Below, one piece after another: positions 1 through 64,000 of a stretch of DNA of 64,000 nucleotides (positions within the stretch are counted from its first letter, which is position 1; each line of letters begins with the position of its first letter). The notes below the pieces were generated by a model. The model did no database searches, had not been told where the DNA came from, and worked only from the letters and a program-made list of their open reading frames with translations. The position numbers and the translations under genes are program-made. Location: positions 21,114,645 through 21,178,644 of the forward strand of contig OX393552.1 of NCBI GenBank assembly GCA_947650365.1, read 5' to 3'. The DNA comes from Chamaelirium japonicum (Eukaryota; Streptophyta; Magnoliopsida; Liliales; Melanthiaceae).

Positions 1-333
1 CGGTGCAACAGCACCCCCCCTCCCCTCTGCATGTAAAAAAAGAGATAGAGATAGGGGGGGGTCGTGGCCTTTTGCCATGACCCCCCTTTTTCTTGCTTTA
101 TTTGCCGAAAGCCCCCCCCGTGTTTTGATAGGAGAGAGAGAGAGAGGGAGTTGCGGTTTTTTGCCGCGACCCCCCCTCTATTTTCTTTATTCGCGAAGAG
201 CCCCCCCCCTGTTATTTTTAACAGGAGAGAGAAGGAGGGGTCGTGGCTTTTTGCCATTACCCCCCTCTGTCTTTCTTTATTTGCTGAAGGCCCCCCAGAG
301 ATAAAGGGGGGATAAAGGCGGGGTCGTGGCTTT
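1..333. repeat. Tandem G/C-run repeats at the inner 3' end of G1
   Basis: About four imperfect copies of an 85-90 base unit. Each has a run of C, a CTTTATTTG-like core, another C run and a purine (GAGAGA) spacer. The last two copies (about 236-297 and 321-380) are nearly identical. No gene is seen. This lies between the antisense ORF and the unseen 3' LTR of G1. Confidence 0.6.
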
Positions 334-1698
334 TTGCCATTACCCCCCTCTGTCTTTCTTTATTTGCTGAAGGCCCCCCCTTTTGATTTCTTTGTTTCTG
401 TACTCGGAATCCGTCTGACTAGGGCTTTGTGTTCTTTCCTTTTCAGGTCTCGTCGTTACGAGAGCTTTCCGAGTTCCGGCTGGATTGTTGATGCGGTTTC
501 CCACGGGAGTACGTACCTTCGCTTCCCCTTCGCGCAAGTCTCCCATCACCGTGCTTCGAGACAGGAGACCGGGCTGTCAGTGCTTCAGCTTTTGACGCAC
601 GAGCGAGTTTGCGAGGATGGTGTGACCGACGGCTCTTGTCGAGTGTTAAAACTTGGTGAGCGCATCCTTACTGACGAAGGGTCTTCCCGACAAATTGTCC
701 GGCCGAGCTTGGGGCTACCGTTTCATCATACTGGAGATGAGTCAGTTCCGGTCCCTGTTGTTGCTTTGAAGATATGCTCCCGTCGTACGCGCTGGGGCAT
801 GGGGATTCAATCACGTGGAGATGTCACCTATCTGGGAGGTTTTCGGGACTGGATGAAAGAGCTGTCCGGCGCGTTGGAGGCAGAGCCAGGGATGGAGCGT
901 TTGGCGAGGTTTGTGGAGCCAGCTTGTTGGGAGTACAATCGACCGGACGGCATGTACCGGGCTTTGTGTGAGCAGTGGTGCCCTGAAACCAATACGTTTT
1001 TGACTGGAGCTGGTGAAATCGGGATCTCCCTTCGTGATGTGCACGTCATCTCTGGGTGTCCCGAAGTTCGGAGCTATTATCAGGAGGAGGTTCCTTCCCT
1101 GGAGGTTTTGACGGACCCAGACGAATCTCCTAGCTTCTGCCTTTTGCTTTTTAAGGCGTATGCTATTATAGCGGCGCGCGAGCGGTCAGACCGGGTACTT
1201 CACTCGGATTGGGTGGACTTCTGGTTTCGAGGAGAGTATCGTCACGCTCCTCCTTCGAGTCACCCGATGTGGAGATATGCCTCGTCAAAGAAGCCGGCGC
1301 CTGGCACCTTCCGGCGACCGATCGAATCTCTGAAGAAAGAGTGGTGCTCCATGGCCGGGGCGCAGCGTCCCTGGGAAGTCTTGGGACTTGAAGAGTGTAG
1401 TGATGACTGGCGTGCTGTTTACTGGTCAGCGGGGTTAGTACTCTTTCTCTGCCGCTTTGCTTTACCCTGGGAAGGGGATGTGGTACGCCCTGGGACCTTC
1501 CTTGCAGCTGCTCGGATGGTGACTAGAGAGTTCCTTAATCTGGCACCGGCGATCCTCTGCTCGTTGTATGGTGGGCTTAGCGGCACTTACTGGAGTCTAT
1601 CGAGTGTGGGTAATGCAAGAGGGGAAGTAGGCAGAGCTTGGTTGTGTTTTTCTTTTGTTTGGACTGAACCTTTACAGGCTGCCTACGTACCCTACTGA
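334..1698 (+). CDS. Antisense plant mobile domain (aminotransferase-like) ORF of G1
   Basis: A 454-codon open frame lying opposite to the gag-pol strand of G1, between integrase and the 3' LTR. Residues about 180-440 resemble the plant mobile domain (PMD, also called aminotransferase-like domain): YRALCEQWCPETNTF, then a GEIGISLRDVHVISG stretch, then SLKKEWCSMAG and AVYWSAGLVLFLCRF. The first 100 or so residues come from repeat DNA and may not be translated; the true start is not decided. PMD proteins are known both as host nuclear proteins acting in transposon silencing and as passengers of Mutator and Tat-type elements. The position, antisense and just inside the 3' end, is the usual place of the extra ORF in some Tat elements. 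Function within the element is unknown. Confidence 0.65.
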   Translation: MPLPPSVFLYLLKAPPFDFFVSVLGIRLTRALCSFLFRSRRYESFPSSGWIVDAVSHGSTYLRFPFAQVSHHRASRQETGLSVLQLLTHERVCEDGVTDGSCRVLKLGERILTDEGSSRQIVRPSLGLPFHHTGDESVPVPVVALKICSRRTRWGMGIQSRGDVTYLGGFRDWMKELSGALEAEPGMERLARFVEPACWEYNRPDGMYRALCEQWCPETNTFLTGAGEIGISLRDVHVISGCPEVRSYYQEEVPSLEVLTDPDESPSFCLLLFKAYAIIAARERSDRVLHSDWVDFWFRGEYRHAPPSSHPMWRYASSKKPAPGTFRRPIESLKKEWCSMAGAQRPWEVLGLEECSDDWRAVYWSAGLVLFLCRFALPWEGDVVRPGTFLAAARMVTREFLNLAPAILCSLYGGLSGTYWSLSSVGNARGEVGRAWLCFSFVWTEPLQAAYVPY

Positions 1699-1770
1699 GA
1701 GGGATCAAGTCACACGTAGTTCCTTTTTTTTTTTTTTTTTTTTTTTTTTGCAAGGGGTGTCGCCTTGCTT

Positions 1771-4700
1771 TTAGGCATAGTACCTTTTGAGGTACTTGCC
1801 GTTGATAGGGCCGAGCGTAAGCCCTTCTGGCGTGGTGAGAAGATATGCGCCGTTGGAGTAGACCTCTTTGACAACGTGCGGTCCATCCCACTTGGCGTCG
1901 AACTTCTTTCCTCCTCGATGCGAAAGGATGATGGGGCGTTTGACTGCAAGCACCAACTCTCCTTCTTGGAAGGATCGAGGGCGAATCTTTTTGTTGAAGG
2001 CTCGGGTTAGCCTGGCTTGGTAGCATTCCAGGCGTTGCTGGGCTTCGAGGCGCTTTTCATCTAGGGCTTCTAATTCCGCTAGGCGAAGTTGAGTGTTGTT
2101 GCCGTTGACGAGGCCTTCCTGGATGGCTATCCTGAGTGACGGGATCTGGAGTTCAAGTGGGAGGACAGCTTCTACTCCGTATACCAGCGAGTATGGAGTC
2201 GCCTGTGTTGGTGTGCGAAAGGAGGTGCGATATGCCCACAGTGCTTCACCCATGCGTTCATGCCAGTCTTTCTTCGACTTTGAGACGACTTTCTCCAAAA
2301 GTTTGCAGAGTGTTTTGTTGAAAGCTTCAGCTAGGCCATTGGCAGAGGCGTTGTACATAGTTGAACACCTTTGCTTGATGTCGAACTTGGCGCAAAATTG
2401 GCTGACAGCGGAGTTCTTGAATTGCTTCCCGTTGTCTGTAACGATATAGCGAGGGATGCCGTATCGGAAGATGATGTCGTTTTGGATGAAGTTGATGACA
2501 GAGTGCCTGGTGACTTCTCGCAATGGTACTGCCTCAGCCCACTTGGAGAAGTAATCTGTTGCTGCCAGGATATAAAGATGCTGCTTGGATGACTTGGGTA
2601 GCGGACCGACAATATCGAGTCCCCATCCATCGAAGGGCCATGATGCGATGGTTGGATGCAAAGGTTCCGGAGGCTGACGGATGTAGTCGCCATGCAGCTG
2701 GCAAGTGTAGCATCTTTTTGCAAACCCGAGGGAGTCCTTGATCATAGTGGGCCAGTAGTACCCCATCCGCCTGATGCGGAAGTGCAGCTTTGGCCCGGAC
2801 TGATGTGAGCCACAGATCCCGGCATGGACTTCTTCTAGTGCTGTTTCCGCTTCTTTTTTCGCAAGACACCTCAGGAGCGCACCATCGTAGCTTCGACGGT
2901 ACAACTCGTTGTTGAAGTGGAAGAATTTCAGAGATCGCCGGCGAATGTCGACCTTACGCTTTGGGTCTTCAGGAAGCTTTCCGTGGACAAGAAAGTCTAT
3001 GAATGGCTGTCTCCAGTCTAGCTCGTCGGTCACGAAAACGTGTACTGCGTTGACTTGGTCTGGGATCCCCATAGGGAGGTCCTCTTCGGTGATTACCATC
3101 CTCTTACAGATAGGGATGATGAGTTGGCTTTTTTCTGGGAACGGAAGTGTAGCCGCTAAATTTGCAAGCGCATCAGCCTGCTGATTGAGGTTTCTGGGGA
3201 CATGCTGGATTGAAGCATCTTTGAGTGTACCAAGGAGCTTCAGGGCTCGTATGTGCAATGGCACGAGATCTTCTTTGTTGACCTCGTATGCCCCCAATAT
3301 TTGTTGGATGACGAGTTAAGAGTCGCCGAAAATTGTAAGCCCTTGAAGTTTCATATCATTGGCGAGTTCGAGGCCAATGATCAGAGCTTGATATTCCGCC
3401 CTGTTGTTGGAGCATGGCTCTGATAGTAGAAACGAGAAGGGAAGTACTTCGTCGTTTGGTGTGACGAATATAACTCCCGCTCCTGCTACATCTTGCCTGG
3501 CCGCACCGTCGAAGAACATTTTCCAAGAAGGGGCGATGTCGATGCAGAATACTTCTTCGTCTGGGAGGTCTTCCGATAGTTCCCACTCTGCTGGAAGGGG
3601 GTATTCTGCTAGGAAGTCTGCGAGAGCTTGACCCTTGACCGCTTTACGAGGGACAAAAGTGATGTCAAACTCAAGGAGGAGCAAAGCCCACTTGGCTAGA
3701 CGTCCGGAGAGCACTGGTCTCGACATGATGTATTTGAGTGGGTCGGCTTTTGAGATGAGCCTAATGGCGTGAGCTAACATGTAGTGTCGCAGCTTTTTTG
3801 TAGCGAAGATGAGTGCCAGACAGACCTTCTCAATCGGGGAGTAGTTTAGCTCCGCGCCGATGAGAGTACGGCTCAAATAGTAGCATGCTGTTTCCTTGCC
3901 GAGCTCGTTGTCTTGAGCCAGGAGTGCCCCCAAGGACTGTTCCTGGGCGCTGATGTAAAGGACCAATGGTTTTCCTTGAACTGGTGCTGTCAGAACCGGG
4001 GGTTTGAGTAAGTAATCCCTGATATTTTGGAGGGCTTCCTGACAAGCTTCATCCCACTTGAATGCTGCTCCTTTCTTCATGAGGCGACTGAAGGGCCTGC
4101 ATTTTCCAGCTAAGTTGGCGATGAACCTTCTGATATATGCTAGATGGCCCTGGAGACCTCGGAGGTCTCGCACGGTTTTTGGGATTGGCATATTGAGGAT
4201 AGCATCTATTTTGGATTGATCTATCTCGATGCCTCGATGGCGCACGATAAAGCCGAGGAACTTTCCCGAGGAGACCCCAAATGCGCATTTAAGCGGGTTC
4301 ATGCGGAGTTGGTACCTTCGAAGTCGCTTGAAGATTAGCTCGAGGTCTTGAAGATGTGTGGACTTTTGTCTTGATTTTACCACGAGGTCATCGACGTAGC
4401 ATTCTATATTCTGGTGAAGGATATCGTCAAAATTTTTTTGCATGGCTCGTTGGTAAGTGGCTCATGCGTTCTTCAAGCCGAAAGGCATGACTTTGTAGCA
4501 GTAGATCCCTTTTGGCGTGCGGAATGCCGTAAGCTCTTCGTCTTTGGGCGCCATCCGGATCTGGTTGTAGCCTGAGGATCCATCCATGAAGGTTAGTGTT
4601 TCATGGCCTGTTGTTGTATCCACCATTAGTTCTGTGATTGGCAGTGGGAAGTCATCTTTGGGGCATGCATTGTTTAAGTCCCTGAAGTCCACGCATACTC

Positions 4701-7143
4701 TGATCTGGCCGTTCTTCTTCTTGACTGGGACCACGCTGGAGATCCACGTTGGATACTTAACTTCTCGGATAAAGCCGGCTTCAATGAGCTTGTTGACTTC
4801 GCCCTCTATTTGCGGTACCAGTTCCGGTCGGTAACGTCTTTGTCCTTGCTTGATGGCGCTAGCTCCGTGCTTGACAGCAAGCTGGTGTACTGCGATCTTG
4901 GGGTCAAGTCCCGGCATTTCCTTGTAGGACCATGCGAAGACATCTCTGTATTCTTGGAGTAGTTTGATGTACGCGGCTTCCTCTTCGGGAGTCAGGAGTG
5001 CACTTACGAATGTAGGCCGAGGATCCTCTTGTGTCCCCAAGTTGATTTCTTTCAGATCATCGACGGTAGATTGCCCCCCTTCTTCGAGGACTGGCGGTGC
5101 ACTAGGCAACTCGTCGTCCGAAGTAGAAGTGTTGTCGAACGAGGAGTCGGCAATTGCGATATGATTAAGAGAGACCAGAATAATATTGGGAACATCGGCA
5201 GTTTGAAAGAATGTGGGTGGGTGGGTGGGAATGATTTTTCTCACCTCAGTGGGTGGCTTTCCCAAGCGGTCGAATATTGACCTTCGCTTTGCTTGTCTGA
5301 TTGGCCCAAGTCTTTTGAATACTGATATGGGATTTTGACTTGCCTGGTTCTTGACGCTCTTTTTCTGCTTTTGAGGTACGGTCCGACGCCGAGCTCGATA
5401 TCGCCTTCTTTTGGCGTCCTTTGTACCGGGATGAATATTGGTAGAGCGTGCATCAGAAGCTGACGATCCCTCTTCCGCTTCATTCACCAACTTCACCTCA
5501 ATGTAGTTAGAGGTGAAGGTCTTCTCTCCTGTTATCTTGATGACCACCGGGGTTTGACGAGAGCCGATGCCTCGCCGATTTGGTGGGATCTGCTCGCCAC
5601 CCTGGAGTAAATGGGCTTGAGTCTTAGTCATCCCGTGTGGTATTGGAGCTGGCAGGAGCGTACTCATATGTGTAGCACTGCCTTCGTCGTAACCAGCTTT
5701 GAACAGCAGCTTGGCGGCATTTTGCCCCCAGCTTCCTTTTGGCTTGAATATGGGTTGGCTGGATTCGAAGGGATTGATGGGTTTTGGTGAACTTGAAGCT
5801 TGCCCCAGGCTGGGTAGTGGCAGTGTCATCTCTTGCAGAGTGATGACATTAGCTTCCGATAGCGGCCGGACCATCCCTTTCGGCGAGGCAAAAGGTGGTG
5901 GTTCATCTTTGCGAAGCCACTGAGGTGTGAGGCGTAAGACTGTCGTAGCTTGGGCAGGTAATGGAGTGTGCTTCATGGATCTTGGCTTGGAGCTGATACG
6001 CATTCTTCGTCTCGGCGCTAGCACTTCTTTGACTTCGTGTATCGCCTTAGATGGTGGTACTGGATTTGGAGTTGGCAGAGCTTTGTCCTGTTCCATCCCT
6101 TTAGCTTTCTGAGTTTGAGGAGCTTTAGCTGGAAGGACTTCTGCGACAAGGTCTCTTGCTTGGTAAAATTTGGCATCGGCGAGGTGCGCTTCCGCCTCAT
6201 TGAATGGCTTGTCGTCTGCAACAATGCACTTTTCCAGACCTTCCTCGTAGTACTTGAGGCATTGGTGCCAGGTAGACACTACGACTCCGTTTTCGTGCAG
6301 CCACGGTCTTCCCAGCAAAAGGTGGTATGATGTTTGACAGTCAATGACGTGGAAAAGAACCGTCGTGTCAAGCTGACTGATAGAGAGTTTTAGACGAATG
6401 ATTCCTATGGTGGACTGTCCTCCTTGGTTGAACCCTTGAATGACCAGCTGGCTTTGCGAGAGCTGGTTGGTGGTGATGCCGAGCTGGCGCATTGTTTGGA
6501 TAGGCATGATGTTGACGGCGGAGCCACAGTCCAACAGGATTCGATTTACCGACTTCTCGTTGATGTATCCCGAGACATAGACAGGTCGATTGTGCAGTCG
6601 TGCTCCGAGCTGCAGATCTTCGTCCGAGAAGGTTATTGCTGCGTTACATGAGACAATAGTTTTGTCCTTCTCGGTGTTTTTCTTCTTGTAGCTGTCTGGG
6701 TCTGTCAAAGCCTCGGCCATTGCTAGGCGAGCTTTCTCTGGGAGGTGTAGTGCTTCTATAAGTGGCAAGTGCATGATTGCCTCATCGTAAGCAGCAGTAC
6801 TGTCTTTGTCGGAATCGTCCTCCTCGTTGTCGATGTTGCTTTCTTTGGAAGGTTTAATCCTATCTTCTTCTTCTGGCGCTATGTGAATCTCAACCATGCA
6901 ACAGGAGGCTTCATGCTGCTGATTAGCTGGGAGAAAGTAATCGGGGAAGAACTCTTGCAATGTTGTCGGTTCTGGAGGGTTTTGCAGGAGGAGATCATCA
7001 GGATCTGCTGGCGGTACTTTGAATGCCTTCCTTCCTGGAGCTTTGCTTTTCTTTTTGTAAGTTCTTCGTTCCGGAAGCTTTCTTGTTACCCGATCGAACT
7101 TGTGACTTCTTGGCGTCCATGGCCTTCGTCTGCGAGGCAACAT
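1771..7143 (-). pseudogene. G1 pol region: protease, RT, RNase H, second RNase H, integrase
   Basis: Reading leftward: an aspartic protease-like motif (LLDCGSAVNIMP) near 6,520; reverse transcriptase from about 4,950 with DFRDLNNACPKDDFPLP and the YVDDLVV active-site box near 4,390; a gypsy RNase H to about 3,640; then a second RNase H (FDGAARQDVAGAGVIF, CSNNRAEYQALIIG) from about 3,510; then integrase with the DIVGPLPKSS core and a VTDNGKQF catalytic stretch between about 2,630 and 2,380. Domain order PR-RT-RH-aRH-INT is that of the Tat lineage. These parts served to copy and integrate the element through virus-like particles. The region is split over a few frames and is treated as a fossil. 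Confidence 0.9.
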
Positions 7144-8948
7144 GACCCAGGCATCTTCATCAGTGGATTCTTCGTTACCAAGGTGAAGGTCTGGAAGGCA
7201 GCTGTAGGTTCTTCATGGGTCGGGGAGACCTGCTCCTCTGGGGACCTTGGTGGTTCACCTTCTGACTCCCAGCCGGTGGGCTTGATTTCTTCTATTGAGA
7301 CAGACGGAGGTTTGGAATAGAGGACGTAGTAATCGAATTTACCTGAGGGCTGGCCTAACAGACCGACCTCCGGGTCTCCTTGCTCGTACCTTGTCTGGAG
7401 ATTTGTCGGTTCTCCATGATTCGGGGAGCCTTGCTCCTCTGGGGATCTTGGTGGTTCGCCTTCTGACTCCCAGCCGGTGGGCTTGATTTCTTCCATCGAG
7501 ACAGACGAAGGTCTGGAATAGAGGACGTAGTAGTCGAATTTACCTGAGGGCTGGCCTAACAGACCGACCTCCGGGTCTCCTTCCTCGTACCTCGTCTGGA
7601 GATTCCGTTGGGACATAGCTTTGTTTGAGAGAGACATTGATGTAGACGTCGGTTGCCCCCAGGGCAATGACGTTTCTTCCTCAGCGAGCTTAGGAGCGTA
7701 CTGCTGTCGTCTTGAGACTTTCCGTCGTGGAGCTGACTTTGCAATTGGCCTTTGGCGATTGATGCGCAACTTGGGCCTTCTCTGGTGAGTAGCAACGAGT
7801 ACTGGTTGAAACGAACCGAAGGTGATGGACGTCATGTTTGCCGTTGCAACATCGCTGGAGTCGATCTTGATTTTTCCTTGCTTTGCGAGTGCCATGATCT
7901 TTTCTTTGAAGACGAAACACTTCTCAATAGGATGGCTAACCAGCCGATGGTATTTGCAGAAGAGCGGATCGTTGACCCGATGCATCTGTTCGGGCCTTTT
8001 TGAAGGAGGAAGCTCGATCATCTTTTCTTGTAGCAGTTGATCGAACATGGAGGAGACTTCCGAGTCTGGAAAGGGATACTCTTTGGCCTCGAGTTCTTCT
8101 AGAGTCATCTTTGACTGTCTTTGAGATGGAGGCGGTGGTATGGCAGCTCCCTTTTCTTGATCCGGCTTACCGCTGATTTTGAGTGGCTTGGAAGCCGAGG
8201 TGATGTCGGCGACGTTAACTTGCTTTGATTTGGGTGCCGGCGGTTTGTCTTTCTTTTCCACCTTCAGGAAGTCTTTGGTCTTCGAGTCCCCGCGATTTGC
8301 TAAGCTGAGCTCCATGTCGTGGGCTCGAGTTGCGAGTTCTTCGAAGGACCGAGGCTTGATCCCCTTGAGGATGTAGAGTAAGCCCCAGTGCATGCCTTGG
8401 GTGCACATCTCGATAGCCGAGTCTTCCGACAAACGGTCTCGTGAATTCAGGGCGAGATTCCTCCATCGATCGATGTAGTCGATTACTGATTCGTCCTTTC
8501 TTTGCTTGATGGCAGTAAGCTCGGTCATGCTAACGATGCGCCGAGTGCTGTAGAAGCGGTTAAGGAATTCTCTTTCCATCTGATCCCAGCTGTCAATGGA
8601 TCCTGGAGGAAGGTCAACATACCAGTCAAAAGCATTACCTTTGAGGGTGCGAACGAACTGCTTCACCATCTCGTCGCCGTATGTGCCGGCGTTGTTGCAA
8701 GTCTCGACGAAGTGGGCAATGTGTTGCCTTGGGTTCCCCTTTCCGTCGAAGTGTTGAAACTTTGGTGGCTGGAACCCGGTAGGGAAGCGCAGTTGCTGGA
8801 TCCTTGTAGTGTAAGGCTTTGAATATGCGGCCGTGATCGGAGGTAGACTCCCGCCGTGGGAACGCATCATGTCAGCCACTAGTGCTTGTACTTGCTGGGC
8901 ATTCATCGTTGCTGCCACTGAAGGTTGCGCGGCCACCGAAACCGGCAC
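7086..8948 (-). CDS. G1 gag (capsid) region
   Basis: An uninterrupted 620-codon frame matching the Retrotrans_gag family: KFQHFDGKGNPRQHIAHF, FDWYVDLPPGSIDSWDQM and EFLNRFY are typical capsid motifs at residues about 60-135. A short knuckle-like H-C segment (KYHRLVSHPIEKC) is near residue 335. Residues about 475-600 hold two copies of a roughly 55-residue repeat (LQTRYEEGDPEVGLLG and LQTRYEQGDPEVGLLG), also visible as a DNA repeat at about 7,170-7,390 and 7,400-7,600. It overlaps the start of the pol frame by 58 bases. A leader frame of gag type (8,955-9,623, MAGTNDDTFAPTSLSP) precedes it. Confidence 0.8.
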   Translation of the reverse strand: MPVSVAAQPSVAATMNAQQVQALVADMMRSHGGSLPPITAAYSKPYTTRIQQLRFPTGFQPPKFQHFDGKGNPRQHIAHFVETCNNAGTYGDEMVKQFVRTLKGNAFDWYVDLPPGSIDSWDQMEREFLNRFYSTRRIVSMTELTAIKQRKDESVIDYIDRWRNLALNSRDRLSEDSAIEMCTQGMHWGLLYILKGIKPRSFEELATRAHDMELSLANRGDSKTKDFLKVEKKDKPPAPKSKQVNVADITSASKPLKISGKPDQEKGAAIPPPPSQRQSKMTLEELEAKEYPFPDSEVSSMFDQLLQEKMIELPPSKRPEQMHRVNDPLFCKYHRLVSHPIEKCFVFKEKIMALAKQGKIKIDSSDVATANMTSITFGSFQPVLVATHQRRPKLRINRQRPIAKSAPRRKVSRRQQYAPKLAEEETSLPWGQPTSTSMSLSNKAMSQRNLQTRYEEGDPEVGLLGQPSGKFDYYVLYSRPSSVSMEEIKPTGWESEGEPPRSPEEQGSPNHGEPTNLQTRYEQGDPEVGLLGQPSGKFDYYVLYSKPPSVSIEEIKPTGWESEGEPPRSPEEQVSPTHEEPTAAFQTFTLVTKNPLMKMPGSCCLADEGHGRQEVTSSIG

Positions 8949-9671
8949 GGGAGCCTAGGAAAGTGCAGGAGCAGTCGCTAGTGTTGCCGGACCAACTTCT
9001 GCAAGAGTAGGAGTTGGAGATGGGGCTGAAGCAGCTACTGGAAAAGCAGGAGGTTGACCTAATGTTGCAACATCCCTGGCGCTCAGCCTTTGAAGCAAGG
9101 TGTTGATGTGACGATCTTTCTCTTCCATTAGTCGGGTGAGCTGAGCCATGTGTTCACCCATTTGCATGACTTGGAGCTGGAGAGCGGAAGGAGGATGATG
9201 CCGCAGGACATCTCGATGTTGTACTCCTGTACCCTCGCCATCGTCGTCGGAGACGTAGTTACGCTGACTTGCTTCTGCTTGATGACGGATGTTTGCCCCC
9301 GGCAAAGGAGGTGCAAAGTCCGCTGGAGAACCCGAACGGGTTCGGGGTTGGGGCTGGTCCTCCCCAAACTTCTGGACAGATGTTCCAGGATTGAGGCTTG
9401 TTTCTTCATGCACCAAGGCCTCATTGGTGATTTGGCGAGCACCTTCAGCAGCAGTTTCTGGCGTGAAGAAGTCCGCAAGAGTTTGAGTACGCCGAGTGTA
9501 AACGCGTACTACCGGGGGAATGTCATCCACCGGGTTTTCTGGATCGCCTTGTTGGAGTAGTGGAGACTCGGCGATAGGTGAGAGACTTGTTGGAGCAAAC
9601 GTATCATCGTTTGTTCCGGCCATGGCGAACTTGAAGCAACTCCTTCAAACGTACGGATGAAAGGAGAGGAT

Positions 9672-9689
9672 GTCCCACCGGGCGTGCCA
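9672..9689 (-). other. Primer-binding site of G1
   Basis: On the minus strand the sequence TGGCACGCCCGGTGGGAC lies a few bases inside the LTR edge. This is the common tRNA primer site shape of plant Tat-type gypsy elements and fixes the inner LTR end at 9,696. Confidence 0.75.
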
Positions 9690-9695
9690 GAAATC

Positions 9696-11828
9696 TGTGG
9701 TCGCAGAAAAAAGATTCGGGTCGTCTTTATTGCGGATCACACGAGATTACAAATTTTCTTTGATCAGGAGATTGTGGGAGAGATCCTCTGGAGGGTCCCT
9801 TTGATCCGCGTCTCCACGTGGTATTCGTGCGAGAGCTCTGAAGGGGTTGCCCAGGACAGAGGTCTTTACAGGATGAGGGTTTTTTAGAGGCTAAGGAGTT
9901 TCCGCCGTTGATTTTGTCCCTTCCGTGCTTCGCGCTTTTCTCGGCTAGGGAGGCTTTGGGCTTCGTTCCTCGGTCTTCGTGTCTTCCTCGATCCTTGCTC
10001 GACCTCGGCGTCCTTGATCGTCGGTTCGCGGCGTCGATCGTGTTTTTGGCGTCAGCTTTGGCTTTAGCTTTCGGCTTTTGCGTAGCTTTGGCGTGGCTCT
10101 GGCGTTTGCTTTGCTTTGGCGCTTGCGCTTGAACGTAGGCGGGTAGAGACTTGCGATGCTTTAGTTCTTCCGGACTTCGCGTCGTATCGGCTAGAACGTG
10201 CGGTGCTTTGCTCGTGACCGTCGTAGTTGCTTGGCTTTGGCACGTGCGTTGCTTTAGCGCGGGCTTTACCGGTGCGTTTGCTTTGGCTTCTTGCGTCGGC
10301 TTTGACTTTAGCTTTGACTCGATCTTCTTCTCGAACGACTGGCGTTACTTCTTCAAGGCTTCTTTATTCTTTCGGCTTCCTCGACGGTTGTGGCGTCGGT
10401 TTTGGCTTTTCGGCAGGGGTAGCACCGATGCTTGTGCGACGGTTGTAGCGTCGACTTTCGTTGATGAAGACGGCGGGTGTAGCACCGATCTTCGTGTGAC
10501 GGTTGTAGCGTCGGCTTTTGTTGATGAAGACGGCGGGTGTGGCACCGGCTTTAGCACGACGGTTGTAGCGTCGGCTTTTGGTTGACGAAGGCGGCAGGGG
10601 TAGCACCGGCTTCAGGCCTTCTTCTCCCAGCTTTCTTCTTCGTGCGAGGGGTCGATGTCTTGATTGAAGACGACGGGTGTTGTCGGCTTCGATCTTCTTC
10701 TCCGGCCTTTGCTTATGGCGTCTTCGGAGCTGATGAAGATCGTTGGAGCAATCGGGTGATGACGGCTCCGGGTCTTCTTCTCCACGCTTTCTTCTTCGTG
10801 CGAGGAGTCGAAGCTTTGATCTCCGAGTGCAAGGTCTTCACGTTGATGAGGACTTGAAGGGCCAAGGACTCCCGTAGGATATGCTTGCCGTGCCTCGTGA
10901 AGCCTTCGGTCTTCGAGCGTTGGAGCTTCTCTTGCGAAGCTCTTTCGTCTTCGGCTTTCGGACCCTTGATGCCTTCCCCGACCCCTTCTATTTATAGGCA
11001 AAGGGGGGCGGTTGGGGGAGATATTGCTGAAATCTTTTTGTTTCCTCCAATATCTCCCCTCATAACCATCGAGATATTGTTCCCTTATTTGGGGAAACAA
11101 ACCCCGATTTCCTCCTTTTTAGTTGGAGTGGTTATGGGCTAGATGTGACTCGATCTTTAAAGATCGAGTTATTATTCTTGTTGCACTTTTGGATCGGATG
11201 GCGACGCAACGTCATCTTGTCCGTTGGATCGAGGGATCGTCGCGGATCTACGGCTACGTAGACGTCCACGCCACCTCCCCCCGCATCGAGGCGGTTTTGA
11301 TTTCTTTTTCCTTTCTTTTCTTTTTCTTTTCTTTTTTCTTTTTCTTTTTCTTTTCTTTTTCTTTTCTTTTTCTTTTAGGGCCGGCCCCACCTCTCCACAA
11401 AGAGGGGGCACGGTTTTCTAGAAGGGGGGGCCGATGGGCCCCCCTCTTTGTGTCCGAGTTGCGGGTCCGGTGGAACCCGTTTGTTTTGGGTCGGGCCATG
11501 GCGCGCGAATTGAGTTCGCACGTGGGCCTAGTTCGCACGCGGGCCGTTGTGTGCAGGCCGAGTTTCGCATGCGGGCCGTTGTGTGCGGGCCGAGTTTCGC
11601 ATGCGGGCCGTTGTGTGCGGGCCGAGTTTCGCATGCGGGCCGTTGTGTGCGGGCCGAGTTTCGCATGCGGGCCGTTGTGTGCGGGCCCAAGTTTCGCATG
11701 CGGGCCGTTGTGTGCGGGCCCATTTTTTTGTAAAAAAAATCGGGTTTGACCCAAAGGCCGTCGGGTGCGGGCCTATTTTTTTTGTGTAAAAATCGGGTTC
11801 GACCCGTGGGCTAATTTCGATGCCCACA
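9696..11828 (-). repeat. 5' LTR of G1
   Basis: 2,133 bases with TGTGG...CCACA ends (minus strand TGTGGGCATC to GACCACA). A TATA box on the minus strand (CTATAAATAG, 10,988-10,997) would drive the element. U3 holds a 32-base repeat about six times (11,536-11,722, core TTCGCATGCGGGCC) and a CTTTT-rich tract (11,300-11,380). R/U5 holds a 60-base repeat about four times (10,430-10,620). The outer edge is defined by return to LINE sequence at 11,829. It is the same family as the solo LTR at 28,758-30,825. Confidence 0.85.
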
Positions 11829-12322
11829 GTCGCGTTGTCCCAATAGTCCTACCCAAGTTAGCTATGGTGTTTGCAGGTCCATTAGCTTCCCGATAGACGT
11901 GAGACCACTGTGCCGAAGGCAGAGAAAGTTTCATTCGTCGGCAGTCTGCAAGGATGGAGGCGAAAGGTGTATTGGCTCCGAGTTGTTGTATGGTGTGTAG
12001 AGAATCCCCTTCAATCCATAGCGGGACCTATGGATACAAAGAACAGATCAAACGAAGTCCAATAAATAAGCCAAGTTTTTTTTCTGTATATCCACATTAG
12101 AGCACAAAGACCGGATAAGCAGCTGCCCAAAGTATGTGCCCACAGCTATCGCGCATCAAAACCCACTGCCCACCGATCTATTGGCATGATCGACAAAGGC
12201 ATCAAAATTCATTTTTAGTTCCCCCGGATTTGGTGGAATCCATCGGACCGTTATCATGAAAAAGCAACAAGGAAAAGCCGTGTGAAAGCCAGCCAACAGA
12301 AGCTCCCGATGAAGGGAGAGAA
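11829..12322 (-). pseudogene. LINE 3' fragment (RNase H tail), remnant of an upstream array unit
   Basis: About 490 bases aligned by eye with the LINE at roughly 47,083-47,573 and with 31,010-31,501. On the minus strand it covers part of the LINE's terminal RNase H domain. Left, it is cut by the LTR of G1; right, it ends at GGGAGAGAA followed by the copia LTR, exactly as at 31,501. It is a relic of the ELIP-LINE-copia unit whose ELIP is not in the window. Confidence 0.8.
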
Positions 12323-12439
12323 TGATTATTCAACTCTAAGGCTCAAGGATATAAATAGATACAATCTGACTTGTTGTGCAAGTCAGATATACTCACACAC
12401 TTCTCTCCCAACCACACACCTATACATGATATCTCAACA
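12323..12439 (-). repeat. 3' LTR of C1
   Basis: 117 bases with TGATTATTC...TCTCAACA ends. It contains a TATA-like GATATAAATAGATA and a 10-base stem hairpin (ATCTGACTTG / CAAGTCAGAT). A polypurine tract (GAGTTTGAGGGGGGGC, minus strand) lies just inside. Nearly the same LTR stands at 31,502-31,616. Confidence 0.75.
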
Positions 12440-12667
12440 GCCCCCCTCAAACTCCCGGTGGGTCAAACAGAGTGAGTTTGCTAATCAGATACAGGAAACA
12501 CTGAGGGAGTGAGATTTTGTGAAGAAGTCCGCGATCTGCTCAGCAAAAGAAACGTGTAGTAGGAAGATGGTCTCAGCCTTGTAGTGCTCTTGTGTGAAGT
12601 GGTAGTCGATCTCGATGTGCTTCGTTCGCTCATGAAAGACCAGATTACAGGCGATCTGGATGACACT

Positions 12668-13835
12668 TGTGGGGGGGTTTTACTTGGATCGGGCGGTTCA
12701 CTTGGAATGCACAATCTAACAAACCAAATAACGAATAGGACCGGGTTTACATGGAAAAACCCCCTTCTCAACGTCGAAGGGGGAAAAACCATGGGCGGGG
12801 CAAGAATGCACTCAAACAACAGTTTGGTTACAAACTCTCACCCTAACCCAATTACACCCTGAGAGGACCGGTCACCCAAGATACCGTCCTCTGCAATCTC
12901 ACTTTCTCTAGCTCTGTAAATTCCGGAAAGAATCGGGCAGCACCTCATCCAGAATTCGGTATCTTCTGTTGAAGGGGTAGGTCCCCTTTTATAGAGTCCT
13001 GGGATGACAGTTGGAGCGCTCCACACGGGACGGGTTGATGACATGCTCTCGCAACGTGCTCAAACGTCTGCGTGGTGGGGACGTGGTGCACAGTTGGCAC
13101 CCGGTAACTTCGGCCGGAAATCTTGGGAGTGTGGGTTGCACTCCCGTAACAGTTGTACTACTGAGATTCCCGGACTCAACCATCACGCGTTTTGGGGGTG
13201 TGATTCTTGGGGAACTCGATCCCTCTCAAGCCGCTTCTTCGCACGTGGCCGACCATCAGAGGGGGGGCACTCCCCCCTGGTTTCGTGCATGGCCGACCAG
13301 CAGCCAAAAGGAGGGGCAGTCCCCCCCCCCCCCTTTCCTGCTTTCGCGCGCGACCGACCACCAGGGGGGTGGACTCCCCCCTCCCTCCACTTTCGTGTGC
13401 AACCGACCTCTAGGGGGGAGTGGACTCCCCCCTCCCTCTACTTTCGTGCGCGGTTGACCTCCAGGGGGGAATGGACTCCCCCCTCCCTCTACTTTCGTGC
13501 GTGGCCGACCTCCAGGGGGGGTGGACTCCCCTTTCTCTCCCTTCGCGCATGGCCGACCCATAGCGAAAAGGAGGGGCAGTCCTCCCTTTCTCCTCTTCAT
13601 GCGTGGCTGACCCGCGATGATATTGCGGCCCCCGGTAGGTTCGCTTGCTTCTCCGGGGCCTGAAGCGCCCCCTTTCACCTCTTCGCGTGTGGCCGACCCG
13701 CGACGAGATTGCGGCCCCCGGTAGGTTCGCTTGCTTCTCCGAGGCCCAAAGTACATGGTCGACTCGCGACGAAGTGCAAGGTCGGTCCGCGACATGGTTG
13801 ACGGCCACCTTCCGGTCGGACCATCGAGGTACACA
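12668..13835 (-). repeat. 3' LTR of G2
   Basis: 1,168 bases, TGTGGGGG...GTACACA. It contains a roughly 55-base GC-rich minisatellite (13,250-13,620) with C and G runs. The polypurine tract is on the minus strand at 13,836-13,847. Confidence 0.85.
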
Positions 13836-14095
13836 TAATACCCCCTCATGATCGGTCGGTTTCCAGGTGCTTTCTGACTGATCATGATCATTCTTCTTTC
13901 ATACTCTGCTGGTTATGCATTGTGGTGACTGTGCGGTTGTCTCGGTTGTGCATTTTCACCTTTCGAGTGTTCGCATCAGCCAGTCTAATTCCTTGCGAAG
14001 TCTTTCGATCAATCAATCTTTCCTGCTAGGTCTTTACTATTATTGATGGGTAGAACTCAGTTTAGAGTGTTATATACCCAGACGGCTTCAAGAAC

Positions 14096-14580
14096 TCACC
14101 CCCGCTCCACGACGGGGGCAAGTGGCTCTCGGAAGAGGACTTTTGCTTGACCCACCTCGTGGAGGGTCAAGTGCTCCCGTAGGAGGCTTTTGGCATGACC
14201 CAACTCGTGGGGAGTGAAGTTCTTGCGGATGAGACTTTTGGCCTGACCCAACTCGTGGGGGGTCAAGTGCTCCCTGAGGAGGCTTTTGGCCTGATCCAAC
14301 TCATGGGGGGTCAAGTGCTCCCGAATGAGGCTTTTGGCCTGACCCAACTCGTGGGGGGTCAAGTGCTCCCGAAGGAGGCTTTTGGCCTGATCCAACTCGT
14401 GGGGGGTCAAGTGCTCCCAAAGGATACTTTTGGCCTGACCCAACTCGTGGGGGGTCAAGTGCTCCCAGAGGAGGATTTTGGCCTAATCCAACTCATGGGG
14501 GGTCAAGTACTCCCGGAGGAGGCTTCTGACCTGACCCAACTCGTGGGGGGTCAAGTGCTCCCGAAGGAGGCTTTTGTACT
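14096..14580 (-). repeat. 48-base coding minisatellite in G2
   Basis: About ten copies of a 48-base unit from roughly 14,100 to 14,575, with two further copies at 14,925-15,020. Because 48 is a multiple of three, the minus strand stays open for 120 codons (14,458-14,096) and would give a 16-residue repeat of the form LTPHELGQAKSLLREH. The predicted peptide is an amphipathic, helix-friendly repeat. No known family is recognised; it may be coding or simply frame-preserving by its length. Confidence 0.65.
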
Positions 14581-15474
14581 TCACCTTTTCACACATCTTC
14601 ACTGATTGGTTGTACTCCATGTCGAGTCCTTTGACTGGTCAGTCATTACTACGGATCGGTCTGTACATGATAAGGAGTGTTTCACCTTGGGCATGTTCAC
14701 CGACCAATTGTACTCCTTGTTGAGTCTTTCGATCGGTCGATTTTTACCTGTCGGTCATACTCCCTCTTGAGTCTGTTGACCAATTGGTGTTTATGATTTA
14801 CCCCCAATCCACAAGGGGAGGAAGTTTCAGCCGGTCATACTCAGCATTGAGTCTTTTGACCGATCGATCGTTCGCCCGACCGACTCTTTAACTTCAGTCG
14901 GCTGGGTCTTCTTGGGGGAGGTTTTTGGCTTGACCCAACTCGTGGGGGGTCAAGTGCTCGCAGAAGAGGCTTTTGGCCTGACCCAACTCGTGGGGGGTCA
15001 GGTGCTCCCGGAGGAGGCTTCTGGCTTTAGGATGGACGATTCCGTCTAGGGTCGGTCTTCCCGATCCTTCGCCACCCCCAGCCCTCTCCTATTGCTAGGG
15101 GATCTTGGACAATGAGCTTTTACATAGAGTCTTTATTGATAAAACAAGAACTTGAAATCTTCCATTAATCAAGTCATTACATTATTAGGCTCGGGAGGCT
15201 ACAAGTAGTAGTGCTCAATTAGCAGAGGGCATCCTTCTTGCACCTCATCGACAGGCTTATGGGCTGTGCGTCGGGGATGGTCAATGAACTGGTCGAGGTA
15301 GCCTGCTTCAACGGGGTCCTCGATGTGATTCTGCAACGCTCGATACTGCTCCTCCTTGATGATCTCGTCAATCGGCATGTTCCGCACCGTAAAGTCCCGA
15401 TTCCATAGGGTGTAGGGTGCTCTACCATGATCACCCCGTTTTTGGCACTTTGCATCGTGCTGTATCGACTCGCC

Positions 15475-16095
15475 TTACTGTTTTTCTACATTCCATACAG
15501 CCGCTGGTCGATTGAAGGCTGGTTGCTGGTCACTAGTGTCTTTAGTCTTCTGCTTTCGTTTGGCATCTTCGATTTTGATGTATTTCTCCACCCTCCGGAA
15601 CAGCTCGTCGATTATCGTGGGCGGCCGCTTGATGAGTGAGGCGCTAACAGGTTGGTTAGGTTGTACTGAATTCTTGAAAGCCGCTACCACCATGAGGTCT
15701 TGTCCATCAACATCAACCAAGCTCAAGTATTCAGTCCTGAACCAGTGATAGAAATACTTCAGTGTCTCCTTCTGGGTCATACTCATCCCGAAGAGTGACT
15801 CCAAAGTCTTCAGCTCCCGGCGGTTGCAACAATATTGATCGATGAACCATGTGCTCGGCTCAGAAAAAGATGATATGGATGAGGGTCTGAGCTTGTGGAA
15901 CCATTTGAGGGGGGTTCTCGACAAGCTATTGGCGAAGGTCCAGCAGAGGATATGGTCATCTTCATGGGGGACTAGGACATCTCGGAAGGCTAACACGTCC
16001 TCTACCGGGTCCTTTGATCCATCAAACTTAGGGAGGCAGGGAGGATTCCACCCACGGGGGAATGGCTCGTTGAGGAGTTTTCCGATAAGTGGCAA
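15475..16095 (-). CDS. G2 gag-like ORF
   Basis: A 206-codon open frame with Retrotrans_gag features: LPKFDGSKDPVEDVLAF, then PLKWFHKLRPSSISSF, then RELKTLESLFGMSMTQKE and LKYFYHWFRTEYL. It covers most of a Ty3/gypsy capsid domain, and its start is uncertain because the frame may begin further upstream. It is the only recognisable retroelement protein between the two LTRs. Charged residues at the end (RVEKYIKIEDAKRKQKTK) resemble the start of a nucleocapsid, but no zinc knuckle is seen. It may supply capsid in cis while enzymes come from a partner element; this is inference. Confidence 0.75.
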   Translation of the reverse strand: MPLIGKLLNEPFPRGWNPPCLPKFDGSKDPVEDVLAFRDVLVPHEDDHILCWTFANSLSRTPLKWFHKLRPSSISSFSEPSTWFIDQYCCNRRELKTLESLFGMSMTQKETLKYFYHWFRTEYLSLVDVDGQDLMVVAAFKNSVQPNQPVSASLIKRPPTIIDELFRRVEKYIKIEDAKRKQKTKDTSDQQPAFNRPAAVWNVEKQ

Positions 16096-17079
16096 CCGTG
16101 CAGCCCCTCAGATGGCGACCTCCTCCAGTTGATCAAGTGCCCATGCTCTTGATCGATTCTGATGGATTTCTTCTCTATCTCCAAGCCGCTTTGACGTAGG
16201 CAACCTGATACGGTCATGGATGCTTCTCCTGTCAGCAGTATGAACTGGCTGCCGACTAGCCGGTGTCACACGAGTGTGGTGACTATCGCTTGGTTGACAC
16301 CGATGTTAATCTTCTCGCTTTGGATGGCGAGGTTGCGCTGAGTCCGTCTTCGAGTGGTTCTTGGATACGGGTGGCTATCGGGGGTGTGCCTTGAGCCGGG
16401 ACCATACATCTGAGCGTGCCGACGCTACTGGGGCTTGCTTGTTTTTTTCGGTAGGTTTCGAGCTACTTGAGTCGCGCCCATCAGGATTTGCGCTTTAGAC
16501 CTCCACCGAGTGATTTGCTGGGGGTTGCACTGGCCCCGGTTAAGCAACTTGCATAGGAAAGGCTTTGTCCAGCTTGGGCCAATATGCCCTGGTTGAATGG
16601 GCCGCCAACCTGTGTGGCTCGCATGAAGTCGCGCAACTCCTCGTAGTTACGTTGCATTGTCTGGAGCTGCGTGGTGAGAGCTTACTGAGTCATCATCATA
16701 GTAGCCAGAAAAGCCTCTTACAGACCTCCTGCTATAGGAGCCATGATCACTATCGAAGCTTAGCTGGACTCCCCGACCCCCAGTGTGGGATTCATCAGCG
16801 AGATGGTGCGCTCTGTGTTTGTTGGTGGTTGAACCGGGTTTCCGACATCATTAGCATCTCCGAGTGGAGACGGGAGCTGAGAAGTCGAACGGGTACGATA
16901 TGGTCCCCCGGCCATTGTTCTTCAACCTCGCGGTAGTAGTGATGACTTCTGTGTTTACTGGTCAGTCGATACCCATGGGTCAGTCAGTCAGTAGCTTCGG
17001 ACAAGCTGCAGGTAGACTCAGACTGGTTGACACCCACGGGTCAATGATCGAGTGCTCTGGTAGGAAGTCTCGAAGATGA

Positions 17080-17097
17080 TCCCACAGACGGTGCCCA
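17080..17097 (-). other. Primer-binding site of G2
   Basis: Minus-strand TGGGCACCGTCTGTGGGA, three bases inside the LTR edge, marks the 5' end of G2 on the right side. Confidence 0.6.
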
Positions 17098-17100
17098 GAT

Positions 17101-18266
17101 TGTGGGGGATTTTTCCTTGGATCAGGCGGTTCACTTGGAATGCACAATCTAACAAACCAAAGAACGAATAGGACCGGGTTTACGTGGGAAAACCCCTTCT
17201 CAACGTCGAAGGAAAAAAAAATCCACGGGCGGGGCAAGAATGCACAACAGTTCGGTTACAATCTCTCACCCTAACCCAATTACACCCTGAGATGATCGGT
17301 CACCAAAGATACCGTCCTCTGCAATATCACTCTCTCTAGCTCCGTAAATTCTGGAAAGAATCGGGCAGCACCTCCTCCAGAATTCGATCTCTTCTGCTGA
17401 AGGGGTAGGTCCCCTTTTATAGAGTCATGGGATGACAGTTGGAGCACTCCGCACGGGACAGGTTGATGACATGCTCCCGCAACGTGCTCAACCGTCTGCG
17501 TGGTGGGGACGTGACACACGGTTGGCACCCGATAACTTCGGCCGGGAATCTTGGGAGCGTGGGTTGCACTCCCGTAATCGTTTTGCTACCGAGATTCCCG
17601 AGCTCAACTGTCGTGCGTTTTGGGGGCATGATTCTCGGGGAACTCGATCTCCCTCGAGCCGCTTCTTCGATCACGACCGACCATTAGAGGGGGGGGGGGG
17701 GCACTCCCCCGTCGGTTTCGTGCATGGCCGACCAGTAACCAAATTATGGGGCAGTCCGCCCCCTTTTCTGCTTTCATGCGCGGCCGACCACCAAGGGGGG
17801 TGGACTCCCCCCTCCCTCTGATTTCATGCACGACCGACCTCCAGGGGGGGAGTGGACTCCCTTCTCCCTCTACTTTTGTGCGCGGCCGACATCCAGGGGG
17901 GAGTGGACTCCCCCCTCCCTCTACTTTCGTGTGTGGCCGACCTCCAGGGGGGTGGACTCCCCCTTCTCTCCCTTCGCGCGCGGCTGACCCTCAGCGAAAA
18001 GGAGGGGTAGTCCTCCCTTTCTCCTCTTCGTGCGTGGCCAACCCGCGATGAGATTGCGGCCCTCGGTAAGTTCGCTTGCTTCTTCGAGGCCCAAAGCGCC
18101 CCCTTTCACCTCTTCACTTGTGGCCGACCCGCAACGAGATTGCGGCCCCCGGTAGGTTCGCTTGCTTCTTCGGGGCTTGAAGTACATAGTCGGCTCGCGA
18201 CGAAGTGCAAGGCCGGTCCGCGACATGGTTTACGGCCACCTTTCGGTCGGACCATCGAGGTACACA
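17101..18266 (-). repeat. 5' LTR of G2
   Basis: Direct repeat of 12,668-13,835, with the same TGTGGGGG start and GTACACA end. The two LTRs bracket the 3.3-kb interior. Confidence 0.85.
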
Positions 18267-21200
18267 CAACACCCTTGTTGTCACAATAGAGGGCAGTAGG
18301 TGAGGAGACTTCAACCCCAAAGTCTGAAAGAAGGCGTCTGACATAGACGATCTCTTTGGTTGTTGAAGCCATGGCACGATACTCGGACTCTGTGCTGGAA
18401 AGAGACAACATCCTACTTTTTGCTGCGCTAAGAGATAAGAGACTCGCCAAGAAAGAGACAGAAACCAGTAGTAGAGAGCCAAGTAGTAGGGTCGCCTGCC
18501 CAATCAACATCGGAGAAGGCCCGAAGAACCAGAGAGGAATCTGCTGGCATGAGAAGAGATCGGGTAATGGTGCCTCGTAGGTACCAAAGGATCCTCAGAA
18601 GGGCAGCATAGTGAACTGAGCGAGGGGCCTGGACGAACTGACTGACAATGCTTACAACATGAGCGATGTCGGGTATGGTGATACACAAGTAGACAAGCTG
18701 TCCTACTATTTGCCTGTATCGTACTGTAGCGTTGATAAGAGGCTCCCCGTTTGTGGGTCGAAGTTGAACATTAAGCTCCTCAGGCATATCTGCAACCTTC
18801 TAATCCACAAGTGCAGCTCGAGCTACGATGTCTGCAGAGTAGCACTGCTGAGAGATAAGGATGTCGTCTCGACTCTATGCTATTACTTGGCCAAGGAAAT
18901 AACGGTGACAGCCCAAATCCTTCATCGAAAACTGACATTGTAGATGATCATATCGTCAACGTAGAGAAGGAGAACCCGCCCCTGCGGTGACGACTGCACA
19001 AACAGAGAGTGGTCCTGGTAGCTCTCCAAGAAATCAACTTGGCGAACAGCACTGTAAAAATACTCGAACCAAACGCAACCACTCGGTAAAGATGACAGAC
19101 ATGGTGAGGAGGCATGGAGAAACCAGGTTGCGGCTGCATATAAATGACCTTAGAAAGGGTGCCATGAAGAAAGGCATTCTTTACGTCCATTTGAAAAAGA
19201 GGTCACTGTCTCGCTACAGCAATGGCAAGTAGAGTTCGAACTGTGGTCATCTTACCCACCAGAGCAAAAGTCTCATTATAGTCGATCCCGGCTTCTTGAG
19301 AGAAGCCTCAAGTAACAAGCCGGGCTTTGTGATGCTCGATAGATCCATCGGGTCGGTGGTTGACCTTGTAGACTCATTTGCAGCTAACGGGCTCAACTCC
19401 AACAAGAAGAGGGACAACATACCATGTTCCAGTCTGAGCAATAGCCTAAAGCTCCTCGACCATCGCTTTTTGCCACTATGGGTACTGAACAGCCTCTCGA
19501 TTGATAGGAGCGGGGCTTTGAAGGGGTGGCGTGAAGAACTCTAAGAAAAACCTGGTATGAGGGAGCATAAGAGCGGGTAATAGCAAACAGATTTAGACAG
19601 TTAGGCTGGCGATGTTCACATAGAGGGTAGCGATGCTCAAGAGTTGGTACAGGTTCCTCAGTCGGAGGTGGCGGAACCGAAGGCGGAGTCAGATGAGGAG
19701 ACACAGGAGGAGTCTGAGGCAGAGGTGAGGGAGGAAACACAGGGGGATCCATAGGCTCAGAAGGAGCCTCAGGGAGAGGCACGGAGGGGGTGCACAGAGA
19801 AGGTGCATGAGGGTTGAGCCGGTAGGTCTCTACGAGAGGAAAAACATAGGGGCTAAGCTGGGAAGATCCGACAGGAGAAGGGGCAACAGAAGTGGACGTA
19901 ACTGGTGGAGACGGGACACGGAGGAGAGAAACTGAAGGTCCTAAGAAGAAGGAGAGTAGAAAGGAATGTCTTCAAAGAAGGATACTTGTCGTGCGAGACG
20001 AAGATGACGGGCAACAGGGTCATAGCAACGATAACCCTTATGCTCGGTAATTAGGTCTAGGAGAACACATTTAGCTATTGTGGGAGATAGTTTGTTGTGT
20101 TCATGAGGAGGCAATAACACAAAGCAAGTACAGTCAAAGACACGAAGCATGTCATAGGAAGGAGGTGAAGAGAAAAGATGCTCATGAGGAGATGAATCAA
20201 ATAAAATAGCGGAGGGGGTGATTTTAATTAAATTTACAGAGGTAAGGATCGCCTCTGCCCAAAAAAAGCGAGGTACAGAAGAGGAGAGAAGAAGAGAATG
20301 TGCCTTCTCAAGAATGTGACGGTGTTTGCGCTCAGTAACACCATTCTGCTGTTGAGTATACGAACAAAACTGCTGAAAAAGAGTATCATGTGACCGTAGG
20401 AGAGACCACATATCATCAAAAAGGAACTCACGAGCAGGGGCGGACCTACGTTGGGGCGAGGGGGGGCTCAAGCCCCCCCTGACTTTAAAAAAAAAAAATC
20501 GGATTTAATTCGGCTGAAAATCCCGTATCCTGATATCCCCCGACCCGGCGACCCCAAGAGTCCCGCTCTTGTATAAATAGACCCCCGCGGCCCCGCCCCG
20601 TCAGCCCCTCACGGTTTCACCCTCCCTGACGCTGCGAGCCTGCGAGTCCTGCGACGTCTATCGTCCTCTGTTCGTTCGAAAAACCTAGCGGTCTGCGGGC
20701 CGGCGCAGCGGTGAGTCGGCGACGGCGGCGAGTCTGCGGGCCGGCGCGGCGGTGAGTCGGCGACGGCGGGGAGTCTGCGGGCCGGCGCGGCGGCGAGTCA
20801 GCAATGGAAGCCTAGCGGTCTGGGGGCCGGTGCGGCGGCGAGTCGGCGACGGAAGCCTCTCGGCCCTCTCCCGAACCCGATCTCGGCGGTCGGCGGCGGC
20901 GGCCACGGCGGGCTCTCCTCTTCTCCCTCTGTGGCTTCCAGGCGGTGGTCGCCCACCTCGCCGGTACGCATCCAACGGATTCCGACGGCGGCGGCCTGCT
21001 CTTCGTAACCGCCGGGCGGTGGGTGGTGCCGGACCTGCAGGAGTGCCGGTGGCTCACCAGAGTCGGTCGGAGACTCGGACGGTCGGGCCCTTCACAAGTC
21101 ACAACTCACCACTCACCAGGTCGGTTCTCAGCCTCTCACCAGTCATACCGTTCTTAATATTAGATTACAGGATAGAAGGACAAAAGGCGACTAAGCGGAA

Positions 21201-21425
21201 TTTTCATACCGTTCTTAATATTAGATTATGTTTGCTTAAACTTAAACATTCTCAGATGGCTAAACCCAAAACAATTTACCTGCTTTTGAACCTTATCTAC
21301 AGGACTTCAAGATCTAATACCCTAAATTTCTTTGTTTTCTTTCCTAATTTAATAAATAAGAAAGAAAAAAATACAAACTTCTTTCTTACTTTTTTGGGAG
21401 GAACCCCTCAGCATCACATAGGGGT

Positions 21426-21902
21426 AGGGGTCGCAATCGGGTCGGGTCGTGTCGTGTCTAGTCGTGTTCGTGTCCAAAAACCCTAGACCCGGACCTGACC
21501 CGTTTAACTAATCGTGTCTAGATCCTAAACCCGTACCCGACCCGCCAATAAACGGGTAGACCCGGTAAGACCTGTTTATCACCCGGACTACTCAGTTGAC
21601 CCGATCGGACCCAATCCGACTCGACCCGACCTGACCCGAAAGACCCGCTGGTATTATATATTATAGTATCGGATTGCGGGTAGACCCGACCCGACCCGAC
21701 TCGACTTGACCCGCTGAATACTAAACGGGTCTTCCCGGGTCTACCGTGTCCAGACCCTAAACCCGGACCCGACCCGTTTATTAAACGGGTCTATCGTGTC
21801 GACCTGTTTATGACCCGAACCCGTTTAGCCCTGACCCAGACCCGCTAACTTCGTGTCGGGTCGTGTCGGGTCTACCGTGTCGGGTCCGAAATTGCCAGCC
21901 CT
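21426..21902. mobile_element. Small TIR element rich in GACCCG motifs
   Basis: 477 bases with imperfect inverted ends (AGGGGTCGCAATC on the left; reverse of right end AGGGCTGGCAATTTCGG). The interior is almost wholly degenerate GACCCG/GGGTC repeats. Flanks share ACATAGGGGT (21,416-21,425 and 21,903-21,912), a 10-base match that may be an 8- or 9-base target duplication extended by chance. No ORF. The same terminus recurs at 63,976. Confidence 0.65.
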
Positions 21903-22104
21903 ACATAGGGGTAAGGCCTGGACCCCTACTAGTTATTTAACCATGAAAACGAGATTCAATCCGTCTCTCGTACAACCACCGAGAGACTTCACCAGTTATG
22001 CTAGCCGTCCGATGCACGCGACGGGTGCATCGGATGCACAGGGCGGTGCATCGGATGGCTGCAGACGCGGACCGCACAGACCGCTGGACCGCACCTAAGC
22101 ATCC

Positions 22105-22294
<190 letters not shown>

Positions 22295-22535
22295 AAGGAA
22301 ATTTGAGATCCTTTGGGGAAAAAAAAAAAGTAAGTTTTTTCTCATGTCCTATTATGATAGTTAGTAGTTGCTCATATCTCTTTTGAATTGAAATTTGGGA
22401 TCATTTGGGGTAGGGAAACGATCACCATTTAATATATTTTAAATGGCATTTAATTGATTTAAAATTGTAGAACCTACATGTTTGTTATTCTATGTAATAT
22501 TAATTTGAATAAATCTTTAAAAAATTAAACCAGGT

Positions 22536-24289
22536 ATGGATAAGTTTCTGAAGAGAAAATCCGACCTTCCAAGTTCCAGTTTGGGACCTGATGACCGTAG
22601 AGTTGAAGTTCAACCTAATGTGAAGCGAAGTCATGTCACTGGAGTTAACTTAAAAGAGCTTCCAACAGATCCCGGATTACGTACTAGAATATCTGATTAT
22701 CATCCTAATAACCAAGATATGATTCGAAGAGAATACCTGCTAAGGGGTCCTTGTCAGCCTAATCATGATTTTCCCTTCAAACAATTTGGAAAACAGTCTC
22801 GACGATTCAATTATGCTTGGTTTAATGAGTATGGCAGTTGGTTAGAATATAGCATATCAAAGGATGCTGCATTCTGTTTGTACTGTTATCTTTTTAAAGA
22901 AAACCATGGAGAACAAGGGGGTAGTGATGTTTTTGTGACAAAAGGATTTTCTAATTGGAAGAAAAAAGAAAAATTTCAGGAATATATTGGATGGTCTAAT
23001 AGTGCTCATAATCACGCCTCTTTGAAGTGTCAAAATTTATTAAACCAGAAGTAACATATTGAGACAGTTGTTTGTAAGCATACAGAAAAGGCACGCGTAG
23101 AATATAGAACTCGTTTGGAGGCTTCAATAAAGGTAATTCGATTACTTTTGAAACAAGGGTTACCTTTTCGTGGCCATGATGAATCAGATGGTTCAAAAAA
23201 TCAAGAAAATTTTCTTACAGTTTTGCAGTTTCTTGCTGAGAATAACGAAGATGCTAATAATGTTGTGTTAAACAATGCTCCGGATAATCTAAAGATGATC
23301 GCATCTAAAATTCAAAAAGATATTGTGAACGTGTGTGCTATGGAAATTATAAATCTGATTATAAATGATCTTGGAAATGCATTTTTTGCTATTTTGGTTG
23401 ATGAGTCTCGGGATATATCTATCAAAGAACAGTTGGTTGTTGTTGTACGTTACGTGGATAAAGGGATTTCAAGCTGCATATGATGAGAAAGATTTTGGGG
23501 ATCACAAATAGTTTGTCAAAGGCATTGCAAAGAAAAGAACAAGACATTGTGAATGCTATGCATTTGCTTAAATTATGTAAAGGAATATTTCAAGAGTTGA
23601 GAAATAATGGATGGGATACTCTTCTTTCAGAAGTTTTATTATTTTGCACAAAACATGATATCGTTGTTCCTAATATGGATGATGTATTTGCAGTACATGG
23701 ACGGGCACGACGGGGAGAGCAAATCACAAATTTATATCACTATCGTGTTGAGTTGTTTTATGCGGTTATCGATATGCAATTCCAAGAGCTTGAAAGCCGT
23801 TTTTCTGAAGCGAGTACAGAATTGCTTCTTTGTATGGCATACTTGAATCCATTAAATTCATTTTCAGCCTTTGACAAGGGAAGGTTACTTTGTCTCGGTC
23901 AGTTTTATGAAGCAGAATTTTCTAATGTTGATATTTTGGCCCTTGACGACTAGCTTGACATTTATATCATGGATGTGCGTTCAGATAGTGAGTTTTCTGG
24001 ATTAAAGGGGATTGGTGAGCTTGCGAAGAAGATGGTTGACACAAAAAAGAATATTTTATATCCATTAGTTTATTTGCTTATAACACTGGCGCTAATCCTT
24101 CCAGTTGCCACTGCTACCGTTGAGAGAGTATTTTCTGCAATGCAAATTGTGAAGAACAGACTTCGTAATCGAATGGGGGATGAATGGATGAGTGATTCTT
24201 TGATCACATATATTGAAAGAGATATTTTCAATAGCATCGATATGGAGACGATTGTTCAACGCTTCCAGAATATGAAAACTCGTAGATGA
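22536..24289 (+). pseudogene. hAT transposase with TTF-type zinc finger, internally deleted
   Basis: The first frame (22,536-23,054, start MDKFLKRKSDLPSSS) carries the TTF-type zinc-finger region: FNYAWFNEYGSWLEYSISKDAAFCLYCYLF split by residue position, with the C-x2-C pair in FCLYCYLF. It ends in a stop at 23,052. A DUF4371-like segment follows (23,115-23,483, FFAILVDESRDISIKEQLVVV). At about 23,475 the protein jumps from the end of the first catalytic block to ILGITNSLSKALQRKEQDIV, so around 200 residues of the RNase H-like catalytic core of this family are missing. The last frame (23,969-24,289) is the hAT dimerisation domain (PVATATVERVFSAMQIVKNR). The protein cannot be active as it stands; the termini may still be mobilised by a full-length relative. 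Confidence 0.9.
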
Positions 24290-27052
24290 CAGTTACCATA
24301 AAAGACTTAGTCAGTGATCCAGAAATACTATTTTTGCAATTGTAAGTGCCACATTTTATTATGAATTTTTGCTAAGCAAATGTTATTGACGTTTACATTA
24401 TTTTTTAATGTTTATGCCCCCCCTTAGGAAAAATTCTGGGTCCGCCACTACTCACGAGCACAGTCATACCTGAAGTTCATTATCCGGGCATGAAATTTGG
24501 TCTGAATCATGTTAGTAAAAGCAGTATAGACAGAGAAAACCTCAGACTGTAGGCAAAGCAAATAAACCCAAGCGTAATGAGAAAAGCTATCAGTAAAAGA
24601 AATATAATAAAGGTACACTTTCATTGATAGCATGACAAAGGCCCCCAAATGTCCGAGTGAACAAGCTTAAACAGAGTGACATACTGGGACCTACTAAGAC
24701 TAAAAGGAGAGGCTGTGAGCTTAGTAAACTTACAACCTGTACAAGGGGAGAGAGAAGAGAAGAGACAATGATCTAAAACCCCAAACTGAAAGAGGTTTTT
24801 AAGTCGTTGCTCAGACACATGACCTAACCGTTTGTATCATAGGTCGGCAACAGAGGAACTAACACCATAGAAGCTGCTGGGGGAGGGAGGCATATGAAGA
24901 GAGTCTAAGTGGAAGCTCTATGACCAGTTCCAATCGTTCAGCTCGAGCAGAGATCCTGCACAACACTACCAGAGGCAGAGAAAGAAACTGTCAAGCCAGA
25001 GTCACAAAAGGGTAGAAATAGAAATAAGATTCATGCATAGGTCAGGGGAGTGGTAAAACAATAGGGAAGGTGAGATGACCGGATGTGTCAGAGGAGGGGG
25101 AGATGGATCCACAGGGAGATGGAAAGCTGAGATCCATTTGTAGTATGAAAGAGGGGGGGGGGATGGTGGCGGGACGAAGGTCAATAAGAATAGAAAGGTC
25201 ATGTGTAAGGTGCTGAGAGGCACTGGAGTTCAGGACCCAGGGAAAGGGAGTACCATAGTTGGTCGAGTAGGCAGTGGACGAGGAGGAGGAGGCACCGGAG
25301 CTTAGTTGGTGCTGTTGGAACTGTTGAAACTACTTGAACATCTGAAACCGCTGTCGAGCGAGATCTGCTGATGAGGAGGGCTCAACCAATGCGGCACGAG
25401 CTGTAGGAGGGTCAAGAATCGGTACTCCTTGGCCAGGGGGTCCGGTAGGACGCTCAGGATGGAGGTCCAGCAAAACTCTATTAGTTGACCGGACTTGTGG
25501 TAGTAAGCACAGATGGGTTGAGTGCCACGACCGGCTGGTCGCCCGCGAGAGTGCCCACCAGAGCGCCTGCCAGAGCGAGGAGGAAGAGCCAGAGGTGTTG
25601 TCGATACTGGAGCAGAGGGACGAGGTGGGGTGGCCAGAACCCCCTTCGTGACCGGTAGGAGCAGATGAAGTGGAAGGGGATGGTATGATGATCACCAACC
25701 GGGACTGCTCGGAGAGAAGCACATCAACGACCTCGGCTTGGGTCCGGTACAGCAGCTGCCCGGCCAGAGACCGAAAAGTCGATGCTAGTCCGACGAGGAG
25801 GAAGTGCACCTTTTGGCGTTCCCGGAACAACTAGACCTCCAATGCTGAGGCATTAGGTCCGGGCTCCATCTACTCGAGCTCCTGCCAGAGGGTTCCCATA
25901 TGGGTGTAGTACGTCTCTATACGCTGGGTACCTCGTTGACTTGTCACCATCTCACATAGGAGATGGGCCTCACGTGCACCATTTTATTGGACAAAGAGGC
26001 CGCAAAGGTGCGTCCAGATGGCGCAAGCACCCGGAAGGGCGACGAGGCTGTTGCGTAGAGTGGTGTCCACCGAGGCAACAAGGAAGGCCTTGACATGTGC
26101 ATCCTCAAAGGCCCAACGTGCGGTAACATGCTGAATATCGGCAGCGGAGGGAGGAGTTACCGGTGTCGCGACGATCTCTGTTGTAGTGCCGTCAGCATTC
26201 TTGATGAATGAAGCCGGCGTCCCGGGCTTGTAGAGGGCGTCGAAGTCCTCTGAGGATACCACTGCATGGAGGAGGTGATGGTAGAGGAACTAGTCCTCTA
26301 GCTCATTCCTGATTGAGGCCGACCATGGAGTTTAATCCTTCTGGCTTGAGAGGAGAAGGTCGGTGTGCATGGGAAGACTTCTCCCGAAGATACGGTCTTC
26401 AGTGAATGAAACCATAATGTGGAAGCGAGTATATTGAGAAGGATGCGACGTCTAGGTTCGATGGGCTACACCCGACAGAGGTCTGGTGGGCCAGTGTTTG
26501 CACGCATAGGGCTGGCGGGCTGGGGCTGCACGCAGCAAAGGGCCAGCGGGCGGCGGCTGTACGCAGTAGAGGTTGCACGACGGCGGTTGCAGCAAAGGGC
26601 CGGTGGGCGGTGTTTGCAGCGGAGGTCCGGCGGGCTGGCGTTGCACGACGTAGAGGAGGCTGCCAGCGTTCGCCTGAACGCAGCAGAGAAGGCAGGGCTG
26701 CACGGCGGCGGTTGCAGCAGAGGGGCGGTGGGCGGCGTTTGCAGCGGAGGACCGACGGTCTGGGATTGAACGCAGTGGAGGTCCGACGGGCTAGGGTTGC
26801 ACGGTGTAGAGGAGGCTGCCGGCGTTCGCCTGAATGCAGCAGAGAAGGTAGCCGGTGTTAGTGCGCCCAGCGGAGGAGGGCGTTGGGCTGTACGGTGTCG
26901 TGTCGTCTAGCTGACACCGCAGCGGAGAGCCGGCGTCCGGTGGGCTGCACGCGAACTCAAAGCGCAGAGAAAAGAAAGCACGGGCTGGTGGCTAGGACTA
27001 GGAGTAGGGTTCGTGATCTAATACCATGCTAAAATTGGGAGAAAAATAAAGA

Positions 27053-27135
27053 ATAATCATTCAGCTATAAGGCTCAAGGATATAAATAGATACATGATAT
27101 CTTCCAACCACACACCTATATATGATATCTCAACA
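27053..27135 (-). repeat. 5' LTR of C1 (short form)
   Basis: Shares GGCTCAAGGATATAAATAG and the ATATCTCAACA end with the left LTR but is shorter. A degenerate initiator-tRNA primer site (minus strand TGGTATTAGATC, near 27,017-27,028) stands inside it. Confidence 0.6.
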
Positions 27136-27570
27136 ACCCTCAATATCTTATGTATTTTATAATTTCTTCGTACCAAAAAAAAAAAATTGTATTTTATAAT
27201 TTCTTCGTATAATAGTGTATACCCAAAAAAAAATGCCACAGCTTTAAACTCTCCGCTTAAAGGGTTTTTTTGGCCTTCGCATTTTTTGCTCAATTATCAA
27301 AGCACAAGTCACTCGAAGTCTCAAACACATACGAAGGCAAAAGCGTCAACAAGCTTCGTTGTTTTCAATCCATACTCAAGTGGGGGCCCAACTATCCCAT
27401 AAGGCCTACATTTTGAGTTGGGCTCGAGCTTGGCTCAGCATTTTGCACCATTTAACAGTTATCAGGATGTTTAACTGGGCCTAAATCCAGATAAATCAAG
27501 AAGGAATGCAACCTTCTCCTATAACATGGCCCATTCTATGGATGTTCGATGGCCTACCAGGATATGGGCC
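27136..27570. other. 3' flank of ELIP1
   Basis: No gene. 27,136-27,288 is unique to this unit and contains a direct repeat of TATTTTATAATTTCTTCGTA. From about 27,289 (TTTGCTCAAT) the sequence matches 45,417 onward, so this is the left edge of the shared ELIP block. Confidence 0.7.
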
Positions 27571-28149
27571 CTACACAAGGGGCCCACCCTTCAAGTACTC
27601 GGTGAAGGCAAGGGCTACCAGGCCCATCATGGCGAACCGCCCGTTCAAAAGCTCCGCGTCGGCCGTCATCAGCCCGTCCGACCGGGACTGCGGGCTCACG
27701 CCCTTGAACAGCGGCACCAGGGACGCCACCGACAGCAGGGCGGCCGTCCCCAGGAACCACGGCAGCCCGCCGTTGGCCACCTGCGCCAACAGGCTGTCTC
27801 CCCTCGCCGCCTCCACCGCCAGCGCCGACACGAACCCGACCATCGCCAGCCTGCCGTTGATCCTCTCCGGCGCCGGGCCGCTGAAGGCCAGCAAGTCCGT
27901 GAAGCTCGTGCTGGCCTTCGCCTTGGGCGGTGGGGCCAGTGGGCTCTGAGGCGGCGGCGGCGGAGGCGGTGTGACAGGTGCCGGCTGCTCCCGTGGGGGC
28001 CCCTCCGCTTGGCAGCGGACGCGCATGGCGCCGGCGGCCTGCCGACGAGGCACCGAGTTGACGGACGGAAGACCTGCGGAATGGCTCCTGTTTCCGACAC
28101 GTGGCAGTAGCCCTAACACGGAGGACTGCATTGTGGCTGATGCTGCCAT
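27571..28149 (-). CDS. ELIP: Early light-induced protein 1 (ELIP), chloroplast thylakoid
   Basis: A complete 192-residue ELIP in one uninterrupted frame. Residues 1-45 look like a chloroplast transit peptide ([13 protein letters not shown], then MRVRCQA around the likely cleavage site). Residues 55-77 form a proline-rich linker. Helix I (about 93-116) has the chlorophyll-binding signature [11 protein letters not shown], helix II is [20 protein letters not shown], and helix III (about 165-185) is [12 protein letters not shown]. The length fits the family (about 190). ELIPs bind chlorophyll and carotenoid in thylakoids and protect against photo-oxidation. The start is the ATG in GCCACCATGG, about 100 bases below a TATA box. 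Residue 168 is Leu where the family and ELIP2 have Trp (ELWNGR). ELIP genes usually have introns; none is present here, so a retrocopy origin is possible. Confidence 0.95.
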
Positions 28150-28757
28150 GGTGGCTTTTTAGGGTCTAGGAATGAGTGCACGTATATGGGTTTGCTCGAA
28201 GTGCTATCGAGGAGGAGAGGAGTTTGGAAATTTTGAATCGACGAGCCCGGTTTTATATAGGGTTGGAGAGGTCGGCAAACAAACGGCCTCCATGCGGCCA
28301 CGTCACTGACATGTTTCGCACCACGAGACGTTGTCTCGTGGACGACCTCGTCTCCACATTGCATGGTGGCATGACGTGGACGGCCAGGATACCGGAGAAA
28401 GTGGAGAGATCCATTTTGGATGGTGACGTTAGCTGCTCTTGTTTTGGATTTTGGCGCGTTGGACCTGCCGTGCTTCTGTGGCCCTCGCCAACCGCTTCCA
28501 AAGGTCACGAGACTCATAACCTCAGAGAATCCTCGGTTGGAGCCAAAACTTGATCACAACCGTGCGTTGCTCTTATCCCAACCGGTGAATCGCACTAAGC
28601 CGGACCGACACGCAAAAGAACGGTTGTGATTGAAACATAATCATCCGTTACACTCAGCCGGACCGATGTGCAAAGGGACGACCCCTAGCAAAAATGTTCT
28701 CTCCACTGCTTCGGATGAAACTTTAGGACACCGGACGAACCTTGCAGTAAGGGCATG
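28150..28757 (-). promoter_or_regulatory. ELIP1 promoter region
   Basis: 608 bases between the start codon and a solo LTR. TATA box CTATATAAAA on the minus strand at 28,251-28,260. Two TGACGTGG boxes in opposite orientation (28,298-28,305 and 28,372-28,379) carry the ACGTGG core bound by HY5-type and ABRE-type bZIP factors, fitting light and drought control. Between them a perfect 9-base inverted repeat CCACGAGAC-GTT-GTCTCGTGG (28,321-28,341). All these are conserved at ELIP2. Confidence 0.7.
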
Positions 28758-30825
28758 TGTATGCGCAGAAAAAGATTTGGGTTGTCTTTATTGCACAAAA
28801 CAAGATTACAGAGTGCCGGGATCCGGGGACTCGGGGGGTGGTGAGCCGGGTGCGGCGAATATTGATCAGGAGATTGTGGGAGAAATCCTCTGGAGGGTCC
28901 CTTTGATCCGCGTCTCCACGTGGTATTCGTGCGAGAGCTCTAAGGGGTTGCCCAGGACAGAGGTCTTTACAGGGTGAGGGTTCTTTGAGAGGCTAAGGAA
29001 TATCTGCCGTTGTTTTTGTCCCTTCCGTGCTTCACGCTTTCTCGGCTAGGGGTTTTCGGCGTCACTTCTTGGTCTTCGTGTCTTCCTCGCTCCTTGCTAG
29101 ACCTTGGCGTCCTTGATCGTCGGTTCGCGACGTCGATCGTGCTTTTGGCGTCGGTTTTGACTTTGGCTTTCGGCTTTGGCTTGGCTTTGGCGTAGCTCTG
29201 GCTTCTGCTTTGCTTTGGCGCTTGCGCTTGGACGTAGACGGGGGGAGACTTGTGATGCTTTCGTTCTTCCGGACTTCGCGTCGTATCGGCTAGAACGTGC
29301 AGTGCTTTTGCTCGTGACCGGCGTAGTCGCTTGGCTTTGGCAATTACGTTGCTTTGGCGTGGGCTTTACCGGGGCTTTTGCTTTGGCTTCTTGCGTGGGC
29401 TTTTGCTTCGGCGTCGACTCGATCTACTCCTTGAATGGCGGTGGCTACTTCTTCAAAGCTTCTGGCTTCCTCAACGGTTTAGGCGTCGGCTCGACTTCTC
29501 TTCTTCTCCGGGCTTCTTTAGCGTGATTGGAGTTGAAGGCTTTACTTTGAAGACGACAGGTGTAGTGCCGACTTTGCTTTTCTTCTTCTCTGGGCTTCTT
29601 TGGCATGATCGGAGTCGAAGGGTTCCTTTGAAGATGGCGTGGGGTAGCACCGATCTCCGTGCGACGGTTGCAGCGTCGGCTTTGCTTTGAAGACGACGGA
29701 TGTAGCGATGCTTCGGGTGTTCCTCTCCAAGCTTTCTTCTTCGTGGATGGAGCGGGCGTTTGTCGAAGGCGACGGGGTGATGACGCTTCGGTCTTCTTCT
29801 CCGGGCTTTTGGGCTTGATCGGAGTCGAAGGCTTGTTGGAGACGACGAGGTGGTGCCGCTCCGATCTTCTTCTCCGGCCTTTGCTTCTGGCGTCTTCGGA
29901 GTCGAAGGGTTCTTCTTCTCCGAGCTTTCTTCTTCATGCACGGAGTCGAAGGCTTGATCTTCTTGTGCAAGGGTCTTCACGTTGATGAGAGCTTTCAATG
30001 GACTAAGCCGGTCCCAAAGGGATAGGCTTGCCCGTGCCTCGTGAAGTCTTGGGTCGATGAAGAGCGCGTCTCTTCTTCTACAGAGCTTTCTCGCTTTGTC
30101 TTCAGCTTCCGGCCTCTGACCCCTTCGACCTCTTGAGCCTTTTCCCTCCCCCTTTATTTATAGGCAAAGCGAGGAGGGGAGAGATATGGGAAGTTTAATT
30201 TTGAATCCCTTTAATATCTCCCCCATAATTACCCAAGATTTATTCTTCAATTGAAGAGAGGAATAAACTTTTATATGCTTTCTTTTTCTGGCGGGGTAAT
30301 TATGGCTGAATCTTGCACATGAAATCGATGGCGACCCGACTCTTCTTTTTGTCCTTCGGATCGAGGGATCGGCGCAGATCCACACATAAGTAGACGTCAT
30401 ACGCAACCTCCCCCCGCGCATGGCGGTCTTTCTTTCCTTATCTTCTTTTCTTTCCTTTTCTTTCTTTCTTTTCTTTCCTTTTCTTTCTTTCTTTTCTTCC
30501 CTTTTCTTTCTTTCTTTTCTTTTCCTTGCATAGCCGGCCACCCCCTACCCGCGGGTAGGGGGCTCGAGCTTCTAGAAGGAGGGCTGGGTGGGCCCCACTT
30601 GAGGATGGGCCCACCTGGCCTTTCTTGGTGCGGGTCCGGGTACGAGTGTGTGTCGGGTTCACCTCCAACTTGGTGCATGCGATCGGGTCCGGGTCGGGAA
30701 GCGTGTCGGATTCGCCTCCCACTTGGTGCTTGCGAGTCGGGTCCGGGTCGGAGTGCGTGTCGGGTTTGCCTCCGAATTGGCGCATGCGAGTCGGGTTAGG
30801 GTTAGACACAATTTGAGTGCCTACA
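28758..30825 (-). mobile_element. Solo LTR, same family as G1 LTR, upstream of ELIP1
   Basis: 2,068 bases, TGTATGCGCAG...GCCTACA, flanked by GCATG (28,753-28,757) and ACATG (30,826-30,830). The duplicate locus at 46,893-46,901 shows the empty site (GGCATGTTTGTA). Long similarity to 9,696-11,828 includes the block GATCAGGAGATTGTGGGAGA and the minus-strand TATA (30,154-30,163). No internal element sequence: a solo LTR left by recombination. Its transcription direction is the same as that of ELIP1. Confidence 0.9.
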
Positions 30826-30830
30826 ACATG

Positions 30831-31501
30831 TTTGTATTTTTTTTTTTGGTAACACTATTTATAAAAAGAGGTTATAAAATACAAAAGGTTTGAGTGAAAA
30901 CCCCACCCAGTCTAACCGGGGCCATGTACAAGTCGAGAGTAACACCAGAAGCTCATCTCCCGCTGTGCCACGACCTGGATAGCCATAGGGTAATCCCCCT
31001 GAAAGAGTCACACTCTCCCAATAGGTCTACCAAGTTAACTAGGGTGTCTGCAGGTCCATTAGCTTCCCGGTAGATGTGAGACCACTATGCCGAAGGCAGA
31101 GAAAGTGTCATTCGCCAGCAGTTTACAAGGATGGAGTCGAAAGGTGTATGGGCTCAGAGTTGTTGTATGGTGTGTAGAGAATCCCCGGCCTTCAATCCAT
31201 AGCGGGACATGTGGATACAAAGAACAGACCAAACGAAGGCCAAAAAATAAGCCAATTTTTTCTGCATAATCCACAATAGAGCACAAGACAGGATAAACAG
31301 TTGCCCAAAGTGTGCGCCCACAGCTATCACACAGCAAAAAACCATTGCCCATCGATCAATTGGCATGATCGACATAGCCATCAAAATTCAATTTTAGTTC
31401 CCCCGGATTTGGTGGAATCCATCAGACCGTGATCATGGAAAAGCAACAAAGGAAATCCGTGTGAAAGCCAGCCAACAGAAGTTACCGATGAAGGGAGAGA
31501 A
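30831..31501 (-). pseudogene. LINE 3' fragment downstream of the ELIP1 promoter block
   Basis: Begins with a T run (the reverse of a poly-A tail) followed by GGTAACACTATTTAT, identical in layout to 46,904 onward. The minus strand reads through the LINE 3' UTR into the RNase H tail (31,352-31,059: LLCDSCGRTLWATVYPVL). It ends at GGGAGAGAA, where copia C2 begins; the uninterrupted LINE continues with GGATCTGTATTG at 47,571. Confidence 0.88.
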
Positions 31502-32046
31502 TGATTATTCAGCTCTAAGGCTCAAGGATATAAATAGATACAATCTGACTTGTTGTGCAAGTCAGATATACTCAAACTTCTCTCCTAACCACACACCTAT
31601 ACATGATATCTCAACTACCCCTCAAACTCATGGTGAGTCAAACATAGTGAGTTTGCTAATCAGAAACAGGAAACGCTGAGTGGAGTGAGATTTTGTGAAG
31701 AAACCCGCGATCAGCTCAGCAAAAGAAACGTGTGGTAGGAAGATGGTCCCGGCGTCGTAGTGCTCTCGTGTGAAGTGATAGTCGATCTCGATGTGCTTCA
31801 TTCACTCATGAAAGATCGGATTGCAGGTGATCGGGATGACACTCTTGTTGTCACAACAGAGGGCAGTAGGTGAAGAGACTTCAACCCCAAAGTCTGAAAG
31901 AAGGCATCTGACATAGACGATCTCTTTGGTGGTTGAAGTCATGGCACGATACTGGGACTTTATGTTGGAAAGAGAAACAACATCATGCTTTTTGCTGCGC
32001 TAGAAAATAAGAGACTCACCAAGAAAGAGACAAAAACCAGTAGTGG

Positions 32047-32378
32047 TGTGACGACCAAGATTCAATAGGCCAATAACCAAGAGCCAAGACTCCTGAGACT
32101 GGGATGCCAAGATGGATGAGGTGAGGTAAGGTGTACAAGGTCATAAGTTAGCCCCACATCGCCTGGAGAGAAGGAGATCATGAGCTACTTATATAATTTC
32201 CCCTCCCAAACATAGAAGACGCGTTTTAAAACCGTGCGCCGCTACGGATTTCGTAAGAACTCCATAGTTAAGCGTGCTCGGATGAGAGCAGTACTAGGAT
32301 GGATGACCATCCTGGGAAGTTCTCATGCGAGCACGGGCAAAGCGGACAATATCTTGTGTGTTTGGGACAGATATTACA
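32047..32378 (+). mobile_element. Cassandra-type solo LTR (TRIM carrying 5S-like RNA)
   Basis: 332 bases, TGTGACGACC...AGATATTACA, flanked by perfect 5-base duplications AGTGG (32,042-32,046 and 32,379-32,383). C1 shows the unfilled site (CAGTAGTAGAG near 18,467). The 5S-like core and the trailing GGGCAAAGCGGACAATATC are hallmarks of Cassandra, a plant terminal-repeat retrotransposon in miniature. No second LTR or interior is present. Confidence 0.9.
32246..32337 (+). other. 5S rRNA-like segment within the Cassandra LTR (not an rRNA gene)
   Basis: Clear similarity to plant 5S RNA in the internal promoter region: AGTTAAGCGTGCTCGG (A-box), then GTACTAGGATGGATGACC and CCTGGGAAGTTCTC (C-box area). 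The 5' third of 5S is poorly matched, as usual in Cassandra. Confidence 0.85.
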
Positions 32379-33313
32379 AGTGGAGCGCCGAGTAGTAGGG
32401 TCGCCAGCCCAATAAGCATTGAAGAAGGCCCGAAGAACCAGAGAGGAATCTGTTGGCATGAGAAGAGATCGGGTAATGGTGCCTCGTAGGTACCGAAGGA
32501 TCATCAGAAGGGCATCATAGTGAACTGAGAGAGGGGCCTGGATGAACTGACTGACAATGCTTACAGCACGAGCAATGTTGGGTCTGATGATACATAAGTA
32601 GAAAAGTTGTCCTACTATTTGCATGTATCGTGTAGCCTCAATAAGAGGCTCCCCGTCTGTGGGTCGAAGCTTAACATTAAGCTCCTCAGGTGTATCTGCA
32701 ACCTTCTGATTCACAAGTGCAGCTCAAGCTATGATATCTGCAATGTAGCGTTGTTGAAAGATGAGGATGCCGTTTCGACTCTGTGCTATTTCTAGGCCAT
32801 GGAAATAACGGAGACGACCCAAATCCTTCACCTGAAACTACCGCTGTAGGTGAGCTTTGAGTGATGTCACACCAGCCACATCATCGCTTGTGATCAACAT
32901 GTCGTCACGTAGAGAAGAAGGAGAACTCACCCCTACGGTAAGGAACAAACAAACAAACAGAGAGTGATCCTGGTAGCTCTCCAAGAAACCAACTTGGCGA
33001 ACAACACTGTAAAAACACTCGAACCAAGCGCGAGGGGCCTGCTTGAGGCCATAGACCGCTAAGTGAAGAAGACATACATGCTGAGGAGGCATGGAGAAAC
33101 CAGGTGGCGGCTGCATATAAACGACCTCATAAAGGGTGACACGAAGAAAGAAATTCTTTACGGCCATTTGAAAAAAAGGCCATTGTCTCGCTGCAGCAAC
33201 GACAAGTAGAGTGCGAACTGTGGTCTTCTGAGCCACCGGAGCAAAGATCTCATTGTAGTCGATCCCAGATTCCTGAGAGAAACCTCGAGCAACAAGCCGA
33301 GCTTTGTGACGCT

Positions 33314-34177
33314 TGTGGGGGAAAATCTTCGTGCCGACCCGAAGACTTTCGCAGCACCAGTCAATTGGAGTTGAAGTTGACGTTGAAGATCGTTGGTCGA
33401 TCTGTTGATTGAAGTTGAAGCCTTTTGATATGTCAATAGAAAGAGATATGCAATCAGAGAGTAGACACGAGAGGTGATCTCGGAGTTCAGCCGAAGCCTA
33501 CGTCTCCGTGCTATAGGGAGCAACCCGAATTCACTAACACTTATGTCGAAGTGATCTCGACAGGCCGAGTATCACTAGAAACACTCTGATCTCTTCAAAG
33601 GAGAGAAGAAGATCAAAGAGAGATGGTAGATGGGAATTTGGAAATCCCAGAGCTCTGGTTTTAGAACTGAGAGTTCGATCCTTTTACATTCGAAGGCTCT
33701 GTTATTTATAGAATTCCCGGGGAGGAATTCCGGGGCAAATGGCGGTTTTCTGCTGTCGTATCTGGGGATTCTCCCGGTAAGGCTGGTGGGTCCCTTGGTA
33801 GCCCTCGTGGGCCCACCAGGCAGGGCCGGTGGGTCCCGTGGTAGTCCTCGTGGGCCCACCAGGCGGGGCCGGTGGGTCCCGTGGTAGTCCTCATGGGCCC
33901 ACCAGGCAGGGCTGGTGGGTCCCGTGGTAGTTCTCGTGGGCCCACCAGGCGGGGCCGGTGGGTCCCGTGGTAGTCCTCGTGGGCCCACCAGGCGGAGCCG
34001 GTGGGTCCCGTGGTAGTTCTCGTGGGCCCACCAGGCGGGGCCGGTGGGTCCCGTGGTAGTCCTCGTGGGCCCACCAGGCAGGGCCGGTGGGTCCCGTGGT
34101 AGTCCTCGTGGGCCCACCAGGCGGAGCCGGTGGGTCCCGTGGTAGTTGGTAAGCTTCTGCCAAAGTTTGCACCCACA
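33314..34177 (-). mobile_element. Solo LTR with 43-base tandem repeats in U3
   Basis: 864 bases, TGTGGGGGAAAA...GCACCCACA, flanked by ACGCT (33,309-33,313 and 34,178-34,182). C1 has the unfilled site TGTGATGCTCGATAG near 19,330. The minus-strand TATA (CTATAAATAAC, 33,701-33,711) gives the direction. Upstream of it nine copies of a 43-base GC-rich unit run from 33,785 to about 34,145. Confidence 0.85.
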
Positions 34178-37100
34178 ACGCTTGATAGATCCATCCGGTC
34201 GGTGCTTGACCTTGTAAACCTATTTGCAGCTAACGGGTTCAACTCCAACAGGAAGAGGGACAATAGACCAGGTTCTAGTCTGAGCAAAAGTCTGAAGCTC
34301 CTTGGCCATCGCTTTCTGCCACTATAGGTACTGAATAGCCTCTCGGTAGGAGCGGGGCTCTGAAGGGATGGTGTGAAGAAATGTAAGAAAAACCTAGTTG
34401 GAGGAAGCATAAGAGCGGGCAGCAGCAAATAGATTTAGATAGTTAGGCTGGCGATGTTCACGCAGAGGGTAGTGACTCTTAGGAGCTGGTGCAGGATCCT
34501 CAGTCGGAGGCGGTGGAACCGAAGGTGGAGTCAGTGGAGGAGACACAGGGGGAATCTGAGGTGGAGGCGAGGGAGAAGACACAGGGGGAGCCATAGGCTC
34601 AAAAGGAGCCTTAGGGAGAGGCACAGAGGGGGTGCTCGAGGGTCGACCTGGTAGGTCTCTACGAGAGGAGAAACACAAGAGCCGAGCTAGAAAGATCCGA
34701 TAGGAGAAGGGGCAACAGAAGTGGACGTAACTGGTGGAGACGGGACACAAAAAGACATAGGGGAGAGAAATTGAAGGTCCTGAGAAAAAGGAGAGCAGAA
34801 ATGAAAGTTTTCAAAGAAGAAGACATGTCGTGCGAGGAGAAGACAACGAGCAACAGGGTCATAGCAACGATAACCCTTATGCTCAGTACTTAGGCCTTGG
34901 AGAACACACTTAGCTGCCATGGGAAACAGTTTGTTGCGTTCATGAGGAGTCAATAACACAAAGCAAGTACAGCCAAAGACACGGAGCATGTCATAGGAAG
35001 GAGGTGAGGATAAAAGACGCCCATGAGGAGACGAACCAAATAAAACAACAGAGGGGTGATATTAATTAAATTTATGGAGGTAAGGATCGCCTCTGCCCAG
35101 AAAGAGCAAGGTATAGAAGAGGAGAGAAGAAAAGAATGTGCCATCTCAAAAATGTGACGGTGTTTGCACTCAGCAACATTGTATTGTTGATGAGTATGCA
35201 GACAAGACTGCTGAAAAAGAGTACTGTGTGACTGCAGGAGCGACTGGATATCAGCAGAAAGGAACTCACGAGCACAATCAGACCTGAAGGTCATTATCCG
35301 GGCATAAAATTGGGTCTGAATCATGCTAGTAAAAGCAATATAGATAGAGAAAACCTCAGACCACAAGCGAAGCAAATAAACCTAAGTGTAACGAGAAAAG
35401 TCATCAGTAAAAGAAATATAATAAAGGTATCCTTTCATTGATGGCATGGGCGAAGGCCCCCAAATGTCCGAGTGAACAAGCCCAAACGGAGCGACAGACT
35501 GGGACCTACTAAGACTAAAAGGAAAGGTTGTGAGCTTAGCAAGCTTACAACCTGTACAATCCTATAAGGGGAGAGAGAAGAGAAGGGAGCACGACATAAA
35601 GCCCCAGACTGAAAGAAGCTTCTAAGTCGTTGCTCGGACACATGACCTATTCGTTTGTGCCATAGGTCAGCAACAGACGAACTACCACCACAGAAGCTGC
35701 TGGGCGAGGGAGGCATATGAAGAGAGTCTAAGTGGAAGAGTCCACCTACTTAATGACCGGTTCCAATCGTCCGGCCCGAGTGAAGATCTTGCACAACACA
35801 ATCAGAGGCAGAGAAAGAAACTGTCAGGCCAGAGTCACAAAGGGTAGAAACAGAAATAAGGTTCATGTATGGGTCAGGGGAGTGGTAATCAATAGGGAGG
35901 GTGAGATGACCGGATGTGTCAGAGGAGGGGGAGATGGATCCACACTGAGAGATGGAAAGATGAGATCTATTTGCAGTGTGAAGGGGGGGGGATGGTGGCG
36001 AGACGAAGGTCAGTAAGAATAGAAATGTTATGTGTAAGGTGCTGAGAGGCCCTTGAGTCCAGGACCCAGGGAAAAGGAGTACCATAGTTGGCCGAGTAGG
36101 CAGTAAGTGGGGCGAACGAGGAGGAGAACGAACCGGAACTCAGCTAGTGCTGCTGGAACTGCTGGAACATCTGAAACTGTTGTCGAGATAGATCTGCCGA
36201 CGAGAAGGGCTCAACCAATACGGCACAAGTTGTAGGAGGGTCATGAACCGGTACTTCTTAGCCAAGGGGTCTTGTACGATGCTCAGGATGGAGGGTTCAG
36301 CAAAACTCGATTAGGTGATCGGACTTGTGGTAGTAAGTGCAGATGGGTGGAGTGCCACGACCATCTGGTCGCTCGTGAGAGCGCCCGCAAGAGCGAGGAG
36401 GAAGATCCGAAGGTGGTGTCGATACTGGAGCAGAGGGACGAGGTACGGTGGCCAAAACCCCTTCGTGATCGATAGGAGTAGATTGTAACGCCCCGATATT
36501 TTACGGATTAATTCAACCCGTATAATACTGGGGTGTTAGGAATAAAAACTTGGTATAGATTAATTCCATCAATTATGGAATTTACTGAGCCACTTTATTC
36601 AAAACATAAGTGTTTGATACATTTCTTGAACAATAAAATCCTAAGGTTAAATTTTTGAACATTAACAATTCATATTTCGGCTCCGGCATCCTCGTAGTAA
36701 GGTGTGTAGAGTGGGTCTTCAACTCCCTCCGGGTCGTTCTCCATTCGCTCCTTATCTTCTTCAGGTCCTGCAGGATTGGTCTCTGTAGGGTGCATAACAT
36801 CTGTAGGGGGGTGAGTTTAATCCACTGACTCACCTAATGACTTAGTTTTATTCATGCTAAACATATGTATTGAAAAGCAGTGAACATGACTATGAAATGT
36901 AGCCGCAGACGGAGCTCAATTCGGAGTTCGTTTGCTCCCGGTATGGCCAAAATAGCCAGTATTGTCGGAATTTAAATGGGTGGTCTGCCTTTAGTAAAAA
37001 GGTCAGGTTGCTCTCAGCAATAGCTGTGCAGTTTAACAAAGGCAGAGTCGTTTTATTACAGTTTGTTATTGGGCTTTATTGGGCTTCGGCCCACAGTGTT

Positions 37101-38244
37101 TAATAGGTTTAGGGGCTTCGGCCTAGAGGCTTAATGGGTTAATGGGCTTAGGCCCAGAGGCTGAATGGTTAATGGGCTTCGGCCCAAAAGCTTAAGGGTT
37201 TTATTGGGCTTCGGCCCAGAAATTTAAAACAAAAACTATATTTGTGGTCTACCAGGTTTAGGGATTTTATAATATCGGTGGTTCCGAATCATAACTACAA
37301 TCATGTGGTCGCAGACGGAATTCGATTCCGTGTTCAAATAAAAAGGTTATGACCATTTTACCTTAGGGGTAAAATGGTAAATATACTTTTTAATTGTCGT
37401 TTATGGTATTTTATAATCTCAATAGGTGTATTTTGTTATTACGAGTCCAAGGCCACTGACGGGGCTCAATTCAGAGTCCGTATGGGTAAGATATGGTCAA
37501 TACAATTTACCTTGATAATCTATATATTTAATGTTAGGTGATTCTTTACAAAAATCATAAAGTGTTCAACTGGTTAGAGTGAGCCTTCTTAGGTTGTTGT
37601 GTAGAGAGGTCATGGGTTCTAATATGAAGTCTCTAGTCTTTTTGCACCAACATTTTATAACGGGTTGGAACCCGAATTAAATGGGTTTAAATTCCATACC
37701 CGACCCGACAACCCGGGGTGGTGTGAGGCGGCGGTCGGAGGTGGTGGTGGCCGGCGCGGCCGTAGGTAGTGGCGACGGCGGTGGTGGTGGCCGGAGGTTG
37801 TGGCGGCCGGCGGTGGTGGCCGGCGGCCGGAGGTGGTGGCGGCGGCCGGTGGTGGTGGCGGCCGGAGCGGCGAGGGAAAAGGTTTTTAGGGGTGGGTGGC
37901 ATGGATCCCGAGAAGGACTTGAGTGAAGAACTCTTGTTGAGGGGGGGTTTATATAGGACTTTTGGGAATACCAAAAGTCCCAAGGTCTTAATTGCAAAAC
38001 AACCATTACTGTTGCCTCCCGTCCGATCGAAAACGAAGGGTTGTCGGTTACTGTTTCAGTCGTGCGACTGTTCCCGTCCGATCGGAAACGAATGGTCGTC
38101 GGTTGAGATGTCTTTTGATCTCCCTATTCTTACTATAATAATCACTTTCCTTGTATTTAGATTGAAAAGTATTATGGGTTTACTGGTTAGCGGGAAAAGT
38201 TTAAAATTCTATTACTGGGTCTATGGTTCGAATCCTTCCATTGG

Positions 38245-38744
<500 letters not shown>

Positions 38745-38805
<61 letters not shown>
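38745..38805. repeat. (TA)n microsatellite, right of MITE
   Basis: 61 bases of TA repeat abutting the right arm of the MITE. Confidence 0.97.
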
Positions 38806-38807
<2 letters not shown>

Positions 38808-39987
38808 CTTTTAATTTTTAAATGCTCTAAATGAGTTCAAAACGTAAAAGTTTGTATAGGTTTTTTGGTTGTTTCGACGAGACGGACGCAATGGCGTAGT
38901 CTGATTTTTATTTTGAATTTTTTATCAAAAATTCTTCTAATGATTTTTAAATTATTTATTTATTTTGGGATGTTACACAGATGAAGTGGAAGGGGATGGT
39001 ATGGTGCTCATCAACTGAGATTACTAGGAGAGAAGCACAACAACCACCTCAGTAAGCGCATGAAAAGGGGTCCAGTACAGCTGCTGCCCGGCTAGAGGCT
39101 GAAGAGTCGGCTCTAGTCCGGTGAGGAGGAAATGCACCTTTCGGCGTTCCCGGAACAACTGGACCTCCAATGCTGAGACATTAGATCCAGGCTGTATCTG
39201 CCCGAGCTCCTGCCAGAGGGTTCCCATATGGGTGCAGTACGCCTCTACACATTGGGTACCCTGTTGAGCTGTCACCATCTCACGCAGGAGGTGGGCCTCA
39301 TGTGCACCATCCGATTGGACAAAGAGATCGCAAAGGTGCGTCCAGATGGCACAAGCACCCGGAAGGGTGATGAGGCCGCTGCGTAGAGAGGTGTCCACTG
39401 AGGCAACAAGGAAGACCTTGACATGCCCATCCTCAAAGGCCCAACGTGCGATAACACGCTGAATATCGGCAACAGAGGGAGGAGTCGCCAGTGTTGTGAC
39501 GATCTCTATTGTAGTGTCATCAACATTCTTGATGGATGAAGCCAGCGTCCCAGGCTTGTAGAGTGCGTTAAAGTCCTCTGAGGACACCACTGCATGGAAG
39601 AGATGACGGTAGAGGAACTGGCCCTCTAGCTCGTTCCTGATTGAGACCGACCATGGAGTCCAATCCTTCTGGCTTGAGAGGAGAAGGTCAGTATGCGTGG
39701 GAAGACGTCTCCCGAAGATACGGTCTTCAGTGAATGAAGCCATAATGCGGAAGCGAGTTTATTGAGAAGAATGCGACGTCTAGGTTCGATGGGCTGCACC
39801 CGGCAGAGGTCTGGTGGGCCAACGTTTGCACGTAGACTGCTGGTGGGCTGGGGCTGCACGCAACAGAGGGCCAATGGGCGGTGGCTGTACGCAGCAGAGG
39901 TTTCACGGTGGCGGTTGCAGCAGAGGGGCCGACAGGCGGTGTTTGTAGCAGAGGTCCGGCAGGTTGGTGCTGCACGGCGTAGAGGAG

Positions 39988-40350
39988 TGTTGGAGTTGAA
40001 AGCTCGCACAAAAAAAGAAGCTACTTATTGCTACAGCAAAAACAGAGTTAGAAAATAGAGCAAATGGATTGAGAGTATAGCCAACTGAAACTTGTTAAAC
40101 AACCAGAAAACATTGCCTATAAATAGGCTTACAGCAACAACCCACAATGCTCAAAAATAGGATAACGATCCCATGATCAAAACATGGAGGGAAACAAACT
40201 CCACTTCCACCTAAATATGTGGAGACCCATTCAACACTACTCATAACTACCCATTACAACTGAAACAACCACCTCCTAAATTAGTTGACAGAAAAATAAG
40301 GAACAAAAACCTAAATTACAGGGTAGGCTGATATGCATCATCCTTCAACA
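39988..40350 (-). repeat. 3' LTR of C3
   Basis: TGTTGGAGTTG...CCTTCAACA, 363 bases, with TATA-like CCTATAAATAGG near 40,118. Confidence 0.93.
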
Positions 40351-40562
40351 CTCCCCCTTGATGCAAAATCTGTCACACCAAGTAAGGTTCTAAATTTGAA
40401 AAACTTCTCACAAGAGAGAGCTTTGGTGAGACCATCTACAACTTGATCCTTTGTAGAACAATGCTTCATCTTGATCGATCCGTTTGCAACCACCTCTCGA
40501 ATGAAGTGATTCCGAATTTCAATGTGCTTTGCTCGACCATGAAAGACAGGATTTTTAGTCAT

Positions 40563-43500
40563 TTAAATTGTTGTCATGTTGTCGCAGTAGATATCCGTCG
40601 CCTGTGCTTGAGCTTGATGCAAATCCTCCAATATCCTTCTCATCCATATAGCTTGACATGCAGCTGAAGTTGCAGCAATGTATTCAGCTTCAGAAGAGGA
40701 CAATGCAGTTGTGGCTTGTTTCTTTGATGCCCATGAAACAGCTCCCGATCCAAAGCTGAAAGCGAACCCGCTAGTGCTTTTTCTGTCATTCAAAGAACAT
40801 GCCCAATCGCTGTCAGTGAAACCAAGTAAATTGAAGTTAGTAACAGGATGATACCATATTCCATAGTTGCTTGTTGCCCGAATGTAGCGAACTAAGCGAA
40901 GAATTCGTTTTGTTGTTCCAAAGTGATGCTTTGTTGGATTGTGCATGAATCTTGAGATCAAACTCACTGCGAACATAATATCAGGACGAGAATTAGTTAA
41001 ATACATCAATCCACCAACTAATCCTCTGAATAATTTTCCATCAGCCTTTCCAGATTCATCTTCCAAAGTCAACTTCTCATTTGCATTTAATGGAGTAGTG
41101 CAGGTCTTACAGTTCAACATTCTAAACCTTTTAAGCAATTCTAATGCATATCTTTCTTGAGAAATAAATATACCATTTTCAGTTTGCTTAACTTGAAGAC
41201 CAAGAAAAAATTGCATTAGCCCTAAATCTGACATATCGAATTCATGCATCATGATATTCTTAAATTACTCAATGAGAAATTGTGAAGATCCCGTGTAAAT
41301 AATGTCATCCACATAGACACACACTATCAGGATATCACTATTACCTGCCACCTTGATATAGAGAGTGGGCTTATTCTGACTTCGATGGAAACCATGCTAC
41401 TGGAAATAGGAATCAAGTCTGCTATACCATGCCCTTGGAGCTTGCTTAAGTCTGTAAAGAGCCTTCTTCAGCTTATACACCTTATCCTCTTTTCCTTTGA
41501 TAAAGAATCCCTGTGGCTGCTCAACATACACATCTTGATCCAAATCACCATTTAGAAAAGCTGATTTAACATCAAATTGATAGATATGCCAATTCATTTG
41601 AGCCGCTAAAGCCAAAATCAATCTAACAGTTTCAAATCGTGCAACGGGAGAAAAAGTTTCAAAGAAGTATATACCGTACTTCTGCAGTAACCTTTAGCAA
41701 CGAGCCTTGCTTTATATTTTTGTATGCTCCCATCGGCATTGAATTTCACCTTATAGACCCACTTCACTCCAATTGGATCTTTTCCTGAGGGCAAGTCAAC
41801 TAGTTCCCATGTGTTGTTCCTTTCAATTGCAGCGATCTCCACTTTCATAGGTCTTTTCCATTCTTCCTTTCCGCATGCTTCTTCATAGCATATTGGTTCT
41901 GCAGCCATAAGAGCAAATTCACATGATTCATATATATCTTTTATAGATTTTACCTTTGCTGGAGGACTGTCTGAATCTGAAGATGAAAATAAAGTAGAGC
42001 TGATTCTGGCATTTCCTTTAGGTGTGCTCATCCTTGTCGAAATATCAGTTTCTAAGAACTCTTCCCCCAATAAAGATGAATGCAATGCCTCTGAACCATT
42101 AGCAATCACAGGAACCTGTGGAACTTCATTCCAATCCCAAAAACTATTCTCATTAAAAATAACATTCTGATTAATAATTAGCTTCTTGGTTTTAGGATTA
42201 TACAAGCGATATCCTTTTGACTCACTGCTATAGCCAACAAAGATGCATTTCTCACTCTTTTTATCCAACTTTCTGCGATTTTCAGAACTAACAAATGCAT
42301 AAGCAATGCAACCAAATACTTTTAAATGACTCACCTCCGGCTTCCTTCTACACCAACCTTCATATGGTGTCATATTTCGCACTGCTTTTGTCAGTGATCT
42401 ATTGAGAAGATACATTGAGGTTGCAACGGCTTCAGCCCAAAAATCATTCGAAAGTTTCTTTTCTTTCAGCAAGCTTCGTGCCATCTCTATAATTGTCCTG
42501 TTCTTTCTCTCAGCGACCCCATTTTGCTCCGGAGTATATTTTACTGTCAGCTGCCTTCAAATTCCATTTTGCTTGCAAAAAGAGAAAAAATCAATAATAA
42601 GAACTCTCTCCCTCTGTCAGTGCGCAAGATCTTTATGGCATGTCCACTTTGTTTTTCAACAAAGGCTTTGAACTCCTTAAATTTATCCAAAGCTTCTGAT
42701 TTCTGAGAAAGAAAATACATCCAACTCATTCGAGTAAAGTCATCAGTGAACAATAAGAAATATCTACTTTTGTTCATTGAAAGAGTTTGCATCGGGCCAC
42801 AAATACCAACATGAATCAATTATAAAGGCTTCTTAGCCCTCCAAGCTTTCCCTACAGGAAATGGAATGCGATGTTGTTTTCAATACACACATCCTTCACA
42901 GATACCATCAACACAGTCAATTTCTGGCAATCCAAATACCATATTCTTTTGACTTAAAAGCTTCAATTTATTAAAATATAGATGCCGAAAACGTAAATGT
43001 CATAGCTTAGACTCGTTTTTGACGTTAGCAACCAAAGCAAAATCATCAAGATACGAGATATTAAGGGGAAACATCTTATTTTCTTTCATTCGAATCTTAA
43101 TCAATAGCATATTAGATTTTCCATCCTTAATTTCACAAATATCATCATAAATTACGACTGTATAGCCTCTTTGAATCAATTGCCCAACACTTAATAAATT
43201 ATGAGCTAAACCAGGTATGTAATAGACCTCATGAATAAGTTTTTCAATACCTGATTTCGTCTTTACAGTAACAGTCACTTTTCCTTCAATCTGTACCAAT
43301 TTGTTATCTCCCAAACGAACATATAATTTGATAGTTTCATCAATATAGCTAAATAGACTTTTTATCCCAGACATATGGTTACTACAACCACTATCCAAAA
43401 ACCATACATCAGTTTTACTTTCTTTAGAATTAAGACAAGTAAGAAACAAGTTACCTTCCTCTTTCTTTTCTTCAACAAAATTTGCTTGATGTTTAGCTTT

Positions 43501-44340
43501 TGCCCAACAAAATGCCTCTACATGTCCATGCCTTTTGCAAAAATGACACTGCATTCCTTTGAAATTCTGATTTTGACTGCCTCTGTCACTATTCCCATAT
43601 CTCTGATGCTGCATATCAGACTTCCTCTTCCTCTACCACGTCCACAATAGCCACCTCTTCCTTGACTTCTTCCTGTAAGCCTTTGATTAGAAGTCCATTC
43701 ACAATTTCTGAACTTGTTAGGAATCTTTATCTTTGACTGAAAAACATTCTCTATGTTCTTATCCACAAATCTGTTCAACCTCTGCTCATGAGCTAAACGT
43801 GAACTCATCAATTCATTAAATGAATAAACAAATAAGTCTTTTGATTCTTTAATTGCAGTAACTATATGATCAAATTTTGAAGGAAGGCTCCTCAAAATCT
43901 TTTCAACTACTTTATTGTCAGTAATATCCTCACCAAATGTTTTCATTTGATTCACAATAATAGTAACTCTAGATACATAATCTTGAACAGATTCACCATT
44001 TTTCATGTAAAGATTCTCAAAATCTCTTCAAAAAAATTGTAATTTTAAAGACATTACCTTGTCATCCCCTTGGAATTCTTGCTTCAATATAATCCAAGCT
44101 TCCTTTGACTTTGTGGCATTTGCAATTCTTGGAAAGATGGAGTCACGCACAGCTTGTTGCAACACAAGTAATGCATTTGCATCTTTCTTCCGAAGTTCCT
44201 TCAGTTCAGTTTGCTTGTCTGTACCCGTCGAACTTTCTGCTTCTGCATAACCATTCTTAACAAGTTCCTATAGATCTTGAGAAACAAAAAAAGTCTTCAT
44301 CTTAATACTCCAATATTCATAATTTTCTCCGGTAAAAATA
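40563..44340 (-). pseudogene. C3 gag-pol remnant
   Basis: Reading leftward: gag (about 44,340-43,518; KNGESVQDYVSRVTIIVNQM), a CCHC zinc knuckle (CHFCKRHGHVEAFC, about 43,556-43,515), aspartic protease (WFLDSGCSNHMSG, about 43,405-43,367), integrase (FTDDFTRMSWMYF and LRTDRGREF, 42,760-42,590), reverse transcriptase ([20 protein letters not shown] near 41,570) and RNase H (41,252-40,563; STSGFAFSFGSGAVSW, SSSEAEYIAATSA). Gag-PR-INT-RT-RH order is the Ty1/copia order. Several breaks; a fossil. Confidence 0.92.
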
Positions 44341-44562
44341 GGAACCAAAGCTTGAGACAGGTTAAGAGTATTTGCTCAATTCATCATACTTAAACAGTCA
44401 CATGGAACTTTTAACAAACACTTGGTATGCAACAGAGTTACCTTGCTTTAGAATTTCACACTTACTATGATGGGCTCCTTGAAGGATCTTTGCTACAGCA
44501 ACTGACCTCCACAACATGACACAACGCCCAACTTTGATGGAACCCGGCTCTGATACCAAAAA

Positions 44563-44925
44563 TGTTGGAGTTGAAAGCTCTCACAAGAAAAGAAGCTACT
44601 GATTGCTACAACAAAAACAGAGTTAGAAAACAGAGCAAATGGATTGAGAGTATAGCCAACTGAAATTTGTTAAACAACCAGAAAACATTGCCTATAAATA
44701 GGCTTACAGTAACAACCCACAATGCTCAAAAATAGGATAACGATCCCATGATCGGAACATGGAGGGAAACAAACTCCACTTCCACCTAAATATGTGGAGA
44801 CCCATTCACCACTACTCATAACTACCCATTACAACTGAAACAATCACTTCCTAAATTAGTTGACAGAAAAATAAGGAATAGAAACCTAAATTACAGGATA
44901 GGCTGATCTTCATCATCCTTCAACA
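44563..44925 (-). repeat. 5' LTR of C3
   Basis: Direct repeat of 39,988-40,350, same length, next to the tRNA-Met primer site. Confidence 0.93.
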
Positions 44926-45284
44926 AGGAGGCTGCCAGCTTTCGCCTGAACGCAGCAGAGAAGGCAGGGCTGCACGGCAGCAGTTGCAGCAGAGGGCTGG
45001 TGGGTGGCGTTTGTAGCGGAGGACCGGCGGTCTAGGGCTGCACGCAGCGGAGGTCCAGCGGGTTGGGGCTGACGGCGTAGAGGAGGCTGCCGGCGTTCGC
45101 CTGAACATAGCAGAGAAGGTAGCCGGCGTTGGTGCGCACAGCAGAGGAGGGGGTCGGGCAGTACGGCGTCAGCGTCGGCGTTGTCTAGCAGGCACCACAG
45201 CGGAGAGCCGACGTCCGCTGGACTGCTTGCGATCTCATATCGCAGAAGGAAAGAAAGGAGCATGGGCTGGCGGCTAGGGCACTA

Positions 45285-45698
45285 CCCCTCATCGTCCCTA
45301 CGTGCTCCGCCTCATTGAGGTCTGCCACCCGAATACCCCGTACATCCTCTCTCTAATATTTTTTTTCCACTGTAGGATGGCTCGATCAGGATGGAAAACT
45401 GGTTGACTGAATAGCATTTGCTCAATCAATATGCACAAGTCACTCAAACACATACGAAGGCAAAAGCGTGAACAAGTAAAGTTTCATTGTTTTCAATCCA
45501 TACTCAAGTGGGGGCCCAACTACCCATAAGGCCTACATTTCGAGTTGGGCTCGAGCTGGACTCAGCATTTTGCACCATTTTAACAGTTATCAGGATGTTT
45601 AACTGGGCCTGAATCCAGATATATCACGAAGGAATGCAACCTTCTCCTATAACATGGCCCATTCTATGGATGTTAGATGGCCCACCAAAATATGGGCC
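45285..45698. other. 3' flank of ELIP2
   Basis: No gene. 45,285-45,416 has no counterpart beside ELIP1 and is unassigned. From 45,417 (TTTGCTCAAT) it matches the ELIP1 flank, including AAGTGGGGGCCCAACTA and AACAGTTATCAGGATGTTTA. Confidence 0.7.
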
Positions 45699-46268
45699 CT
45701 ACACGAGGGGCCCACCCGTCAAGTACTCGGTGAAGGCCAGGGCCACCAGGCCCATCATGGCGAACCGCCCGTTCCAAAGCTCCGCGTCGGCCGTCATCAG
45801 CCCGTCCGACCGGGACTGCGGGCTGACGCCCTTGAACAGCGGCACCAGGGACGCCACCGACAGCAGGGCGGCCGTCCCCAGGAACCACGGCAGCCCACCG
45901 TTGGCCACCTGCGCCAACAGGCCGTCTCCCCTCGCCGCCTCCACCGCCAGCGCCGACACGAACCCGACCATCGCCAGCCTGCCGTTGATCCTCTCCGGCG
46001 CCGGGCCGCTGAAGGCCAGCAAGTCCGTGAAGCTCGTGCTGGCCTTCGCCTTGGGCGGTGAGGCCAGTGGGCTCTGGGTCGGCGGCGGCGTGACAGGTGC
46101 CGGCTGCTCCCGTGGTGGCTCCTCCGCTTGGCAGCGTACCCGCATCGAGCCGGCGGCATGTCGACGAGGCACCAAGTGGACGGAAGGAAGACTTGAGGAA
46201 TGGCTCCTATTTCCGACACGTGGCAGTAGTCCTAACACGGAGGACTGCATTGTGGCTGATGCTGCCAT
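45699..46268 (-). CDS. ELIP: Early light-induced protein 2 (ELIP), chloroplast thylakoid
   Basis: A complete 189-residue ELIP without introns, the duplicate of ELIP1. It shares the transit peptide start, the [11 protein letters not shown] helix I signature, [16 protein letters not shown] in helix II, and helix III with [11 protein letters not shown], the family consensus. Compared with ELIP1 it lacks three residues of the proline linker. By eye about a dozen substitutions separate them, nearly all before residue 77; after that only three are seen (Ser/Gly near 119, Leu/Trp at 168, Lys/Thr near 187). This pattern points to selection on the membrane domain and says both copies were kept functional. 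Start chosen as for ELIP1, at GCCACCATGG. Expected role as for ELIP1: pigment binding and photoprotection. Confidence 0.95.
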
Positions 46269-46903
46269 GGTGGCTTTTCAGGGTCTAGGAATGAGTGCAC
46301 GTATATGGGTTTGCTCGAAGTGTTTATCGAGAAACAGAGGAGTTTGGAAATTTTGAATCGAGGAGCCCGGCGTTATATAGGGTTGCAGAGGGCGGCAAAC
46401 AAACGGCTTCCATGCGGCCACGTCACTGACATGTTTCGGACCACGAGACGTTGTCCCGTGGACGACCTGGTCACCACATTGCATGGTGCCATGACGTGGA
46501 CGGTCAGGATACCGGAGAAAGTGAAGAGACCCATTTTGTATGGTAACGTTACCTGCTCTTGTTTTGGATTTTGACGCGTTGGACCTGCCGTGCTTCTGTA
46601 GCCCTCCCTCCCACCGCTTCCAAAGATCACGAGACTCACAACCTCAGAGAATCTGAGCCAAAACTTTATCACAACCGTCCGGTTCTATAAATCCCAACCT
46701 GTGAATCGCACTAAGCAGGGCCGACACGCAAAAGAACGGATGTGATTGAATCATGATCATCCGTTACACCAAGTCCCAACCAGTGAATCACACTCAGCCG
46801 GACCGATGTGCAAAGGGACGGCCCCTTGCAAAAAATGTTCTCTCTACTCCTTCGATTGAAGTGTAGAACACCGGAGGAACCTTGCAATAAAGGCATGTTT
46901 GTA
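46269..46903 (-). promoter_or_regulatory. ELIP2 promoter region
   Basis: 635 bases up to the LINE poly-A. TATA-like CTATATAACG at 46,371-46,380 (minus). Paired opposed TGACGTGG boxes at 46,418-46,425 and 46,492-46,499. The inverted repeat at 46,441-46,461 has one mismatch relative to ELIP1. Unlike ELIP1, no LTR is inserted; GGCATGTTTGTA at 46,893 is the empty site. Confidence 0.7.
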
Positions 46904-49853
46904 TTTTTTTTTTGGTAACACTATTTATAAAAAAGAGGCTACAAAATAAGAAGATTTAAGTGGAAATCCCACCCAGACTAATCGAGGTCATGTACATGTC
47001 GAGAGTAACACCAGAAGACCATCTCCAGCTGCACCGTGACCCAGACAGCCATAGGGTAATCCTCCTGAAAGAGCCGTGCCCTCCCAATAGTACTCCTAAC
47101 CAAGTTAGCTAAGGTGTCTGCAGGTCCATTAGCTTCCCCATTGACATGAGACCACCACGTTGAAGGCAGAGAAAGTGTCATTCGTCGGCAGTCTGCAAGG
47201 ATGGAGTCGAAATGTGTACAGTATGAGCTCCAAGTTGTTGTATGGTGTGTAGAGAATTCCCTTCAATCCATAACCGGACCTGTGGATACAAAGAACAGAC
47301 CAAACGAAGGCCAAAAAATAAGCCAATTTTTTCTGCATAATCCACATTAGAGCATAAGACCGGGTAAGCAGTCACCCAAAGTATATGCCCACTGCTATCG
47401 CGCAGCAAAAACCCACTACCCGCCGATCTATTGGCATGATCGACAGAGTCATCAAAATTCAAATTAAGTTCCCCCGGATTTGGTGGGATCCATTGAACCG
47501 TGATCATGGAAAAGCAAATAAGGGAAAGCCGTGTGAAAGTCAGGTAACAGAAGCTCCCGATGAAGGGAGAGGATCTGTATTGCCACCGTTGGAGTGCTTT
47601 CATATCTTTTCCGAAAAATGACACAATATTGCGAGATTTTCAAATCTGCCAAAAAATATGCAGTTAAAAGGTCGGGGGAAAAAAACGAAGCCTTTGCGAG
47701 CAAAGTTCCTTCCCTATAAGAACCAACAGGAAATCATCTGTGGACAAAACACGAGAATCGTGAGGAATGTTTGCTCTTGCGAAAACCTCCTCCCAAATAG
47801 CTGAAGAGTGAGGACAAAGGCAAAGATCATGGTTTATATCCTCCACTGGCTAAGAGCACCGATTGCAATCCATAAGATGGCTCAGACCCCTTTGAACTAA
47901 GAACTGATTGGATGGAAGAATACCATGCAACATCTTCCAATCAAAACATTGGGTCCTGGTTGAAATAGGGAGCTTCCATAGGAGCTGCCACGGGTTGCAA
48001 GCAAATACCGTCCCCGATAGCTTCGGTGAAATAGCCTGATAGGCATCCGAGGTGGTCATCATTGTCTGAACCGAATCTCCCCACAAGATGAAATTAGCTG
48101 GTGGGTGGCCAATAATCAGGATCAAAGCTATATGGTTGCACCAAAAGGGAGGGAAAACAGTGGATAGAAGATTCCGATTCCAAACTGGACCCAATGAGCA
48201 ATTGCAAGTTTAAAATAGTTGGAAAATGGAAGTGATGGACACACAAAACGAGAAATCCATACAGACAAATATCCTGCTGAACGGGGTAGTAGCCACCCAG
48301 GGGAGTTCCCAAGGACTAAAATCTGTTGTGGTCCAAACAGCCACCATAATATTCTCCCTCATGATTGGAAGGCCTAATTGGATGGCCCTCCAAGCCTAGG
48401 AAAGCTTCGAGGGTGAAGGCCAGTGGCAAGGCATGGAAATCTGACCATACTTAAGAGTACAAAAATTCCTCCAAGGTGATGTACCAGAGGTGAGGCGTTT
48501 AAAACCTCGCTTCACCATGAGAGCTACACGAATATGCCGCATCGGGCAGATGCCCAAACCGCCCTTACACATGGGGGTGCACACTCTGGACCACTTTAAG
48601 AGATGAATACCATTAGAGGATTGAGCATATCCCCATAGGAACCTCCTCATTTCCTTATCCAATTGATCTAGGATGCCTCCAGAACCCACCTGTGAGCGAG
48701 TGTGTAGACCGACATAGAAGAGAGCACCGATTTCAGTAGCATTAAATGGATGGCCCGGGAAGGACAACAAAGAAACCTTCCAGCCTACTAATTTGGACAG
48801 GATGTTGGATAAGAGGGCATCCGAGATCCACAGGTTTAACCCGGGTGCCGGAAATGGGCACACCTAAATAGGTGAAAGGTTCCCAAAGCTCGGAAAAACC
48901 CAAGTAGTTTGTGAAGAAACATTTTGCATCCGGACTGACATGAGGGGCAAAGATAATAGAAGATTTTGCCAAGTTCAGACTTTGGCTCTAGAATTCACCG
49001 TAAGAATGAATAAGGTCCATGACCCAAGTAATTTGGGTATATGAATTCTGGATAAACATCGTAGTGTCATCTGCATAAGCTAGCATAGTAGTAGAAGGAC
49101 CTTGAGGGGTAGGAGTCACACCCTTCAAAAGACCCTGATCGCGCAAAGCAGCCATATTACGATTAAGTACTTCCGGAACCAAGGATGAAGAGGTGTGGGA
49201 ACGTCTCCTTGTTTTAAACCCTAGGAAGCCAAAAACCAAGAGGTGTGGGAACCGTTTTAAAAGAATAGTGAATGAAGGGTTCTTGATACAAGCATAGATC
49301 CATTGAGTCCACAGCAGGGAAAAACCAAATCGGACCATAACCCTGTAGAGGAAGTCCCGTTCCATGTAGCCATAAGCTTGAGCCATGACCAGTTTCAAGG
49401 CGATAGTATCCAAATTTCAAGAATCAGACCGGATGGAATGCAGAGCCTCTTGAACCAACAAGATAAAGTCAGCAATGTTCCACCCCCGAAGGAAAGCCAC
49501 TTGATCAGGGGAGATAAACTTGGGCAGGACGACTTTAAAACGATTAACCATAATGCGAGAAATAAGTTTGTAGACTACGGAACACATGCTAATTGGGCGG
49601 AAATGAGCGGGGTGGGTTGGGTCTGGCCGCTTGGGTATCAGAACAATGTAGAAAGCCTTTCAGTGCGGGGGCATGTAAGCTGTCCGAAAAAAATAAAGGA
49701 TGCCCTCCGTAACCTCAGGTCCCACCCTATGCCAATTGGCACAGAAAAATTTCACCGTAAAACCATCCAGCCCAGAAGCCTTGTTGAGGGGCATAGAGAA
49801 CAGAGCCTCCCGCACCTCAGCAGTCATGACTAGCCTGGTAAGCCAAAGGTTAT

Positions 49854-52800
49854 TGTTAAGTCTCCAAATAATGCATTTTATCACTTATTTCGGACTGCAT
49901 TATCATCGCTTTCCTACGTAAAACTTTTCATATACTCGTAAAGCGCATCAGTTTCTTTACACCACTGCATAGTAGACTTTATTACGGACATAACGGTATA
50001 TTGGTTCTCACTCATACGATACATGCATGAAAAATACGGAGCCCGGAAGTCAAAATTATCATTTTTATTGATAATTGCACTGTAACCTTACACTCGTTAT
50101 TTCATATGTGTTTTTCAGGGAACTGACCCGGTACTCGACGCAGTCAGATAGGAGGCATCATGATCGAGCGATGGATAGTCTCACAACAATTCAATGGAGG
50201 ATGCACAGTCCGTTTGGAGGCCCTTGTGAAGAATGGTGCAGAAAAGAATAGTTGCGAAAAGTCGACTGAGATGACATCACTGACTTAACACATCGCTAGC
50301 TGCGAACCACTGAAGAACGATGCATATGCAAAGGGCCTGACATGGAAGAGTTGACGAGTTTGGATTGCTCGAATGGTTACCGAAGCATATCGGCTCCTTT
50401 TCTTTTACCCTTTCTCTCTCATCTCTTTATTACCCGATCTTAACCATCCATTGCATCCATCACCCAACTAAATCCCAGCCGTTCCTCTCGTCCGCAGCCA
50501 TGCATACAAGCAACTGATCGTAACCGTCCAACTCCTCTCTTGATCACACTCTTTCCTATTCTACCCGATCTCCACCTTCACAAACTCATCACAGCCATCC
50601 CTTATAAAACCCCATGCATGCATCCAATATGCAACACCATCACAGCCATCCATTTCTCTCGTCCCATATCTCTCATGCTTTTTCTAATCCCAGCTGTCCA
50701 AACCCAGCCGAGAGCCCCTCCGGATACTATTAGGATCGCCCGCACTACCCCATCTCACAACACCCAACTCTCTTCTTCTCTACTCAATCGCAGCCATCCG
50801 GAGTTCGAATCACGGCCGTCCCTTGCATTCTAAATGCATGCATGCCCGAAATCCATGCAATACCCGTTTCCTTCTCTTATTTTCTTTTTTTTAAACACTA
50901 AACCTGATACACAGCTGCCCCGAGATCACAGCCATCCCTTTATTCCATGCACAGGAACTGTGCATGCACCCGACCAAGCCCAGCTCTCTTTTGACTTCCC
51001 ACTTTAATCACAGCCGTCCGATTTAATCTGAGGACCCATGCAGCTGTCCGATCATCTCTCTCCTCTCGTGTCCAGCGTACACCCGAGCATCTTCTTCTCT
51101 TGTAATCCATCACAGGCGTCCGCACTCCCATACAGCTGTCCGATACACCCGCTCTCTCTCTCCCGCCTCTGTTTTTCTCTTTCTAAAACCCGAACGCCCA
51201 GCTTCTCTCGTTCTCTCGTTTGTGTCTCTCTTATCCCTATTCCGATCTTCTCTCCCTAGAGAGATCTCTCTTTCCTTTTCTCTCTCTACCGAGAAGTCAT
51301 GCAGCCCATGCGCCCAGCCTCTCTTCTCCCGTCTCAGCTTCTCTCTCTAAAGTCTAAACCGACCCGAGTACCACCCGAACCAGCCGTCTCTCTCTCTTCC
51401 TACTTTCTCTCGACCCGATCGTGTCTCTCTCCTCCTACAAACCAGCCGCCCATCTCTTCCTCCCGTTTCTCCCTCTCTTTCCATAACCGACCCAGCCGTC
51501 CCTCTTTCAACCCCGACCCGATCGGCTCCGGACCAGTGTTTTGAAAACCGGACCGGACCGGGCGGTTCAACCGGTTTGAACCGGAACCGGAACATGTTTT
51601 GGTTCGGTCTTTGAATAAACCGGTTTGTATGTTAACCTAGGAATCAAACCTTCCCATTGAAGAATTTAGTAGATATCTATATAAAAAAACATATTTTCAT
51701 ACGGTTCAAACAGTTGAACCACCGGTTTGAACCGATTTGGACCGAACCGGATGCATTTTCGGTTCGCCTTCCGGTCCGGTTTTAAAAACACTGCTCCGGA
51801 CGTCGCTCCCTCCTATCCGATTTTCTCTCTCTCGAATTCTCTCTCTTTCCATAACCACTTCCTTGATTCTCGCTCTCTAAAAACTGCACCGATCTTCTCT
51901 CATTACCGCACCTTTCTCTCTCTAAAACCGACTCTCTCTTTCCTTTCTTAACAGCCACGAAAATCTCTTTCTCTCTCTAAATCCGGACATCCCTGTCTCT
52001 CCTGCCCGATTTATCTCGTTCTAAACCGGGCACGTACCTCTCTCCCTTACTCCCTAAGTCCCTATATATTACATACACTATAGAGCATGGGGAGGGGACC
52101 GAACCATTAGCAGAACCATTAGCCCGAACCATTACCCCGGACTTCTTCCACCATCAAACCCGGACCTTCATCATCAGATCATCACCAACGAACCACCACC
52201 CGACCATTCATCGACCATCCTCCCGATCTTCATCAGACCATCACCCCCGGACACCATGATCAGCCCAAACCTCATCTTCACCACCATTCGAACACCGATC
52301 ACCCTCGTCTCCGAGCCACGCTTCATCCTTGCCGAAGTCACGCCGCACTCCATCGTCCTTGCCGTGGAAGACAATCATCGCCGGACGCCGTCATGCACCA
52401 TCTCAAAGCACACTGTCATCATCTTCGCACATCGTCATCATCACCGGAAGCCATCATCCACGCTCGTCAACCTTCGTATCGTCATTAATGGAGTTTGCTT
52501 GCATTTATGTTTTTATGTTAAAACCTATGAACATGCACGGCTAAACCCCTAGCTAAGGCTATGGGGGATGCCTAGTGGTTATTATGTGTTTCTTTTGATC
52601 AATAATAAAGTTTTAATTTTCTTATGATTGAATGTTATATGGATGACACTACATAATGATGTATGTTATTTTACTTGCATATTTATTTGATTTCGTATTG
52701 ACTCCGGACATACGGAATACTTATGAATCCCTGTGGTAAGATAGCACTAGCGTAACGAGTCTCTCGTCATATAATTTTCAATCTGTATTAATTTTTATGA

Positions 52801-53263
52801 TGGATGCATATCTCTAGAAATCAGCACATGTGTATAAGTTGTTTTGATTACATATCGACTCCGGGCATATGCAATGCTTAATAACCTCTCTAGCATGCAT
52901 GCTAGAACCTATTTTGATGCTATCCTCGTACGAATTATTGATCATGATGAATGCATAAGATACTACTAGGTTGAACCCAGACGCCTTAGTCTCATCTCCA
53001 TCAGAATCTCCTTTATTTAATTGTAATATTTAGTTCTATTTAATTTAGTAACGTAGTTTCATTCTCTCGTGCTCCACTATCAGTGGAAAATCCTGAATTA
53101 CACTCACGTTCACGCACTTCCATTGCACTAGTTCCCATTAGTCCTTCAGTCCCTGTGGAATCGACCTCGGACTCACCGAGATTACTACTTCGCTACACAC
53201 CCTATACTTGGGGTTAAATTACACTTTTTAGTCCTTTAATTAGGACTACTCAAAGTTGTAGCA
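49854..53263 (+). mobile_element. Large solo LTR (Ty3/gypsy type) inside the LINE
   Basis: 3,410 bases, TGTTAAGTCTCC...GTTGTAGCA, flanked by perfect GTTAT (49,849-49,853 and 53,264-53,268). Plus-strand direction is indicated by a TATA box (CCTATATATTACA, about 52,061-52,073), a polyadenylation signal (AATAAAG, about 52,603) and a 3' end (CCCTGTGGAATCGACCTCGG, near 53,150) of a kind seen in large plant gypsy LTRs. U3 is pyrimidine-rich and has many CAGCCATCC-type motifs. No coding domain. Includes one hAT MITE. Confidence 0.8.
51534..51793. mobile_element. hAT-type MITE
   Basis: 260 bases with terminal inverted repeats CAGTGTTTTGAAAACCGG and CCGGTTTTAAAAACACTG and perfect 8-base duplications CTCCGGAC (51,526-51,533 and 51,794-51,801). 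The inside is rich in AACCGGTT motifs. No ORF. Confidence 0.93.
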
Positions 53264-54350
53264 GTTATCCTCAGGGGTGACCAGTTGTGGGAGATGGGCA
53301 AGCATGGAATCATGATGGGTCACAGGGGTAGAAGACCATTTGGAAGCAAAATAAGTAGTCAACTGTCGTTCGATATCTGGACGATCAGAAATCAGAGAGT
53401 CATCGTCATCCAGTAAAGAATGAATACAATTAGATTTGCGCCTAATGAGCGTGGATCGGTGAAAAAACCCGGTATTGCGATCCCCTCCCACCAACCACTG
53501 GAGGCGAGATTTTTGCTTTCACTTGATCCCAATCATGTTAGAAACATTATAACAATCTGCCGTAAGTTGGCTAAGGGATTCTCGCTAACCCAAAGAGAGG
53601 GGGGATTCAGAATCAAGACGCTGAAAGGTAGTAATACGTTGATCAATCGAGATGGACAAGGTTTCTACTCTGCCGACGACCTCCCGATTCCAAGATTTGA
53701 CGTGGCCGAAGATAAGAGAGATTAGAATCAAAGATACAAAAAAGGATTAAACCCTCCCCTCTGACCCCAGTGCAATTGAATAAAGTCCTTCCAATAAGGA
53801 TGAGATAGCCAAAAATGTTTAAATCTGAACGGACGTGGTCCTAGAAGAACATTAGGGGCCAAATTGATCAATAGAGGGCAATGATACGAGGCCAGGTGCT
53901 CCAGGTGCTCTAAACGGGCCTCTGGAAAAAGATCGAACCAACTGTGGGAGTAGAAAGCGCGATCAATATGTTCTAAAATACATCGGGACCCTCGTTGGAG
54001 ATTAGACCAAGTAAACAAAGCCCCCGAAAAACCCAGATCAAGTAGACCAGTAGAAGCTATACATTGCCAAAAATCAGAGACTCCAGCATCCACCCGAAAG
54101 GCCGAGCCACTCTGTTTATCATCTGGATGTAAAAGAGCATTGAAATCACCCGTGATAAGGACGACAATATCAATAGAAGACAGAGACGCAATGGACCTCC
54201 AAAGATCACAACACTCCACTACATTGGTAGAGGCATAGACAACACCCAAAACCCAGGAGTTGGTATCGAGGATAGAGATAGTCGCGATAACCAGTTCACG
54301 GTGAGGGGAATAAAAAGTAACTTGGCCGCCCAAATCCCTCCAGAGCCCTT

Positions 54351-55271
54351 AGATGATGTATTCCAACCGCTCAAAGGGTTGGTAGGTTCATTCATAGCAT
54401 TTATAAGGTTTGTTCCTTATGCGACTCCAAGGAGGAATCAGTTGAGCGTCTTCTCTTTTATTGTCCTTTTGCTCGAGCTATTGGGCTCGGTTCACACCTA
54501 TATGTTGTATAGAGGGTCCTCACCGATCCTTAGAGGAGTGGGTTATCCTCTTCATGGAACTAGACAAGGAGCATGAGTTCCGTTTTTCGTATTACACCCT
54601 TATCCTATGGAATATTTGGAAAGCGAGAAACCGATGGATTTTTGACCGAATTAGACCGAATCCTAGAGATATCATTATCAGCTCTAACATTTTGCTCTTC
54701 AATCTTGATGTCCCTCCATCCCACTAGCTTCCTTCGGTTGAAGATAGCTTCAAGGCAAATGTCGATGGCACTATTGGTGCATGTATCCTCTTCGGCTATG
54801 GGTGTCATTATCCGTAACAGCCCCGGCTCCCATATCTATTCTGAAGGGGAACTCCTTGCTGCTTGCGAATCTCTGGTTATTGAAGTGAAATCTATACTTC
54901 AAAGTCTTAAGACGTTGCTAAAACTCCAAGCAATCCGAGTGGTTTTGGAAGGTGATAACCTCTCTTTGATCCAACTCTTGTCGGATGAGGACCTCTCCTC
55001 TCCGTGGCGGATACAAGGTATTGTATCTGACTGCAGGCCTTTAGCTTCAAGATTTATCTCTTGTGGGTTTGTGCATGTTAATCGAGATTGCAACATGTGC
55101 TGATGCTTTGGCCAAGGTGGTTCTTCATTTGAGTGTTTCCATATCTACTTTCTCTTTACCTTTTTGTATTTCCTCGCATGTGGGGGTAGAGAATGAGTAT
55201 TGTAATAATGCTAGTTTTTGGGCTGGGACGTCGTGAATAGAATCCCCATAGTTCCTAACAAAAAAAAAAAA
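54351..55271 (+). pseudogene. Second LINE, 3' end only, plus strand
   Basis: A head-to-head neighbour of the first LINE. Frames read LILWNIWKARNRWIFD (54,600-54,650), a motif before the terminal RNase H of plant LINEs, then an RNase H-like tail (AMGVIIRNSPGSHIYSEG, VVLEGDNLSLIQLL, to about 55,100) and a poly-A run at 55,260-55,271. The 5' end is truncated at the junction near 54,351; the exact base is uncertain. Confidence 0.75.
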
Positions 55272-56614
55272 GTGGTGATCCAAAAATCAATGGCAGTCAC
55301 GATCAATGGTCATGTGATGAACCCAAGGGGGATGCCTCCACCACCGGCCGCTGCCCACCACTTGCCACTGCCGTGCCCCGTCGTCAACCACCCATGCCGC
55401 CCACCGTCCCCTTCCCCGGTTGCAGGCTGCGGCGTGTGGTGGCGAAAAATGGTGGGTAGCGGCCGAGCGTGGTGGCACATCTCCCTTTGGGTTCATCCCA
55501 TGGCCATAGATCGTGGCCGTTGATTTTCAGATCGCCACTTGTCGCTCCCCAAATCGTCAGCGATCGATAGGGGAGACGATTATCAGTGGAAATCGAGGAG
55601 TCAATCACTTATTGCTCCCCAAATCCTCAATAATATAGACAAGCAATGCCTACTTGTTAACCCCTAATGATCCTCATCCATCAATTAGATCAAAGGGGTA
55701 AGAGAGACCACACCAGATCTGATGTTCCCCATCGTCGACCATTAGCGGATTAAGATCATTTGAATCCTGCAACTATAACAATACCTTAATTGAGATTCAC
55801 ATCCTTATCTTCTCACGACAATAAGCCTAACCTGACTTTAGAAAACCATAAATAGTGGATTGCACTGAATCACTTGATGGGCCGTCACCACCAGCTCTTG
55901 ATGACGTACACGATCGATGCTACCACATCGGCAGAGACCTCGATACTAACTATGCTTTACTGTATGAACTTGAGGATCAGATTTTCATAGTGGAAGCTAG
56001 GAAAATGATGTGATCCGACTTGTGCCCAAGTCCACCAACCGAGCCCAAGCAAGCCCATCCGATCGACCTTTGGATGATGTAGAACAAGCCCAAGATGATC
56101 CAGACATGGGCCAAGTCCAACCGTCGATCTCCAAGTTTAGATGCCGACGTAGAGCGGATAAGGCAGTGTCTGCCAAGATTTGATTCGATCTATTTTTAAA
56201 TTCAGATTTTATTTGATTAGATTTAAGTATGATTTAAATTATGGTTAGTATCTATTTGAATTTATTAGGATAGATTTGACTTGATCTTATTTGAAGCCTA
56301 TTTAAAGGCCACCAATGTAGCCATTGGAAGATAGAATTATGAATAAAAATTGATGGCGTATGCCTTCTTTTGCTCATAGATTTGAGTCATCTACTTTCTC
56401 TTCCTGATGGATTTTAGGCTCCTTTTCATCTAAGCTTCTAACATCTTCTCTGTCATAGTTTTTATCTCCTCTGCCACTTCTTTCTCGATACTCTTTATTT
56501 GAACATTACTTATCCTTTACAAAGAAAAGTATAAAAAAACTATATTGTCTACATCTCCACCTTCATCAATTGTCATTTGACGACTCGTGCATGCATCAGG
56601 TCGAGTCCCATCAA
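55272..56614. other. Unassigned intergenic sequence
   Basis: No convincing gene. 55,335-55,560 is CCACC/GGTGG-rich. 56,220-56,370 contains CTATTTAAAGG followed by GAATTATGAATAAAAATTG, which resembles the promoter and R region of an LTR, but no ends were found. Confidence 0.5.
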
Positions 56615-56781
56615 CAGTGGCGGAGCCAAGAATTCACTCCAATGGGGGTGCCCTTTGCTCGGTTTCAAACGTTTTTCCCAATTTCTACCAATAAAGGATT
56701 AGAAATACTTTGCTTTCAGTTCATAAGCACACAAAAATCTTCCATCCAAAAAAACATTACACAAAAAATCATGAATGACTA

Positions 56782-56869
<88 letters not shown>

Positions 56870-57867
56870 GAGAGATTAGGGTTTCGATTGTTGCTACAGG
56901 AGGGCCGCACTTGCCGATCGCGTCGCCGGCTTTAGACCTTAATATGTTCAACATTAGACCTTAATTCTTCCCTACCATTCAGATCAATTGTTTGTATGAA
57001 AACCTTATTTAAAATCAGGTTTCTAAAACACATATTCGAAATACCGACTTTAATATGTTCATTTGTGCTCAGTTGTGTTTTAAACCTTCAAAAAATATAG
57101 ATGAAACCGAGCTCAATGAAAACTGAAAACCATATTTGAAATAAGGTTTTTAAAACCCATATTCTACTTACCGGTTTTAATTGAAAACCATACTCGTCCC
57201 CCTTCCCATAGGACCCCAATGCAAAAGCATACTATGTCTCGACTGCTTTGATGGAACTGCAATGAAAAACCATATTTGAAATATGGTTTTTAAAACCCAT
57301 ATTTGAAATATGGTTTTTAAATCCCATATTTGAAATGCCGACTTCAATGTAATTTTTTTTTTAAAAATTAAGTGAAACCAAAATATACTCAGGTTTTCAA
57401 TGGTAGGGAAGGATTAAGGTCTAATGAAGAAAATATTCCAAATATCGATTTTAAAGGCCATGTTAAAAAAAATTGGCAGCCAGCGTGGCGGGCGCTTTGT
57501 GGCACACTCAAACCACGTGGTAGTCAGTTGGCTACTTTTGAAATTATTTTTGAACATGACTATGAAAATAATATTTTATTTTTTAAATGCTACTTTGAAA
57601 AAAAACCCTTCAGCTAAACTTTAGGGGGCCAAAGTGTACTATGTTTATTATTTAAAAAAAAAACAAACCAAACCCATGAAGTGGGGGCGGGGACTAGTGC
57701 TCAGTGCTTGGTGTGAATACCGATGCACTGAGCCACCTCCACTTCATTGGTCTGCATTATCAATGTGTTTGTTGACTGAGATTATACAAATAACATTACT
57801 CTTTTTTTTTTTTTGAAATCTCAGTGGGGCAGCTACCCCCACTGGGCCTATGTTGGCTCCGCCCCTG
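56615..57867. mobile_element. Non-autonomous hAT element
   Basis: 1,253 bases with terminal repeats CAGTGGCGGAGCCAA and TTGGCTCCGCCCCTG (one mismatch). Flanks CCCATCAA and CCCATTGG are a decayed 8-base duplication. No transposase. It holds a GA microsatellite and several copies of AAACCATATTTGAAATA (57,000-57,340). Confidence 0.8.
56783..56876. repeat. (GA)n microsatellite
   Basis: About 94 bases of GA repeat with a few GATA interruptions at the end. Confidence 0.95.
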
Positions 57868-59424
57868 CCCATTGGTTTGGAGATTGGTCATTGCTAGTCT
57901 TATTTGGCTAGTGGGATGAGGAATCTGAACTTAAGGATTTGGATGACTAGTCTTTTGGAGAGGTATTTTTTTAGGTTGAGCTAGCTATTATGACTAAGGA
58001 GGAAAGATGACTAGTCTTTTGGAAATACTCATATATTACTATTATATAGAGGAATATTTCCATCCTTTAAGAATGTAAAATTTAATGTAGGTATACATAT
58101 ATCATTTGAAATAGGGGGATGATATCCAATAAGATGTCCCCTATGTAAGGGGGTGTTTGGCATCATTTCGACCTTGCTGTTCTTATTATATTTTAAAAGT
58201 AACGGCTACTATTTGTTCCGGTGGAAGAATTATCGGGAACGAGATTTATTCATTCCACCAGTTTCTTTGCCAACCACATACCGAACCTCTGAATTAACAC
58301 TAGAGTTGATTTATAGAAATGCCCTCGTCCGGATGAGATTCAAGCGAAACAACTGTTTTGCATGCGAAACATCCCCTAAGATGAAGCATCACAACCGTCC
58401 AATGACAGGCAACCAGATAGGTGAATGAAACTCGGCCCGAACTGATGGATGTGATTCATCACCTAAGTACATGACATCTTATGGAATGACTACTCGAATG
58501 ATAAATGAGGAAGAAAAAAAAAACTCCATTATGGTCAGTGCCTAGTGGGTGAAAGAGGTGTTGGTAAAGTTGAAACAACAAAGATGCATATGTGCTATCT
58601 TGCCTTTGGTTGTGTTGTAATGGATGGACAGATAGTGGGAGTAAGTTCTGGAAGTAACATACTTGAGCAAGCCCCACTAGTCAATCAAAAAGCAATTGGA
58701 TAATTGTGTTTATGATACATCTTTTTCAGATATTATGATGTTTTTTTCTCAAAATAATAATTAAAAAGAAAATATTTGATGCAATATATAGAACTGATAA
58801 GAAATATTTATCAGACTAGTGCTCTGATAGTCACGTGGTCTAATAGTGTCGAAAAGCGCTCACCACTTTGGCGTATTATTTTTTGTCTTGTCCGCTAAAT
58901 CAGGCATCTGGAATGTCGGATTTAAATCCGGCATCTGGATTACCGGGTTTAATAGAAAACCGATTTCAGAAGGAAAAAAGTAAGTGCTGAGCATAGTTTC
59001 AAACTTAATTTCCATTCAAAACAAACATTGTTCAATTATTTTTGAGCACCCCACAACATCTCATCCCTGGGATGGTTAAGGCAGCTCCCAACCGGTTATT
59101 AATTTGATGCAAGCGGGATAGATCCCAGGTCACGGGTACCATCCCCCTGAGACTTTACTAACTCATCTAGCTGGCACTTATGTTGTTTCAAATCAAAATA
59201 GGGTTTCTATTTAACTCGGCATCCGGAATGCCCATCATACAAGCACTAATTTTTTTTTTGTGAACTAGAATTCAGGGGGGTTAGGTGATTTTGGGCATGA
59301 CTTCAAGGGGGGTAAAATGTAATTTACCCCCAACAAAAGAAAGCTCAAGAAAAGAGGCCATATGAAACCTACCGGGTGTCCAAAAAAACTTTGCCAAACA
59401 CAGCTGGCTAGACGTCGATCTCAA
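57868..59424. other. Unassigned intergenic sequence
   Basis: No gene recognised; AT-rich. GGGGGTGTTTGGCA at about 58,149 and its inverse TGCCAAACAC at about 59,391-59,400 could be the ends of a decayed TIR element, not proven. Confidence 0.5.
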
Positions 59425-60092
59425 GGGTGTTGTTATTTTCAACCCATAAACGACTAGCACATCCGACTTAATAAATAAATAAAATACCGGATACGTCCTT
59501 GAAGCATCGCATGCATACTGATATGTACACTGTCACCTCCATCGTTGGAGCCGCAGGGCCCATCACCTCGCTGTCATCATATTCACCTCTTCTTCTTCTT
59601 CTTCCTCCTCCTCCTCTGATCGCCTCACCGGAGTCGTAGGTCCCATGCACTTCACCACCACCTCCCCATCTTCCTCTTCTTCCTTCCCTTCCAATTTCAT
59701 ATAAATCCTCATTCCTGCAGACATATCGCTCGCTAGCGACTGACATGGTTGGCGGTTGCTTCTGACCAACATGTGTCGGTCAGAAGCAACTGCCAACCGT
59801 GTTGGTATCGAGGGACTGACATGTCTCCAGAATGAGGAGGAATAGGAAAAGAGAGGGGGAGGAGAAAGAGGAAGAAGGGAGGAGGAGGAAGAAGAAGGGA
59901 AGGAGGAGGAGGGAGGACATGGTGGTGAGGTGCATAGGGAGGTGGAGGAGGAGGAGGCCGGCGGGGAGATCGAGGAGGGTAAACCCTTTTATGGGGTGCA
60001 TTATCAAAATGGAAGTTATAGTAAAAAAACAAATTCTGGCGGGAGTGGATGGGAGAGCGTTAGTAATTTTGTGGGTGCAAATAGCAACACCC
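59425..60092. mobile_element. Foldback MITE just upstream of the JmjC gene
   Basis: 668 bases. Arms of about 340 and 300 bases align as diverged reverse complements; outer ends are GGGTGTTGTTATTTTCAACCC and, reversed from the right, GGGTGTTGCTATTTGCACCC. The centre has a tight 17-base stem (GTTGCTTCTGACC / GGTCAGAAGCAAC, about 59,752-59,793). Arms are TCTTCC/GGAAGA-rich. No clear target duplication. Its right end is 101 bases before the JmjC start codon. Confidence 0.75.
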
Positions 60093-60193
60093 GGCCTTAA
60101 TCCGTCGACCCAAATATGAACCCATCGGCTATTAGTATCAGGGGGTGGGTCGAGGTTTTGGTTTCCTTCACCGTCAGAGGACCGCGGCCAGAC

Positions 60194-60459
60194 ATGAGCC
60201 AAGTAGAAGAGGCTCTGCGAATCCGCCGCTTCGATCACCCCCCCTCTCCCGAGGATTTCCGCTCCATGATCGAGCCCTCGAATGCTCCCGCGGTAATGGA
60301 GGAGGAGTTCCCGCCACCCCCATCCTCCTCCTTCTCCTCTCAGGTTTTCACCTACTAATTTGATCTGCTTGCGCTGCGCAGGTCTTCAATGGCGCCGTCA
60401 AGGGCTGGAAGGCTTTTACAAAGTGGGATCCTTTCAATGGAGGCCTCGACTACTTGCAG
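60194..60459 (+). CDS. JmjC/cupin-type 2-oxoglutarate oxygenase gene, exons 1-2 (partial)
   Basis: Exon 1, 60,194-60,292, 33 codons (MSQVEEALRIRRFDHPPSP...); donor GTAATG; a short intron of 89 bases; acceptor TGCGCAG; exon 2, 60,382-60,459, 26 codons (NGAVKGWKAFTKW, NGGLDYLQ); donor GTTCCT. Both introns are phase 0, and the junction restores a continuous SNAPA-VFNG stretch. The start resembles the N-terminus of plant JmjC proteins of the cupin_8 type (JMJ31/TYW5-like), which hydroxylate or demethylate substrates with Fe(II) and 2-oxoglutarate; the catalytic HxD...H residues would be in later exons not seen. An upstream ATG in frame (60,116) is rejected because the family-like sequence begins at 60,194. 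The rest of the gene must lie beyond 64,000 or be lost. Confidence 0.6.
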
Positions 60460-62123
60460 GTTCCTCTTCCATCTTGTTAAAGGACTTCGTTCTTCCTTTT
60501 GATCAGACAAAATGTTTGTGAGTGTTCCGTGTGGTGATTCTATTTTCCGATTCGAATTCTACTGTAATTTTGAGAGTGGAGTTGGAGGATGGAGGAGTTT
60601 TAGCTGTTAGTATCATCGGTAACGATTTTAATTTTATCTAGAGTCTCACTTCACCAGTAGCTCTTCATTATTACCGCGCAGATGTTTGCTGGGTGGCTTC
60701 CTTTTTGTTCAATTCCATAGTAACAAAGTTCGGATTCGGTTCTAATTTGGTGGTGGGTCAATTCGGTCCAGTTCGAAAAAATAGGGAAAATTCAGGAGTT
60801 TTTTTTTTCAGTATTACTTAGAATTTTCAGGATTATTTGAATGTTTTAGGAATTTTCATGTGTTTTTTTGAAGAATTATCCATGAATTTTTGAGGTTATT
60901 CGGCAATTTTCAGGATTATTTGGAGAACTGGCGAATGAGAAGATTAATCGTCGGTTTATTCGGTAGACCTTTAATGCACAAATATATGGGGATTTTTCTA
61001 GAAATCCGGAGAACTTTGTGACTATGTGCAATTCTTGATGCCTAAAGCTTGGCTGATTTTTCATCCCAAAATTCAATTCTCATATGAAGGTATCCTTTAG
61101 CTGCTACAGTTGTGGGAAATGGTTCTTTTGGTTCATTGCGTCCCACTTTGGATCACGACATTTCCCTCGGTTTTGGCTTTTGGTTTAATTGCTGAATCAA
61201 TTAAATTGGTCTAATATAAGTGGGACTTAAATTTATTGGTCCAAGACAATTTGGGCAAATTTCTTACGCATCTAGAGAAGATCCTAAAGGCTCATGACAA
61301 CTAGTCTAAGACCCATGTAACCGGAATTGATATTTGAAAGGCTTAAACATGGCCCACAAATAAGTCTCAAATCTTATGTCAACAATGATGTCCAATGCGT
61401 TTCATGTGCGCATATTATCATCATCATTAGCCAAGTCTCATTTCACCATGATGGGGTCGACTAAGGAGCTCAACTATAATTAAGAATGCTCCACAAAACG
61501 TTGAAAACAATTATATTGCCGAAACCTAACCAAAAGTTGGCATGAGAGGGGCTTGCCAAGATTCCGGAGGAAGACAACTGGCGATTATGGAGACTTATCT
61601 TGTTGATTATCCAGTTTAAGCTCGTGCAACCAGGGAATAACTCACCAAGATTCCCTTACACTAGGAGTCTCCATACAAAGAGGTTATAAGGCAAAATGTG
61701 ATATAGGAAATTACATTCACATGTTTGGCACAAATTATACCTATTATGTTGCCTTTTACGGTTTTATTTATATATTTCCCACTATCATGCGTTTTTTTCT
61801 TCCATATCCCGCCCTTCGTTGCTAAGGATTCCATGCGTTTTTTTGTGTTAATAGGCTTGCCAAGCACTTAAGCAATTGAGATATCCTGCTTAATGGTGAT
61901 ACCTTCGTATATTTTTTCACCTCTCACCACTATGTGATATTTGTCGTCTTCGTCTATGCTTCATCTCAAGGGCCATATGCTTTCTCCAGAGCTTCTTCAG
62001 TCGATACTTGGATTCTTTGGCAGTTGTGGTGCCTATGCATGATGGTTTTTGATCGTGTTCCATCTGCTGGTAGTGTGCTTGCATTTTTAGCTTTTTCTTT
62101 GGTCTTTAACCTTCAGACGTTAT
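60460..62123 (+). other. Probable intron 2 of the JmjC gene
   Basis: AT-rich, without a readable exon that continues the family; consistent with a long intron. TTTCAGGATTATTTG-like motifs repeat at 60,800-60,930. The solo LTR and TIR element that follow would also lie in this intron if the gene is intact. Confidence 0.45.
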
Positions 62124-63962
62124 TGTATGAGCAAATATTTGAATTTTTCACTCGAGTACAAATTTCAAAGGACTCGCTTCGAGGGAGCGGAGTACAAAAT
62201 GTATATCAGGAGATTGCGGGGAAATCCGTCTTTGATCCTTTGATACTCGATTTCGAAGTACAAAGATTACAACAAATGAGAAAATGAAAAGAGAAGAGCG
62301 TTGCGGTGCTTGATCCTTCCGGGCTTTGCGCGTGATCGGCTAGGGGCTTTGCTTTACTCTTCTTCTCCTAGAATCTTCACTTGTTCTTCGCTTGTTCTTC
62401 GACTTGCTTTGGACTTGAATCTTCAATTTTCCATCTTCGATCTTCGGTCTTCGATTTTCTTTGGTTTGCTTCGATCTTCGATCCTTCTTCTCCGGGATTT
62501 CTTGGAGCTTTGAAGTATCTTCAGTCGGGAGCTTTGTAGGTTCTTCTTGCTATGGCCAAAGATCCTTTCTTCTCTTCTTGTCCCTCATTTTATAAGGGTC
62601 GAAGTAGTTATTGTAGAGAATAACTACTTCGGGTGGTTGAAGCAACCTCCTGGTGGTTTCTATAACTTCCCTTGGATGGTTAGAGAAACTTCCAGGTGGT
62701 TTACATAACTTCCTTGATGGTTAGGATCATATTCGAGTGGTTTTGTAACTTCCACTGGTAGCTTAATCCTTTTGAGCTTGAGTGAACCGGTCTGATTAAA
62801 ACGACTTGTGGTTCGGGTATTAAATCCGAATCGACTAACTGCGACTTAGATTTTAACCAAGTTAACTCTTGATCCGGTCCTTTCTGACTTGGTAGGTTCA
62901 ATGAGTTTGTCGAAATCTAGCGTAAGCTTACTTGTAGGAGCTTAAGCTTGATTACTCTTCGGCCTTGTATATCGGCTTGTCGAAGGATGCTCATCTCTAA
63001 GTATCATTCTATTGACTTAGATATAGTCTTTGGACGATAGGGATATAGTACTTTCCTTACTCTCAGACTTGGTCAAATTTCAGAGCGTAAGGAAGCAAGA
63101 AAAATTTCCTTGGTCATCAAGGAAATAAAGTATAAGGAAGCAAAATTTCCCTGGTCATCAGGGAAATAAAGTCTTCCAGACTTAACCAAATTTCTGAGTG
63201 TAGGCAAAAATTTCCCTGGTCATCAGGGAAATAAAGTGTAAGGAAACAAAAATTTCCCTGGTCATCAGGGAAATAAAGTCTTCCAGACTTAGCCAAATTT
63301 TTGAGTGTAAAGCAAAATTTCCCTGGTCATCAGGGAAATAAAGTCTTCCAGACTTAGCTAAATTTCTGAGTGTAGGCAAAAATTTCCCTGGTCATCAGGG
63401 AAATAAAGTGTGAGGAAACAAAAATTTCCCTGGTCATCAGGGAAATAAAGTCTTCCAGACTTAGCCAAATTTCTGAGTGTAGGCAAAAATTTCCCTGGTC
63501 ATCAGGGAAATAAAGTATAAGGAAGCAAAATTTCCCTGGTCATCAGGGAAATAAAGTCTTCCAGACTTAGCCAAATTTCTGAGTATAGAGAAAAATTTCC
63601 CTGGTCATCAGGGAAATAAAGTGTAAGGAAGTAAAAATTTCCCTGGTCATCAGGGAAATAAAGTCTTCTAGACTTAGCCAAAATTTTGAGTGTAAAGCAA
63701 AATTTCCCTGGTCATCAGGGAAATAAAGTCTTCCAGACTTAGCCAAATTTCTGAGTGCAGAGAAAAATTTCTCTGGTCATCAGGGAAATAAAGTATAAGG
63801 AAGCAAAATTTCCCTGGTCATCAGGGAAATAAAGTCTTCCAGACTTAGCCAAATTTCAGAATGTAAGGAAGCAAAATTTCCCTGGTCATCAGGGAAATAA
63901 AGTCTTCCAGACTTAGCCAAATTTCTGATTTTCTAGCTTTAGGCAATATTTCAATGTCTACA
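62124..63962 (-). mobile_element. Solo LTR with a hairpin-repeat U3
   Basis: 1,839 bases, TGTATGAGCAAA...AATGTCTACA, flanked by perfect GTTAT (62,119-62,123 and 63,963-63,967). It is distantly related to the G1 LTR (ATCAGGAGATTG, TTCCGGGCTTTGCGCGTGATC). Minus-strand TATA CTTATAAAAT at 62,587-62,596; U3 to its right. No interior. Confidence 0.88.
63103..63900. repeat. Fifteen hairpin repeats in the LTR U3
   Basis: Fifteen copies of a perfect or near-perfect inverted repeat, ATTTCCCTG-GTCAT-CAGGGAAAT, at irregular steps of about 40 and 65 bases. Between them alternate AAAGTCTTCCAGACTTAGCC and GTGTAAGGAAGCA-type spacers. The spacer AGTCTTCCAGACTT is itself partly palindromic. Confidence 0.95.
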
Positions 63963-63975
63963 GTTATCTCATACT

Positions 63976-64000
63976 AGGGCTGGCAATTTCGGACCCGACA
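63976..64000. mobile_element. Edge of a second GACCCG-rich TIR element
   Basis: AGGGCTGGCAATTTCGGACC matches, in reverse orientation, the right terminus of the element at 21,426-21,902. The rest is beyond the window. Confidence 0.7.

Follow-up and report, generated by a model that had tools for sequence, protein, structure and literature searches.

A tandem array of four ELIP genes lengthened by transposon insertions

Two early light-induced protein (ELIP) genes lie about 18 kb apart in the window, i.e., the 64,000-nucleotide stretch of DNA analysed here, and both are flanked by transposon sequence. Are they members of a tandem array, how did such an array come to be, and is it part of a large expansion of the kind known from desiccation-tolerant plants, as the original prediction had suggested? 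Our answer, to which we give a probability of roughly 0.9, is that the locus is a tandem array of the ordinary kind, with four ELIP genes, that was later stretched by transposons.

Four ELIP genes in one row

The window is part of a chromosome-sized contig of a 1.52-Gb assembly. A search of the adjoining contig for further copies in order, as had been advised, revealed ELIP A and ELIP B to the left of the window. The row A-B-C-D consists of four intact, near-identical copies on the same strand, spanning 57 kb (Table 1), with 6.8 kb from ATG to ATG between A and B. Whole-assembly searches with the ELIP D protein and with its coding DNA each gave six matches, the four genes and two fragments; a provisional Arabidopsis ELIP1 protein sequence gave seven, including the same four genes and two fragments, the seventh match having an E value of 0.089. 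None of these three queries detected a fifth ELIP gene in the whole assembly, nor was a fifth copy found in the 224 kb around the locus. At the borders of the row, no relic was found left of A (-27000 to -25000), where there are only LTR and spacer matches, and no unit sequence was found right of D, bar short copia-like matches near 131 kb. A PF00504 profile search of the genome gave 28 matches but was not used for counting, because it listed just ELIP B of the four.

Several features fit an identification of the proteins as ELIPs. The chlorophyll a/b-binding family profile (PF00504) matched above its curated cut-off in C and D, the two copies scanned. Both ExxNxR pigment motifs, those of helices I and III, are present in all four copies in the protein alignment (in A and D, ERINGR at 92 and ELLNGR/ELWNGR at 163); D alone has ELWNGR, and A, B, and C have ELLNGR. 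A hydropathy profile, a crude method, gave three peaks for each of A and D, which fits three membrane helices. In the first 45 residues of these two proteins, where a chloroplast transit peptide would lie, a simple count of composition gave no D/E, six R/K, and 8 to 10 S/T. The best PDB sequence match was RedCAP, another LHC-like protein, in a database that may contain no ELIP. By analogy with the family, the proteins would serve thylakoid photoprotection under stress.

Table 1. Features of the ELIP locus (positions count from base 1 of the window; negative positions lie to its left)
Feature	Position	Strand	Remarks
ELIP A	-11229..-10660	minus	intact
ELIP B	-4414..-3845	minus	intact
ELIP C	27571..28149	minus	intact single-exon gene, 192 aa; PF00504 at 2e-10
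ELIP D	45699..46268	minus	intact single-exon gene, 189 aa; PF00504 at 3.7e-11
Promoter side of ELIP C	28150..28758	minus	common to B and D; TATA -110, ACGT core -154
Promoter side of ELIP D	46269..46896	minus	reaches LINE tail
LINE 3' end, unit C	30827..31502	minus	ends at join with copia LTR
LINE 3' end remainder, unit B	11829..12323	minus	first part at -3261..-3081, left of window
LINE sequence beside ELIP D	46894..54348	minus	continues beyond B/C joint
Degenerate copia, unit B-to-C	12319..27143	minus	nested insertions; 3' LTR remnant from 12319, 5' LTR remnant to 27143
Same degenerate copia, unit C-to-D	31498..45278	minus	gag-like ORF 39024-39743
Ty3-type LTR retrotransposon	-3078..11828 (in window 1..11828)	minus	nested within unit B LINE; LTRs 2134 bp, 99.4% alike; TSD GTCGC
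LTR retrotransposon	12668..18268	minus	private to B-to-C; LTRs 87.9% alike; TSD ACACT/ACACC (4/5); gag match below cut-off
hAT-like DNA transposon	20435..24450	.	private to B-to-C; 8-bp TSD CTCACGAG; DUF4371 below cut-off
Solo-LTR-like insertion, ~2.07 kb	28759..30826	.	splits ELIP C/LINE junction; B and D without it there
Repeat, ~0.32 kb	32045..32365	.	private to C-to-D; relatives near -29.7 and -29.4 kb
Solo-LTR-like insertion	33314..34179	.	private to C-to-D; TSD ACGCT
Insertion, 2.5 kb	36484..38977	.	TGTAAC...GTTACA ends; flanks TAGAT/CAGAT (4/5)
Copia element	39988..44925	minus	private to C-to-D; LTRs 363 bp, 95.3% alike; TSD AGGAG

Similarity among the copies

The gene copies have remained alike while their spacers diverged: the former differ at 16 to 27 of 570 coding sites, and the C and D proteins are 94% identical. 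Selection together with codon bias could have produced this likeness without any exchange, given a dN/dS of 0.24 to 0.36 across the six copy pairs, a GC3 of 0.82 to 0.85, and the small number of informative sites. We consider this account possible but doubtful, since the site patterns clash: of the 10 informative sites between -550 and +250, seven support AC/BD, two AD/BC, and one AB/CD, whereas in the 3' flank A groups with B. Furthermore, A and B show a single synonymous codon difference in the 110 C-terminal codons versus eight in the N-terminal part. The B-D pair, with three and four synonymous differences in its two halves, is without the low C-terminal divergence of A-B and provides no clear contrast, a point on the side of selection alone. 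The conflicting patterns, which rest on 10 informative sites, suggest that the copies have exchanged sequence. A literature search on ELIPs with gene conversion in tandem arrays returned nothing.

Repeated units, their joint, and later insertions

Self-alignment of the C and D regions gave a shared ELIP block followed by a LINE 3' end. The former covers 1509 aligned bp at 89.5% identity (27285-28758 versus 45417-46898), as expected from the prediction that the two genes share coding, promoter, and flanking sequence; all four copies have a TATA at position -110 or -111 and an ACGT core at -154 or -155, while three further ACGT cores common to B, C, and D are absent from A. The LINE end (30827-31502 versus 46894-47574) is 84.6% identical between C and D, and it had been described as following each gene at the same junction. 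It does adjoin both genes, but the C junction is split by the 2.07-kb insertion and, because both are minus-strand genes, the LINE lies on their promoter side. No mutual alignment was found between 26997-27284 at C and 45279-45416 at D, the stretches between copia and the ELIP 3' flank.

The proposed repetition of an ELIP-LINE-copia unit holds for B-to-C and C-to-D, in which promoter, LINE 3' end, and copia occur in matching order in eight co-linear blocks (7228 aligned bp, mean identity 85.7%); base-composition shuffles of unit C compared with unit B gave matches at E<=1e-5 in 0 of 20 cases. It fails at the two ends of the row, where D has a longer LINE without copia and A is without the LINE found next to the other copies. 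Both units share a joint between LINE and copia LTR (at 12323 and 31502), which is absent in D, where the LINE runs on past this point. Hence, the joint is likely the duplication breakpoint. The original left boundary of units of the B-C-D type was not found. The spacer left of B is of another type, and its likeness to the C/D spacers, about 70%, is confined to a segment of copia gag; we dropped this likeness as proof of an old duplication, because the same picture would arise from two related copia insertions.

The distance of about 18 kb between the genes had been ascribed to transposons filling the spacers, and this is what we find: once eight insertions are taken out, the raw spacings of 32.0 kb (B-to-C) and 18.1 kb (C-to-D) come down to roughly 7.45 and 7.40 kb (net unit lengths of 7452 and 7400 bp, with insertion ends taken from the alignments). 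An exact or 4-of-5 TSD is present at all seven insertions checked, the 0.32-kb repeat being the eighth. The insertion at the C junction resembles the LTRs of the Ty3-type element at about 71.6%, and its flanks show CATGT exactly, or at 4/5 if standard TG..CA ends are assumed. Among the older elements, the LINE beside D has RNase H (47181-47639) and RT (49420-49659) matches over the Pfam cut-off, with no Pfam match between them (48991-49416); an endonuclease match at 53731-54348 is below cut-off and possibly belongs to a different LINE. The copia of unit B-to-C has, near 27016, what we take to be a PBS-like motif, and the gag-like ORF of unit C-to-D, without a Pfam match, was recognized by eye.

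How could this row have been built? It may have started from an ELIP gene flanked by two transposons, a LINE roughly 0.6 kb upstream and a copia element roughly 1 kb downstream. A break at which LINE and copia LTR were joined, sharing a few bases at most, would have produced a tandem duplication, and a second event, probably unequal crossing-over, would have repeated the 7.4-kb unit to give the B-C-D side; the A-B side would be a related 6.8-kb unit. Later insertions, different in each unit, would then have lengthened the row to 57 kb, with the genes staying intact and their coding parts probably kept alike by selection and exchange. The locus offers a readable worked example of the way a small ELIP array can begin at a joint between two transposons, in which target-site duplications and LTR ages help to order the later events.

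Elsewhere in the genome, ELIP sequence in antisense orientation is present at the 5' end of two copies of one LINE. It is conceivable, albeit improbable, that the ELIP locus and LINEs trade sequence both ways, a LINE having given one side of the array-founding break and a separate LINE lineage having acquired at its 5' end 125 bp of antisense ELIP coding sequence (coding nt 268-392), which it carried along when it moved. If such a LINE were transcribed from its start, its RNA would open with a stretch of 125 bases complementary to the messages of ELIP A and B and could, if this is true, feed small-RNA silencing of the ELIP family.

Two other explanations of the row are extremely improbable. 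Misjoins are possible in an assembly of 3253 contigs, most of those sized being small, but alleles or haplotypes placed end to end fit poorly with the absence of any N in the 224 kb read, the coding differences between copies, the roughly 11 to 13% mismatches in spacer blocks, and the private insertions of each unit, one with LTRs just 87.9% alike. Carriage of each ELIP to its site by a transposon would accord with the LINE and copia sequence flanking the genes and with the ELIP piece held by two LINE copies elsewhere, but the copies share promoter, 3' flank, LINE, and copia in a single order, the private insertions checked have TSDs of their own without a gene, and no TSD enclosing an ELIP and an element as a unit was found at the seven between-unit sites or the one left of A.

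Array size and other ELIP systems

Arabidopsis ELIP1 and ELIP2 are familiar counterparts. The proteins are 60 to 61% identical to the provisional ELIP1 sequence, but the genes here are single-exon, whereas Arabidopsis ELIP genes have introns.

The array is tandem and its genes are intact, and a large tandem ELIP expansion is a published mark of resurrection plants, according to PMC8558194 and PMC12712429. Tandem ELIP arrays of such plants, reported by VanBuren et al. 2019 as described in PMC8558194, resemble the present one in having ELIP genes duplicated side by side. They differ in scale: PMC8558194 puts the mean ELIP number at 20.7 for resurrection plants as against 3.1 for sensitive species, and the total of four found in this 1.52-Gb assembly is near the latter and far below the former. 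The suggestion that the locus belongs to an expansion of the resurrection-plant kind is therefore very improbable, and that part of the original prediction is set aside: the four-copy array is of ordinary size. Tandem ELIPs by themselves are no sign of a resurrection plant; their number matters. Grasses such as ryegrass and sorghum, in which tandem ELIPs also occur widely, are not known as resurrection plants, and the present array is like theirs in that tandem ELIP groups occur outside resurrection plants. The genome studied here differs from grasses in its RuBisCO small subunit gene, which has an intron within the Pfam domain that is not known from grasses. In eight Poaceae, 49 of 64 ELIPs are tandem, so that tandem arrangement is common there; that work, in the part available (PMC10368995), reports gene lists and expression, whereas the present locus provides the transposon history of the spacers.

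The ELIP row and its repeat unit

A search of the 1.519-Gb assembly (3253 contigs) with the ELIP D protein revealed four intact genes, A to D from left to right, and two fragments on unplaced contigs. The ELIP D coding DNA identified the same six places, and the Arabidopsis ELIP1 protein found these six and one match at E 0.089; search counts for large families are lower bounds. Since the three queries converge, we count four ELIP genes found in the assembly, all within a single row of 57 kb. Pfam classes ELIP C and D as chlorophyll a/b-binding, all four copies have two ExxNxR motifs, and A and D each show three hydropathy peaks. Pairwise dN/dS values of 0.24-0.36 are in line with working genes. 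In helix III, D carries the motif ELWNGR, and A, B, and C carry ELLNGR. Matches to PF00504 (chlorophyll a/b-binding) also form two groups on contig C8 (53058368-53078030 and 53870160-53882676), ~0.8 Mb apart. Eight sizes were seen among the first 13 contigs (C1 137.3, C2 122.5, C4 94.9, C8 81.1, C9 74.0, C11 69.9, C12 69.9, and C13 3.9 Mb), and the drop from C12 to C13 makes ~12 chromosomes likely.

The window spans 21114645-21178644 of contig C4; we analysed it together with 80 kb on either side, 224 kb in total and free of N bases. Self-comparison showed that units B-to-C and C-to-D have in common the order ELIP, promoter, LINE 3' end, copia, next ELIP. Their eight matching blocks total 7228 bp and average 85.7% identity, and none of 20 base-composition shuffles gave a match. 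The stretches separating copia from the ELIP 3' flank, 26997-27284 at C and 45279-45416 at D, do not align. Private insertions explain most of the difference in unit length: once they are subtracted, with ends taken from the alignments, the ATG-to-ATG distances are 7452 bp (B-to-C) and 7400 bp (C-to-D). The uncorrected A-to-B distance is 6815 bp. The tandem, transposon-filled array of the original prediction is thus confirmed and extends leftward beyond the window.

Features of the array and of the LINE copies elsewhere (negative positions lie left of window base 1; TSD, target-site duplication)
Feature	Position	Location	Details
ELIP A	-11229..-10660	left of window	intact; found with ELIP D protein
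ELIP B	-4414..-3845	left of window	intact; found with ELIP D protein
ELIP C	27571-28149	minus strand	single exon, intact, 192 aa
ELIP D	45699-46268	minus strand	single exon, intact, 189 aa
Ty3-type element	-3078..11828	unit B-to-C	LTRs 99.4% alike; TSD GTCGC exact
LTR element	12668-18268	unit B-to-C	LTRs 87.9% alike; TSD 4/5 bases
hAT-like element	20435-24450	unit B-to-C	TSD CTCACGAG exact
Solo-LTR-like insertion	28759-30826	unit C-to-D	TSD CATGT exact or 4/5, depending on element end chosen
0.32-kb repeat	32045-32365	unit C-to-D	
Solo-LTR-like insertion	33314-34179	unit C-to-D	TSD ACGCT exact
2.5-kb insertion	36484-38977	unit C-to-D	TSD 4/5 bases
Copia element	39988-44925	unit C-to-D	LTRs 95.3% alike; TSD AGGAG exact
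LINE RNase H match	47181-47639	beside D	above Pfam cut-off
LINE RT match	49420-49659	beside D	above Pfam cut-off
LINE endonuclease match	53731-54348	beside D	below Pfam cut-off
LINE copy	~C181:401403-408397		98.7% alike to C65 copy over 6987 bp
LINE copy	~C65:566401-573387		

History of the array

The LINE ends at 12323 (unit B) and 31502 (unit C), where it directly abuts a copia 3' LTR apparently shortened by ~23 bp at its end, as gauged against the other LTR and a motif that we take to be PBS-like. Past 47574, D diverges from this joint and LINE coding sequence runs on, with no Pfam match in 48991-49416. Because the joint has a few bases in common between the two sides and no TSD was recognised there, we read it as the probable breakpoint of a tandem duplication, with D retaining the original right flank. 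An original left flank matching the joint was not found. ELIP A lacks the LINE, and the spacers left of A and of B are of another type, 88% alike to each other, whose likeness to the C/D spacers is mainly a copia gag segment (~70%). Left of ELIP A, two related LTR-type elements (near -36296..-26342 and -20175..-12024) have tandem repeat arrays in common (-33801..-31001 and -17615..-15654); a local tandem repeat occupies 63064-63928, at the window's right end.

Seven of the eight private insertions, all but the 0.32-kb repeat, were checked for TSDs: four are exact, two match at 4/5 bases, and one is exact or 4/5. Assuming 1.3e-8 substitutions per site and year, rough LTR ages are ~0.2 My for the Ty3-type element, ~1.9 My for the private copia, and ~4.3 My for the 12668-18268 element; two spacer blocks give ~5.3 and ~5.7 My.

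The copies also show a mosaic-like pattern. Sites splitting them two against two between -550 and +250 number seven for AC/BD, two for AD/BC, and one for AB/CD. The next stretch, +251 to +618, has no such site, and +619 to +760 has one AD/BC and 40 AB/CD sites, many of the latter being homology loss between the A/B and C/D flanks and not single substitutions. From -600 to -400, B, C, and D are close (0.10-0.12) and A is far (0.28-0.34). The promoter of A lacks ~94 bp and three ACGT cores common to the others (gap near -10476/-10475). Synonymous codon differences in the N-terminal part and the 110 C-terminal codons are 8/1 (A-B), 8/3 (A-C), 7/3 (A-D), 9/4 (B-C), 3/4 (B-D), and 8/5 (C-D), i.e., fewer in the C-terminal part in every pair except B-D. 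These patterns, involving few sites and non-independent pairs, suggest exchange between ELIP copies.

A LINE-borne ELIP piece and the desiccation question

Each of the two ELIP fragments outside contig C4 forms the 5' end of a LINE; the two LINEs are copies of a single 7.0-kb element. The C181 copy has endonuclease, RT, and ORF1-type (DUF4283 and zinc knuckle) domains above the Pfam cut-off and a 16-bp TSD; no TSD was evident at the inspected edges of the C65 copy. The piece, which covers ELIP coding nt 268-392, is in antisense orientation relative to the LINE. The C181 version matches A and B at 125/125 bases and is 99.2% identical to C and D; for the C65 version (117 bp) the corresponding identities are 97.4% and 96.6%. 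When 969 bases of the LINE 5' region were used as a query, nine places were found, of which just these two have the ELIP piece according to the search with ELIP D coding DNA. The match at the other seven stops short of the query's ELIP-side end, so they may have lost their own 5' ends. The LINE could have gained the piece by 5' transduction or template switching.

Structures like this array are already known, and its history is clear; the LINE-borne piece is an odd side finding. The original prediction that the locus might belong to a desiccation-type expansion is not supported: four ELIPs were found in the assembly, and the review PMC8558194 gives means of 20.7 in resurrection plants versus 3.1 in sensitive ones. 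Given these means and the tandem ELIPs of grasses (49 of 64 in eight species; PMC10368995), four ELIPs in a row are ordinary.
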